A stretch of 64,000 bases of DNA from Circinella minor (taxonomy: Eukaryota; Mucoromycota; Mucoromycetes; Mucorales; Lichtheimiaceae), in NCBI GenBank assembly GCA_016758965.1, contig JAEPRB010000045.1:62001-126000 (forward strand), given 5' to 3'. The notes beneath the pieces were generated by a model. The model did no database searches. It saw only the letters and a list, made by a program, of their open reading frames with translations, and had not been told where the DNA came from. This document shows, in pieces, positions 1 through 64,000 of the stretch (the stretch's first letter is position 1; the number at the start of each line of letters is the position of its first letter). A program made the translations under genes and the position numbers.

Positions 1-896
1 ATTTATTTTTAGAATTTTAAAGTTTCATGCTTTTAGAACCAAAGATAGAAAACAATAGAATGAATATTGATTTCTTTTACTAAGAACTAAACCTTTTACG
101 TACATTATCACTTATTCCGTTCCTATTTCATACACCTCTTGATTTAAATTTTTAACTTGGGACGGTTAGTAATAATTAGCAAAAGCCTTTTAACCGTCAT
201 CCAGTTCTAATTATGATGACTATTTATTATCTTCCGTTGGTAGACAATGAAACCCTCAGAAATTTGAGTATTGAAAGTATCATACATTCATCTTTTTAAA
301 ATAAGGAATTAAAAAAACTACGCTATCACCATGTAGGATTTCAAAATGGGATGTAAGAAAAATACTTATAGCGCCATTAACTCTCTGAATTTGATATGAT
401 AAAACAGGTGGAGACCATGTGATTAATGAAGAGTTACGTATTTCTAATTCATAAACTTTTGTATAATCATTTATTTGGGTATCAATTACTTTACCAATAG
501 GAAAAGTGAGTTCTTATGTGCATAACACTAAGATATTATTGGTAATGATAAAATATAATTTAATCATTGCTCACACTTCTGGTTAGAAAAAAAAAAGATA
601 ACAATAAAAAAAATCGAGTTATAATACTGTATTAAGAATATAGTAAGTAGAATATTATTTATGAACAATTATTCTGGTTACGAGCCACAGAGCCGTATAG
701 AATTAAAAAAGCTGATGATAAATAGTGTTTGTTACTTTACTTTTCGGACTTTTATAAATCTGCTTTTTGTAAAAACCTTCTATGGACATCGACAGGGTGC
801 AAGTTAAGAATATAATTCCGACGCTTATGTAATAAAATCCAAAGAAAAAGGGCTTTTCTCATACTACAATAATCCTTTTACCTATATTTTTAAAAT
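1..896. other. Upstream non-coding stretch
   Basis: AT-rich sequence with no convincing reading frame on either strand. Its right end is presumably the promoter and 5' leader of the oxidoreductase starting at 897. I see no RNA gene or repeat in it. Confidence 0.5.
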
Positions 897-2518
897 ATGT
901 CAGCAAATCAACAACCCATTCGTGTTGGAATCATAGGTACTGGTATTTTCGCGTACCGTCATTTACGTGCTTATAATGCTGTTGGTAAAGACAAATTTCA
1001 AGTTGTCGCGTGTGCCAATCGTTCCCGTGATAAAGCAGTAAAGTTTGCTGAAGAGGTATATTTAAAAAGACAATGTCTTTGGACTTCATCTAGCTCTATA
1101 TAACTTATAAAAAATTTATTATTTTTATAGGCGGGTATTCCTGAATCAGCCATTTATACTGATCCTGTAGACTTAATTAACGATCCCAATGTGGAACTTG
1201 TGGACGCTCTTTTGCCTGTGCAATATAACTTGGAGGTATATAAGAATAATAGTAACAACAGTAGATATTGGGCTATTATTAATACTACTTATTATTAAAA
1301 CATTATTAGATTATTGAAAAAGCTATTGCTGCTAAGAAAAATATTTTATTTGAAAAACCAATAGGTAAGAACAGAAAATAATAATAATAATAATTGTAAA
1401 AGGAGGAAAGAATATCTTGTGTAAGCTAATATTTCTCCTCATTATTAATTATTTAGCACATAATTTGGATGCTGCTCGTAAGATTGTTCTTGCGGGTCAA
1501 AAAGCCGAAACTGTGGTTGCAGTAGCTGAAAACTGGTCTTATCATTCATTGCCTCGAGCCGTAGCCAAATATGTACAGGATGGTAACATTGGTGAGGTAA
1601 AGATCTATTTTATATATGCTTTTTTTTTGTATGCAAGGATTTGCATGTCTTTTTATTATACGACACAACCAACTATTTTTAAATTGACTTCATTTGATCA
1701 CTCGTCCTTCAATCATGACACATGTTACATATAATTGTACATGTATAGATTGTCAATTTCACATACGATTCTGCGCGACCTTATAATCCAAATTCACCTT
1801 ATCATACAACTGCATGGCGGCAAACACCACAACATCCAGGGTAAATAAAATAATTTAAAGGTGTAATATATTTGAAAAGCTAAATGGAATCATTGAAATA
1901 CGTTACTTTTTTTTTCTTAATTAGTGGATACTTAAGTGACGGTGGGGTTCATGATATGGCCCATTTGGTACCAATTCTTGGTAGATTCGATCAAGTCAGT
2001 GCGTTTGCTACTAAGCGACATAGTATTCATGTTGTTGAAGATACTTTATCCACTACTTGTAAACTTGTCAACGGCGCGGTCGGTGTAGCTAATTTCACTT
2101 TTGTAAGTTTTATTTTTCACACATTTTTATGATCCAACAATTATTAGAAACGACTATTAACCGCTTTTTTTTAAAATAAATTTATTATGAAAAAAAAAAG
2201 TGCTCGGCTGGTTTAAAGTCGATGCGTCTTGAAGTACATGGTACCAAGGGCACCGTTCGTTTAACAAATGATACTACTGTTGAATTATTGGATGCTTTTG
2301 GTCAATCAACAGATACAAGTGGTATACAAGCTTTGGTCAATAACCCTACAGGTTTCGAAGATGTGGAAGGTGAATTGAACAACTTGTATGATACCTTGCG
2401 CAACGGTGCACCTTTGGCCGTAACACTCGATGAAGCGTTTCACCATTTGGCATTTATTGTTGCCGCTTTAGAAGCTGCTGAAACACAAAAGGTGGCAACC
2501 ATTCAAAAAGCTGTTTAA
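897..2518 (+). CDS. Gfo/Idh/MocA-family NAD(P)-dependent oxidoreductase
   Basis: Seven exons: 897-1055, 1131-1235, 1310-1364, 1457-1596, 1749-1840, 1925-2102 and 2201-2518. All have GT-AG borders and compatible phases. They give 348 aa, close to the usual length of about 350 for dihydrodiol dehydrogenase-like members. Residues 8-20 show the Rossmann glycine motif (GIIGTGIFAYRH) expected to bind NAD(P). An EKP motif in the third exon corresponds to the family's catalytic Lys motif. The block SDGGVHDMAH matches the conserved GG..hD..H segment of the C-terminal alpha/beta substrate domain. Family knowledge suggests oxidation or reduction of a sugar or dihydrodiol in the cytosol; the substrate cannot be read from sequence. 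No signal peptide is seen. The next gene, on the same strand, starts 495 bp downstream. Confidence 0.88.
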
Positions 2519-3013
2519 CTTTGATTTTCCATAATAATAAATGTATTATTGTTAATATTCTCGTTGTCATCATCAATATTTTGAAGAGGTGGTGCATGAT
2601 ATTTCCATTGTCTTGAACGATTGAATTGTGCTGGTAGAATGCTATACATAAAGTTTCGCCCCACTTGATATAAAATCATGTTACTTTTTATACATTCCCA
2701 ACAAGTATAATAATGGAAATCTGATATAATGATGTAATAAAGACAATTAAAGACTAACCACATGTTCCACAACAAAAACACCAGCACAGACCAGATAAAA
2801 ATATCAAAGTGGTAATGACAATAAATATCCACACTTGTATAGTGCTTAACTCCATATTACTGATAATGTATAGTATCAGTGGTATAAACTTTATGACTCA
2901 GGAACCTTCATATCAATCCCAACTCGGTGGCTGAGTTCTGAATTTCCATCAAAAGATATCGGTTATGGACATCATTCTCTCTTATATTTCTTTTTCCTGT
3001 CAACTTAAACCTT
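2519..3013. other. Intergenic region, oxidoreductase to PheRS alpha
   Basis: Holds the 3' flank of the oxidoreductase and the promoter of the synthetase. A pyrimidine-rich run lies within 45 bp of the downstream ATG. The open frame on the minus strand here (2515-2832) has no recognisable protein character. Confidence 0.5.
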
Positions 3014-5127
3014 ATGGCAAACACAGAAGAATTGCAAACCTTGGTTTTAACAACCTTGGACCGTGAAAATGTCATTGCTGACTCTAAAGACTTAAAGACT
3101 GTTTCGGGTGAGACCCTTAATCAGCTCGCTTTACTCGGTGTATTGAACAGTTTGAAATCAAAGGAGGCAAATATTTATCATTATTGCTATTATTATTGAT
3201 AAACCTGGGTTATTTCTTCCAACATATATTGATGTTTGACCTTTTCTTTAGATGATCGATTACTCTGCCATTGACCGTGAATTTTGGACCTTAAGTGAAG
3301 AAGGCCAACAAGTTGCTGAACAAGGAAGTCATGAAGCACGCGTGTTTGAAGCCATTCCAACTGGTGAAGAAGGTATTTCCATGGACGAAATTAAGGTAAT
3401 GAGCAAAAAAAAAAAAAAAAAAAGATAAATTATAGCGAGAAAAGAAAAGATATATGCAAATTTGATATATACATATACAAAAATTATATAAGATATAAGA
3501 TATATATATATATATATATATTAAAGGGTGAGGGAATTTTTTTGAAAATAGAAAATTTTGGGTAAAGCTGCAAGCATTGGTCAAGGCAAGGCTTTCAAAA
3601 ATGGATGGATTAAAAAAAATGGTTCCAACTTGGTTCGTGCTAAGGATTCGATCGAAGATCAAACAAAGAATGATTTACAAGAAATTAAAAAGACTACAAC
3701 TCATAGCAATTCTAAGACTTTGAATGACTTGAAGAAGCGAAAACTTGTCGAGAAGCAGTATGTTGATCAACTTTCTTTCACTATATTCAAATTGTCATGG
3801 AAACTAGGAAAACTAATTGTTTCCTTTTTTTTCTGGGGGGTGGTAATTGTGGTATACGATATAGAAAAGTGACAACTTATAAAGTATCCAAGGGTTCTCA
3901 ATTTTCACTTGAAATTAAAAAGGAAGCTACCGATATCACTGCTGAAATGTTACAAAGGTTGGATATATTCCTAAGACATATTATAAGGATTATTATGTTA
4001 GACATATAAATATATACACATATCAATATTAAGAAATATTATATATTATATATTATATATTATATATTATAGTGGTGAATGGAAGAATGCTTCTTTTAAA
4101 AAGTACAATTTTGATGCTGCTGGTATCTCACCTGATGGTGGTCATCTTCATCCTCTCATGAAGGTACGACAAGAATTCCGTGAAATTTTCTTTGAAATGG
4201 GTTTCGAAGAAATGCCTACCAACTGCTTTGCCGAATCCAGTTTCTGGAACTTTGATGCCTTGTTCCAACCTCAACAGCATCCTGCCCGTGATGCACACGA
4301 TACTTTCTTCTTAAAAGACCCTTCTTCCACCGATCGTTTCCCTCGTGACTTAATGGAAAAGATCAAGGTAACTCATGAAAATGGAGGTGATACTGGTTCG
4401 ACAGGTTACAATTATGTATGGAAGGAAGAAGATGCTGGTAAATTGTTGCTTCGTACACATACTACCGCAGTTTCATCCAATATGTTGTACAAATTGGCAG
4501 AAAAAACCAAAAAGGAAGGTGTTTTCCGTCCTGCTAAATATTTCTCGATTGATCGTGTCTTCCGTAACGAATCTGTGGATGCTACTCATTTAGCTGAATT
4601 CCATCAAATTGAAGGTGTCATTTGTGATAAAAACTTGACCTTGGGTGATCTTATTGGTTTCATGGATGTTTTCTTTAAAAAAATGGGTATGCTATAATAT
4701 TTTCAAAGGGAAAAGAGGGGAAATACTATGATAGGAACGTGAAGATTAATTGTTATTGATGTTACCTTTTGATTAATATATATTAGGTATGGACAAGATC
4801 CGTTTCAAACCAACATATAATCCATACACGGAACCTAGCATGGAAATCTTTTCTTATCACACTGGTTTGAAGAAGTGGGTCGAAATTGGTAACTCAGGTA
4901 TGTTCCGACCAGAAATGTTGTTGCCATTAGGTCTTCCCCCAGATGTGCGTGTGATTGCTTGGGGTCTTGGTTTGGAACGACCTACTATGATCAAGTATAA
5001 CATCTCAAACATCCGTGACCTTCTTGGTCACAAGGTCAAGATCGATATGATTAAGGAATACCCTATTTGCCGTCTGGATAAGAAGATGGGTAAAGAATTG
5101 GTGGGCGTCAACCAAGACGAACAATAG
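3014..5127 (+). CDS. FRS2: Phenylalanyl-tRNA synthetase alpha subunit, cytosolic
   Basis: Class II aminoacyl-tRNA synthetase subunit that, with a beta subunit, charges tRNA-Phe in the cytosol. Six exons: 3014-3166, 3252-3395, 3552-3757, 3865-3957, 4073-4686 and 4787-5127. The product is 516 aa, against about 500 in yeast and human. The N-terminal third is the DNA/tRNA-binding helical region, including SHEARVF. The catalytic domain carries [19 protein letters not shown], motif 2 around [19 protein letters not shown], and motif 3 around [12 protein letters not shown]. The first intron begins with GC rather than GT, and the reading frame and family alignment require it. Introns 2 and 4 contain TA-rich microsatellite sequence. 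The gene converges on the minus-strand EPG5 homologue, with 162 bp between stop codons. Confidence 0.96.
3167..3251 (+). other. FRS2: GC-AG intron in the PheRS alpha gene
   Basis: Exon 1 ends in codon GAG, followed by GCAAAT, and the intron ends in TTTAG before ATGATC. No GT donor nearby keeps the frame while preserving the conserved helical segment. The 85 nt length matches other introns in this window. Confidence 0.7.
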
Positions 5128-5289
5128 AAGTGATAATAACCAGAAAAAAAGAAAAAAGAAAAAACAATACTTATCAACTATATATAAATATAAAAAAACG
5201 TGTTTTTTTAATTAAAAAAATAAATAAAAAGTGAGTATACAGCTTGTATATATATAATTATATATTATAAAATAAAATAGAAAATTCTA

Positions 5290-8200
5290 TTATGAGATAT
5301 ATAGTGATTGTGCAAATTCAGTTACTACTTGATCCATTTGCCATATCGTCCAGCGATCACTATCTTGTGTTATTTCAATCCCTTTCGTAAGTATTTGAAC
5401 AAAAGGCTTGTATTTCTTGTCAGCTCGCATCAAATCCATCCTTTTAAGCCAATCAGCTGATGTAGGTGCGGGACTTAATACACCGCGTGTAATTAATCTT
5501 GAAGCCAAAAATGCATCCAACAATGTTGCAAAGACATACCATTCATTACCTAGGTCTGGTTTTGGAGAGTGTTGATGTGCATTTACCCATCGACTAGCTG
5601 TTCTAGATAGAGATACAATGCTTGCCAACAACCGTGACTCTTGTTGACGTGATCGACAAAACAATGTCGCAAAAAACTTGACCAAATAAACAACAGCCTT
5701 ACGATCTACTTTGGCAATCGATATTACGGCAGCTACTTCTTCTGCCAAATTGGCCAATCTGACTGGATCCTGATGGGCACATTCTTGTTGTAATTTGGCT
5801 TCGCCATATACACGCATTGTCAGAAACGCCGATTTATCCAAACAATATTGCAAAAATAAACTGTAGTCAGGATTAGATCTAGAAAGTAGTTCACCTAGTC
5901 GACACCAATCTGGTGATGCTACCGTGATAACATACTGCTCCAATACGTTTTCCATCATTCCAACATTTTCGATAGACGTCGGTGATTTTGAAAATGCACC
6001 AAATGCAGCAGTTAACATACCTCCATTTCCTCCTGGAGGTATTTCATCATGCGTAAATGGCAGCATATAAGATAACAAAATAATGGTTTCCTCAAAGTCT
6101 TCACCATGTGTTTTCTTCAATGTGTCTTGGTTAACGACTTGATAAATATGTTGAACCCATGCTCGTTGGATATCAGTATCATTTTCAGGTAACAATTTGA
6201 ATATATAATCTGCAAAAAGTCGACGGCGTTTCATTGATGTTTGCTCGTTAAAGCATGTCAATCGACGTACCCAATCAACACAGTGTGAAAGAAATACATG
6301 GTTTGATGCAGCAGATGGCAATGGCAAAGAAGTATTCCAATTTCTTCGTAGTTGGCTGACAATATTACTGACTTGGTCGACCGAAAGACTCGTATATTTG
6401 CGACAGAATGTATCCCATAATCGATCAAGAGCATCTCTTCGTTCCTTATTGGCTTCAGGCCATACCTTATCGCCATCCTGAACATATATAAAAGCAACTT
6501 GAACATAATCATAGCAATTTTGTTGCATATCAGCAGCAATCGATTGAGACGGGTGTGCTGACATCCAGAGTGAAAGAATTTTCCAAATAAAGTTCACGTA
6601 AATCGTTCGTCGTTTCTGATGGATACTTTCTTGTTGTAGTTGTCGTAACGAGGACCAGGTCTGGTAAATTCTTCGTACATGATTTGATGAAAGTTCGAAA
6701 TAACCCCAATTCAATCTCGAAATTGTGTGACCATAACATTCAATCCATTCATCATTACCACTTGGTGGTTGAAGTAGCTTTTCGTGGTAATATCCAAAGA
6801 TCAGGTTCAACAGTTTGGCACGCCCCGTTACGTCAAAATAATCAATATAATGCTGAAGAACGTGTTGGTATGATTCCGAGAAAGCTTTTGAAAATGGGTA
6901 TTTCTCTCTGCAACAATCTTCCGGATTTCGCCACCATAAATGAAAGCATTGATTTAAGTGACTCCATACAAATGCTACACCGTCTTTTTGAGAACATGAG
7001 AATCGCAGATCATTGAAAATAAACTGAAAGAGTCGACAAAGAGAAGGAATTGCGTTCGTATACGTCGCAAATAAATGTTTGTCTTTACTAAACTTTGTTT
7101 CAAGACATTTCATCAATGCAATAAGGGTATCCCCATTTATCTTCTCTGAATTCTCGATCTTCGTCACAAATTCATCCACTATAGTTGACCTTCCACTGGC
7201 TTGTTGAGTTGTTGTCTCAACAAGCAGTTTTAAAATAAACTCTAATACTTTGACATGCTCTGGTTTCTTGCTCTTGCCACACGACTCCATCAACGATAGA
7301 ACAATATCGCAATACGTTTTGAATAACGGTTCATTTTCTTGTATAATAGCATGCTTTAAATGTGAGAATAAAGAGTTGTAGACAGTGTTGCGCGCTGTTT
7401 CATTCGCATATGAACTATTTGCCCATAGCAGCATGTTGAACTGTGGTAAAAGGTGTAGTTGTGAATTTGAATCATATCGTAGTACCCGGTCAAGTGTTGT
7501 TGGTAAATGCTTATTGTCAGCATGTGGTTTGAATACAGGATAAACTAGCCGAATTCGTTCATAATGATCGGATTTTTTCTGATCACCAACCATATCTTCG
7601 TCTATTAAATCAAAAAACTTTGCGACATACTGACTATCATCTGCAATGGCTTCACCGAGTGTTTTGCTCATGTGCCGAACGATAATACGTGCTGGTGGGA
7701 AACTTTTCATGTCGTGTGACAAGAGATTTTTAAAAAAATATTGTAAACAAGACCATCCCAGCTGAATCAATGCACCATTTTGTCTTTTGCCTTGTCTTGC
7801 CTGATCCACAATGGCATCAAATTTGCGAAACGCAAGCAGAGCTTGGATACAAATGCGTGCATCAACCGAACGAAATATATAACGTGAAGCAATTTGTTTT
7901 CGAATATCCTCGAGTTGTTGTGAAATAATCTCGTCTTTTTGTGCGTAACTGACAATAATATCCCATTCGGCTGGTTTTTTACACTTTTTACCACAATCTG
8001 CTTCAACATGCTTGCTTCCTGGCTTGTTTATATATAAGACCATGAGCTTCTCTATATATTCGGTATCGAGCTTTCTTTGTCGCTTCAAGTGGTCATGAAA
8101 TCGTTCGGCATGTTGTGATAGTGTCTCGATGGTGGATCCTAATAACACTTGGGGTGTAGATGATAATAGCTCCGTACTTGATAGGATCTGGGCTGGCTTT

Positions 8201-11200
8201 GTCAATTGAAAGTCAGGTGGAGATAATATATGCTGTGGATCTACTGTATGAGTCCGTTTGATTTGGTTTCTGGGATTTTTTTCTTGTATTATTGGACGGA
8301 ATTTGTCAGACCCAATCCAAGAAAAGTCGTTAAACATGTCACTTAACTGATCATATTGTATCAATTCATGCCAAAGAAGTTGTGTGTCTTGCCATGGCTT
8401 GAGTTTTTCTCCCGCAATATCACTCCTTCGGCATGAATGTAGTAGGTCCGGACAATAATGTTTTGGAAGGCTAGCCATATCAAATGTTGGATTCAAAAGA
8501 TCAGTCTTGTCGAGCCATAGCCACATTGCATAATATATACGACGTAAATCTTCATGATGCGCAGATTGAAGTCGCTCTTGAAAATTATTATTGTTTTGTT
8601 GTTTGTTTTTGGCTTTGTCGTTTTCATCCGTCTGTTGTTGTCCATGATACGTCTGCAAATAAGCAATTTTGTCACGGAGCTTTTCAATCATATCTTGCTT
8701 TTTTGCAAAGAAAATATGTCCATAAAATAACAGTAGACCATCCTTTTGAATGTTGGCATAATAAAGACTGAAAAACATTTGCAAAAACAGTGGTAGTAAA
8801 GGATGATCTGCTGGACAAATAAGAATATGTTGAAGCCAGCGATAAATTGTAAAGAAATCGATTGGTTTCTCTAGCCGTGCCTCGTTTAATTTTATTATTG
8901 CTGTAATATCCATGTCACTCGTTAAATTCTTTATATTAGCACAGGCCTCAGCAATAGCTCGCCGTTCATCTTCTTCATCCATTGTCTCCAGCGTCAAAAC
9001 ATCAAATGCAAACCAGAGTGAATCTTGTTCTACCCCAGGTGCACGAAACAAATTATTCGTTGTTACTGAGGCTAGCGACCATTCACCTGCCAGTAAACTA
9101 GTATACGAAGGATCAGGAAGCATGTTTTTAATCATTCGCAGTGGATTACGCTGATGTTGATAATTCTGGTTATGTTGGATAGATGATGATGGACTCGGTT
9201 TTGGAGATGTTACAGGATGTCTATGTTGAGGTTGCTGGAGTTTTCTTTGTTCTTCTAAAAGCATATCACGAACAAGATCATGACGGTGTAAACAAAATGC
9301 GATCTTGCATAGAGCATCCATGGCTGATACATAACGATCGCTCCACATCCATTCCTTTTTTCCAAACACAGTCTTGATCCAAGAATGAAGCACCAAATCC
9401 CGATAAGAAAAGCCACTACCACCACTACAATTACTTTCTTCGGCAATTTGCTCGACAGAGTCAATAAATGAACCATGCCAAACATGGGATCCCATCATCA
9501 TAGCAACACCGTTCATATCTGTTCCAAACAATGTCTTTTCGTTAGGTACCCATGTGCCGACTGCATGTACAAGCATTGGATCAGTCTTGAAATCCATCAT
9601 TTGGCGTAAAAAGTTGAGGACGTTTTCGTCATTAAAAAAATCGTCTCCATGCATATAGAAAAATGTAGGAACAATATTCCCCAAGATTTGTACTACCGCC
9701 TCTGGATGTTGGCTTCGGCGTAAAATTAATAAAAGTTTGTCCCATCCATTACCGCTTTCAAACCGAAGGAAATGACGACTTGTCGGCGATAACAAAAAAG
9801 AAATATATACAACAAGTGCACCATGACATGCTGTTAGGTCACTATGCCCGTGCAACATGTCTTTAATAAAAGACCCAGTTATTGAATTTTCAATATCGGT
9901 TGCGCGATCCGATAAGGTACAGTCGTAAAGTTTTAATTGAAGCGCAATTTTCCAAGACCATTCAATGATGGAATTGTTGTGCCCATCTGCTGGTGTTGTT
10001 TTGTGATTGGATGCTGCTGCCACACGTGCTGCTGCTGATGTAAGTAACTGTTGAGTTTTTGTTGGTAAATAGGCCGAAACAGATGTTCCCACTGCTTTTA
10101 TTAGATTCGCATTCTTGTCAGAGTCTGGTAACGGGTGGTATAACCGGAGTATATCCAATATCATAAATGCAAGCTCTTCATGTATGGCGTAAGGTAAAAA
10201 TGGTAGTTTTCGAGAGTGCCAGGGTTGTGAATTAAATATAGTTATGTCTTCTTTCTCATCGTACCCATAATTCAAATGCTCGATCACGTAACGTGCAAAT
10301 GTGGTCTTAAGAGTACTATTACCACTTGTAGTAATAGCGCCACCTTCAACAAGTAGCTCATGCAATAAAATAATATCACCTTGGAGTAATTTCCATTTAG
10401 ATAACGGTAGAGATCGAAACAAATAAACAGCCATGCCTTCCATTATATCAAAGTGTGCCACAGTCCAGCGAAGTAATAACGACATCGTAAATGGCTGCGA
10501 TGTACATATTGAGCCAAAACTGTCCCTGACATCCTTGTAATATATTTCCCGAAGATTAGAATCCACAAATGCAGTAGTAAATAACGTATACGCAACGACA
10601 GCAATTAAACAGCCCGCGAGTTCCCGGTCCTTATCGTCCATCCCATCTTCACCAGAAGCCGGTATACTAGTCACCATATTGGACAGACATCCCAACAAAA
10701 ACACACCTTGAATTTGGCTTTCTGATAAAAACGCAAGAACTTTTGATATATTAGGAAGATTTTCCAAAGTATGTTGAAGATCTTGTGGTTCCATATAGTC
10801 ATCCATATCCAACAGAGACAATACGATTTTCCATAACGCGCGGATTGACACTGCGTGAAATGGTAATGCAGGAAGAAAATGCCATACTTTTGCATCTTGT
10901 ATGTGCAAATACCCATCTACTACCTTTACCAAGAAATCATCCATGTATTGTTGTGCTTCGTCTTTGATATCTCTTTTTGCACACATTCGATCCATTAACA
11001 CCTGTGCAATTTTACATATGATTTGGGCAAGCCGTTTCATTGCATTTGTGTATTGCTGATTTGAAAATGTCTGAATGCCAATATTCAGCAAGATGATTAG
11101 TTTATCTCCAAATACAAATAATGCTTCATGATTACCAGATTGTCGTAATATTGCACTTGATAATGTGTCAAAAACATAGACAATCCCCAATTGATCTAAC

Positions 11201-12120
11201 GCAGTCAAATAATCATCTTCATTCCATTTTGGTTTATTCTCGTGAAGCGAGTAATCAAATAAAATGCTCATCATTGTCAAATATTCCTCCATGAATATCG
11301 ACCAGTGCTGATCATCTCGTCGATAAATGTACTGAATTAGTGACGCAGCCCATTGTGTTGTTCCTGGTGATCTCAATAAATGCAACAACAAATCGATACG
11401 ATCATGCAAAGTAGCAAGTCGGAGATAGACTGCTGAAACGTTCAATATCCATGTCCGAACATCCTTAATAAAAGCAGATACTTCTTCCGTTTCTATATCC
11501 GTTGTCTCCGTCGTCTCTTGTTGTTGTTGTTGTTGTTGTTGTTGTGACGTGCTATACAACCTTTCTGCCGCAAAAAGTGAATGTAAAAGTCGTCTCATAA
11601 CCATTAAATCTTGTTGCCGTTCCTGTTCCTGTTCGGCCAGTAGTACTGGTTGCCCTGCATTATTATCATACATTCGGAGTCGGGGACGATTCTGCAGGGA
11701 CCATAATGTGTCATCAATAAGTGTTTGGGTAGTGATCCGTGCCAACTTTGCTTCAAATAGACATTGATATAATGCAGGGTTGATATTGTTTCGATGTTGT
11801 TCAAGGATCTGTTTTAGCCGAGTGCTTTCTGCCGTTTGAAAAACAGCTTGCTGACCTTGGTATTCATGCGTTATTTCGCTGCCATCGCCACATTTACCTT
11901 GAAGCATGGTATAATTGGGTTCTAGTTTCCATGGCGATTCGTAATGGATTTCTTGCATCTGCAAAAGAATCTTATGGACTTTATTCAGGTGAGATTGGTA
12001 TTGCGTCAAAACTTGAGTCAAGTTGGGATCGTCCTCGGTATTATTGAAACTGAAAAGTACATTGTGTGACTTGGATATGGTATTGTTGTTCGTTTCGTCA
12101 TTACTTTTATTCGGTGCCAT
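5290..12120 (-). CDS. EPG5: EPG5-like autophagy tethering protein
   Basis: A single uninterrupted reading frame of 2276 aa; metazoan EPG5 is about 2580 aa. EPG5 is known in animals as a Rab7 effector that tethers autophagosomes to late endosomes and lysosomes. Recognition rests on several conserved patches read from the protein. They are DHPLLPLFLQMFFSLY followed by a long helical stretch, ASLPKHY followed by LWHELIQYD, and a Cys-Gly-Lys-Lys-Cys patch followed by KDEIISQQLEDIRKQI. The rest is alpha-helical with no catalytic motif, as expected for a rod-like tether. A poly-Gln run of about 10 residues lies near residues 191-201. The first in-frame ATG is at 12120; the frame stays open upstream to 12207 without an ATG. 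The gene is intronless in an intron-rich neighbourhood. Its 5' end faces the KH-protein gene. Confidence 0.82.
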   Translation of the reverse strand: MAPNKSNDETNNNTISKSHNVLFSFNNTEDDPNLTQVLTQYQSHLNKVHKILLQMQEIHYESPWKLEPNYTMLQGKCGDGSEITHEYQGQQAVFQTAESTRLKQILEQHRNNINPALYQCLFEAKLARITTQTLIDDTLWSLQNRPRLRMYDNNAGQPVLLAEQEQERQQDLMVMRRLLHSLFAAERLYSTSQQQQQQQQQETTETTDIETEEVSAFIKDVRTWILNVSAVYLRLATLHDRIDLLLHLLRSPGTTQWAASLIQYIYRRDDQHWSIFMEEYLTMMSILFDYSLHENKPKWNEDDYLTALDQLGIVYVFDTLSSAILRQSGNHEALFVFGDKLIILLNIGIQTFSNQQYTNAMKRLAQIICKIAQVLMDRMCAKRDIKDEAQQYMDDFLVKVVDGYLHIQDAKVWHFLPALPFHAVSIRALWKIVLSLLDMDDYMEPQDLQHTLENLPNISKVLAFLSESQIQGVFLLGCLSNMVTSIPASGEDGMDDKDRELAGCLIAVVAYTLFTTAFVDSNLREIYYKDVRDSFGSICTSQPFTMSLLLRWTVAHFDIMEGMAVYLFRSLPLSKWKLLQGDIILLHELLVEGGAITTSGNSTLKTTFARYVIEHLNYGYDEKEDITIFNSQPWHSRKLPFLPYAIHEELAFMILDILRLYHPLPDSDKNANLIKAVGTSVSAYLPTKTQQLLTSAAARVAAASNHKTTPADGHNNSIIEWSWKIALQLKLYDCTLSDRATDIENSITGSFIKDMLHGHSDLTACHGALVVYISFLLSPTSRHFLRFESGNGWDKLLLILRRSQHPEAVVQILGNIVPTFFYMHGDDFFNDENVLNFLRQMMDFKTDPMLVHAVGTWVPNEKTLFGTDMNGVAMMMGSHVWHGSFIDSVEQIAEESNCSGGSGFSYRDLVLHSWIKTVFGKKEWMWSDRYVSAMDALCKIAFCLHRHDLVRDMLLEEQRKLQQPQHRHPVTSPKPSPSSSIQHNQNYQHQRNPLRMIKNMLPDPSYTSLLAGEWSLASVTTNNLFRAPGVEQDSLWFAFDVLTLETMDEEDERRAIAEACANIKNLTSDMDITAIIKLNEARLEKPIDFFTIYRWLQHILICPADHPLLPLFLQMFFSLYYANIQKDGLLLFYGHIFFAKKQDMIEKLRDKIAYLQTYHGQQQTDENDKAKNKQQNNNNFQERLQSAHHEDLRRIYYAMWLWLDKTDLLNPTFDMASLPKHYCPDLLHSCRRSDIAGEKLKPWQDTQLLWHELIQYDQLSDMFNDFSWIGSDKFRPIIQEKNPRNQIKRTHTVDPQHILSPPDFQLTKPAQILSSTELLSSTPQVLLGSTIETLSQHAERFHDHLKRQRKLDTEYIEKLMVLYINKPGSKHVEADCGKKCKKPAEWDIIVSYAQKDEIISQQLEDIRKQIASRYIFRSVDARICIQALLAFRKFDAIVDQARQGKRQNGALIQLGWSCLQYFFKNLLSHDMKSFPPARIIVRHMSKTLGEAIADDSQYVAKFFDLIDEDMVGDQKKSDHYERIRLVYPVFKPHADNKHLPTTLDRVLRYDSNSQLHLLPQFNMLLWANSSYANETARNTVYNSLFSHLKHAIIQENEPLFKTYCDIVLSLMESCGKSKKPEHVKVLEFILKLLVETTTQQASGRSTIVDEFVTKIENSEKINGDTLIALMKCLETKFSKDKHLFATYTNAIPSLCRLFQFIFNDLRFSCSQKDGVAFVWSHLNQCFHLWWRNPEDCCREKYPFSKAFSESYQHVLQHYIDYFDVTGRAKLLNLIFGYYHEKLLQPPSGNDEWIECYGHTISRLNWGYFELSSNHVRRIYQTWSSLRQLQQESIHQKRRTIYVNFIWKILSLWMSAHPSQSIAADMQQNCYDYVQVAFIYVQDGDKVWPEANKERRDALDRLWDTFCRKYTSLSVDQVSNIVSQLRRNWNTSLPLPSAASNHVFLSHCVDWVRRLTCFNEQTSMKRRRLFADYIFKLLPENDTDIQRAWVQHIYQVVNQDTLKKTHGEDFEETIILLSYMLPFTHDEIPPGGNGGMLTAAFGAFSKSPTSIENVGMMENVLEQYVITVASPDWCRLGELLSRSNPDYSLFLQYCLDKSAFLTMRVYGEAKLQQECAHQDPVRLANLAEEVAAVISIAKVDRKAVVYLVKFFATLFCRSRQQESRLLASIVSLSRTASRWVNAHQHSPKPDLGNEWYVFATLLDAFLASRLITRGVLSPAPTSADWLKRMDLMRADKKYKPFVQILTKGIEITQDSDRWTIWQMDQVVTEFAQSLYIS
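11517..11546 (-). repeat. CAA/TTG trinucleotide run encoding poly-Gln
   Basis: About ten TTG triplets on the plus strand, translated as poly-Gln in the EPG5 homologue. The Gln-rich run sits in a Thr/Glu-rich linker and is probably length-variable. Confidence 0.85.
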
Positions 12121-12998
12121 CGTTGGTGTTGTTGTTGCTGTCGAGGAGGAAATGGAGGAGGAAGATGAAGTGATACTTCTGGCATATTTCGAAGCAAAAT
12201 GTCGCACTTTAATAAAGTAAAATATAAAGTTAAAGGAACGATCGTGTTTTTTATATGAGTAAATTTTAATTTTTTTTTTTGTTTCGTGTGTGCATCATGT
12301 TTTCATTATCGATGTACCTCGTTTTGAGTGTAAAAAAGAATGTCTATTAGCTAATATAAAGTAGTTAAGTAAATGAGTTTAGGTAAACAAAAAATTAAGA
12401 TAGATTTAGTACATGGACATTATTCATACCTTGCATATCATCCGGGAAGGGGGTGTATTAGTTTCGGAAAAACGAAGAACGAAAAGAAATAACGGGTTCC
12501 TTATGGGTTTTTTTTATCCCTCCCTGCGTCCAATACTCTTTTCTTTTCGTCACGGGGTTACAAGCTTTGTAAGTTTGGTATACAGGAAATATATAATGAT
12601 AATAATAAAAGTGTTTGTATAAGAAAGAGAGGAGAACTTGGAAAGTCCAAAAGCACAAAAAAAGAAAAGTCCCCGCTGGTGCTGTATATTGTTATGTCAC
12701 ACACACCGCACTACGCACTATGTATATAATATATAATAATATAATTATAACCAAGAACACAGTCAAGAAAGTAAAATAAATAATATAGAGTGAAAAAAAA
12801 AAAAAAAAAAGTTGGCTGAGCCTATATACAAAAGTGAGCACTTTTTTTTTTATTATTTCTTGTTCCTCTTTCCGGATTTCTTTTGCGGAAAATACCAATA
12901 ACAATAATAATCATAATAAAAAACCTTTCTTTTTTTCTTTTCTTTTCCCTTTCTTAACCAAAACCGCTTGTTTACTGCCTAGTTTTAAACGCGGAACC
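12121..12998. promoter_or_regulatory. Divergent promoter region, EPG5 / KH protein
   Basis: An 878 bp gap between two outward-facing start codons, so it should hold both promoters. It includes an A18 run near 12793 and a long CT-rich tract at about 12925-12955 upstream of the KH-protein ATG, a common feature of fungal leaders. No individual factor site is claimed. Confidence 0.5.
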
Positions 12999-15900
12999 AT
13001 GGCAGCTTATATGGCCTATTCGCTATGTCTAGCTGTTTCCGAAGGCCAGACAAGCATAACAGATCCAACTTCAATTGCATCATTACGAGATCGCTTTATG
13101 TCGCGCCACTCACGTCTTTACGATGCCCAATTCTCCAACACTAGACTTCCTCATATACCCAATAAACTATTTTTAAATGTAGTTGTCAGTGGATCACCAA
13201 CGACCGTTTTAACTGCACGAGGTGAACTCTTACGACAAAGTCCAGTGGAGGTAATATATATATATATATTTATATATTTATATATATCTATACCTATGAG
13301 TATGGATTATTAGTATTATTATTATTATTATAGATATATGATTATCTATACATAAATATAACCACACAGTTTTTCTTTTGGCTCATAATCCTCGGAACAA
13401 TAATGACAATTTAGAATTAAACTAAATAATAAACTCCTTTCTTGATTCTTCTTTTGTAGTCCAAGTTAACCATCACATCATTTAATCCTGAATGTATCCA
13501 TAATGGCAATAAACATCGTTTAATACAAGGCTTGAATGAAATAGCCAACGAAACCAACTGTAAAATCATTATTAGTAATGCATCGGAACCTGATATTCAC
13601 ATATTTGGTGCATTCGATTCTACAGAAATCGCACGCGTACGTTCTTTAGTTTTGCTAGATCAAATGGTAAAGTGACTAAAAAGTACTGTTGTTTTTATAT
13701 ATAAGCTTATGGTCGATGTTCTTTTGGGGGGTTTGGATTAAAGATGTCGTGTAACATATATCAATCGTAGTTTTTTTTTTCTTGCTGTGTTTTTTTTTTC
13801 TTAATTATATTTATAATTACAATTATTATTAATTATCACTGATGATGACTTTTAGATGGGTTTGCGCACGGACACGTTAGATATACCCTACTATCTCCAT
13901 AACCTAATCGCAGGACGTAAACACAACTATCTTCAATCCATTATGGAAGAAACAGCAACCAACATCTACCTTCAGTCCGCGTTTACAAAGATCGGGTGCA
14001 CGCAACACATGGCCACACCCGTGGGTGAGCGATCCGGCACAATTCACCTGACTGGTGAGTCGAATGGAATTGCCCGCGCAAAAGAAATGATTAACAAGCT
14101 AATGATACGAAAGGTACTTTATATAATAATAACATATATCCTTCTTTTATATAAAAGAGAAAGAGATAGTTATTACGGATGCGTTTGCGTAATTGAAAGA
14201 AGAAAATCGTTTCTTTTCCACCTTACTTATTCACTCTCTTTCCAACAAAATATTTTTTTAAAGAGCAAATCCATGTATCACAAACAATCGACAATGCATC
14301 CTCGGAAATTGGATTGGATTCTGTTACATCAGCAAGACCAGCTGCGAAGAATTTTAGGAGATAATGGTAAATTGAAAATGAATGAATGAATGAAAAAATA
14401 AGGGGGTCCCACGAAATTTTTTTTAATAATAATATTAATAATAATTATTTTATCTGTTGCCATATAGGTTCATTTGTCTCATTTCCTGCATTGGGATCTG
14501 GCAGCAATACTGTAACTGTATATGCCGAAAATAGAATTAATGCTGAACGAACTCTGAGATCATTGAATCATCTGGTAAAAAAAACATATTTTTTCTTCTA
14601 CTTTTTTCTTGCTGAGAAAAAAAAAATAGAAATAAGCTTTCTTATAATATTGACAATTTATTTTCTTTTATTACAGGCATATAAAATATATGAAGTTTCG
14701 TTTAATGCTAAATCCAAAAATGATGGTGCTCACAATTCAGATGATTTCGTTGAATTATCGAGTTCTCCAGAAGCATTAGCACAGTTAGTTGGTAAAATTT
14801 CGCAAGCATCAGGTGCCGAGCTGAGTTATCGAAATGATACAGGTCGATTTGAAGCTTTTGGAACAGAACAAGCAGTTCAAAATGCATACAGAATTTTATC
14901 AGGTATCCCTGTTCTAAAGGTAATGAATTTTTTTTCTATATTTTTATTATCTTTCCCCCCCCCCCTTTTTTTTTTTGGCTCTTTGCCACCTTTATTATTT
15001 TACTAATCAATTAAATGCATATATCCAACTCTCATTTACTATAGTTACATCATAGTTTGAGTGTATTTGCGGTAGAACTCGCCTCTGATCAACGAGAGTT
15101 CTTAAGTGGGAAAAAAAACGGAAAAGTTAACAAAATTATGAAAACATGTGGAGTACGAATCAAGTTCTTGGCTTTTAACGAATACAACTTTGTGATTACG
15201 ATCGAAAGTGATGACACAGATAAAGCATTAGAAGGATTAACAATGTTACAAGATGAGCTTCCAGCTGAAACATCGTTCTTTGTACCTGAAATATACCATC
15301 GACGTATTATTGGGGTTGCAGGGAAAAATATTCAGCGTGTCATGAAACGATTTGGTGTCTATGTCAAGTTTTCGGGTGCGGAAGAATTTACGTCATTGGG
15401 TGGCTATTTCGAGAATGAGCACAACGTGGTTGCACGAACACCTACAAAAAATCGTACCAATCTTGATAATTTAAAAGCAGCAGTAATGGAATTTGTCACT
15501 TTTCAAAAAGATCGCGATTTCATATCTAGTACAATTCGAATACCATATCATTTACACCGTGATATTTCAACACGTCATGGATCAGAAATACGAGAAACGG
15601 GTCGATTACATAATACAAGGGTCTGGTGGCCCGAGCGTATAGGTACAGATGAAGTGACAGTCGTCGGACCCGCGTCACATATTGCTACAACTTTACAACT
15701 TGTCAACTCAATTATCACTCGCGAGGCACATCTAGTTATCCCATTCACTGACGCTTTACAAGATGTTTTAACAACCAAAACCAATCTTTTTAAGAAACTG
15801 ACTGATCAAATACAAATCGAGACAAAAGTGCAAGTACTTATACCCAACAATAATAACAAAAGTAATGCGAACGATAGTAATAACAATGACGATATTATTG

Positions 15901-17310
15901 CTAGCAACATTCATTTGATGTATAATCATAACAGCATGTATATTATTCGCCTTCGATATCAACAATCACACGAACAAAATGTCGCATCTGCTAAAGAAAT
16001 GCTGTTGAATTTTTTCAAGGGTCACCATGTTTCAGTGGAACCAACAGCAACTTTATTATCGAAATCAGAAGGGCTTTCACCTGGACTCATTTCACCCGCA
16101 TCTGGTGATTCTTGTCTGAATATTGATCAAGAAGCACTTGCATCTATTCCTTCACCAACTCCTGTTAATGACGATGATATATCTAAACAGCATCAACGTG
16201 ATTACAGCATGTTCGATCCACATCATCCAGCACCCCCGACGTCTCTTCCAGCTTTTGACGGGTCTGGTTGGTCTGTTTTCCCGGACGAGAAAAGAAAAAT
16301 CAATAGTAATAATAATAATAAAATTGGAGAAGCACCGCTGTCCCTCAAGGACGATCCATTACGCGCTATTTTTGAAAATATGCCAAGCTCACCATTGCAT
16401 AATACAAGAGAAAATGGTATCCATCCTCTTGATAGATCTATTTCCGAAAATCCTGCTCGAAGGCAATCATCAGCAGCAGTTATCTCTGCATCCATGCCCG
16501 GCAAAAACATTTGGGCTTCTCCAAGAATGCAGGCCAGCATTGTAAGTTCACACATTTATTTTTTATTTTCCTGTTCTGTTTATATAACTGTTGATGATGA
16601 TTTACAGAAATAAATAAACTAAAAAAAAATGGGTGATGTTCATTCTACTTTTTTTTTATTTAGTCCTATTCCCCACGGAGCCATCAAGGTCCAAAATATA
16701 CCTCATTAGGCGCTCATACCCGTGATATTGAAACAGATACCACTACTAGGAGCTTTATGGCACCCCCAAGACCGTATACCTCATTTTCAGCGACTACTTT
16801 GTCTGGACAAAGTCATCGTTCAGGATATCATCAATCGATGCCTGATATACTATTTGGAAGAGAAATTTTCTCGAATCCTTATTTGACTAATCTTCCAACA
16901 CCACCGCATTCTACAGGTGACACTATGTTTAAAGGACCACCTATACCATCCACTAGTTGGGCTCATCAATTACCTACACCACCACCATCATCTACTTTGT
17001 CTTATGCTGCACCAACAACAACGACAAGTATAAATGCCAATTCTAGTCAGTTTCATTATCGAAAAGTAGAGAAAAACCCTAATACCGGTAATTTCCACAT
17101 TGAGGAACAGCAACCAACCACCTTATATGCATAACAAAAAAGCGAAATCTGACTTTCCAATATCCAGTTTTGTCTTCTTCCTCCTCTATAGATACCAAAA
17201 AACCAGCTATTCCCAACCCCTCCGAAAGTTTTCCATTCCCTTGCACAGAAACATTGAATTCATCCCAACGCCACCAACATGGCAATCGTTCTCCAGGATT
17301 TAACATTTAA
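12999..17310 (+). CDS. Multi-KH-domain RNA-binding protein
   Basis: Exons: 12999-13250, 13460-13666, 13856-14113, 14264-14366, 14468-14574, 14677-14919, 15045-16541, 16664-17087 and 17192-17310. The product is about 1069 aa. The start ATG has a good context (ACCATGG). At least six KH-like units are visible. The clearest has RRIIGVAGKNIQRVMKRFG (GxxG loop); others centre on GRKHNYLQSI, LRRILGDNG, SGKKNGKVNKIM and HGSEIRE. The last third is low-complexity, rich in Ser, Pro and Asn. The role is presumably binding of single-stranded RNA, and the targets are unknown. The last intron (17088-17191) has a CTGAC branch-like site and a pyrimidine-rich acceptor. If it is retained, translation stops at 17134, giving 1045 aa. 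Closest relatives may be fungal Khd4 or BicC-type proteins, which I cannot confirm. Confidence 0.8.
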
Positions 17311-18310
17311 TATATATATACATATATACATATTCAAATATAAACACTCAAAACACACATATACACACATTTATATATTTGTTATTTCTTCTTTTTTTTT
17401 TTACAACTACAAAACCATTTTTTTAAACTTACCATTATATTAGTTGCATCGATTCATTTATCTTTCTTATATTACAGACACACATAAAAAAAGAAATCTT
17501 TGTTTATCATCAACTGTGCAAGATAAAATCACGATCCACTCTCTTATTATTTTCTATTTGTTCATACAATTGTTATCATGGTAGTTCATTCCTGCCTTGA
17601 TATATGGATTTCATGGCTTAGATGTGATTACACTTACTCAATAACTATTATCAGCTACCACAATGTTTATAACAATATTATTCGAACTTCATTGTATGAT
17701 TAGAGAAAAAAACTGGATTATAACAACTAGAACAAAAAAATAGCCACAAATAGGGACAATCAAACTATAATATATAATATTTTTTTTAGGAGTACGTATC
17801 AAGCAGTCTGTTTCCTGCATGTAATACATGTTTGATATGGTTTACAATATAAATTACGTATACATTATATAAATACAATCGTTGAAATATGATTTTGAAA
17901 GTTTAACTCTATCGCTTTTTTCTCGCATCACTATAACAAAACATAAACTATATAAATAGAAAAGGAGGTAGTAAAAGAAAAAGCTACATACGGCGTTTAT
18001 AAAATAGAATACGTAAAATAAAATACGTGAAATAATTTTTTACATATTTTCTTTTATATTGTTACGTATGTGACAATGAAACCAAAATTGTGCTATTTAA
18101 TATTAAAAAATAATTATTATATAACACTATACAAGTAAAAGCTACTAACTCATTTACTATTAAATAAAAAAGACATAAGAAAATATAAAATGGAGAAAAA
18201 AAGTGCTGCTTTTGAACAATAATTCAAAAAATAATAACAATACGAAATAATAAAATAACTAATAAGGTATATAAGAAAATAGGAAGTAGAAGAGAAAGGT
18301 AATAGTGAAA
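17311..18310. other. Intergenic region between convergent genes
   Basis: One kilobase of AT-rich 3' flanking sequence between the KH gene and copy 1 of the seven-helix array. No coding signal or repeat family is seen. Confidence 0.5.
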
Positions 18311-20143
18311 TTAATGATTATAGGGACCCAATTCTATGGGTGAAGAATATGGGGAAACATCATCATCGCGAGGTTTCTTTTGCATATAGGAAGGTGGGTT
18401 TAAAGGATTGGGTGCTTGCCATTGTCGTTCCTGCATAATCCATTGTTGTTTGGTGGACAAATCAACGCTTTTCATCGAGCCTAATCCATGATCATTCTCA
18501 TCGTAAAAAGTATTATTGGTAGTTACACCCATAGTAGATCCATTATTCGTTCGGTCAGCTGTACCGCTATTTTCGTCATTACCAGAGTTGCTGTTTCCAG
18601 TTGATTTTGATCGAAGAGCAGGATTAGAACTGAGTTTGGGACTAATAATAAATAGAACGAATAAAGTGTTATTATTTTTGAAAAAAAAAAAAAGAATTAT
18701 ATATATTTATAGTAGAACAAGAACAACAATAACAGCAATAATATGTCTTTCGTCTTTGAATATGCTGATAGATATAGAACAAATAATAAAGTAAATTAAT
18801 ACATACCCAAGAATAACAACTATTTGAGCAAAGATAATAGTAACGCCAGCCAGATTCCACCATAATGCACCCATGAAAAGACTACCAATGGTATTATTGA
18901 TGATCTGTATACGCAATGCAAAATAAAACAAACAAATCACAGCGAATCCCCAAACAGCAATGACAAAGGCAGCAACAATCATTTGAATTTTAAAAATACC
19001 GGATTGGACAGCTGCATAATGTCCGCGTCGTTTAAAATTGTTATGGTGACCTTGTAAGATACGAACGAGTCGAATACCTGCGTAAAGCACAGCTCCACCT
19101 AAACCACCACATTCAACAGTCCAAGCAGCATAATGAATATGGGCTAAAGCTCTTGCTGTACTCACGGAGCTCTCAGCCAAAACACCTGCAGAAACTGAAA
19201 AACAGGTGTTTATAAGAAAGGGTGAAAACAAAAAGATTCCACCAACAACATCAACAACTCGAGGAGACGGGAGCCATCCTGAAACATTACGACTCTAAAA
19301 GTGATAATTATAATAGTAAAAATGTCATATTAATTGGTATTAGTATAATAAATAATGATAAATCATCTCACGATATGATAATCATGAAAATATTAAAATA
19401 TAAAAGGTCAGGTAAATAGATCGCGTAATATATTTGGAAGATAGTAAAATATACCTGTGAAATTGTCTGGGCTATTCCAATTAAATAAACAGTGACACCT
19501 CCATAAGCAAAGTCCATTCCAAACTCAAAAAAAACTAAAAAAGGAAAAACAAATTAGTGAATTAAAAAATAATAAAGTCGATATAGAAAAAAGTTATTTA
19601 CATGAGCGAAAAGCATAGTTGCGAACAATATCAAATATGAGAAAAACACTTTGTAACAAATGAACTATACACAAAAATAGAATACATAAATTGTTTTTTA
19701 ATCACGTACAGAAAAAATTAACCCATATTAATTTCTTATCCTTTTTAAATGTACTTACGAATACTATGAATAGCAAAAAATAAGAGCATTGAATCCACTG
19801 GCTTGGGTCTTAAAAATGCTCCAGTGTTGGGTCCATTATTCCATAATGAATGACCTTGAATAAAAAGTCGATAGGCAAGTAATACAATACCTAAGCAACA
19901 AAAAGATAAATATTAATTAATCACAATCATAATAATATTGGTATTTTGTTAAAAAGCAAAGTGATCTCAAAGAAAAAAATTAGTTGAAATCGTTCATTTA
20001 CTCATGAGACCACCGAGACCTGCAATGGCAATGTTTATAATGCTAATGTAGTAAAGACCCTCATGTTCTTCACAATTTTGTATTTCTATACGCCAATCAC
20101 AGTGACAAATGCCGTCTGAGCATTGTCGAGCTAATGAATCCAT
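18311..20143 (-). CDS. Seven-transmembrane array protein, copy 1
   Basis: Six exons: 20143-20002, 19890-19759, 19664-19602, 19534-19455, 19294-18807 and 18641-18311, giving 411 aa. The short N terminus carries QCSDGICHCDWR followed by NCEE, the Cys signature of the array. Seven hydrophobic segments follow, then a tail of about 110 residues beginning NPALRSKSTG and ending SSPIELGPYNH. Other family landmarks are LRPKPVD before the second helix, YLIGIAQTI in the third, GWLPSPRVVDVVG before the fourth, AGIRLVRIL after the fifth and AVQSGIFKI before the sixth. There is no signal peptide, which suggests an N-out, receptor-like topology (inference). No known family is recognised. This is the first copy of a six-gene same-strand array. 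Confidence 0.82.
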
Positions 20144-22418
20144 TAGAAATTTAAAATACCAGAAAGAGCAAGGTCAAGATAGGGAGTGTATGTGTGTATA
20201 AAGACATCGCTCTGTATTGTGATCAATCAAAAAGTTTCGGTAACACCAAGTGTCTTTGTGATGCATACCAACACGTTTCAGTCCATATTTCTCCTTAAAC
20301 TCAGCAGTGGTCACCCCAAATAAAAAAAAAATTGGTTCCTAATCTTTTAATCATGATATCCAATTTTATGGATTTTTTTTTTTAATGCATGACGGATAAC
20401 CTTTTAAAAGAGCCTTTTGGATATTTTTTTTTTTTTAATTTTTTTTGAGAAGTAGGATTTGTCTTTTTTTTTTTTATTATTTCTTTGACGTAAAAAAGTG
20501 AAAATAACTATTGTATTTTCAAAATGTATTAATCAACAATAAAAACGAAATCTGTCAATATAACATCAGAAATAAATCTTGTGTACACATGATTACCTTT
20601 CTTGATATTGAATGGTATGGGTGTACAAATACATTATAGCTTGATTTTCGTCACCCATGCTAAAAAAAAAAAATCATAATTAGCGTATTATTTGCCTCAG
20701 CCAGTTAATTTATGAAATAAAAACGCTTTGATAGTAACGTAATTTACTTGTTTATAAATGAATAACCATAACAACTTCAACAAAAATAGGATCGGACTCT
20801 CGACTATTCACACTTTACTTTAAGGGGTTATAAGAAAATCTCAAAACATTTCATTTATTCTCATCAAAGTCGAAACGTTAATTGCTACATCTAAAAGTGA
20901 AGATGATATCCGGTACGTGGATAGGTTTTTTTTTTCTTCTTTTCTCGAAAGTATTTAGGGGTTAGAGAACTCAGGAGAAAATAAATCTTTGATCGCCGCA
21001 CGTACATAACGAATCGTGATAACTTACCCCTAACCCAAAACAAACAAATGTTAGCTTGTGCAAGATTATATTCACATAAAGCTAGAAGCTAACAATCGTA
21101 AGAATAGAAAGGGTTGACTCAGCCTCTCGCGTTACTTATTAAATGTTTAACCAACAAAGCATAACTAAATGATTGATTGAGAATTGGTGTTTATGTCAGT
21201 GCTTTTGGATATTTTATTATTATTTTTTGGAACTGCGCATCTTTTTTAAGAGTATATAAAATTAACTAGTAACAACTTGGTCTATGAATTACTAATAATT
21301 TTTACTTTTCTTTATATAGATAATAATTGTTAGTCCCGAAATATCTTCATAGTTATATGTATATGCACTATGTATTTTCATAATAGTAAATTAAATGTAG
21401 ACACGTTTTTTTTTTAGTTCCAGGGTATCTTTTTAATTTAATAATAATTATTTGGTGTTATATTCACTTGTTAAAGTTAATGAAAAACAACTCTGAAATG
21501 TTTACAAAAAAAAAGCCAGCATTACTCTCGCCGCAAGCGAAAATACCGTGTAACATTGAAGTGGAGTTGGGTTAAAATATGTAAAAGGAGTTTAACGCAG
21601 GGAAATGCGAGTTGTTTTTACGAAACAGTCAATTGTAGAACATAAAATCCCCTGCGATAACTAAAAACAGTTGCCTAACTATATTGACATTTGATTTTGC
21701 TATTGTAGACTCAGACGGTTATTTTTTGAGTAAAATGATAATTATTATAATACAGTGATTGTATCACATAATATTCAATAAAATAAATTTAGATCTGAAC
21801 ATTATTGTAAGACTGTTACTACTCCTTTAGATAATTATAATAACTATAATATATCATAGTTTCTTACAAAAAAAAGAAGACACGAGAAGATGATAGTTTT
21901 TTCTTTTTCCAAGTCTATACTACTTTTTTAACTTCATTAATGACAACCATCAGGTTTCAGAAAAACAGTAAATAAAGAATGATGAGAAAACTTATGGGGT
22001 TAAGTACTAAACTGATAAATAAAAGAATGGGGAGAGAAGCGAGATTAAATATTCCAAAAATAGAAATCAAATAAAATAGAACAGAGCAAGCTATCAGGTG
22101 ATACTGCAAACTTTTTTTTTCTTTTGCTATTATGCGCCATATACTGCTGATTATTTAAATTCTCATACAAGTAAAGAAACAATGAAAGATAATATATTTA
22201 TTAATTGGTTGACAGACTTATAAGATATAAAATACTAATTGATCATGTGATTGTTTGTCGCTCTTAATAACATATAGTACCGAATTTATCACGCACGTAC
22301 ACTAATAATAGCTATAATATATCAAGTTACGTATTTCTAATTAAATAGATGTTTTTGTTATACATCTAGTTGGTGTTAATAATGCTTTGGTATACTCCCT
22401 TCTTAACTAAATTTTTAA
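20144..22418. other. Intergenic spacer in the array
   Basis: About 2.3 kb of AT-rich sequence with homopolymer T runs and no reading frame of note. The left end should hold the promoter of copy 1. Confidence 0.45.
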
Positions 22419-24083
22419 TCAAATAAATAACTTGCAGAGGTCATTGGTGTTCCTGCTGTTGGTGCCTGTGTTTTCTTTGATCTCATTTAATCTTATATTG
22501 TTATCTTGTAATGTGATAGTGTCCGTACCAGAATTATCGTCGATTAGTACGTAGGTAGATGCACAAAAATCCCGAGCCCGTCGATCGCTTGTTATGTCAT
22601 GGTCATCGTTGCTATGAACGCTTTCATCGTCTAACCTACTGTTAGATAATTCTAACCCTACATTTAAATATCATATTATCAAAAATAGTATTATGGTAAA
22701 AACAAGAGCAATATATTATATACGTACAAGCGTCATATGTAATTAGTTTAGCAATTACGTGGCAAAGAAATTGATATATGTAATAACAAGAAATGTAATG
22801 TGAAGCTCTGAATGAGTGACCAACTAGTTTCACAAAATTAAACTGTTTCTCACATATTATATATAATCAAGTCTTTAGCAACACAATACAAGAGTAACGT
22901 ACCACCAAGTTCCATAAATAAATGGAAAATGAAGTATAAGCATCCCTCGTTCATTTGGTTTTATAGAGACCTGATTTACGGTTACAAGATTATCATGTTC
23001 TATGTGAATCATTTTGTTATGATTTCGCAAAAATATTAATAATACGAATGCTAGCATAAGCTAGAAAAGCAAATAATAGTGGAATCACATGAAAACATAA
23101 CCCATAGGATATGTAGATTAACGTTTTATAAGCTCTCTTGACGAGATTTTTGTTTTTACAAGTACCAACGCATAAAGCTAGAGTGTATTCAAGGGTATAG
23201 TAATATGAAAAGGATGGTACAAAGTTCGCAATATAGAGATGAGAATGTGACATTCTGAATAAACCTGCTTTGTTATACTACACTATAAAGTAGAAATAAA
23301 GAAGAAACGAACATTATTTCTATATAAATCATATTTTCAAAACTGTATACAAAATGTTTGATAACAATTAGAATGTTCGTCTTTTATTTATAAATACTTC
23401 GGTTATAAATTTTGTTATTGTACGTACATAGCCGATCAAAAGGTACATTCTGGTTCTACAAAGGCTAAAATCTCCTAGGTAGTTCAAAATAAAAAATATA
23501 TTATTATATTGTAATCATAATCAGCTTTTAATCTTTTTCTTCTCACATCATATTCAACTCGGTGGAACAAGAATTCAATTATCAGTCATCAAAATTACAC
23601 TGGGATGAGAACACTAATATAAGTTTAGTTTACGATTAAACAAATTTTTCCTTTTATTTTTTCTTCATCTTTTTATAGCTATGGTACGCTATTACTACAC
23701 ATAACGTATATTAAAAGCGCCAAAAAAAAAATATAATTCCATTGACCACATCCAGTTGTAAAATCCCTCGAATAATATTTAGATAACATTGTGATGTATT
23801 TGTTTTACAATACCAAGAATAAAAAAAGTAACAACGCTTCAGTCTTTTCACAGTGACAAAAACGTTGTTCCAAAATAATAAGCTGCATATTTGAACGCGA
23901 ATCATTAGTAAAATGATGTTTTATTACATTTTCATTCATGGAAAACAGCAATAAAAGGAAAAGTGAAATTGGAAACGTGAAACGTGAAACAGATGGTACC
24001 TGTTCATATAACATTGTTATTACAGAAATCGTTTTCACAGTGAACAGCACAATTTTAATTGACATTAACTGCGTTACACCCAT
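22419..24083 (-). CDS. Candidate GPCR-like seven-helix gene, model incomplete
   Basis: Exons supported by splice signals and phase are 24083-23814, 23766-23706 and about 23474-23424, then 23264-23046, about 22999-22894 and 22845-22731, and a tail exon 22657-22419. The join between the third and fourth helices' exons is not resolved. Visible pieces include a helix followed by RFTFPISLFLLLLFSM, then a Cys and FYNWMWSMELYFFFGAFNI. Next comes a polar loop starting RDFSLCRTR, then KRAYKTLIYI with a long helix, and a polar tail of about 80 residues with DDESVHSNDDHD. The second and third helices resemble those of cAMP-receptor or Git3-type GPCRs (inference). Sequence and intron positions differ from the six-copy array, so it is not simply a decayed copy. 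It could be a pseudogene. Confidence 0.35.
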
Positions 24084-24567
24084 TCTCTCCTGAGACCATT
24101 CTGTCCTCCACAAAAGTTATACGTATCAGCTTGAAAAAAATATTATTTGAATCTAGATACTGTACAACTGTATTTTGCTTATGCAAAACAATACAGGTGC
24201 TTGATCAATAAGGTGGTTATCTATGTAAGAAATACATACTATTATATATATTTTGCATTTTAAATTGTTTGCAAAAGAATAGCTCAGTGGACTGTAAGTT
24301 AAATGATTTCTCTTAAGCTATTATTATAATTAATAGCAAACAAAGAGCATGCTGGATCAAAATAAATCAGCAGTTGTAACAGGCTTTGAATATAGTGGTA
24401 TTTAGTTTGTGCGATATAAAAAAAGCTATTAATAGAGACTAGTTAATAAAGATGAGTTGAAAAAATCTATACATAGTATGTGTTGTAATCTAAATAAAAC
24501 GATGGTATAAATAATATGATACAAGTTCAGTATAAACAAGAAAAGTATTTGTTTTTTTTTTCTATTA
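24084..24567. other. Spacer between GPCR-like gene and array copy 2
   Basis: AT-rich, with no coding signal beyond possible 5' sequence of the GPCR-like gene and the 3' flank of copy 2. Confidence 0.4.
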
Positions 24568-26263
24568 TCAATCACTATATCTACTCAGCTCCATTTGGGA
24601 AGAGGTAGTCGATATAGGCCGTTTAGTATTCTTTCTGCCGAATCTAAAATATTTACTGCTGTTTGGTTTTTTACTCGCTGGAAGGCAATAATTTTGTTCT
24701 TGTGGATAGTTTGTTTGTAATGCATTCATAATTGCTTCGTTATCATTTTGAAATGTGGTTGATACAGCACCGAGAGTAGATATTCCAACACCCGCTTCAT
24801 GGTCCGGTCGTGTAGAATTCCCAGAGCTACTATCAATGTCAGTGCTCTCATCGGTTGACTTCTTGGATCGTAATGCAGCATTCCTGGTCGTATTGCGACT
24901 ATATAACATATATACAATAACAATACTTGTTAGTAATATTAATATATAAAAAGCCAAAAAATGATGCTTATTTTGCCCAAACATTTATAATATACCTGAA
25001 AATAATGGAGATTTGAACCACCAAAACGGTGATACCAGCTGTAAGTGACCATCCAGCACCAAGAACAATACTTCCTGTAGTATTTTCCATAATGAGATCT
25101 CGTAGAATACCATACAAGAGCAATACGAAGGAAAAAAAATATAAACATAGAGTAAAAGCAGCAATTGCTACTTGTATTTTAAATATTCCAGCCCTGACTG
25201 CATCATCAGTCGATCCTTGGCGAAGTTTTCTGTGGTGTATTCTTAAAATACGCACGAGACGAATACCAGCAAGTAGTACAGCAGTACCTATTCCTGCTGT
25301 CCATATAAACCAGATTCCATAATTTATACGTGTCAATATTTCCGCTACATGTTGATCACTGTCTATGGTGGACCCAGCTGCTATGGTAATGAATATCCCA
25401 ACTGTAGGTAGAGTTAATGCTATTATGCCTGCTACATCCACTATCCATGGTGATGGTAACCATCCTAGTGTTGAATGGCTCTATATTTTTGTTGTAAAAA
25501 TAAACATTATTATATATAAAACACGTAAATATAATGATAATTATTACTCTACCTGTGCGATTGCTTGTGAAACCCCCAGTAAATAAACTGTGATTCCACC
25601 GAGTCCTATGCTCCACGGAACTTCATATAAAACTGTAACAGTAATTAGTAATTCTAAGTCCAAGAGCACTAGTTTATAATCTATTCCAATCCAACCAGCT
25701 AATCCAATAATTATAAATACCTGAACGACCGAGTAAATTTCCTGGATCAACATCCGTGATAAGAATTAAACTTGTTATAAACCGAACTGAAAGGTAAAAA
25801 AAAAAAGAGTAAATATAACTATAAATAATCAAATGTCAGAGTTAGAATTAATTTTGTAACATACGTGCATTAAATACAGCAAATAAAACCATGCTACAAT
25901 CAACAGGTTTCGGACGTATAATCCCAGTTACTGTTCCTGCAGGGCTCCATATCCTATGTCCTTTCATTCCAACTCTATAGATCAGCAAGCCAATCCCTAT
26001 ATTAAATAATAATATTATTTTCAGCAACGCAATGAATATATTATGTTGAAGGGATTCACATTCTTTTATTAACTCGGAAAATATTTTTATTCACCTATAA
26101 TACAACCTAATGCTGAAACTATAATATTTATAACGTTGATGATGTACATTGCATGATGCTCTTCACAATTTTGAAGTGTAATTCTCCAGTCGCAGTGGCA
26201 AACCTCATCGAAGCAGTGACGATCAAATGTTCGAATAATCGTAACGGAAGAATCGTCAGCCAT
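24568..26263 (-). CDS. Seven-transmembrane array protein, copy 2
   Basis: Six exons: 26263-26095, 25996-25865, 25786-25721, 25632-25553, 25480-24996 and 24898-24568, giving 420 aa. Exon lengths match copy 1 closely: 132 nt for exon 2, 80 nt for exon 4 and 331 nt for the last. The N terminus has RTFDRHC and EVCHCDWR, then NCEE. The central landmarks KGHRIW, IRPKPVD, GWLPSPWIVDV, AGIRLVRILRIHH and VRAGIFKI are all present. The tail starts NTTRNAALRSKKSTDES, contains FQNDNEAIMNAL, and ends near SSQMELSRYSD. The FQNDNEAI and SSQMEL motifs recur in copy 4. No function is recognised; a membrane receptor or sensor is an inference. Confidence 0.83.
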
Positions 26264-27397
26264 AGTAGGCTTTTGAATAGATAATAATAACAGAAAGAGA
26301 ATAGCAGATACCAGGTAGTACTACCTAGTCATTTTGGTAATATGTTCTTCAGGTAAAGATACGTGATACGTATGACAAAATAAGGTATTGACAATAGATC
26401 ACAAGTTACATTAATAAATTCACCTGAAGATTTTTTTTTCCCCATGAAAACAAACGAGAACTTATCGTATAGTATGTATTTTTTTTTAAAATAGATTATC
26501 TATTATATACCGTTCTATAATAATGGTTAAAACGCGATGCTTGTCAAGAGTAAAAAAATAATGTTCAGTTATGAAATAAACTATTTCTTTTGTATCACAC
26601 GCGGAGATAACTTTACTTAAATGAAATTAATTTGACTTACCCATATGAAAAAAAAATGTAGGATATTTGACATCAAGATATAACAAATTAGCACTTTATA
26701 AGAAAAACGACTAAAAAGATATAAGTTGCTGAAATTTTCTTGTTATACTCATCTTTAGTAATACGATCGGTGAAGTTAAAAAAAACGAGTAGAACTCTAA
26801 TCAAAGAAGGCATATAAACTTTTTCGGTTGTGCAATTTTGAGATCAGCAGTGGAAGAAACAAGAGGTTACAATCGCAGACATCATTGTCTATCTTAATAG
26901 ATCCTACCTAGTAATGATACTAACTACAGAAACAGAATTTTCTGTATCAAATGGAAAACTAATAAATAAACTGTAGTTTATAGGTAATTGATTCAATTAA
27001 ATTTTACATCCTATTTTACTATGTATGCGTATTATAAAAACAAGAACAAACAAACAAACAAACAAACAAAAATTCTACTACAGTGGATATCTAAGTGGTT
27101 AAAAAATAATAATAAATTACGGTATACAAATAATTGAATTAGTTGTGTATATGTATATATAAAAAAGAATGCGCAACATCTATATAATAACAGCAAGAAA
27201 AAGGTGTTATAAGATGGGGTATTAAATGTAAAGATAAATTATATATATAAAAAATAGATAAAATAAATTGTTGGACCTTCTATTCATAATGTTTTTGAAA
27301 TCGACGGATATAAGCGTTGAAATAATGACTACTAAAGCAGCATTCGACTCTATATGAAGTATATATAATAACAAGGTAATTATGGATAATAACCTTA
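26264..27397. other. Spacer between array copies 2 and 3
   Basis: About 1.1 kb of AT-rich spacer. It contains a (CAAA)6 tetranucleotide repeat at about 27047-27071. No gene is seen. Confidence 0.45.
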
Positions 27398-29272
27398 TTA
27401 TTGATGATGATCGTATGAAGTCAGTTCCACCTGGGAAGAGTTATCCGATGATGTACGTGTTTTGAGTATTTTTTTACCGAAACCATTTTCTGTTAACGTA
27501 TTGTTTTTCTTCATTTCACGTCGTGCAAGCCACTCTTCGTCTTTTGCTTTGAGAGCACGTTCAATTGCTTCACTATCAAACGTTCCAGTGGCAGTAGCTG
27601 TATACGATGAAATTCCACCTAAATCAGTTCGTCCACTATAGGATAAGTTGTTGCTTTGACTTGTTTTATTATCTGATGATGATTTTGTGCGTAATGCTGC
27701 ATTTCTGGATTGATTGCCAGGACTATTTAAATATAAATTACACAAGTACGTAAATACAAAGAAAAGATTAGTAAATATGATGTATTATATATGATAAATA
27801 ATATAATAGTAAAAATCAATAATGTTTTCACTTTCTCCTATTTCTTTTTTATCTATCAACATTTGTAAATCGAATAACTGCTTTTGTTCTAATTTGAAAA
27901 AAGTAAAAATTACGTACTTAACCAGGACTGCTAATTCAACGACGAATGAAGTTGCTCCCCCCAATAATGACCATACAGCACCAAGAAAGATGGATCCCTT
28001 TGTATTTGCAATAATAGAGGTCCGTAAAACACCGTATAAAATTAAAAGTGCTGCGAAAGAAAACAAGCAAACAACATATGAAAATGCAGTCAATTGTATT
28101 TTGTAAATACCGGATTTGACTGCTTCATAATTTCTTGCTTGTTGAAACTTTTTATGGTGATTTCTTAATATACGAATTAAACGAAGTGAAGCATACAATA
28201 CAGCAACTCCAACGCCACCAGTCCAAAGAAGCCAAATTGAATAATTTGTACGAATCAATGTTTCTGCTAAATATACGTTTTTGTTTGCCATTGCGCCTGC
28301 TGCAATTGTAAATGATTCTCCAACGACTAACGGAGCAAATAGAAAAAAGATACCAAACGCGTCAATGACACTTGGATCAGGTAACCAACCCGATGCACAA
28401 TTACTCTGTTTTATTAATTAAAAAAAACCATTAGTATAGCTTTTTGTATTATCTAAATAAATGTCTCTTTTTTATATTAGCTACCTGTGCAATTGTTTGA
28501 GCAATACCAATCAAATACAAAGTGATACCACCTAGTCCAAATGACCAAGGAATTTCATAAAGAACTATTTTCATAATATTAATTATTAATTAACTTCTCT
28601 CAAGAACTACATTATGAATATATCACAATCTGTTATTATAATGATATATAAAAAAGATATTACATGATCGAGCAAGCCAATTTCCGTTGCCAACATCTGT
28701 TACTAGTACTATGCTAGTTATTGCTCGAACTAAAAAAAAAAAAAGCCATTAGAAAACATCAAGTAACCAGGAGTAATCATTATCATACATACGAGAATTG
28801 AATATTATAAATAATGATAACATGCCTATTATCAATATAAATATAACGTTAGAATACATATTCATTATGATCTTTTCTTTTTGAATTGGCTAAAGGAAAA
28901 TGTAATTCGATTTTTACCGTCCACGGGTTTCGGTCTTAATAGTCCTGTTCCGGGCCCTCCACTATTCCAAATTGTATGTCCTTTATAATAAACTCTATGA
29001 AATAACAAGGCTGATGCTGTCAAAAAGAAAAAAAAGTTTGATGTTACTAATATTGCTGATATGATTTATAGATCTAAGAAATTCATGATAATAGTTTTAT
29101 CAGATATCTACTAACCAAGAATAATGGACATTGCTGAAATGACAATATTAACAATGTTGATAATCCACATTGCATGACCCTCTACACAATCTTGTAGAGT
29201 GATTCGCCAGTCGCAATGACATACTCCGTCATAACAATGTCGATCGAATGTTCGAAGATTCGGATCGTCCAT
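27398..29272 (-). CDS. Seven-transmembrane array protein, copy 3
   Basis: Seven exons: 29272-29116, 29016-28918, 28825-28793, 28729-28664, 28564-28485, 28405-27918 and 27722-27398, giving 415 aa. The 132 nt exon 2 of the other copies is split here into 99 + 33 nt by an extra intron after PKPVD. Family landmarks are YDGVCHCDWR, YKGHTIW, LRPKPVD, YLIGIAQTIAQ, SLRLIRILRNHHKK, KSGIYKIQ and GSIFLGAVW. The tail starts SRNAALRTKSSSDN and ends near SSQVELTSYDHHQ. A pyrimidine-rich leader upstream of the ATG stays open in frame without another ATG. The function is unknown. Confidence 0.83.
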
Positions 29273-31228
29273 AATTCGTTGAAGTAACGATTTGAACAGA
29301 CCACGGAATAAAAGTGATAAAAGGAATAAGAAAGATATAGGAAGAAGAGAAAAAAAATATCGCGTGGCTGTGTAGAATTAAAAGGTATAAAGCGTGGAAA
29401 AAGGAGTGGAGAAGAGAATGTATTGTTACATCTTAAAGAAAGACTAATTTCAAATAATAATCTTGTATAACTTACAAGCTTGTTCTTGTTTTCAGTAGCA
29501 CAGACATTAACTAGACATGTCCTTCTGGTTGCACATGTTCCGTTTTTTGACAAAGCATATAACTCCGACATGGTTCCACAAAATATGGTTTTCTATATAT
29601 TTTTTAATAATTAATTAATTACAGTACTATTGTTACATAACGATAGAAGCTGATATGTATTTGACAAACAAACAATAGAGAAAGAAATTGAAAATATTTG
29701 TTCAAAATAATAATCTTTCATTGGAATAAAATAATTGTATTAATACTACTACTTATAATTATTATGTTACGTATTACTCAACAATGTTTATAATATGAGT
29801 TTATGAGTATGGGATTTTTTTTACTCCATTTAGTATCGTTTTTTTTTTTATATCTTCCCATCACATGTATTTATAGTTAAAAGAGTGAATTTTGTTTCTA
29901 AAATAAATCTCGGATGCAATTATTGGTTTGTTATTTATGAATTTTATTGATTACCACATCATTTTAAAATTTTGAAGTGATGAAAATAATACTTTAAAGC
30001 AAGGAGTACTTAGTATTAAATAGGCAACAAACATTAACAATATACTAATCATATCAATCTTGCAAAACTCTTCTTTGATACCAAAGATTTATTAAAAAAG
30101 GTACTCCGATAATAAATAGAAACAGAAGAATAAGTAAGTGGATGAGTGAAAAAAAAAATCGAACCGGTTGCCTTGTTGTATGTATTCCTTAGTGATGTGG
30201 AAAAGAGATCATTAGACTTAATTTCTTTTTGGCATATTCATGAAAAAAACAAATGGCATGATAATTTATGTTTAATAATAATAATAATAACTAAACACAT
30301 CTTGATGTGAGATGTTAAAAATCGATAATAAATAAACCCAATAAAAAAATATCGCGTGGGGTTTCCAATACCTTTACTCTGGTTTTTTAGTTTCCAAACA
30401 AAAACGTGAAATTACATGCCTATCCACAAAAAAAAAAATGCTTTTACAGTATATTTTATTATACTGACTAGCTAAATACCTCGCAATAATAACAGATATT
30501 TACTTATTTATTATAAAATGTCAGTAAAAAAACAAACAATTAAATGATTTTGGTATTGGTATAATTAATCTATTTACTTCCACCCTATAAAAAAAATTAT
30601 AAAAACCAAAATGTTGTCATGCCTTGTTTGTCAAAAATTTTGCAAAAATGTCGGAAATGATTGTTGTACAACATCTGTGGTAACACCATCGGATTAAAAT
30701 TACCCGTGCATTTTCCACCACCCAAAAACATTGTCGATCCATGTTGACATGAACTTTGGGCATGCAAACTTTGATATGTATCTTACTATAGACATACTTT
30801 TATTTGCTATTCCAAATCTTTATTGTGTATTCTTTTAAAAGTTTATAATCCATTATGGACTGACACATAAAATAAATATGGCTTTGTTAAACTATGTTTA
30901 TTATAAATATAAATCAATACAAAAACAAAAATGGAGAAGATACGTAGTAACAGTAAAAATAGAAAAAAGTAAATAATAAATATACACATAATAGACAAAT
31001 GAAAAGCAATTGAGTAACAGTAATCAATAGATATATAAAAAGAGTGGAGGAGAGAGAGGGACGATACCCACTGTTAAACAACTGTAGATGATATAATGAT
31101 ACATGATTTCTAAAGTTGATATAAAATATCAACGAGGGGTGAGTAATATATAAAGTAATTGTATTCAATTACATATGGGTATAGTAAGCATCGTGCTTAT
31201 TATGTTCATTGTAGTTGTTGTTATGGTA
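29273..31228. other. Spacer between array copies 3 and 4
   Basis: About 2 kb of AT-rich sequence with no supported gene. A short open frame with ATG at 29571 ends in a good donor (GTAAGT), but no matching exon could be joined to it. Confidence 0.4.
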
Positions 31229-32973
31229 TCAACGATCGTCATTGTAAGTCATCGTTAACTCCATCTGAGAAGATTCGTCTGATGCCCGCCGTACAGGTAT
31301 TCTGTTGATATTGAAATATGATCTAAATTTTTTACTTTTGCGTGATTGTTTTCCATCATCCAAAATAATCCATGATGAACTTCTATTTTTATTATTATTG
31401 CGTTCAATAGCATTTAAAATGGCTTCGTTATCATTCTGAATTGTGACCGTCATTGCATGAATAGTAGAACCTTCAAAGCCACCATCATAGTGTTGATCTG
31501 GTACTGTGCTCGTAGCTCCTGTTCCGAATGTTCCCTCATTATTTGTTCCAGTAGATGACTTTGACTTAAGTGCTGCATTTTTATTTCTTGTTGTGGGACT
31601 AAATAATTTTTTTTAAAAAGAGATTGTTATTATGAATAATTCAGATTTTTTTTTTTTTTTGCCTTCTTCAAATATTCTACTTCACAATATATAAATATTT
31701 ACTTGACAAACACAGAAATAATAAGACCTAGAGAAGTTATTCCTCCCAAATATTGCCACAAGATACTGAGAAAAACATTAGCTACAGTATTTGACATAAT
31801 CTGATTTCTCAAAATACTATACAGCAACAAAAAAATGGCGAACCCCCAGAGACAAATGGAAGATAATCCAATCATAAGATATATCTTATAAATACCAGCT
31901 TGTACAGCTGCATAGTTTCGATTACTTCTTGACTGCTTGTGATATGCTTGTAATATACGTACAAGACGAGTACCAGTAAAGAACACGGCTGCACCTATAA
32001 CACTTGTCCAAAATGACCAAGCAATATATGTCAAACGAACAAAAACTTCAGCAAGTGGTAAATTACTTTCTGCTAGAGCACCTGCTGTAATCGGGAATGC
32101 AAGGCTGGTAATGAATGGAAAAATTACTGCTGTACTACCAATAATATCAACAATTAATGGTGGTGGCAACCATCCAGATACTGAATGACTCTATTTTATA
32201 AATAATGGATTCAAACATTAGATTAATATTGATAAAAAAAATCACTTGATTGTCGACTTGCCTGTGAGATAGTTTGCGCAATACCAATAAGGTAGATTGT
32301 TATTCCAGCAAGTCCAAAATCCCAAGGAATCTCGTATAAATCTAATCGTTGCGGTGAGTAAGTTCAGATTTTTTGGATCCATTTCTGTCCCTTTTAAGAA
32401 TAATATACAAACATACATGATCGAGCTACCCAATTGGTTGAAAGTACATCAGCTACCAAGATTACACTACTTAGCAATCGCACTGAAGTGAAAAAGAAAC
32501 GTCATGCCCTGATCAGTTTAATGCAACACATTTTAATTCAAGAGCACAATGCTTCAACTATCATGTAGAAGTGCTTTTATATCTTACATATGTTAAATAC
32601 GACAAGAAAAAGCAACAGACCCTCAATAGGTTTTGGTCTTAACCAGCCACTATGCTGGTTACCACTGGAATTCCAAAGCATATGTCCCTTAACATAAATT
32701 CTATTGAATAACAGAGACAAGCCTGACGATGACGACCTTTTTATTTTAGTTATTATTATTTGCAATTTCAAAGAAAAAATAGAAAAAAAAAATAGAAAAC
32801 AAAACTTTACCCAACAAAATTGTCAAAGCCGAAATCACAATATTCACGATGTTTATATACCACATAGAAAGACTTTCTTCACAGTCTTGAATGCTGAGAC
32901 GCCAATCACAGTGGCACACGCCATTATTACAATGACGATCCAAAGTACGAATCGTAAATGGTTCGTCTGCCAT
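31229..32973 (-). CDS. Seven-transmembrane array protein, copy 4
   Basis: Six exons: 32973-32811, 32722-32588, 32482-32417, 32341-32262, 32190-31703 and 31598-31229, giving 433 aa. The fourth intron begins GC (CAG then GCAAGT). Using the nearest GT instead breaks the frame. The N terminus reads RTLDRHC then NGVCHCDWR and DCEE. Other landmarks are KGHMLW, LRPKPIEG (Asp of the usual PKPVD replaced by Glu), YLIGIAQTISQ, GWLPPPLIVDIIG, GTRLVRILQAYHKQ and VQAGIYKI. The tail starts RNKNAALKSKSSTG, contains IQNDNEAILNAI, and ends near SSQMELTMTYNDDR. It is most similar to copy 2 in its tail. The function is unknown. Confidence 0.83.
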
Positions 32974-34700
32974 AAATTTTCGTCGCTCAACAAAGAAAAA
33001 AAGGAACAAACTCTTTTCTCCCCGAAGACGTTTAAACGTGAGTAAAGAAATAAAACGAGGTGGTACGGGCAGGTACACACCACACCACCCATCACATATT
33101 GATGAGATGATGATTTATTGGTGGTAACACAAGAGTGAAAGAGCTGAAAATAGATAGCAAAAGCAAATCGTAGTCAAATGAGGGGTTGTTGCTATTCTAT
33201 AACATTTTCATGTCAGTTTTATAATTAGATTTTTCTATTCAATGCATGATGTTCCTGTAAAAAGTTATGCATTTATTGCACTCACAAGAAGTAGCAGGTC
33301 CTTTTACGATCACTTAAAGCACCAGATATTTTTTTCTCCATATCATTTTTATTTAACCGATCGCTGAGACTTACGATGTTCTTCAAATAAATAATAGCAA
33401 TATACTCCATATAAATATTATAATAAAGACTGAACAAGTTCTTACTTTTTCTTTACACTTAGTAGGCTAATAAAGAATAACTATCATGATACTATATTAA
33501 TTAGAATTTATATGACTGATAAACAGCTTGGCGTTCCAAGTACTATCATTGTCTTCGCAAGCCAAAACTATGGTATATAATGAACTGTGTTTGATTATGT
33601 TAATACATAATTAATGTGGCTACTGTAGTTAATTTATATTTGACAGCTACTAATTAGTAATTTTTTTTCAATTCGATTGTAACGGCAAATAATAGCAACG
33701 TATAAACTTTTACATATTAAATATTGTATGTAATATGGTACCAGTTATTTTCTTTATGACAGCTATTTCTTCGGATTAGCTTCTAACCAAAAGAATGCTA
33801 TGATTAAGTAAAATCTCCCGCAAAGTTTCCGACTGGGAATTTTGTTGAGAGTTTAATTTCTAAAGCTCATCCCAAAACCTAGTAGGGCACGTTCGCTTCA
33901 GTGCGATCCTGTTGTAAAAATAAAATATGGAAGACAGAGACAATTGTTTTCGTAGCGCTTTATTTCTTTTTTTTTTTTGGTAGAGAGAAGCAATAACGAA
34001 ACATAAATAGTATATACAGTATTACATTAAAATAGGCTAGTATGCTAATATACCATATAGCGAATGGAAATAGTATTCCCTAACTACTACGTACATTCGA
34101 TACCTATGATTTCTTTTAAACCTCAACAACCCGTTGCTTTTACTCGTGAATATACACCTTAAATTCCCAGCAAGGCTCACTTTGAAACATTGCTTATTAA
34201 TGACTTACGTACACTTTTTGATTTAACATGGAGATATAACACACAAATGCCCCAGTTTTTCAGTCGATTATTAGTATCAGTGATTCTTGAAAATCAGCCG
34301 ATAACTTCTTGCTGGTAATATTCTCGACTCTCGTATTGTCTTCTCCAAATTATCAACATGATTATCATGTCGATCGTTGCTAATTTTTGGAATTAACTAC
34401 TATTGGTTTTTTATTATTATTTCATTATCACGCATTTTGACTTCGTTGAATGGTAGGTTTAGAATATAGATGACCCAAAGTTAAAAACATTCTTTCTGTT
34501 AAAGTTGAGATTATTACTCATCCAAGTCAATAGTGTGAGATCGCGAACTAATAGAAAAAAAATAATATATTACCATCTTCTCAATTTACGAGACCATAAA
34601 AATAAAAAATAATCATTCAATGTATGCTTATATAAAGCGGTTCACTTTAGTTGTCCGTAAGAGTTGCGTAATAATAACCCGTCTTTTATCGGAAGGTTAA
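32974..34700. other. Spacer with possible decayed fragments
   Basis: Mostly non-coding. A short open stretch around 34170-34310 on the plus strand (reading DLRTLFDLTWRYN in part) is bounded by stops. A segment near 34430-34555 resembles 41270-41440 downstream of copy 6. Confidence 0.35.
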
Positions 34701-34774
34701 TAATGACGAACTATTGGTATGCATCAACTTAATGTATCAAACACGATAAGTTTGATAGTGACAAGAAATACTTA

Positions 34775-36127
34775 CTAAAAACGATTTCTATGTAGCGCTG
34801 CCATTCTTCTTCAAAAGGTCTAATATACTCTTGCCGTTCAGTGGAGCCACGTTAATTTTAATATCGTGCTCTTTTTTTTTTGCGAAAAAAGTAAGTGTGT
34901 GGAAATTTTCGAGTATTACTTAGGGCGGATTGATGTTTTGGATGGCCAGACTAATATTACCATTGGGACCGCACATAAGCATATCACCTAGAGCGCTATT
35001 TACCTCTGTTATAATGCTGAATAAAGCAATAAGTATCTATATCTGATACTAAAATACATTTTATACCAGTGCATGTATACGAATCACACTTTTTATTTGT
35101 ACGATACTTTATACTATAGAATTAAACATATATGCTTTATTATTCGAATGATCGCGTACAGTAACTGTATCATAGTCACATTATATTATTCATTACAGAT
35201 CAATAAGTAGCAAATATTATTTCTATTTTATATTTTTTCTGTAATATTGTATAACACTTTATACATACCGTAATTTAACACTTTTTTTTGATCTCGTAAT
35301 TACTTGGTAGAATGTATTTCAGCAGGTCTTTGACCTGCTGTACGGCATTGAGAAAACATATTAATACCCCCTCCCCACTTTTTGTACCTGAAATTAAAGT
35401 CATTAATTTTTTACAAAAATTTAAATCAAAACATATCAGTCGCTTTTGATCACTCAACACTGTAAATAATCAGTTGTTTTATTAACTACAAAAAACTATC
35501 TTATCTCTCTTCTACAAACATATTTCAAATAAATTAATAGTTTTATAAAGCCACTATATATATACTTCGTAGCTTGAAGTACCTTTCTTTGCTTATAACA
35601 TTGCAACAGACAACATTAATGCCGGTGTCGCTACCATTTAAGTTATTACACATTACTTACTACGTACCTACTACCGAACAAATCCCTAAACCACCAATTA
35701 CAATTTGGTAATGCGAGTCGTGGTAAAATAGATTTGACACTAGCATCCAAAGCGGTATCCCTATTAGGAAAACAACGATGATGAATGAATCACGATAAAG
35801 GATCATTAAGAAAGATTTTTTATTGACAGAAACCAGTCCGGGTTGTTGGACTTCCCAATGTGCATGAAAACCCAAAAGCAGCTAGTTAAAGTGCATCGCA
35901 GTTTTCTACCGAAAGCTGTAGATCGTGCTGAAAAACTAGATTCAAAATTGAAGTTTATCTGTGAATGGGAATAGAGACTGGTCATAATACTCCCGGATTC
36001 GATAGCAGAGACTATCGTAAAAAAAAACAATCGCACTTATCATTTTCAAAAAATGGACATGTAGTTTCCCATCTTTTTCCACCAGTCGTTCTATGCTTTC
36101 CAAGCATCTTATTTCGCGTAATTGCAA
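34775..36127 (-). pseudogene. Fragments of an unassigned membrane-protein gene
   Basis: Two exons join cleanly: 35881-35668 (71 codons, with HAHWEVQQPGLVSVNKKS then a long hydrophobic helix) and 35387-35278 (TKSGEGVLICFLNAVQQVK and on). Donor GTACGT and acceptor TTTCAG are in compatible phase. Further pieces at 34995-34921 and 34855-34775 (with YIRPFEEEWQRYIE) look protein-like, but stops block a continuous model. The pieces are not recognisable as array members. This could be a decaying gene or a multi-exon gene I cannot resolve. Confidence 0.25.
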
Positions 36128-38879
36128 TCATATCTCATCTTTACTTAATGTCTTTGGTGCGCATGGTTACTTCATGTCCCGATAATCTGTTAATTTATAT
36201 GTGAGACTCTTCGCAGTATGTATTATGCAAAATACTAATTTTTTTAAAGCATACATGCTTTATTCAATATGCGACTGTATAGAACCATAACTATTCTTTC
36301 TCTCTCGTAATAATTGCCGCAGGTGAATTAGAAGTTCCACAAATAACAGCTCGCCCGATTCACTGTCGACCTCCACAAGTAATAGTCACCACCTTACTAC
36401 TTTTCCAAAGCACACATCTCTATGGTGGTCGATATTGTGAAAGACGAAGCCGTGATTGAACTTGATGAAATGATCATTTCTATACATGGTTCCTTTATTT
36501 TCTTTTCTCCTTGTTTTTCTTTCATATAATTAGTCTTTTATTTCAATTTTCTTGTTCTTCTGTGGTTTTTTTTTATCGTATGGATAATGTGTGGTGGAAT
36601 AAGATAACATACAATAAATAAATAGATAAGCTAGTACGTACTACGGGAATTGGGAAGTCTTAAGTGAGGTGAATAAAAAAGAGAATCATTATTTTCTAAT
36701 TGAATTTAAGTTAATTTTTACAACTTTTCTAATTTATACCTTTACTATTATTATTATACGAATTTCATTTGTGTTGTATTAATTATCATAATATACTTGT
36801 ATCCCCGTATTCTTAAGTTTCAGACAAAACACACCTACCTTTGCTTTTCTACGTAGACCGTCGTGTCTTTTATGATCTAATAATCAAACCATTGTTCGCT
36901 TTTGGTCCAGCACCGGTTAGAACAAATATTATCAATCGTCGTAATACATGCAGTTATATGACTTCTTTTTCCATTTCTCATGCATTTATCAATAGGACTA
37001 TTACTAGTCAACGAAAACAAAGAAAAGAAAAGTTGACTTGGCGGAGAGGAGATCAAATCGAAAGGATAACATATTTTAAAGGTTTCATAAAGGTAATTTG
37101 ACTTTCTAAAAATTTATTTGTGTCTAAAGCTTCTGTTTCCTTGTTTACAAAGAGTTCGTCTTACTCTGTACCATTAAAGTTATCAGCATGGTAAAGTATA
37201 CGTCGTCATCAGATCATTGTTTTATTTTGAAAAATACCTAGTCTTGTCTTTTATGTAGTAAACATAACTTTTTTTTTTTTTTTTTTTTTTTTACATTTTA
37301 GCTTATTTTAAATGCAAATATCCGTGTTTGTATCATTATAAGTGAGGAGTTACTAGCTTTACTTTGTCATGTTAAGTAGCTTTTTCATTATTTCTCTGTG
37401 TGCTCAGAATACATTTTTTTTCCTACAGTAATCCCCACCTGTTGCAACCATCGAGGTCGTCGAGTTTTTTTTTGTTTTGTTTACTTTGACGATATAGATG
37501 GCTACACGTAGATAATGCTTCCTATAAAATGCGAGTCTAGTATAACGCTTTAGCTTTTGAACTCTTCTGTTCACAGAAAATATTTACTTTGGTACGCTGC
37601 AAAATCCATACCACCACATTGATGCTTCTAATGTCAGCTCATGTCGCCTTTGATAAGTTTTCAAATACGAAACAATGGAAATTCTTCCATAAGATTTTTT
37701 TTATGCGACGCTTGTAAAAAAGGGAGGGGCGAACTGTAGTGCTTTGCTATCATCAGATTGGGTTTCCATAAATATAGACAGCCCCCTAAAAGGGCATCGA
37801 CAGATTTAAGATACTCCGCCAAAATAGGGAGAATCTTACCGCATGAAGGCGTACTATGTATACCGCTTTTATTTTGTTATTTGGTTTACTCTATACATCA
37901 TACTATGTTCAACAACGTTATGATCTAACCATTACCGCATATGTTTCAATGTCGACCAGTGTTGAGTTTGTAAGTACAGTAATTTTTTCTCCTTTTTCTG
38001 CTTTTGAGGAAAAAAAACAAGAAGCTCATTTTTTTTGTTATAGGTACAACATCCAAAATGTTTCACATAGTTTTATAGCTGGTTCCCATACTAAAACAAA
38101 GATTAGTAAAAGTTGGTGAGGGAAAACAGGGGGTTTATGCATATTTGAACCTTATATCATATAACAGAAAAAATTATGCAACACAACGATACACAAACAC
38201 AGGTAAAGAAGAATGTAATGTTTATTGCCCTTTCCTTCACATCTGCTTTCGACAATGACCAAAAACTTAAAGCTTTATCTTTGAAAACTCTTCTTTTCTA
38301 TAAATTAAAATCTGGGGCTGGGCAAAAATAGACAGCGCGGGGATAATTATAACTAAAAATATTTTCTCAACAAATGAGTTTTGTAATTTTATTTTGTTAG
38401 ATCCAAATCCACTTTTTCGGAACAAATAAAAGATGTTGTAATACAGGATTTTTCCTAGTTTTTAGGCGGACCAATATTTATTTACGTGTCACCGTATCAC
38501 AAAAAGCACCAAGGATCTCAAGGAAAATATTTATGATACTTGGTAGATGAATTTTAATACTGAATTTAAATATGACATGTGGAAATTGTGTAACAATGGG
38601 GTATGATAGTAACAAATAAAGAAAGAAAGGAAAAGAGTTCAAATTGAATTGATATAAAAAAATGTTTATATTAAAATAAATATTATTATTATGAAATTGA
38701 TAAAATAGAGCGTATATAAAGTGTAAGATAAAGTAATAGAAGTATAAGTATATAAAGAATAAGAATAACACCAATGAATAAGAGTATATACGATGTATGT
38801 AATTTTTTTTATGTTTATCAGTTGATCAATGGAAGTACTGGTGTTGTTGAGTCTTGCGGAAAATTCATTTGTGTTATTT
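36128..38879. other. Long spacer between array copies 4 and 5
   Basis: About 2.7 kb, AT-rich, with a T run of about 24 at 37269-37292. One small frame at 37854-37975 ends in a good donor (GTAAGT) and can be joined to an acceptor at 38043, giving a peptide of about 46 aa. Support is weak. No transposase or terminal repeats were found. Confidence 0.35.
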
Positions 38880-40981
38880 TTAGTTGATCAATTCAAACTT
38901 GGAGGATCCACTCCCTCCATCCGTACCCTTCCTTTTTTTCCTATCAAAGTGATAGCTATCCATGGAAGACTGTTGTTCAACGCCCTGGTCCATCATTGCG
39001 AATTTTTGATCATAATCTGTGGAAAAAGTCCCTTTATAATAAGAATCACCAAGGTCGTTGCTACTCTCTTCCATATTGGGTGATAGCCCTGTTGTTAATG
39101 TGTTTCGTCCATTATTGATGGCGTGTTTTTGGAAAACTTGTTGATATTGCAATTGTTGTTGCTTGATATCAGTCATAATGACAGTATCTTGTAAATCACT
39201 ATCATCTGCATTTGAATACGTGGTTGTAGCTTGTCCAAAACTGTTACTATAACCTTGTGATGAAGTGTTATATGTTTTGATACGTGGATTAGTAGTATCT
39301 CCCCCACCGGTACTGGATAAGTTGGTAGTGCCCAATGCTTCATTCTTTGCCATGGTTGGGCTGTAAAAAAATAATTTTTTTTAGTTCTGTTTTCCTGCGG
39401 AGCCATAGTAATAGTTTATTACTTTTTTACCCACTAATATTTATTACACTACCCATCTCACTTTGGGGAGCCACTACTTCCATTCTATTGTGCAACAATA
39501 AGAGATTACTACTTACTTTATAATAATGGCCAGCTCTACAAACACGGTAGTCAGGGGCCCCAAAAAGGTCCAAATGACACCAAGAAAGACGGAACCGACT
39601 GTACTTGTCATGATTTGATCTCGAAGAATTCCATATAACAATAAAAACGAAGCAAATGTCATCAGACAAACAATAATGATTCCGACAATTGCTTGGATCT
39701 ATAAATATAGGTTAATAAAGTTTTTATTTCTCAGTTTTGTATAATGATCTAGAAAATGAATTTTAATATAAAAATATAGTGTACCTTGTAAATACCGGTT
39801 TTGACAGCACTGTAACGTGGTCCGGAAGATTCTTTAAACTTGGCAAGATGACTATTCAGAATCTTGACTAGTCGATAACCGGCGAAAAATACAGCCGCAC
39901 TGAGAACAGTGTTATTATAAAACCAAAAACCATATAGTAAACGAGAAAAAAATTCAGCAATCCACAGATCTTTTTCAGCATAGGCACCAGCGATCAATGA
40001 GAAAACATTATGAACGACAAATGGCCATAAGAGCATCCATGTACCCACAATATCTACAACAGCAGGAGATGGTAACCATCCACTAGATATAGACTTGTGA
40101 CTCTATTAAACCAATAAGAGGTATATCAGTTGTTTTTGAATAACAGCAAGTAATATTAAAAGTCTTTTGATACCTACTTCTGCCAATGTTTGAGCTATAC
40201 CAACCAAATACAACGTGAATGAACCAACACCAAACTGCCAAGGAATTTCAAAGATGACTATATATTGTGATATGTAACATGTATAATTATTTAATATTAA
40301 TAAAAGTTTATATATTTTATCACATGTTCGATAAAATAATCACAAAAATGGTCTGTATACGAAATATATATAGTAAAAAAATGCTTACATGATCGTGCTA
40401 TCATATTTGTTGGCGCAATGTCCGCGACAAGGATAACACTGCTAACTAGTCGTACTATTATATAAGTCGTGATAAACGCATCGACAAGGTTAGTGATAAT
40501 GAATAATGTCAATAGACCCAGATAATAATAGAGCGAATACGTTATATTACGTAATCCGTAAAGTTGGGTAGCCAACAAAAAAAAAGCTTACAGGCATTAT
40601 AAACGGTTAATAAACACATGAGTGCATCAACAGGTTTTGGTCGTAAACATCCCCTCGTCCTGTTTGAGTCCCAAAGTCGATGCCCTTTAATGAAAATACG
40701 ATGAAAAAGTAATGCAATACCTAGTTGTCGGTAACCAATGGGTTAGTTTACGCTTTTAACGTGTAAAATGTTTTACCTTTGATATTAAAAAATGGATCAG
40801 CATCATGCATATACATACCCACAGCAACAACAAGCCCAGAAAGGGCAATATTTATAATATAAACATAATACATTGCATTAGCTTCTTCACAACCGTAAAT
40901 AGTTAAGCGCCAATCACAGTGACATACACCATCATTGTTACAGTGTCGTGAAAGTGTCCTTTGGCTATTATTGCTCTCCAT
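38880..40981 (-). CDS. Seven-transmembrane array protein, copy 5
   Basis: Seven exons: 40981-40819, 40720-40592, 40454-40389, 40257-40178, 40102-39785, 39698-39517 and 39360-38880, giving 472 aa. Copies 5 and 6 have an extra intron just after KTGIYK, so the large exon of copies 1-4 is split in two. The N terminus has RTLSRHC and DGVCHCDWR, then GCEE. Other landmarks are IKGHRLW, LRPKPVDA, YLVGIAQTLAE, GWLPSPAVVDIVG, GYRLVKILNSHLAKF and GSVFLGVIW. The longer tail, about 160 residues, contains DIKQQQLQYQQVFQKH, shared with copy 6, and ends SGSSKFELIN. The function is unknown; receptor-like topology is inferred. Confidence 0.83.
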
Positions 40982-42657
40982 AAAATGTGTTTTTAAGATA
41001 AAATAGATGAAAAAAATATGATATACAATAAATAAATAATAAAAAAAAGAACGGAGAAGAAAAGAATGAAAGTTGGTTAATAAATATGGGGTTTTTTAAT
41101 GATTTCTTTCTCTTGATTAGTATAGTATGGTTTCTATTTTGGATTATGATTATCACAATTCAGTTCCAGATTTTTAGTGTAAAGAGAAGGCTACCAAATG
41201 CTTTACCTGCGTTACACACAACATTAAGAAACGTCCATTATTATCTGCTTTTTCCTAATAATCCACAGTCTCGTATTTTTGACTTGGATAAATGGTAGTT
41301 TTAATTCTGCAGCAAGAAAGTTTGCAATTTTTCGTCACCTAATAATATAAACCTATAAGGATTTCCACTTTTCTTCTGCAAACCCAAAATCATCATTCAC
41401 CAAGTCAAAAATGTGAAGCGGCGAACTATTAAGAAAGTCAATGATAATTTACACGGTATAACAATACGTTACAAACTATAACTATATCGATCGCTCTTGG
41501 CCGAAAGAAAGGGGTTTCCAATGTTTAGTGACCGCCTTACTATTCTCTATTTTTCGCTCGTACAAACTATCTTTATATCAAAACGACGTTTTGATCATTG
41601 GATGAACTATAGTAAACTATATTTTTATCTCTTTTTTAAAAGCAATCAATGGGATAGATATAGTGGTATAAATGACAAAAAACAGTTTTTTATTTAAGCA
41701 TGTGGGTTAGTTGTTTGCTCCAATGTTACACATTGTACCGGTCGAGTTTCCGCGCTTTAGTTATAGTTCTTCAGGGTCTTTTTTTCAGTCTGCTCTTTCA
41801 CCGTACTATATGCTTTGCAACTTATTGTATATGAACAGCAAAAAAAATCGTGAGATTCTATACGGGACAATTTTGTGTTGTACCATCCCATGTGCTTCAT
41901 CTATATGTCGGCATAACCAATAGCTTTTTTTAAACATACGCGGGGAACGTGCTAGGTACCTGCCTGTAAAGTATTTTGGGTCGCAAGCTTTTTTTTTATT
42001 AAAAAGTCAAAAGAAAAAAAAAAAGACTCATAATTTTCAAAATGATAAAGAGATTAATTAATTTTTTTATTACCCATACGTAATTCAGTTACACGTGTGA
42101 AAATTTCACTACGTACGTTAACAATTTGGGTTACATAATAAACATATTTTGTTTCTCTCTTCGACAATATATTTATTTTAAAATGTTTTATGCAAACCTT
42201 ATCAATTTTACAAAATAAATTAGTTATGATTTAATTAATATAATAATTGTACGTGTTATAGAACCAGTCATTTAAAACTACTAGAGTTTAAGGTGACTTT
42301 ATATGTGAAAACTAGAAATTTATCATGTTTATCGCTATTGTCATTCGAGGGAACGGAGAGGGTTATGAGGGGAATATCAACTAAAATGGTTAAAAGATAG
42401 CAATAAGAGCGAATATAATTAAAAAAGAAACTATGTGCATTAGCAATGATGAATGAGAAAGAGATGAATGGTTGTAATAATATCGAGGGAGTATGTTGTT
42501 GTGTAATTATAATATATGATACGGAATTTATCCTATGGTGACGAGAAAAAGAAAATAGATTATTTTGTCTAATAATGCAAAAAGAAAAATGTGTAGTAAC
42601 TGTTATACAAAGAAAAAAGAGAACAAAGAGAAGGAGAGAGAGCACATAAAAAATTGT
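40982..42657. other. Spacer between array copies 5 and 6
   Basis: About 1.7 kb. Short plus-strand frames at 41086-41298 and 41497-41923 show no family resemblance. The segment 41270-41440 resembles 34430-34555, as expected if spacers were duplicated with the genes. Confidence 0.4.
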
Positions 42658-44682
42658 TTATCGAGGATGAATCAAGCGGATTTGAGATGAAAGATCATCT
42701 TGAGGATCTTCAGGTCCCTTTTCAACATGAGGGGTCCAAGTAGATTTGATATCATGATGACCTGGAGCTGGAGAAAGACCCTGACTTGGAGAATTTCTAT
42801 AATAATTCAAATCATCCAACGGAATATGGAAGCCACCAGAATGACCATGGTTGTCATCGTGGACATCATTCTTGATATCGTTGACCTCTAATGTTTTATC
42901 ACTTGATAAGTCAGTTGCTGACATGTTTCCATTTAAGCCATTGGATGTGTGATGACGGTTATTATGTTTTTGGAAAACTTGTTGGTATTGTAATTGTTGT
43001 TGTTTTAAATCTTCAAATGCATGATGACTAAGTGTAGCTTGGAAACTGGTATCAAGCGCAGCGCCTGCATAGCTTGATGACTGAGTTTCCTCCGCAGTAG
43101 TTGTTTTATCACCACCACCGCTGGAGCTCTTTAAACCACCAACACCTTCGGTACCAATGCGAGGACTAGAGATATATGAATGAAAAATAAAAACATAAAA
43201 ATTAGTATTTCGCTTGTTGTAATACTTACTGTGTGAAGTATTATTATATAATTTACATACTTGAAGATAATGGCAATTTCAACACAAAGTGTGGCAGCTG
43301 ATCCAAGATAGTTCCAAATGGCACCCAAAAAGATACTACCAGGTGTATTGACCATAATTAGATCACGCAGAGCTCCATACATAAGTAAAAAAATGGCAAA
43401 CAACATCAAACAAATAACAATGATACCCATAACTGCACGAATCTAAAAGAATGTTTCATATTAATATAACGTAAATATTTATCAGTTCAGCAAATCAATA
43501 CGAGGGATATTCATTGTTACCTTGAAAATACCAGTTTTGACAGATGCATAACGTGGACCAGAAGCTTGAAACTTGGATAAGTGTTGATTCAAAATACGAA
43601 CCAGTCGTAAGCCAGCAAATAATACAGCCAAAGATAATAAGAAACAATGTAGAAACCAAAATACATATAAAACATGCACCATAGCTTCAGCTACACCCAG
43701 GTGAGTACGAGCATATGCACCACCAATAAGTGCAACAATATTATTCAAAATAAATGGTGCGAGAAAGAATGTTAATCCAACTACGTCTACTACACGAGGT
43801 GACGGAAGCCATCCAGTAGAAATTGCTTTATGACTCTATTTTTTTTGAGCCCAGTTTTTTTAAATTAATAATTAGATAAGTGAACAAACAAACAAGCAAA
43901 ACAAAAATAATAAACTTACATCAGCTAATGTTTGTGCAATGCCAATCAAATAAAGTGCGAATGCACCATAGCCAAATTGCCACGGGAACTCGAACAAAAC
44001 TATATTAAATAATAAACAATAGCGAGTCGCATATTATATTTTTAGCTTCCAATCCTCGTATGTTAAAAATAACATAATATAAAATATATAATCTGGTAAG
44101 AAGAATAAAAAACTTACATTGTCGTGAGACCATATCATCAGCAACATCAGTAATCAAAATAACACTTGTAATTAAGCGGACTATGTATGTATATTTGATC
44201 GTCAATTAATCCACCATCATAATGTATCAAAAAAAAAAAAAAAAACTTTTGAGCGGCGCAAAAAGCTGAGACAAAAAGAAGATTCTGATAAAACTTACGG
44301 CAGTTGAAGATCATTAACAAGAAAAGCATACAATCGATTGGCTTAGGACGTAAACAACCTTTTGCAGTACTAACATCAAATAACCGATGACCTTTAACAA
44401 AAATGCGATGAATCAATAGTGCAGTACCTGGATACATGTATAGTTCAGTCAGTAAATGTTTGCTGATTTCATATTAATAAGGAAAAAAAATAAATGTTTC
44501 AAAATCGTTTATTCTGTACCAATGACAACCGATAATCCCGCAATAGCAATGTTTCCAATGTTAACACCCCACATAGCACCAGATTCTTCACAATTCTGTA
44601 AAGTTAAACGCCAATCACAATGACAAGTACCATCAGCATAACAATGGTATTCTAATGTTCGTACTGATAACTCGTCTCCCAT
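42658..44682 (-). CDS. Seven-transmembrane array protein, copy 6
   Basis: Seven exons: 44682-44520, 44427-44299, 44180-44118, 43999-43920, 43835-43521, 43442-43261 and 43165-42658, giving 479 aa, the longest copy. The N terminus has RTLEYHC and DGTCHCDWR, then NCEE. Helices and landmarks follow the family order: VKGHRLF, LRPKPIDC, YLIGIAQTLAD, GWLPSPRVVDVVG, AGLRLVRILNQHLSKF, VKTGIFK and GSIFLGAIW. The tail has LKQQQLQYQQVFQKHN, as in copy 5, then a His/Asp-rich stretch (DVHDDNHGHSGG) that could bind metal; that is speculation. It is the most upstream gene of the array in transcriptional order. The function is unknown. Confidence 0.83.
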
Positions 44683-46413
44683 AACGTAAATGTATGTGTA
44701 TATATGGAAGTGAAGTAAAAACCCTATTGTTCGGTAATGACGATTTCGTGTTATATAAACCCTGTTTATATTTGGCAATGTGTGTAAGATCTATCCGTTT
44801 TTGTAATCCGTTGCTTCGATCGTTGGTGAAGTATACGTTTTTGCTGTGACGATTTTTCTTTTTTCCTTTTTCCCACTGCTTCGTCTGTTGATGAGTTATA
44901 AACGATAATAAAAAAAATATTAAAAAAAAGTGCGACGGAATGGAGAAACAAAGAAGAAAGGGAAGGAAAAGAAGAAACGAAAGAATAAACACAAGTTATA
45001 TAAAGTACTTAATCCCTTGTGTATCAAAAAAAAAAAACTTGTTCGCGGAACACAATTAAAAAAATCACCTTGCCTCTCTGGACGATATTATGTCTGTGTT
45101 TTTATTTATTGACAACCACGTTCCGATCTTTTTTTGTGAGTTATACCAGCTGACCTCTTTATGCGTGTGCTCCTTTTAATCCGAGGCATACAATTTTAAT
45201 TCCCTACTTCCTTTCTGAAATTTCCCCTTAAACTTTGATGACGAAGTACAATGATGTAAATCTGCTTTTTATGTCATATTAAAGTTATGATTTATCTGTA
45301 CATAAAATTGGCTTCGTAAAAGGAGGACTTACGGCTTCTTATATATACATTAAGCTAACAAAAATAAAGTGAAAAGAGGAGTCTCGACCCACTTTGTTAG
45401 TGAATAATGAGTATGAAGTGAAGGGAAAATCCCAACCCATATAATATTCTGAACATTTTTCAGGATCCGCCTGTTTCTCTTGTTTTTCGTGTTACCCAAC
45501 ACTCTAAAAAAAAGGAGAGAGCAAGCTGAGATTATTATGTTATTTGTCAAATAGAGTGTCTCCGTGGGTACAATGATTTTATAACGCGAGTCCATGTATT
45601 GTGTTGCCATAACAACGTTTTCTTGGTATCTTTTTTAATATATTGTGCAAAAATAATTTCGGGGGAGGGGGGAGTTGTTTTTTATAGTGGGGAGTTTTGT
45701 AAAAATAAATTTTATATGATCTTCAAACAGATTATTAAGGGTTCTTTTTTTGTATCACAATAAAAAGTCTTATATGAATCCATTCCTTATCTATACTTTA
45801 CTTATATACTTAAAGCCGAGAAAGCATATCTGTAAAAAATGACATCTTGCAGCAACATGCAGATACACTGTAGAGTGGGACACTTTTTGTAATGGTCGTG
45901 TCGATCAAGTTAAAAAGAAGCTTGACTCTATTTGGATTAGGCACAATAATTTTTTGATATATAAAAAATTGACCGAGAGATAATTTTTATTTTATTTTTG
46001 CCTGTGATTATTTTAACGAAATAACGTGTTTCAATTATTTTTATTGAAAATTGATTAAGCTTATAACGTGCAAAAAAAAAAAACGATGTCAGTATGTTTC
46101 TCATTTATTCTTATTTATTTAATTAAGCGGCTATTCTTTTTTTGTTTTTTTTTGTTCTTTGTTCTTGTTACGCCAATCTAAAAACACCTTGAAAATAAAA
46201 TGGGTGACGTATTTTTTTTTCACTGTTTAACTTTGTTTGATTTCCTGGTTCCTGAATGTTTTTTTTTATGTGTGCTGTCTTCAAAAATCGTACCCAATCA
46301 CAAAAGTTAGCTGTGAATGAAAATTCTTACTGATGGGATGGATTGTAGCCTAGCATCAACAAAAAAACAACACTTAGCCTTTTTTTGCTTCATACCAAAA
46401 ACTTATATCAAAC
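44683..46413. other. Intergenic region, array to adenosine kinase
   Basis: About 1.7 kb holding the outward-facing promoters of array copy 6 and adenosine kinase. A G-rich run at about 45660-45675 is unusual for this AT-rich DNA. The minus-strand frame 45350-45610 has no splice support or family match. Confidence 0.45.
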
Positions 46414-47655
46414 ATGTCTGGAAACTATCAACTTCTCGCAATGGAAAATCCATTGTTGGACATCCAATGCAATGCCACTGAAGAGATCCTTAACAAGTAT
46501 AACTTGAAGGCTAACAATGCCATCTTGGCTGATGAATCTCACAAGGCCTTGTAAGTTTTCGGCTTTAAAAGATGACACGTAAAAAAAAGTGTTACTTGAA
46601 AGTTAACAAATGATTGTGTCTATATAGGTATGATGAAATTGTTGAAAAATTTGATGTTGTTTATGTTGCTGGTGGTGCTGCTCAAAACACTGCTCGTGGT
46701 GCTCAATATCTTTTGCCTCCCAACTCAACCGTCTACATTGGCTGTGTTTCTGATGACAAATATGCTTCTGCCATGAAGGAAGCTGCTGCCGCTGATGGTT
46801 TGCGTACCAACTACCAAATCACTACTGAAGCACCTACTGGTACTTGTGGTGTTTTGATTACTGGTCACAACCGGTAAAGTATTTAAATAAAAGAAACGAC
46901 TTTTTGTCTATTTTCTTCTTAAGTCAAATATGTAACCCGATAACAAAACAGAAACGAGCAAAAACTTATTTATCATTATTTTTTCAATTATTAGTTCACT
47001 CGTTGCCAACTTGGCCGCTGCTGAAAAGTTTCAACTTGAATTCTTGAAGAAACCCGAAAATTGGTCCATTGTTGAAAACGCAAAGTACTACTACTTTGGT
47101 AGTTTCTTCTTGACCCACGATGGCGGTTATGCTTCTGCTTTGGCTGTTTCTGAACACGCTGCCAAGGAAAATAAGACTTTTGGTTTGAACTTGAGCGCTC
47201 CTTTCATTTCCCAATTCTTTAAGGAACGTTTGGATGCTATTATCAAGAATGCTGATTTATTATTTGGTAACGAAGATGAAGCCCGCACTTACTCCACTGC
47301 TGCTGGTTGGGGTACTGATGATGTCAAGGAAATTGCCAAGAAGTTGGCTCAATTGCCCAAGGGTAACGGTCGTCCCCGCACTGTCGTTATCACTCAAGGT
47401 GCTGATGAAACTGTTGTTGCTGTCGGTGATGCTGTCTCCGTCTTCCCCGTTACTAAGGTTGAAGAAAAGGATATTGTTGACACCAATGGTGCTGGTGATG
47501 CTTTCTGTGGTGGTTTCATGGGTTTGTTTGCCCAAGGTATCGAAGATGCTCCTCGTTGTGTTGCTGCTGGTCATTACATTGCTAGCTTGTGTATTAAGCA
47601 AGTCGGTCCCACTTTCCCGAAGGTTGGTGAACGTGAAGCTATCCCTACTTTTTAA
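46414..47655 (+). CDS. ADO1: Adenosine kinase
   Basis: Three exons: 46414-46550, 46628-46873 and 46995-47655, giving 347 aa, the usual length. The enzyme phosphorylates adenosine to AMP with ATP. It belongs to purine salvage and removes adenosine produced by S-adenosylhomocysteine breakdown, in the cytosol. It is a PfkB/ribokinase-fold protein. NPLLDI near the start and GGAAQNTARGAQYLL form the substrate-binding part. GNEDEA is the conserved N-x-x-E type motif, and DTNGAGDAFCGGF around residue 290 carries the catalytic Asp. Codon use is strongly biased (GCT, GGT, AAG), suggesting high expression. It converges on the copper ATPase gene 498 bp away. Confidence 0.96.
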
Positions 47656-48152
47656 ACATAAGATTGTTAAATCAGTGATATATAGAAATATATACATATA
47701 AAAAAAGTTAAAGTGTGATTCAACATCTGCGCCCCAAAATAATAATAATAACACATCCACTTTTTTATCCCCTTGACTTTTTCTCTTTTTTAAAAAAAAT
47801 ACCTTTTTCATTTTAAATATTTGTAATGATTTGTTAATTTTCCCTCTTTTCCTTCTATCTTTGTACCATAAACCGTTTTCAACAACCTGCTTTATGTAAA
47901 AAAATATATATGTTTTGTCTTTTTATTAAAAAAATAATGAAATGTATAAACAAACAAACCAAATAAGAATGATATTAACAATGCAAGAGTGAAAAGATGT
48001 ATGAAAAAATTAGGGTAAAAGAATTATAAAATGAGTAGGGAAGGAGGAAGAAAAAATTATTTAGAAATGAAAATATTTAAAAGAATGAAGCATTGTAGAA
48101 AAGAAAAAGTATATATAAAAGAATGAAGGAAGGGGAAAAAAATTACAAATTA
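47656..48152. other. Intergenic region between convergent genes
   Basis: About 500 bp of AT-rich 3' flanks of adenosine kinase and the copper ATPase; no other signal. Confidence 0.5.
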
Positions 48153-51100
48153 TTATTGCTCTTCCTGTTGTCGAAGCAAAGGTGAAATGAGGGATGTCGA
48201 TGATGATGATAATGATGTACTCGGGAAACTTTCCAAATCATAGGCTTGATTACCCGTACCAACAACTTGATAACCATCCCGTTGTCCAAAAATACTTCGA
48301 CGAAGATGTTGATACCCACGTGTAAAGAACCCAGGTATACTACTATTATTTGACATTGTATTATCGTCATCCACAAGAATTGGTTTACGCCAGAACCATT
48401 TAAGCATTAAACTACTAACAACAACACTTGTTGAGCTTGCTGCCATTGCTAAACCTGCCATCATTGGATGTAAATGATATCCCCATGGCATAAAGATACC
48501 CATAGCCAAAGGAATACCCACTACATTATAAATACATGCCCATAACAAATTGATGCGAATACGTCGAAAGATTGTTCTTGATAGATCCAATGCTGCAACG
48601 ACATCCGCAAGATCACTACGCACCAAAACAACATCAGCAGCTTCTATGGCTACATCAGTACCACTACTTAATGCAATTCCTAAATTTGCTGCTGCCAACG
48701 CCGGGGAATCATTCACACCGTCACCAACCATGGCAACCACAGTTTCTTTCGACTTCCTGGTTCTCCAAAAACAAGACTTGGTATTATTATAATCACTGTC
48801 GCTATTTAATGGAGTAAAAGGTCGTGCCTGAATTTCTTGAACGAGCTGTGTTTTACCATTGGGGGAAATTCCAGCATGGACTTCTTCAATGCCAACTTGT
48901 CTTGCAATCGACCGTGCTGTTAGTGGATTATCACCAGTGACCACAGCAGTACGCATTCCCATACTATGAAGTGTGGCAACGACTTTTTTAGCTTCGGGCT
49001 TAAGCACATCTGCAAGTGAAATATAACCAGCAAGGACACCATTCCAACCAATAGCGATACATGTATGACCCTGCGCCTCCTCGGAACTAATTTCTTGAGA
49101 CTGTTCGACTGATAACTTAATACCATTGTACTCTTCTAACCATCGACGATTCCCAATCAGAATTAAGTTGGCGCCATTATTCGTAAGACTCGATAATAAG
49201 TTATTATTAGAAATAGAATGAATTTGTAAATGACATTCAATACCAAAACCAGTTTCACTCTTGAATCCAGAAACAGTGGCCAAATTCTCCAATACATCTA
49301 CACCTGTTATTTCTTTGCCTTTACCAACAACAGCTTTGCCAACCAAGTGTTCACTATGTGTTTCCGCGATGGCTGCCAGCACCAATAATTGGTCGTTAGT
49401 CAATTCATTTTGAATCCAACTCGTTGCCTTGGTCACTTGAAGTTTGCCTTGAGTCAATGTTCCAGTTTTGTCAAATACAATTGTGTTCACTTTTTGTCCA
49501 TTCTCCAAAACTGCGCCTCCTTTGAACAAAACACCATTCTGTGCACCTACACCTGTGCCGACCATGACTGCGGTGGGTGTTGCTAAGCCCAATGCACAAG
49601 GACAAGCAACAATAATCACACTTATACACATCTTGAGACAAATAAAAAACCAATTCCCATCGCCTTCCTTTTCAATTTCCATTTGAAGCATAGGAGGCAT
49701 CTGATCAACACCCAGTAAAGCAACTAAGAAACCCCACACTAGAAGTGTACCAATGCCCAAGAAAATGACGGCGGGAACAAAATAACCTGCAACGACATCT
49801 GTAAAGCCCTGAATCGGCGCCTTGCTTAACTGTGCATCTTCTACCATTTTCACGATTTGACTGAGTGCTGTATCAGACCCAACACGAGTTGCTTTCATGA
49901 TAAATGTGCCTGGACCATTGACTGTACCACCAATTACTGCATCACCCACTTTTTTCGTCACCGCCTCAACTTCCCCTGTTACCATGCTTTCATCCAACGT
50001 TGATGTACCAGAATAAACCGTACCATCCGTTGGTACTTTATCCCCAGGTAATACTTTGAGTAGGTCATCTTGTTGTACAAGTTCCGAAGGAATTCGTTTT
50101 TCGGATATCACTGTGTTACTTTCTGGATCCAATGTCAACATCAATGCCGTGGAGGGTGCCAATGACATGAGTTTAGATAACGCCGAAGAGGATTGACCTT
50201 TGGCTAAATTTTCCAATAATCGACCCATGGAAATAAATGCAATCAACATGGCAGAGGTGTCAAAAAAGACAGCAGGAGGATGATCTGATTGAACATATGT
50301 AGCGCGAATCATTGACAAAATCGAGAACACAAATGCAGCCAAAGTTGAAATAGACACCAACACATCCATGGTAGGTGAACGATGTCGTATTGACACAAAT
50401 GCCGATTTCAAAAACCTTTTACCCACACCAAATTGAACAGGAATTGTCAGCACCAATTGTAAAATATCCGTCAAATATAATCCTGGTAAGATCTTGAAGG
50501 ATTCAATTATTTGACGACCCCACCCAGTCATTGGCATCACCATAGCAATGATAAATATCGGAGCGGAAAAAATGGAACTTTTCCAAAAAGCACTACGCCA
50601 TTCTTTAATTTCACGAATCTTGGACAAACTTTCAAGCTGAGTATTTTTATTTGTATCGGAAACCACAGCATCAAATCCAAGGTCTTCAATAGCTTCCACC
50701 AAGTTACGAGGCCCTAATAGAGTGTTGTCATAATTAATGATAGCCAGTTCAGTCATCAAGTTGACGGCAATGGAATGTACGCCAGGTAATTTGCTGACAC
50801 CGGTTTCGATGCCATGAACACAACTAGCACATGTCATTCCAAAGATTTGAAGTTGGATGGTATCATCCCGTTTTTGTTCGATAGGTTTGGCTTCAAACCC
50901 AACGTCTTTGATCATTTCAGTGATTTGGCCGATTGAAACAGTGCTGGCATCGTACTCCACTGTAGCTCTCTCTGCCAACAAGGACACTTTAATGGAAATG
51001 ATACCTGATTGTGCACTCACAGATCGCTCGATGCTATTGACACATGATGCACAAGTCATACCATGAACTTCAAATTGCGACGTTGATACAGTTCGATCTA

Positions 51101-51755
51101 GTACAACTGTTGTTGGTATTTCTGTTATTGACGTTGATGTTGATGTCAAATCTATTGCTGCTGATACTTTTGTTGGTTGAATTGGAATAGCTGTGTTATT
51201 CTTACTTGTTGGTACATCAAATCCACAATCTTCAATGACAGTGATAATAGCCTGTTTTGGAAGTAAACTAGGATCATGAACCACTGTTGCATTTTCGTTT
51301 TTTAAACTAATATCAATTGTTTCCAAACCAGGTAAACCCGAGAGTGCATTGTTGATTGATTTTACGCATGACTGACAAGTCATACCTTTTACTGGCAAAA
51401 TAGTAGTAGTTATCATTGTTTCCTCTTGTTGTTGATGTTGTCGTAATGGAACGTCGAATCCGCAGTCTTCAATAGTTTCAACAATGTTGGTTTGATTCAG
51501 TCGACTCGAATCATATTCAATAGAAGCTTGCTTATTTTCAAGACTTACTTGAACAGAATGAATTCCGTTTAATTGTTCAAGTGCCTGAGCAATCGATTTT
51601 ACGCAAGAATTACACGTCATACCTTCGATTGGTAACATAACATGAGTTACTGTTGATCCCATGAAAATAATGTCGTTTTGATTAGTAATATTGTCTTGTT
51701 GGTCGGTGAATATTTCAAGTTCGTTGCTGTCGTTGACTGTCGTGTGAGGTGTCAT
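48153..51755 (-). CDS. CCC2: Cu(+)-transporting P1B-type ATPase (CCC2/ATP7 type)
   Basis: Single exon, 1200 aa from the first ATG at 51755. It pumps cytosolic Cu(+) into the trans-Golgi lumen to load cuproenzymes (family knowledge). Four N-terminal heavy-metal domains carry MTCNSC, MTCQSC, MTCASC and MTCASC near residues 47, 126, 234 and 308. The membrane part includes the CPC copper-site motif (ACPCALGLATP) near residue 717. The catalytic parts are TGE in the actuator loop near 593, DKTGTLTQ with the phosphorylated Asp near 760, TGDNPLTA, and GDGVNDSPALA near 1011. The conserved SEHPL nucleotide-binding motif reads SEHLV near residue 800: His is kept and Pro is lost. There is no intron, unlike most neighbours. 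The tail is Ser-rich. Confidence 0.95.
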   Translation of the reverse strand: MTPHTTVNDSNELEIFTDQQDNITNQNDIIFMGSTVTHVMLPIEGMTCNSCVKSIAQALEQLNGIHSVQVSLENKQASIEYDSSRLNQTNIVETIEDCGFDVPLRQHQQQEETMITTTILPVKGMTCQSCVKSINNALSGLPGLETIDISLKNENATVVHDPSLLPKQAIITVIEDCGFDVPTSKNNTAIPIQPTKVSAAIDLTSTSTSITEIPTTVVLDRTVSTSQFEVHGMTCASCVNSIERSVSAQSGIISIKVSLLAERATVEYDASTVSIGQITEMIKDVGFEAKPIEQKRDDTIQLQIFGMTCASCVHGIETGVSKLPGVHSIAVNLMTELAIINYDNTLLGPRNLVEAIEDLGFDAVVSDTNKNTQLESLSKIREIKEWRSAFWKSSIFSAPIFIIAMVMPMTGWGRQIIESFKILPGLYLTDILQLVLTIPVQFGVGKRFLKSAFVSIRHRSPTMDVLVSISTLAAFVFSILSMIRATYVQSDHPPAVFFDTSAMLIAFISMGRLLENLAKGQSSSALSKLMSLAPSTALMLTLDPESNTVISEKRIPSELVQQDDLLKVLPGDKVPTDGTVYSGTSTLDESMVTGEVEAVTKKVGDAVIGGTVNGPGTFIMKATRVGSDTALSQIVKMVEDAQLSKAPIQGFTDVVAGYFVPAVIFLGIGTLLVWGFLVALLGVDQMPPMLQMEIEKEGDGNWFFICLKMCISVIIVACPCALGLATPTAVMVGTGVGAQNGVLFKGGAVLENGQKVNTIVFDKTGTLTQGKLQVTKATSWIQNELTNDQLLVLAAIAETHSEHLVGKAVVGKGKEITGVDVLENLATVSGFKSETGFGIECHLQIHSISNNNLLSSLTNNGANLILIGNRRWLEEYNGIKLSVEQSQEISSEEAQGHTCIAIGWNGVLAGYISLADVLKPEAKKVVATLHSMGMRTAVVTGDNPLTARSIARQVGIEEVHAGISPNGKTQLVQEIQARPFTPLNSDSDYNNTKSCFWRTRKSKETVVAMVGDGVNDSPALAAANLGIALSSGTDVAIEAADVVLVRSDLADVVAALDLSRTIFRRIRINLLWACIYNVVGIPLAMGIFMPWGYHLHPMMAGLAMAASSTSVVVSSLMLKWFWRKPILVDDDNTMSNNSSIPGFFTRGYQHLRRSIFGQRDGYQVVGTGNQAYDLESFPSTSLSSSSTSLISPLLRQQEEQ

Positions 51756-52313
51756 GATTCCTTTACAACAACTAAACAAACCTCATAAAGGGTTTGATAA
51801 ATTTAAAATAAACGAAAAGAAACGAGGAACGAGGAACGAAGAAAAGAGGATAAAAACCACCCCTTGTTATTAAAAACAAAAAGGAGGAAAGGGTAAAAAA
51901 GAACAAGAGGGTGTGTGTATACTTCGTGTTACAGATTTAAGCATCGGCTAAATAGAGCTCTTTTGTTATGGGCGGCCCGAACAAAAAAAAAAAAAAAAAA
52001 ACTGAGCTAAATGCGGCCTGTGCAAAGCATGTTTGTTTCAGTTTTTTGTTGTTTATTCACTGGTTCATCCGAAACAAAAATAGATTAATATTTGGTATAC
52101 CTATTGCTTAGCCTCATTATACTTATTGCTTAGCCCCACTATGATTATTTGACAATTGATATAATTATTAATGCCACAGTAGTAATCTTGAAAATAGAAA
52201 GTATCCAATCACGCCATAAAAAGAAGAGGGTTTTTTTTTTCACAAGAAAGAATAATTCTTAATCTGATCAAAATATCGATTTGTGTGTAACGATGAGGAA
52301 AAACTTTCATATA
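51756..52313. other. Promoter-side flank of the copper ATPase
   Basis: About 560 bp, including an A-rich tract at about 51982-52001 and purine-rich sequence just upstream of the start codon. No gene is supported. Confidence 0.45.
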
Positions 52314-52875
52314 CAGATCGGTAATATCATCATCCCGCTTCCGTAAAAAATAAAATCCAGTACTATCATTTATTATATATATATATATTATTATCATTAA
52401 AAGATAATCACATACTTATTGATAACTTTCGAGGTGGTTATGTTATTATAATTTTCATTGATTTGGATCTACATATTTTTTATATATCAATTATATTAAA
52501 GTGGGGGTAAGATTTCAATAAATAATTTATACATTTATATAATAATTTTTTTTTCTTTTTCATTATATGTAAAAAAAAGTATATATTATGGAGCGCTTGA
52601 TTACATTAACTTCTCCTGTTATTGCCTTGTTGTAAATTACGTTTTGGGTCTTCATTAGTTGAGCACGAGAAGCTTAGTTATATTTAACTATATCTTTTTC
52701 CTTGGTCATCCTCATTATCATCATCTTTCTCTCCTTCTTTATCCGTTATACCATATATTCTTAATACACCACTTATTTTAATACAGAAGCATCTGATACG
52801 GATCGGCTTTCAATACCCGATAATATATTATCATTTTTCTGTTACGCTTAAAAGTCCATCATCGCATTCATATAC
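52314..52875 (-). pseudogene. Decayed duplicate of the RAD52 3' end
   Basis: This stretch aligns by eye, in the same orientation, with 55980-56620, which holds the last two RAD52 exons and the sequence after its stop. Shared landmarks include ATATCATCATCCCGCTTCC beyond the stop, TTCTCGTG with TCAACTA of the last exon, and the TGTATTAAGAATA stretch of the last intron. The penultimate exon's donor is mutated (AAGTAAG has become AAATAAG) and the frame carries stops, so it cannot encode Rad52. It is a segmental copy left about 3.7 kb from its source. Confidence 0.7.
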
Positions 52876-54038
52876 ACAACGGAAAGTATATTAAGCTGGA
52901 ATTACAGGATCTGGACAAGTATCCTAGCTTACTTATTAATGATAGAGTCTATATTTAGAATTCTAGGGATAGCAAGAAAAAGGTTTCAATATGGTCTTTA
53001 TTTGAAGCTTAAAAGTTGTTCTTGGAACATAGAATTACTATAGTATTCGTAAAGAATTGATGAAATACAATTCTTAAAACTAACTGGAATATAACAGCAC
53101 TTTATTCTTCTTTTGTTAATATATTGCAATGGCGAACAAAAATATATTGTTTCAAACTGCTTGTGCTATCAACAATTACAATCGACTTTTCACTCCTAAA
53201 GTCTTTTGATGCTGCTTTCCATTTACCATTTTAAGTTAAATTAAGCGCTGATTGATCTGATTTCCCCTTCTTTCAATGATTAATTCCTCTATATCTATCG
53301 CATACAATTTATCTGTACTTTATTGAGTCAGGTGCTTGAATTTTAAATACTTTTCAGCCACGGTTCATAAATCTCAATGATGGTCAAATTCTTGCTGTTA
53401 TCGCTAATAAAAGTAGTGCAAGTCTTAATATATGTAAAGTAAGAATATAAAAATATCCGAGAGTCCAAGGGGCTTACTCCTGATAGACCTAAACAAAAAG
53501 GTCTTCTCGAGTACAACATTATTATATCCAAAGTAACATCCTTTCATATACATTCTTTATATTACATACCAGAAATAATTCATCATGGTAAGCAACTTAT
53601 ATAAGTAGACCATTTATTGTACATAGAATAGCAGTCTTGATCTTATTTTCGAGAATAGGTCGTGTTTCAGAGGATTCGTCGTTTATTTTAGTATTTTAGT
53701 ATTTTAGTATTTTTTATTGTTAAATTGAATATCTATTCTATCGTACACCTCATATAGTTATAAAAAGACTCTGATGAACGCAAGGCGCCGATATAAAAGA
53801 AGTCCTGAATTAAATTTTGAGTCGTGCTTTATGTTGCCTTCCTTTTTTCTTGTCTTTTATTTTTTATTTTTTTTATAATGACACTGCTTTCTTTCTACTA
53901 TTATTAAGCAATTTGCTCGAAAATATTTAATCCATTGTTTAACCTGTGAATACTCTATCTAACAACACTAACCATATTCAAGAAATACAAAGTTAACTAA
54001 CACAGGCGTTATCCACAGCCATCATAAATTAAGATCAA
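52876..54038. other. Gene-poor decayed stretch
   Basis: About 1.2 kb without a supported gene. A short direct repeat of TATTTTAG units occurs at about 53691-53714. Confidence 0.4.
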
Positions 54039-54575
54039 ATGCAGCAAAGCATTGATCCGTTTGTTAGCATTCAATACCATCAACGATCTTCTCCTTACGA
54101 TAATATGGAAGATAATATGGCCCAGCCTACCATGAATGTTATTACAAGGGATATTGATCACCCATTCTGGATCTCGAATAGTAGGCGGTGTGTACTTGAA
54201 TTGGATATGGGGACTATCAAAGAAGTGATTTTTCAAAAAAAAATCCCAAGGTGACCAGGTAACAGGCAACAATGCAATTATCAGCATGCTGCATTAATGG
54301 AATCGATTAACAATCTCCGCACTCAATGATTATACTATCGTTTGGAGTGACATTGAACCTACTCTGGAACTTCAAGCTATAAAGCAGTTTGCAGATAGTT
54401 AGATGTCTCTGAACATAGCGCTCAATAAATGTAAAAATTCACGGCTGACTCCTATCTTGTGGCATATAAACAGGAATATCTTTTCCAGTACAGTAAATGT
54501 CGAAAAGTGATCTCCAGCGAGTGTTTTATTAACAATCTAGGTAAATTATCCGTACTATTTGGATATATATTCTTT
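54039..54575 (+). pseudogene. Remnant of an unidentified protein-coding sequence
   Basis: The plus strand holds protein-like stretches interrupted by stops and frame changes. There is a 71-codon frame from 54039 with HPFWISNSRRCVLELDMG, then a second frame around 54305-54400 reading ALNDYTIVWSDIEPTLE. It resembles a broken gene or transposon-derived frame rather than random sequence. No family is recognised. Confidence 0.3.
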
Positions 54576-54586
54576 CATTAAATTAA

Positions 54587-54936
54587 TTAATGAGTCATAA
54601 TTATCTTATGAAAAATCAAAAGCATGGCAGAAATGAAATTAACAATGTAGAAATATGGATCAGCAAGTTGTTTTCCACCAAGTACAACCACTTTCAACAA
54701 CTAGCGGATGGATGAGTAAAGTTAACCCCAAAGTATTATTATTTAATTGTATATTTTTCACTGATATTTTTTTTACGTACTTTATAATATAAACGATGGT
54801 CATGAGCATCCAAGTCGTCCTTATCGCCGACGCCGTCGTTTTCATTAAATGACGATGATTTTATACTCCATACATTTTTGGTGTACAACATTGGCTCTCT
54901 CATTTTTGCGGTTTTTCTCTTATTAATATCGCTCAT
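54587..54936 (-). CDS. Small two-exon hypothetical protein
   Basis: Exons 54936-54781 and 54700-54587 join across an 80 nt intron with donor GTACGT and acceptor GCTAG, giving 89 aa. The first exon encodes a charged segment (NENDGVGDKDDLDAHDHR). The second encodes KVVVLGGKQLADPYF and a C-terminal hydrophobic helix. The frame continues cleanly across the splice. It may be a fragment of a repeated fungal family rather than a functional gene. No function is assigned. Confidence 0.3.
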
Positions 54937-55362
54937 TATTATCTTTTTGCTTCAAAATTTATTATACCGTATAAATTGTAGTTATATAGCTATATTTATG
55001 GTTCTTTTCCTTATTTGAATCATTAAACAAAATTTTAGCCCATACTCTGAAAAAACAGCCAAATAAAAAAAATATAAATTTAATAATATACTTTTTACGA
55101 GATCAATAATAATTCTCATTGCTTATAATGTACTGAACATTTTATTTGGGGATTACTATGGGATGATTTTTTGATATAATTGTGGTGCAGGATGATACTT
55201 GAAAACAGCTCTCATTGGCAGGGTGGGCTTACTGGGATGAGATAGTGTACTATTTTTGGTTGTCGTTAGGTTTTCTGTCGTTTATGTCTACAATAATTTA
55301 ATGTTTCATTTTACCCAATATCTTGTGTTTATCATAGGAGGGATTATACAATTTCTTACATG

Positions 55363-55453
<91 letters not shown>

Positions 55454-56348
55454 TGTAGGTATCTTGATTTGTTAAGCATTTCTCAGAACATATATCGATT
55501 AAGATACGTATGATCCATTTTATACACATAAAAAATTTGAGCTACACTAATAAATAATTATTAATGCTAATATAACAAATAAGAATACTATACATATTTA
55601 ATAATAGTAACAATGTCAAATGAATTTTATAAAGGCTACATGTGATATGTTCCTATAATAGAAGAAAGGGAAAAAATACTATTATGAAAAAGAATAAATA
55701 GTTGTGATAGACATAGTTAACATGTCAAGTAAAAAAAAAAGTTTGATCTTCATCATATATTGATTTGGAAATCGCTCCTTCAGTTGCAAAATATCATATA
55801 TTAGTTATTAAATGAAGCATTAGATGGAGTTCATTCCATAAAAAACATTTATTATTGCCTTTTAGCGTTGATAAGAAATGAAGGAATAGAGATCAGCAAC
55901 AGATCGAAGGCTTTTACAAAATTTTACATTCGATTGAATATTAGCTTACATATAACAATAGATAAATAAACTTTTTTTACAGATCGCCAATATCATCATC
56001 CCGCTTCCATCAAGAAGAAAAAGCAGTTTAATATTCATGCTTCTTTCTTTATTTCTTTAAATACATAAAATATATAGTCATTAAATGGAGACAAGAAGTA
56101 TACTAAATATTATATATATATTAATACAATTCATCGCATATTTTTTGATAGCTTTCGAACTGCTGCTGGTGTCGTTATATTTTTGTTTGACTCGAATCTA
56201 CATATAATGTATACATTAGATATATAGTTTAAAGGTATTTGTAGTAATTCAAAAAAATAAGGGCGATATTTCAATGAATAATATGTACATATTTATAATA
56301 TTTATCATTTTATGTAATAAAGTATGTATTTGAAAGTGCATGATTGAT
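54937..56348. other. Gene-poor stretch with microsatellite
   Basis: About 1.4 kb of AT-rich sequence. It contains the (AC)n array annotated separately and, from 55980, the RAD52-proximal half of the segmental duplication. No gene is supported. Confidence 0.45.
55367..55449. repeat. (AC)n dinucleotide microsatellite
   Basis: An uninterrupted AC repeat of 83 bases, about 41 units. It makes a spurious Thr-His open frame on the plus strand. Confidence 0.97.
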
Positions 56349-58203
56349 TTACATTAACTTTCTCTTATTGTTGCCTTGTGAATCGCGTTTCAAATCCCCA
56401 CTAGTTGACCACGAGAAACTTGAAATATTGTTAGCCTAATTTAACTCTCTATCTTTTTTTTTTTTGTTCGCCATCATCATCTTCATCTGTTATACCACCT
56501 ATTCTTAATACATCACTTACTTGAATGCAGGATCATCTGATATTGGTTGACTTTCAATATCTGGTTTATCATAATCTTTTTCTAGTGCAATAACTTCTGC
56601 TAAAAATTCATCATCACCATCTGTACGAATGTAAAATATATAACTGGGTATTATTATTATTTGTTTTACAGAAAACACAAAACAAACAAAAAAAAAAGAC
56701 TACTTTACCAATTGAAAAGCTATCACCATTTCTAGAAAGTGAAGATCGTAATGGAGGAGCTTGATTGGGTGGTAAAGGACTAACAACTAGAGTATCATCA
56801 TTTTTATTGTTGCTATAGTTGTTGTTCTTGGGTTTCTTATTTTGAGTTGGAGTTGTAGTCGTTTTTGTTGATGTGATAGAGTGACCACTTATGTTATTTT
56901 TATTGTTACTTGTAGCTAATGTATATTGTTCTTGTTCTAGTAATTGTTTTGATCTCGATCTCGTTAAGCGCGGTACAGTAGCTCTGGACGACACTGCAGT
57001 TGACGTTTGTTTACTATTGTTATTCGAACTATGGGATGCGACCAAAGTACCAGCAGGTGAAAAAGTAGTTGTTCCTGGGATACTATAATTGCTTTTTAAT
57101 GGTTGCTCTTGCTGTTGCTGTGGTGATGGTTTTTGTGGTGAGGCTGGTTGTGCACATCTTTTATCACGATACAAATTTTTTATATCGAGTTGAGGTAACT
57201 AGAGATATGAAACAAATTTAATGCATAAATTATTCTTGTAAAAAATTATTTTAATTTACTGCATAATTATCTCAATAATGATGATAAATTATTTACCCCT
57301 GGTGTTTTGACATATTGCATTCGACTTGTATAGTTCTTATCATATATACAATTTCCTAAAACATTACCAAACATGCGTAATGTGCGTTTCAATGCATCAG
57401 TTGCAGCTTCTTTTTTAGCCTATCAATAGTAAGAATATACAATAAGAATAGGGTTGTTCCCTTGTATGGTAATAAAATAAACAGAAATATCAAGCATACC
57501 TTTTCCATAGCAGCAGCTTTACTTTTACTGTTTTCCATTGATCCATATCCAATATCCTATTTTATTATAATATGTAATATTAAAACTTGTTTTTTTTACT
57601 CGTGATCCAATACATGATAATTTATTTACCTCATGAAAAGTTCCATCTTTTAAAGTAATCCGTACAATAGCTGATACACCAACATTAACTCTTCCATCAT
57701 GTTCATCCATCTATAGTATATATATAAATTAATTTAAACGCTTAAATATCATAACAATAGAACAACAATACTTACAAAGTCAACAGTTAAGCTACGCAGC
57801 TCTGAAGTCCATCCATTAAATCCAAAAAGTTCATTGGCAAGATGAATGGCTGATTGACCTTCAATATATGTGAATTTACCACCTAGTATATATATATATA
57901 TATATATATAGTGTATACCCCACAGAATGAGATTATTTTGATCAGTTGTTGGTAAATTATATAAATATTACGATCGATCGATCGATCGATCGAGCCGATC
58001 AATATAAAAAAAAAACTGCGAAAAAAAAACAAGGGAGAAAAGTTGATTGATTTGAAGAATATAAGCTTACCAGGACCAGTTCGTTGATGTAAAAATTCAG
58101 GACCTAATTGTCTATTAAGTTCCACATTTAGACGCTCAACTTCTTGTGGGGTAAATTCATATCGTTTACTCATTGGAAGTAGTTTATTAGAGAAAGGGAT
58201 CAT
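56349..58203 (-). CDS. RAD52: Rad52 recombination mediator
   Basis: Eight exons: 58203-58071, 57882-57776, 57710-57630, 57556-57500, 57419-57297, 57198-56709, 56620-56521 and 56418-56349, giving 386 aa. Rad52 loads Rad51 onto RPA-coated single-stranded DNA and anneals strands in the nucleus. The N-terminal ring-forming, DNA-binding domain is clear: [15 protein letters not shown], the [10 protein letters not shown] segment, [21 protein letters not shown], and [19 protein letters not shown]. The middle is low-complexity (Gln, Ser, Asn). The last exon encodes [20 protein letters not shown], a conserved tail with a basic patch. The penultimate intron has a good CTAAC branch site. A second possible start is the ATG at 58173. 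The first intron contains TA and GATC microsatellites. RAD51 lies about 1.7 kb away, divergently oriented. Confidence 0.93.
57969..57993. repeat. (CGAT)n tetranucleotide repeat in RAD52 intron 1
   Basis: About six CGAT units, each containing a GATC site, next to a TA dinucleotide run at about 57890-57910. Both lie within the first intron of RAD52. Confidence 0.9.
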
Positions 58204-59172
58204 GAAAAAACGAAAAATAAAAAGATAAAAAGATAAAAAGCGCGAGTTATTCTGAATTTGGAAATTACGCAGTTTTTAGGTGGTACAAAGAACGGTTATA
58301 TCCTAGAAACATAAATTTAATACTATGGTATCATTATTGAATACTATTTCGCAGCATAACCTTTTGTAATTAGATAAAATAAACACTTTATTGAGTCAAT
58401 GAAACGAATAATCGATTAAATAAATACTACTGCACTTGGTAAATGGATATTTTTTCAAGTGTGGTCAAATCCTATTTTTTTCTGGTCAAGCTTGGCACTA
58501 TAACAACTATCCAGTCGCAAAAAGAAGGGTATATTTTACATTCATTTTTATCTATGACATTCTTCTAATTTCTTATATTTATGCTTATAAAAAAAGTAAA
58601 TGATTATCATTTCTTAATATATTGTTTTTCTTCTATGACAGGAAAGAAAAAAAAATGGATCCTATTAGTTTCGGAACTCGATTAGTAACGAGAGATCTTC
58701 TATTATAGGTATGCGAATAATACTGTATATGTATATTTAAATACAGGCTATCTATATATTATTATTCCAGTAATTGTTTTTATATGTGAATATTCTTTGC
58801 TTTTTTTAAAGCTTATTTTTTAGTTGATGATAGTAATAAGTAATAATGTTTGTCCCTAAAAGCATAGTAATTAAACAGGAGGGTTTTTATATATTAACCT
58901 GTCCCAAAAATTATCCCTCATAACTTATAACAAATCATTTGATATATTTACATTTCTTATTACGACCCTATTCTTTTTATTCCAAATAGTATATGTATAT
59001 GAATACGTAAAAATCTATTAACTAGAGGAGATTTTTTATTGTTACTACTGTTGTTGCTTGGGTATAAAAGCAAAACAGAATTATTGTGTGTATTTATGTA
59101 TGTGTATTGAAATAAGGGGCATCACCAAATTACAATGAGGAAAAGAAATAAACCTTTTATGAGACGAATTTT
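58204..59172. other. Intergenic region, RAD52 to defensin-like gene
   Basis: About 970 bp holding the RAD52 promoter and the 3' flank of the small secreted peptide gene. No further gene is seen. Confidence 0.45.
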
Positions 59173-59406
59173 CTATTGCTCATATTCCTTGCATTCACAG
59201 ATACCCTTACGACCACACTGACCAAGAATATAGTCAGTTTCTTTACCGTATTCCTTGCAAGCAGCTTCACATAAGGATTCAACACGAGGGTCATTGAACT
59301 TGCTACACTTGTCATCTGTAGTAGCGCGTGGTTCTAATGATGGAATAACAGATGCGTTCACCATAGAGAAAATAGCTACCAAGGTCATAATAATTGATGT
59401 TTTCAT
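59173..59406 (-). CDS. Secreted CSalphabeta-defensin-like peptide
   Basis: Single-exon precursor of 77 aa. The first 18 residues form a typical signal peptide (basic start, hydrophobic core, cleavage after VNA). A short pro-segment ends in EPR, a possible processing site. The mature part of about 48 aa has six Cys in the order C..CEAAC..GQC..CEC, matching the CxxxC, GxC and CxC spacing of the cysteine-stabilised alpha-beta fold. Fungal members of that fold are secreted antimicrobial peptides (family knowledge). Activity here is an inference. It sits between RAD52 and RAD51 with no obvious functional link. It could also be a secreted effector-like protein of the same fold. Confidence 0.7.
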   Translation of the reverse strand: MKTSIIMTLVAIFSMVNASVIPSLEPRATTDDKCSKFNDPRVESLCEAACKEYGKETDYILGQCGRKGICECKEYEQ

Positions 59407-59868
59407 TTTCTTTTTGTTGTTGTGTTATTCTTGTAAATTTTTTCAAAAAAAAAACTGTCTTTTTCCTAACTGTATTTTATTAGAAAGTTGATGTTATAAA
59501 GAAAAGGAAAAAGAAAAAAAATAAAGAAAAGAAAAGAAAAAAAAAAGAAGTAAAAGTAAACCCCTTAAGATTTATATTGAATAATAATGTCAATGTGTAT
59601 GATAACTCCGGTACACTACATGGAAACACATGTTATTTTACTTGTTTTTGGTAAAACGTATAATTTCATTGACTTATAGCATGTTTTTATTATTATTTTC
59701 GCCTTTCTTTTAATTCCCCTGAAAAAAAAAACCATTCCATCATGTCTAAATGTCGGGGATAATAATAAATTTTACTGCATGAAAAATTTGTGTATACAAT
59801 TATGTTGTCAAAAATAAGTACTGCGCTTCTCTTTCATTCTTTTTTTTTCTTTTATTATCATTATTATT
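59407..59868. promoter_or_regulatory. Divergent promoter region, defensin-like peptide / RAD51
   Basis: A 462 bp gap between outward-facing start codons, with pyrimidine-rich sequence directly upstream of the RAD51 ATG. No specific binding site is claimed. Confidence 0.45.
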
Positions 59869-61742
59869 ATGCCAACTCAATCAAAGCGTACTACGGTAGT
59901 CAGTAAAGAAGATGCTGAAGCAGCAGCAGATATTATAAAAGAAGATGATGAATCCATGGAAAATGATGAAAATGGAATTGAAGATCAAGAAGGCGATGAT
60001 ATAACTGAAGTTACTTTATTGGATTCTTTTATTGTTAGTTAGTTTTTTTTTTTGGAAAAAAAAAAAAAAAGAAAGGGAGTGGAGAAGAAAGAAAGGGAAG
60101 TGGGAGGGTAGGTAAAACGATAAAGTAAAATTATAATACATGTATAGTGAAGATGATAATGGTACAGTGAGAAACAGATGATTTAATAAAGAGTACGTAA
60201 TGAATGAATAAAATTTTAAAAGGAACGTGGCATTTCAGCTGGTGATGTTAAAAAGCTTAAAGAAGCTGGTTATTTTACTGTTGAATCGGTAGCGTATACT
60301 CCTAAGAAAGCTTTGACAACTATCAAAGGACTTTCTGAATCTAAAGTTGATAAGATTCTTAAAGAAGGTATCATACGTATTTTAAAATAAAAAAATTTCT
60401 ATTATATATTTTTATGTATAAGCATATTATTATTAAAATGTTAATATCATAATTACTAATATTAAGTACGTATAATAAATTATATATAATAGCAAGTAAT
60501 GTTGTTGATCTTGGTTTCACTACAGCCATGGAAGTTCATCAACGTCGAAATGAAATGATTCATATTATTACAGGTTCAAAAGAATTGGACAAGGTTCTTG
60601 GTGGTGGTATTGAAACAGGTTCCATCATCGAATTATTTGGCGAATTTCGAACTGGTAAAACTCAACTCTGTCATACACTTGCAGTGACTTGTCAAGTAAA
60701 TATATATATATAATTTATTTTCTTTGTTTATGTATGTAAATACACATAAGTACTATTAAAATAATAGCAACAAACATATATATATATATATATATACAAT
60801 TGTAGCTTCCAGTTAACCGAGGAGGAGCTGAAGGAAAATGTTTGTACATTGACACTGAAGGAACGTTTCGTCCAGATCGTATTCTTTCTACTGCTCAAAG
60901 GTTTGTGTTATACACAAAAATTAGACTGAATCCTCTTTTTTTTTTATGTTTTATTCATATTAAATTTGTATGTAATATATAACGATAGATTTAAACTGTC
61001 AACAGAAGAAACATTGAACAATATTGCTATTGCTCGAGCTTATAATACTGATCATCAATCATCTTTACTTGTTCAAGCTGCTGCATTGATGTCAGAAACT
61101 CGGTTCGTTCTTTTTTATATTTTTCCCAATGACTTAGTAATAATAGGTATATTGTCAATCTTTATTTTAAAGATATACTTACTATTACTATTATAATGAT
61201 AATAGATTTGCTCTCTTGATTGTCGATAGTACTATTGCATTGTTCCGTACAGATTATTCAGGTCGAGGTGAATTATCCGCTCGTCAGATGCATCTAGCAC
61301 GTTTTCTTCGTCATTTGCAACGACTTGCTGATGAGGTAACTAGATATGTTTAACTCATTCAATTTTTTTTTAAAAAAATAGAAATATTAATTAATTAATT
61401 AATAATAATAGTTTGGTGTGGCTATTGTAATTACCAATCATGTGGTTGCTCAACCTGATAGTGGTGCTGTTATGTTTAATCCAGATCCTAAAAAACCAAC
61501 TGGTGGTAATATTATTGCTCATGCAGCATGTACTAGGTAAAACAGAAAAACAAAACATATGTACTTTGTATCAATATGTAAAAGAAGTATTTATTATATT
61601 ATTATACTATAATAGACTTTATCTTCGAAAAGGTAGAGGAGAAAATCGAATTTGCAAAATCTATGATTCTCCATCTCTTCCTGAAACAGAAACAATGTTT
61701 GCTATTTCTGAAGCTGGTATCAATGATATTCGTGATGATTAA
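59869..61742 (+). CDS. RAD51: Rad51 recombinase
   Basis: Eight exons: 59869-60033, 60223-60367, 60493-60695, 60806-60900, 60989-61102, 61206-61335, 61412-61536 and 61616-61742, giving 367 aa. It forms the nucleoprotein filament for homologous DNA pairing. An acidic N terminus of about 50 residues leads into the helix-hairpin-helix domain ([16 protein letters not shown]). The ATPase core has Walker A GEFRTGKT at residues 153-160, LLIVDS (Walker B) near 244, [28 protein letters not shown] and the DNA-binding loop after [20 protein letters not shown] and the overall pattern fit Rad51 rather than Dmc1. Intron 1 has a GTTAGT donor and intron 3 a TA repeat. The gene converges on the SNARE gene, 17 bp apart in the preferred model. 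Confidence 0.95.
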
Positions 61743-61759
61743 AAAAATCTATGTATACA

Positions 61760-62649
61760 TCACATAATACAACAAGTAAATACAATATATTTCTTTAAAT
61801 TATTATGTCCATCTGTAATGATATATATAGTAGTATCAATCACTAACCTTCGTGACATGCTTTTTAATGTTTTAGAAGCCTTGTCAAGATATGAATCTGT
61901 TTCTGATACCTAATTGTAATATATTTTTATTTGGAAAATTAGTAATTTCAACATATCCCTACTACACATACCCATTTTTAGCTAATTAATAATAATATTG
62001 CTCTATTAAAATAAAAGAAAAACATTACTGTATCTCTTGTTCTAGTCATAGTTTCTCGTTGAGCTTTTAAATGTTGAAGAATATCAGCACCCATAGATTC
62101 AGTTTCCAAAGCAACTCGATGTGTATCTTCCAATCGTTGACTTGAAGTTTGAAGTCGTTCTGTGTTATTCAAAAGACGTTGTCTTCGATCATCATCATTG
62201 TCGTTATCGTGATCATTATTGTCTACTGTATCGCCTGTTACTGTTAGTTGCTGTTTCTTTAATTTGGCCAGCTGAGATCGATATAATCGTAGTTTGGCTT
62301 TATATAATGGTTTACTGTGGGCTTCCATTTGCATTTGCTCAAGCTAATATAGATTATTATTATTATTATTTATCACTTGTTTAATAGCAACAAACCTCTT
62401 CCCATAAAATATTCGTATATTGTTCTTACAATGTCTTCTAACTCTTGAATCTCGCTCACTAATACATGATTGTACATTTTAAAATCTCAATCTCAATTTC
62501 TTTTTTATTATTATTATTATTTTTTGTTTAAAGTGATATTGATGAGTAAAGAAAAAGTTTTATGGCATACGATTAATGGTCGAGTGTTTCTCAAGAGTAC
62601 AAATTCGTTCTTGAAACTCTTTTTCATAATTATTGAAAAGATCAGTCAT
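61760..62649 (-). CDS. VTI1: Vti1-like Qb-SNARE with atypical C terminus
   Basis: Four exons: 62649-62571, 62458-62430, 62343-62029 and 61909-61760, giving 190 aa. Vti1 acts in Golgi, endosome and vacuole fusion. The N terminus (LFNNYEKEFQERI) fits the Habc domain. The SNARE helix runs from RLLNNTERLQTSSQRLEDTHRV through ETESMGADILQHLKAQRET to SYLDKASKTLKSMSRR. Normal Vti1 then has a membrane anchor. Here the frame instead continues through TDGHNNLKKYIVFTCCIM to a stop, so it lacks a transmembrane helix but ends in a CaaX-like CCIM. If GTTAGT at 61846 is used as a donor, the protein ends almost at once (SRRWT). Either way no clear anchor helix is found before RAD51 begins on the other strand. 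Confidence 0.75.
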
Positions 62650-62889
62650 TAGTTTATGTCCTTAATATATATAAAAATTGAAAATCAAAAGAAATAAGAG
62701 AAAGAGAGTGTACGAGACAAAAGAAAAGATTTCCGATAATTGACTGGATGTATATGCACTTTATTTATTTCATAATAAGTTTTAGTAATAATAATAATAA
62801 GGAAAATGGATGGATAGATAAAAATTATGTTCGAATGAATGATTTTCAATGCAATGAAAAGAAAGAAAAGAGAGTGGATTGGAGGGGTA
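62650..62889. other. Intergenic region, ARB1 to VTI1
   Basis: A short 240 bp gap that should hold the VTI1 promoter and the 3' end of the Arb1 gene. No other signal. Confidence 0.4.
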
Positions 62890-64000
62890 TTAGTCATGGA
62901 AAAAGTTTTCAGGATCCAAGCAATCATCTTCCATAAAAAATGTAGGCATAATTTGCCATGCTCGATCCAGATACCATATGCCAGTATCTAATTTGTTCAT
63001 AGCTGTCATCATTACAAAACCCTTTCGTAAATCTTTGGTTATCAACCGTTCCAAAAGCACTTCGTATTTTACTTCTGGATCTTCATAATCAACCAATATC
63101 ACCTTGACTAATGTGTTATCATCTTCTTCTGAACCATCATTATTATCAGCAATATCGAGAATCTTCACTAACAAGTTATCTTTTTCTTCCACGACTTTAC
63201 GCTGAGTGTAATCACCAACAATTGAACTAATACGATTCTTAGTTGCTTCATCAATACTGCCTACAGCATCTTGTTTGAAATCATCGATCAATTTTTGTGT
63301 TTTTGATGTTGCCTGTAACCATGAAGCTTCCTCAAACCAAGCTTCTTGTGCTCCACCTTGAAACAATACACCACATACTTTATTGAATTCACCAGGGAAA
63401 ATAGTACTAGCTCGTTTACACATGGGTAGTTCAACTTTAGCAATATCAACAATAGCACGTGCCCTAGCAATATCATCTGCATACTCAGGACATACATTAC
63501 GAATTTGTAAATATCGAAGGAAAGCATCCACAAGTACAGGAGCATCAATAAAGTCTTGTAAACCAATAAATCGTGCTTCACGAATCATGGTGTTACCCAA
63601 ATAAACTTGAGCTACTTCAGTGAAATTAACTTCGAGTTCTTCATCATCATCATTAACAACATCGGTACCAATTTTGGCTGCTTCCCAATCAGCTTCACCA
63701 TCTGCATCTTGATCACCACCTGTAGCACGACCCATGAATGCATTTGGACCTGTAGTAATACCACCAAATCGTAAATAGCTATCAAAAATATTCTTTTTAG
63801 CTTCACTAAATCGATGATTTTTGCGATATTTCCAAATAGCATATTCAACACGTTGAGCAAGTGGACGTTCTCTATAAAATAAAAATAATAAATTGAATAA
63901 TTAGTAACCATTTTATTTTTCATTTGTCATTATCAATTTATGGATAAGCTTTTACTTACGGATCATAAGGGTTTTCAAGTACATCTTCATTATATTTTTC
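62890..64000 (-). CDS. ARB1: Arb1-type Argonaute siRNA chaperone subunit (5' end outside window)
   Basis: Partial gene cut by the window edge. The last exon is 63871-62890, and the preceding one runs from beyond 64000 to 63960. They join in frame as ENPYDP-ERPLAQRVEYAIW, leaving about 340 residues in the window. In fission yeast, Arb1 with Arb2 and Ago1 forms the ARC complex, which matures siRNA and supports heterochromatin. Recognition rests on the helical block FSEAKKNIFDSYLRFGGITTGP and the following Arb1-domain pattern ending in FPGEFNKVCGVLF and EEASWLQA. The C terminus is acidic. The presence of this gene implies an RNAi pathway acting on chromatin in this organism, which is an inference from family function. 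Confidence 0.72.

What the first reader, a model, noticed from the sequence alone, without database searches (positions are those of the whole stretch)
18311..44682. Tandem array of six paralogous seven-helix membrane proteins of unknown family
Six complete same-strand genes share order of motifs, exon phases and seven hydrophobic segments, but match no family I recognise. An N-out, Cys-bearing head plus a polar tail suggests receptors or sensors expanded by local duplication. This is the best candidate for an undescribed system in the window.
Basis: partly seen in the sequence, partly recalled or inferred. Interest (0 to 1): 0.88.

Follow-up and report, generated by a model that had tools for sequence, protein, structure and literature searches.

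The report
Receptor-like gene array in a mould
Six neighbouring genes in a Circinella mould make relatives of one another that are predicted to fold like G-protein-coupled receptors; they belong to an uncharacterised family found so far only in one branch of fungi, where few receptors have been recognised.

The parts
42658..44682 (-). Gene A, 479 aa, 7 exons (44682-44520, 44427-44299, 44180-44118, 43999-43920, 43835-43521, 43442-43261, 43165-42658); slowly evolving, with orthologues in Circinella umbellata, Zychaea, Phascolomyces, Fennellomyces, Lichtheimia and Dichotomocladium
   Evidence: spliced; 97.7% to C. umbellata P0004; 8-row clade with support 100
38880..40981 (-). Gene B, 472 aa, 7 exons (40981-40819, 40720-40592, 40454-40389, 40257-40178, 40102-39785, 39698-39517, 39360-38880)
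   Evidence: 96.2% to C. umbellata P0003
31229..32973 (-). Gene C, 433 aa, 6 exons (32973-32811, 32722-32588, 32482-32417, 32341-32262 with a GC donor, 32190-31703, 31598-31229)
   Evidence: INT45_012866 (P0035, 386 aa) is a shorter model of the same gene
27398..29272 (-). Gene D, 415 aa, 7 exons (29272-29116, 29016-28918, 28825-28793, 28729-28664, 28564-28485, 28405-27918, 27722-27398); no close orthologue among the first 96 hits
   Evidence: nearest relative 54.7% identical over 406 residues
24568..26263 (-). Gene E, 420 aa, 6 exons (26263-26095, 25996-25865, 25786-25721, 25632-25553, 25480-24996, 24898-24568); the protein whose structure was predicted
   Evidence: identical to P0001; model
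18311..20143 (-). Gene F, 411 aa, 6 exons (20143-20002, 19890-19759, 19664-19602, 19534-19455, 19294-18807, 18641-18311)
   Evidence: identical to P0002
42673..42687 (-). Gene A copy of the short motif S-[QKEHN]-x-x-L near the end of the disordered tail (SQIRL)
38889..38903 (-). Gene B copy of the tail motif (SKFEL)
31256..31270 (-). Gene C copy of the tail motif (SQMEL)
27422..27436 (-). Gene D copy of the tail motif (SQVEL)
24586..24600 (-). Gene E copy of the tail motif (SQMEL, followed by S, so outside the strictest form)
   Evidence: F has only the looser form S-P-I-E-L
22730..23190 (-). Possible remnant of a decayed further copy between E and F (pieces resembling helix 5 and helices 6-7); weak
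   Evidence: tblastn E 0.038; profile chain reached by 1 of 300 shuffles; not found with the low-complexity filter on

Best explanation
The array belongs to a Mucoromycotina-specific family of GPCR-fold cell-surface receptors and is in part a local expansion of it. SHOWN: six intact paralogues with common gene structure; relatives found only in Mucorales and Umbelopsidales (where an organism is named). PREDICTED: seven helices in the GPCR arrangement, N terminus outside with a small four-cysteine beta-hairpin cap, basic inner loops, disordered tail with a short conserved motif in part of the family. INFERRED: each binds an extracellular ligand between the outer halves of its helices, changes shape, and activates one of the genome's twelve G-alpha subunits through the conserved inner loops; the tail motif recruits a trafficking or desensitisation partner. 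Gene A would sense a signal common to several genera; C, D, E, F and the copy 19 kb beyond the window would have diversified to sense different ligands (chemoreceptor-like birth and death).
Against: No experiment. A shared fold shows no function. The class A motifs DRY, CWxP and NPxxY and a helix 3 cysteine are not among the conserved columns (motif names recalled). Foldseek E-values are weak (none under 0.001) and TM-scores on the query only 0.27-0.47 in the rows shown. The outer/inner contrast is modest, one of four uncorrected tests on sets that I chose; the loop contrast gave p 0.049 and 0.102. The tail motif is absent from all 22 long members of the Cunninghamella clade. No expression data. 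The second model (pTM 0.65) comes from an annotation that lacks part of helix 2.
Confidence: 0.65

Rival explanations
1. GPCR-shaped membrane proteins that do not signal through G proteins: scaffold or trafficking proteins in the manner of TOM1/TOM3 or GPR137.
For: The UniRef name of the Syncephalastrum member P0042 reads 'THH1/TOM1/TOM3 domain' (automatic, cut off). Class A motifs are lacking. A conserved tail motif could be a trafficking signal.
Against: No PF06454 match in the six proteins, in P0042 itself, among the 25 families shown of 40 for 95 members, or in the genome (the only control that rang is a cyanobacterium, so this last is weak). An N-out cysteine head and repeated lineage expansions fit surface receptors better (inference).
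Confidence: 0.2
2. Receptors for trisporic acid or other sex pheromones, i.e. the candidate tar genes of Rhizopus microsporus or their equals.
For: The candidate TARs are seven-helix receptors described as conserved across Mucoromycotina and absent from higher fungi (PMC5705715, abstract and passages), as this family seems to be.
Against: TARs are described as class C GPCRs near GABA receptors. C. minor has class C (PF00003) matches at three other places, one of them over the cut-off, and none in the array. None of the peptides readable from the nine printed tar primers and probes occurs in the R. microsporus member P0019; a four-residue one occurs in the Phycomyces protein P0039, as chance would give. 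Limits: only one R. microsporus protein was available, frames with stops were skipped, and a primer may lie outside coding sequence.
Confidence: 0.08
3. Transporters, channels or opsin-like proteins with seven helices.
For: Seven helices alone do not define a receptor.
Against: All 50 rows shown in each of four structure comparisons are GPCRs (only re-rank Foldseek's own list). No conserved lysine in helix 7, so not a retinal opsin.
Confidence: 0.07

Closest known systems
GPCR superfamily (class A structures such as P2Y14, MRGPRX2, CB1)
   Same: Predicted fold and N-out topology
   Different: 6-14% identity in the structural alignments; class A motifs not conserved; no 7tm_1 match listed for the six proteins at E up to 10, though HMMER's filters drop most matches above 0.1
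Candidate trisporic acid receptors of Rhizopus microsporus (class C, PMC5705715)
   Same: Seven-helix candidate receptors reported as particular to Mucoromycotina
   Different: Class C domain; this family does not match PF00003, and the class C matches of C. minor lie on other contigs
Pth11-like GPCRs of Pezizomycotina
   Same: Large lineage-specific fungal 7TM receptor family; some members have a cysteine-rich CFEM head (PMC12842992)
   Different: Confined to Pezizomycotina according to that census; no Pfam match here
DUF6534 candidate GPCRs (PMC12842992)
   Same: Orphan fungal 7TM family proposed as a new GPCR class
   Different: Consensus predictions all in Agaricomycotina in that paper; no DUF6534 match in the six proteins or the genome (no working control)
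THH1/TOM1/TOM3 proteins
   Same: Seven helices; one automatic UniRef name (P0042)
   Different: No PF06454 match
Remi-sans-famille (RSF) receptors of choanoflagellates and other protists (PMC12716839, one section read)
   Same: Orphan 7TM family with GPCR-like predicted structure
   Different: RSF has a short extra helix with a NxLQxxMNxL motif between helices 6 and 7; neither is seen here. Fungi are not among the lineages named in that section

Membership tests
GPCR superfamily (by fold) | Seven helices in the GPCR arrangement | tested here: met
   (predicted structures)
GPCR superfamily (by fold) | N terminus outside, C terminus inside | tested here: met
   Inner loops more positive in 69 of 69 members over 380 aa, of 95 aligned; a prediction only
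GPCR superfamily (by fold) | Ligand-dependent activation of heterotrimeric G proteins | not testable with these tools
   Twelve G-alpha loci exist; coupling untested
Class A (rhodopsin-like) | 7tm_1 profile match | tested here: not met
   None listed for the six proteins nor among the 25 families shown of 40 for 95 members; the four weak genome matches, none over the cut-off, lie on other contigs
Class A (rhodopsin-like) | DRY, CWxP, NPxxY motifs and helix 3 cysteine (recalled) | tested here: not met
   The conserved columns show none; only an N-P pair at the end of helix 7
Class C / candidate TAR | 7tm_3 profile match | tested here: not met
   None for the six proteins; PF00003 finds three other places in the genome and none in the array
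THH1/TOM1/TOM3 | PF06454 profile match | tested here: not met
   genome search empty (weak control)
Microbial or animal opsin | Retinal-binding lysine in helix 7 | tested here: not met
   No conserved Lys in helix 7
Fungal STE3, Git3, cAMP-receptor-like classes | Profile match | tested here: inconclusive
   No Pfam match in the six proteins; genome searches empty but nothing rang in the controls
DUF6534 candidate class | PF20152 profile match | tested here: inconclusive
   No match; genome search empty, no working control
Other fungal classes of the 17-class census (PMC12842992) | Membership in that paper's supplementary lists | not tested

The most novel reading that the evidence does not exclude
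A separate GPCR class particular to Mucoromycotina that supplies many of the missing receptors for the unusually large set of G-alpha subunits in these fungi: old, slowly evolving receptors (A type) for widely shared signals, plus independently expanding, fast-evolving chemoreceptor arrays in Circinella and its allies and in Cunninghamella.
Probability: 0.4. Interest if true: 0.75.

Novelty: new variant of a known kind. Interest (0 to 1): 0.56.

Why it matters
Mucor circinelloides has twelve G-alpha genes and, by its authors' account, the largest set of heterotrimeric G-protein genes in fungi; they name identification of the receptor as a next step (PMC6936849, passages). An earlier survey found in Rhizopus oryzae one glutamate-class receptor and, of the fungal classes, only nutrient sensors (PMC3251606, passages). 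A conserved, lineage-specific family with the right predicted fold gives named genes to test, gene A first. If confirmed it would add a class to the fungal GPCR scheme and show chemoreceptor-like array evolution in moulds.

Tried and rejected
Pfam, NCBIfam and PDB sequence searches gave no family. In one search only 25 of 40 weakly matching families were shown: the most frequent, UPF0182, in 7 of 95 members at best 0.037; the lowest E-value 0.0017 in one member; 7TM_GPCR_Sri in 2 of 95 at best 0.013 (its cut-off is not shown there). I gave these no weight. TOM1, class C, STE3, Dicty_CAR, Git3, 7tm_1, 7tm_2 and DUF6534 were sought in the genome; where nothing rang in the controls the result is inconclusive. 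Two sub-threshold 7tm_2 and four sub-threshold 7tm_1 places lie on other contigs and were not pursued. Identity with the tar genes was tested through primer peptides and not supported. RSF receptors (PMC12716839, passages and one section) were considered and set aside. PMC10386755 was searched for receptor words, none found.

A decayed copy between E and F stays unproven: one of five gaps reached a notable score (1 of 300 shuffles), but the A-B gap also gave a low-scoring chain that no shuffle reached, which shows how soft the test is, and all family proteins with filtering found nothing in the E-F gap. VIA-align re-ranks only Foldseek's own top 1000, so absence of other 7TM folds there is no proof.

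The tree used 125 rows. Left out: P0001, P0002, P0035 (same as window genes), P0096, P0021, P0023, P0024, P0029, P0060, P0071, P0077, P0080, P0124, and the C139 and C180c fragments (same as P0011, P0122); P0126-P0145 came later. It is a quick search, 23 of 122 inner branches are open, and it flags long branches (P0059 and P0070 of the fast clade among them). The tail-motif count used 98 of 129 sequences (380 aa or longer), counts P0035 and gene C as two, and is not corrected for relatedness; the strict form is missing in 47 of the 98, and among the later P0126-P0145 only 3 of 13 long ones have it.

Full report
What is there. The window lies in contig C45 of a 46.6 Mb genome in 619 contigs. Genes E and F are identical, letter for letter, to deposited Circinella minor proteins, so the organism is C. 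minor or indistinguishable from it here; C. minor is placed in Mucorales. Six genes were spliced by hand from the minus strand. Five introns occur at the same alignment column with the same phase in all six; a sixth is shared by A and B, and D has an extra one. Every intron is GT-AG apart from one GC-AG. The proteins are 42-59% identical to each other over the first 320 residues. Positions invariant in the six include four head cysteines in the setting C...C-H-C-D-W-R...C, an R-P-K-P stretch in inner loop 1 and W-L-P-x-P in inner loop 2. A head of that cysteine pattern occurs in 83 of 107 relatives of 380 aa or more.

How far the family reaches. Three searches of about 5.8 billion proteins scored 7996, 7993 and 7996 candidates and gave 96, 31 and 38 hits, 145 different proteins in all. 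Every record that shows an organism name is of a genus of Mucorales or Umbelopsidales; I looked up only Circinella and Umbelopsidales, the other placements are recalled. The rest are records without an organism name, one with an absurd automatic protein name. Almost all names say hypothetical, uncharacterised or unnamed; two automatic UniRef names differ, 'THH1/TOM1/TOM3 domain' (P0042) and 'G-protein coupled receptors fami...' (P0057). In the last search, at E up to 10, nothing lies between 4e-28 and 10, so the family has a sharp edge at this sensitivity; the search needs shared five-residue words, so remote relatives could be missed. In C. minor itself there are at least nine more members: one on the same contig, plus strand, about 19 kb beyond the window end, one each on C51, C139, C252, C67 and C48, and three on C180.

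History. The tree (125 rows, quick method, SH-aLRT) places A in a slowly evolving clade of 8 rows (support 100) with Circinella umbellata, Phascolomyces, Zychaea, Fennellomyces, Lichtheimia and Dichotomocladium. That clade sits with the Rhizopus and Mucor type in a 50-row set of support 86 that is drawn open, so A may or may not be the strict orthologue of those genes. B groups with Zychaea (99) and less firmly with Fennellomyces and Lichtheimia (87). C, D, E, F and the copy beyond the window fall in one clade (12 rows, support 100) with members only from Circinella, Zychaea, Phascolomyces and Fennellomyces, on long branches. Records on contigs of equal length suggest that A and fast-clade members are linked in C. 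umbellata, Zychaea, Fennellomyces and Phascolomyces, and B too in the first three (equal contig length is my only evidence). A separate clade of 25 rows (support 94) comes from two Cunninghamella species; rows from more than one assembly mean fewer than 25 genes. So the array is a mixture: two other lineages plus a fast, narrowly distributed expansion.

What kind of GPCR. None of the classes tested fits by sequence. There is no Pfam match above noise in the six proteins or in the families shown for 95 relatives. The class A motifs are absent, and no lysine is conserved in helix 7 (motif names recalled). Class C matches exist in this genome at three other places, one over the cut-off, a suggestive parallel to the three candidate trisporic acid receptors of Rhizopus microsporus (PMC5705715; abstract and passages read). 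Peptides from the printed tar primers do not occur in the R. microsporus member of this family. The December 2025 census of fungal GPCRs (PMC12842992; abstract, part 1 of 3 of the results, sections 3.5 and 3.6, and searched passages read) lists 17 classes and proposes DUF6534 as a new one, with consensus predictions in Agaricomycotina; a search of its main text finds no Mucor, Rhizopus or Phycomyces. Its supplements could not be read, so I cannot say that these proteins are not listed there. The listings of my ten literature searches showed no paper describing this family.

How it may work. Helix 3 and inner loop 2 are the most conserved regions, the tail the least. In the fast clade the outer halves of the helices lost more conservation than the inner halves against two slow reference sets (p 0.015 and 0.046), and outer loops more than inner loops (p 0.049 and 0.102), one-sided and uncorrected for four tests. 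That is what divergent ligands with one shared effector would give, but the signal is modest. The tail carries near its end a motif S-[QKEHN]-x-x-L followed by L, I, V, M or T in 51 of 98 long members, against at most 6 in 200 shuffles; it is absent from all 22 long members of the Cunninghamella clade. It resembles phospho-regulated sorting or docking motifs (recalled), and I infer a trafficking or desensitisation partner. The genome has twelve G-alpha loci by my grouping of 40 matches, as reported for Mucor circinelloides (PMC6936849, passages), whose receptors were still to be identified.

Verdict. Shown: the six genes, their common descent, the family's lineage restriction at this sensitivity, and mixed slow and fast evolution. 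Predicted with good confidence: the GPCR fold. Inferred: ligand sensing and G-protein coupling. I file it as a new family of a known kind, not as a member of any named GPCR class.

Noticed in passing
G000 contigs C135:41620-42237, C25:170817-171068, C34:145546-146423: Three places with class C GPCR (7tm_3) matches, one over the cut-off; the number equals the three candidate trisporic acid receptors of Rhizopus microsporus.
   Followed up: no
G000, twelve contigs (C91, C71, C173, C331, C40, C77, C88, C29, C44, C7, C284, C160): Twelve G-alpha loci, grouped by contig from 40 matches; the same number as published for Mucor circinelloides.
   Followed up: partly
window 48153-51782 (-): Open frame of a P-type ATPase with four heavy-metal-associated domains.
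   Followed up: no
window 5293-12294 (-): Single open frame of 2334 codons without any Pfam match at E 0.001.
   Followed up: no
window 62893-63900 (-): Part of an Arb1-like gene (Argonaute siRNA chaperone subunit), E 2e-51.
   Followed up: no
window 55367-55449: Perfect (AC) dinucleotide repeat of 41.5 copies.
   Followed up: no
Cunninghamella proteins P0093, P0094: These deposited gene models lack the first half of helix 2 right after the R-P-K-P stretch, and the model of P0104 shows a short helix 2; it looks like a skipped exon in annotation.
   Followed up: no
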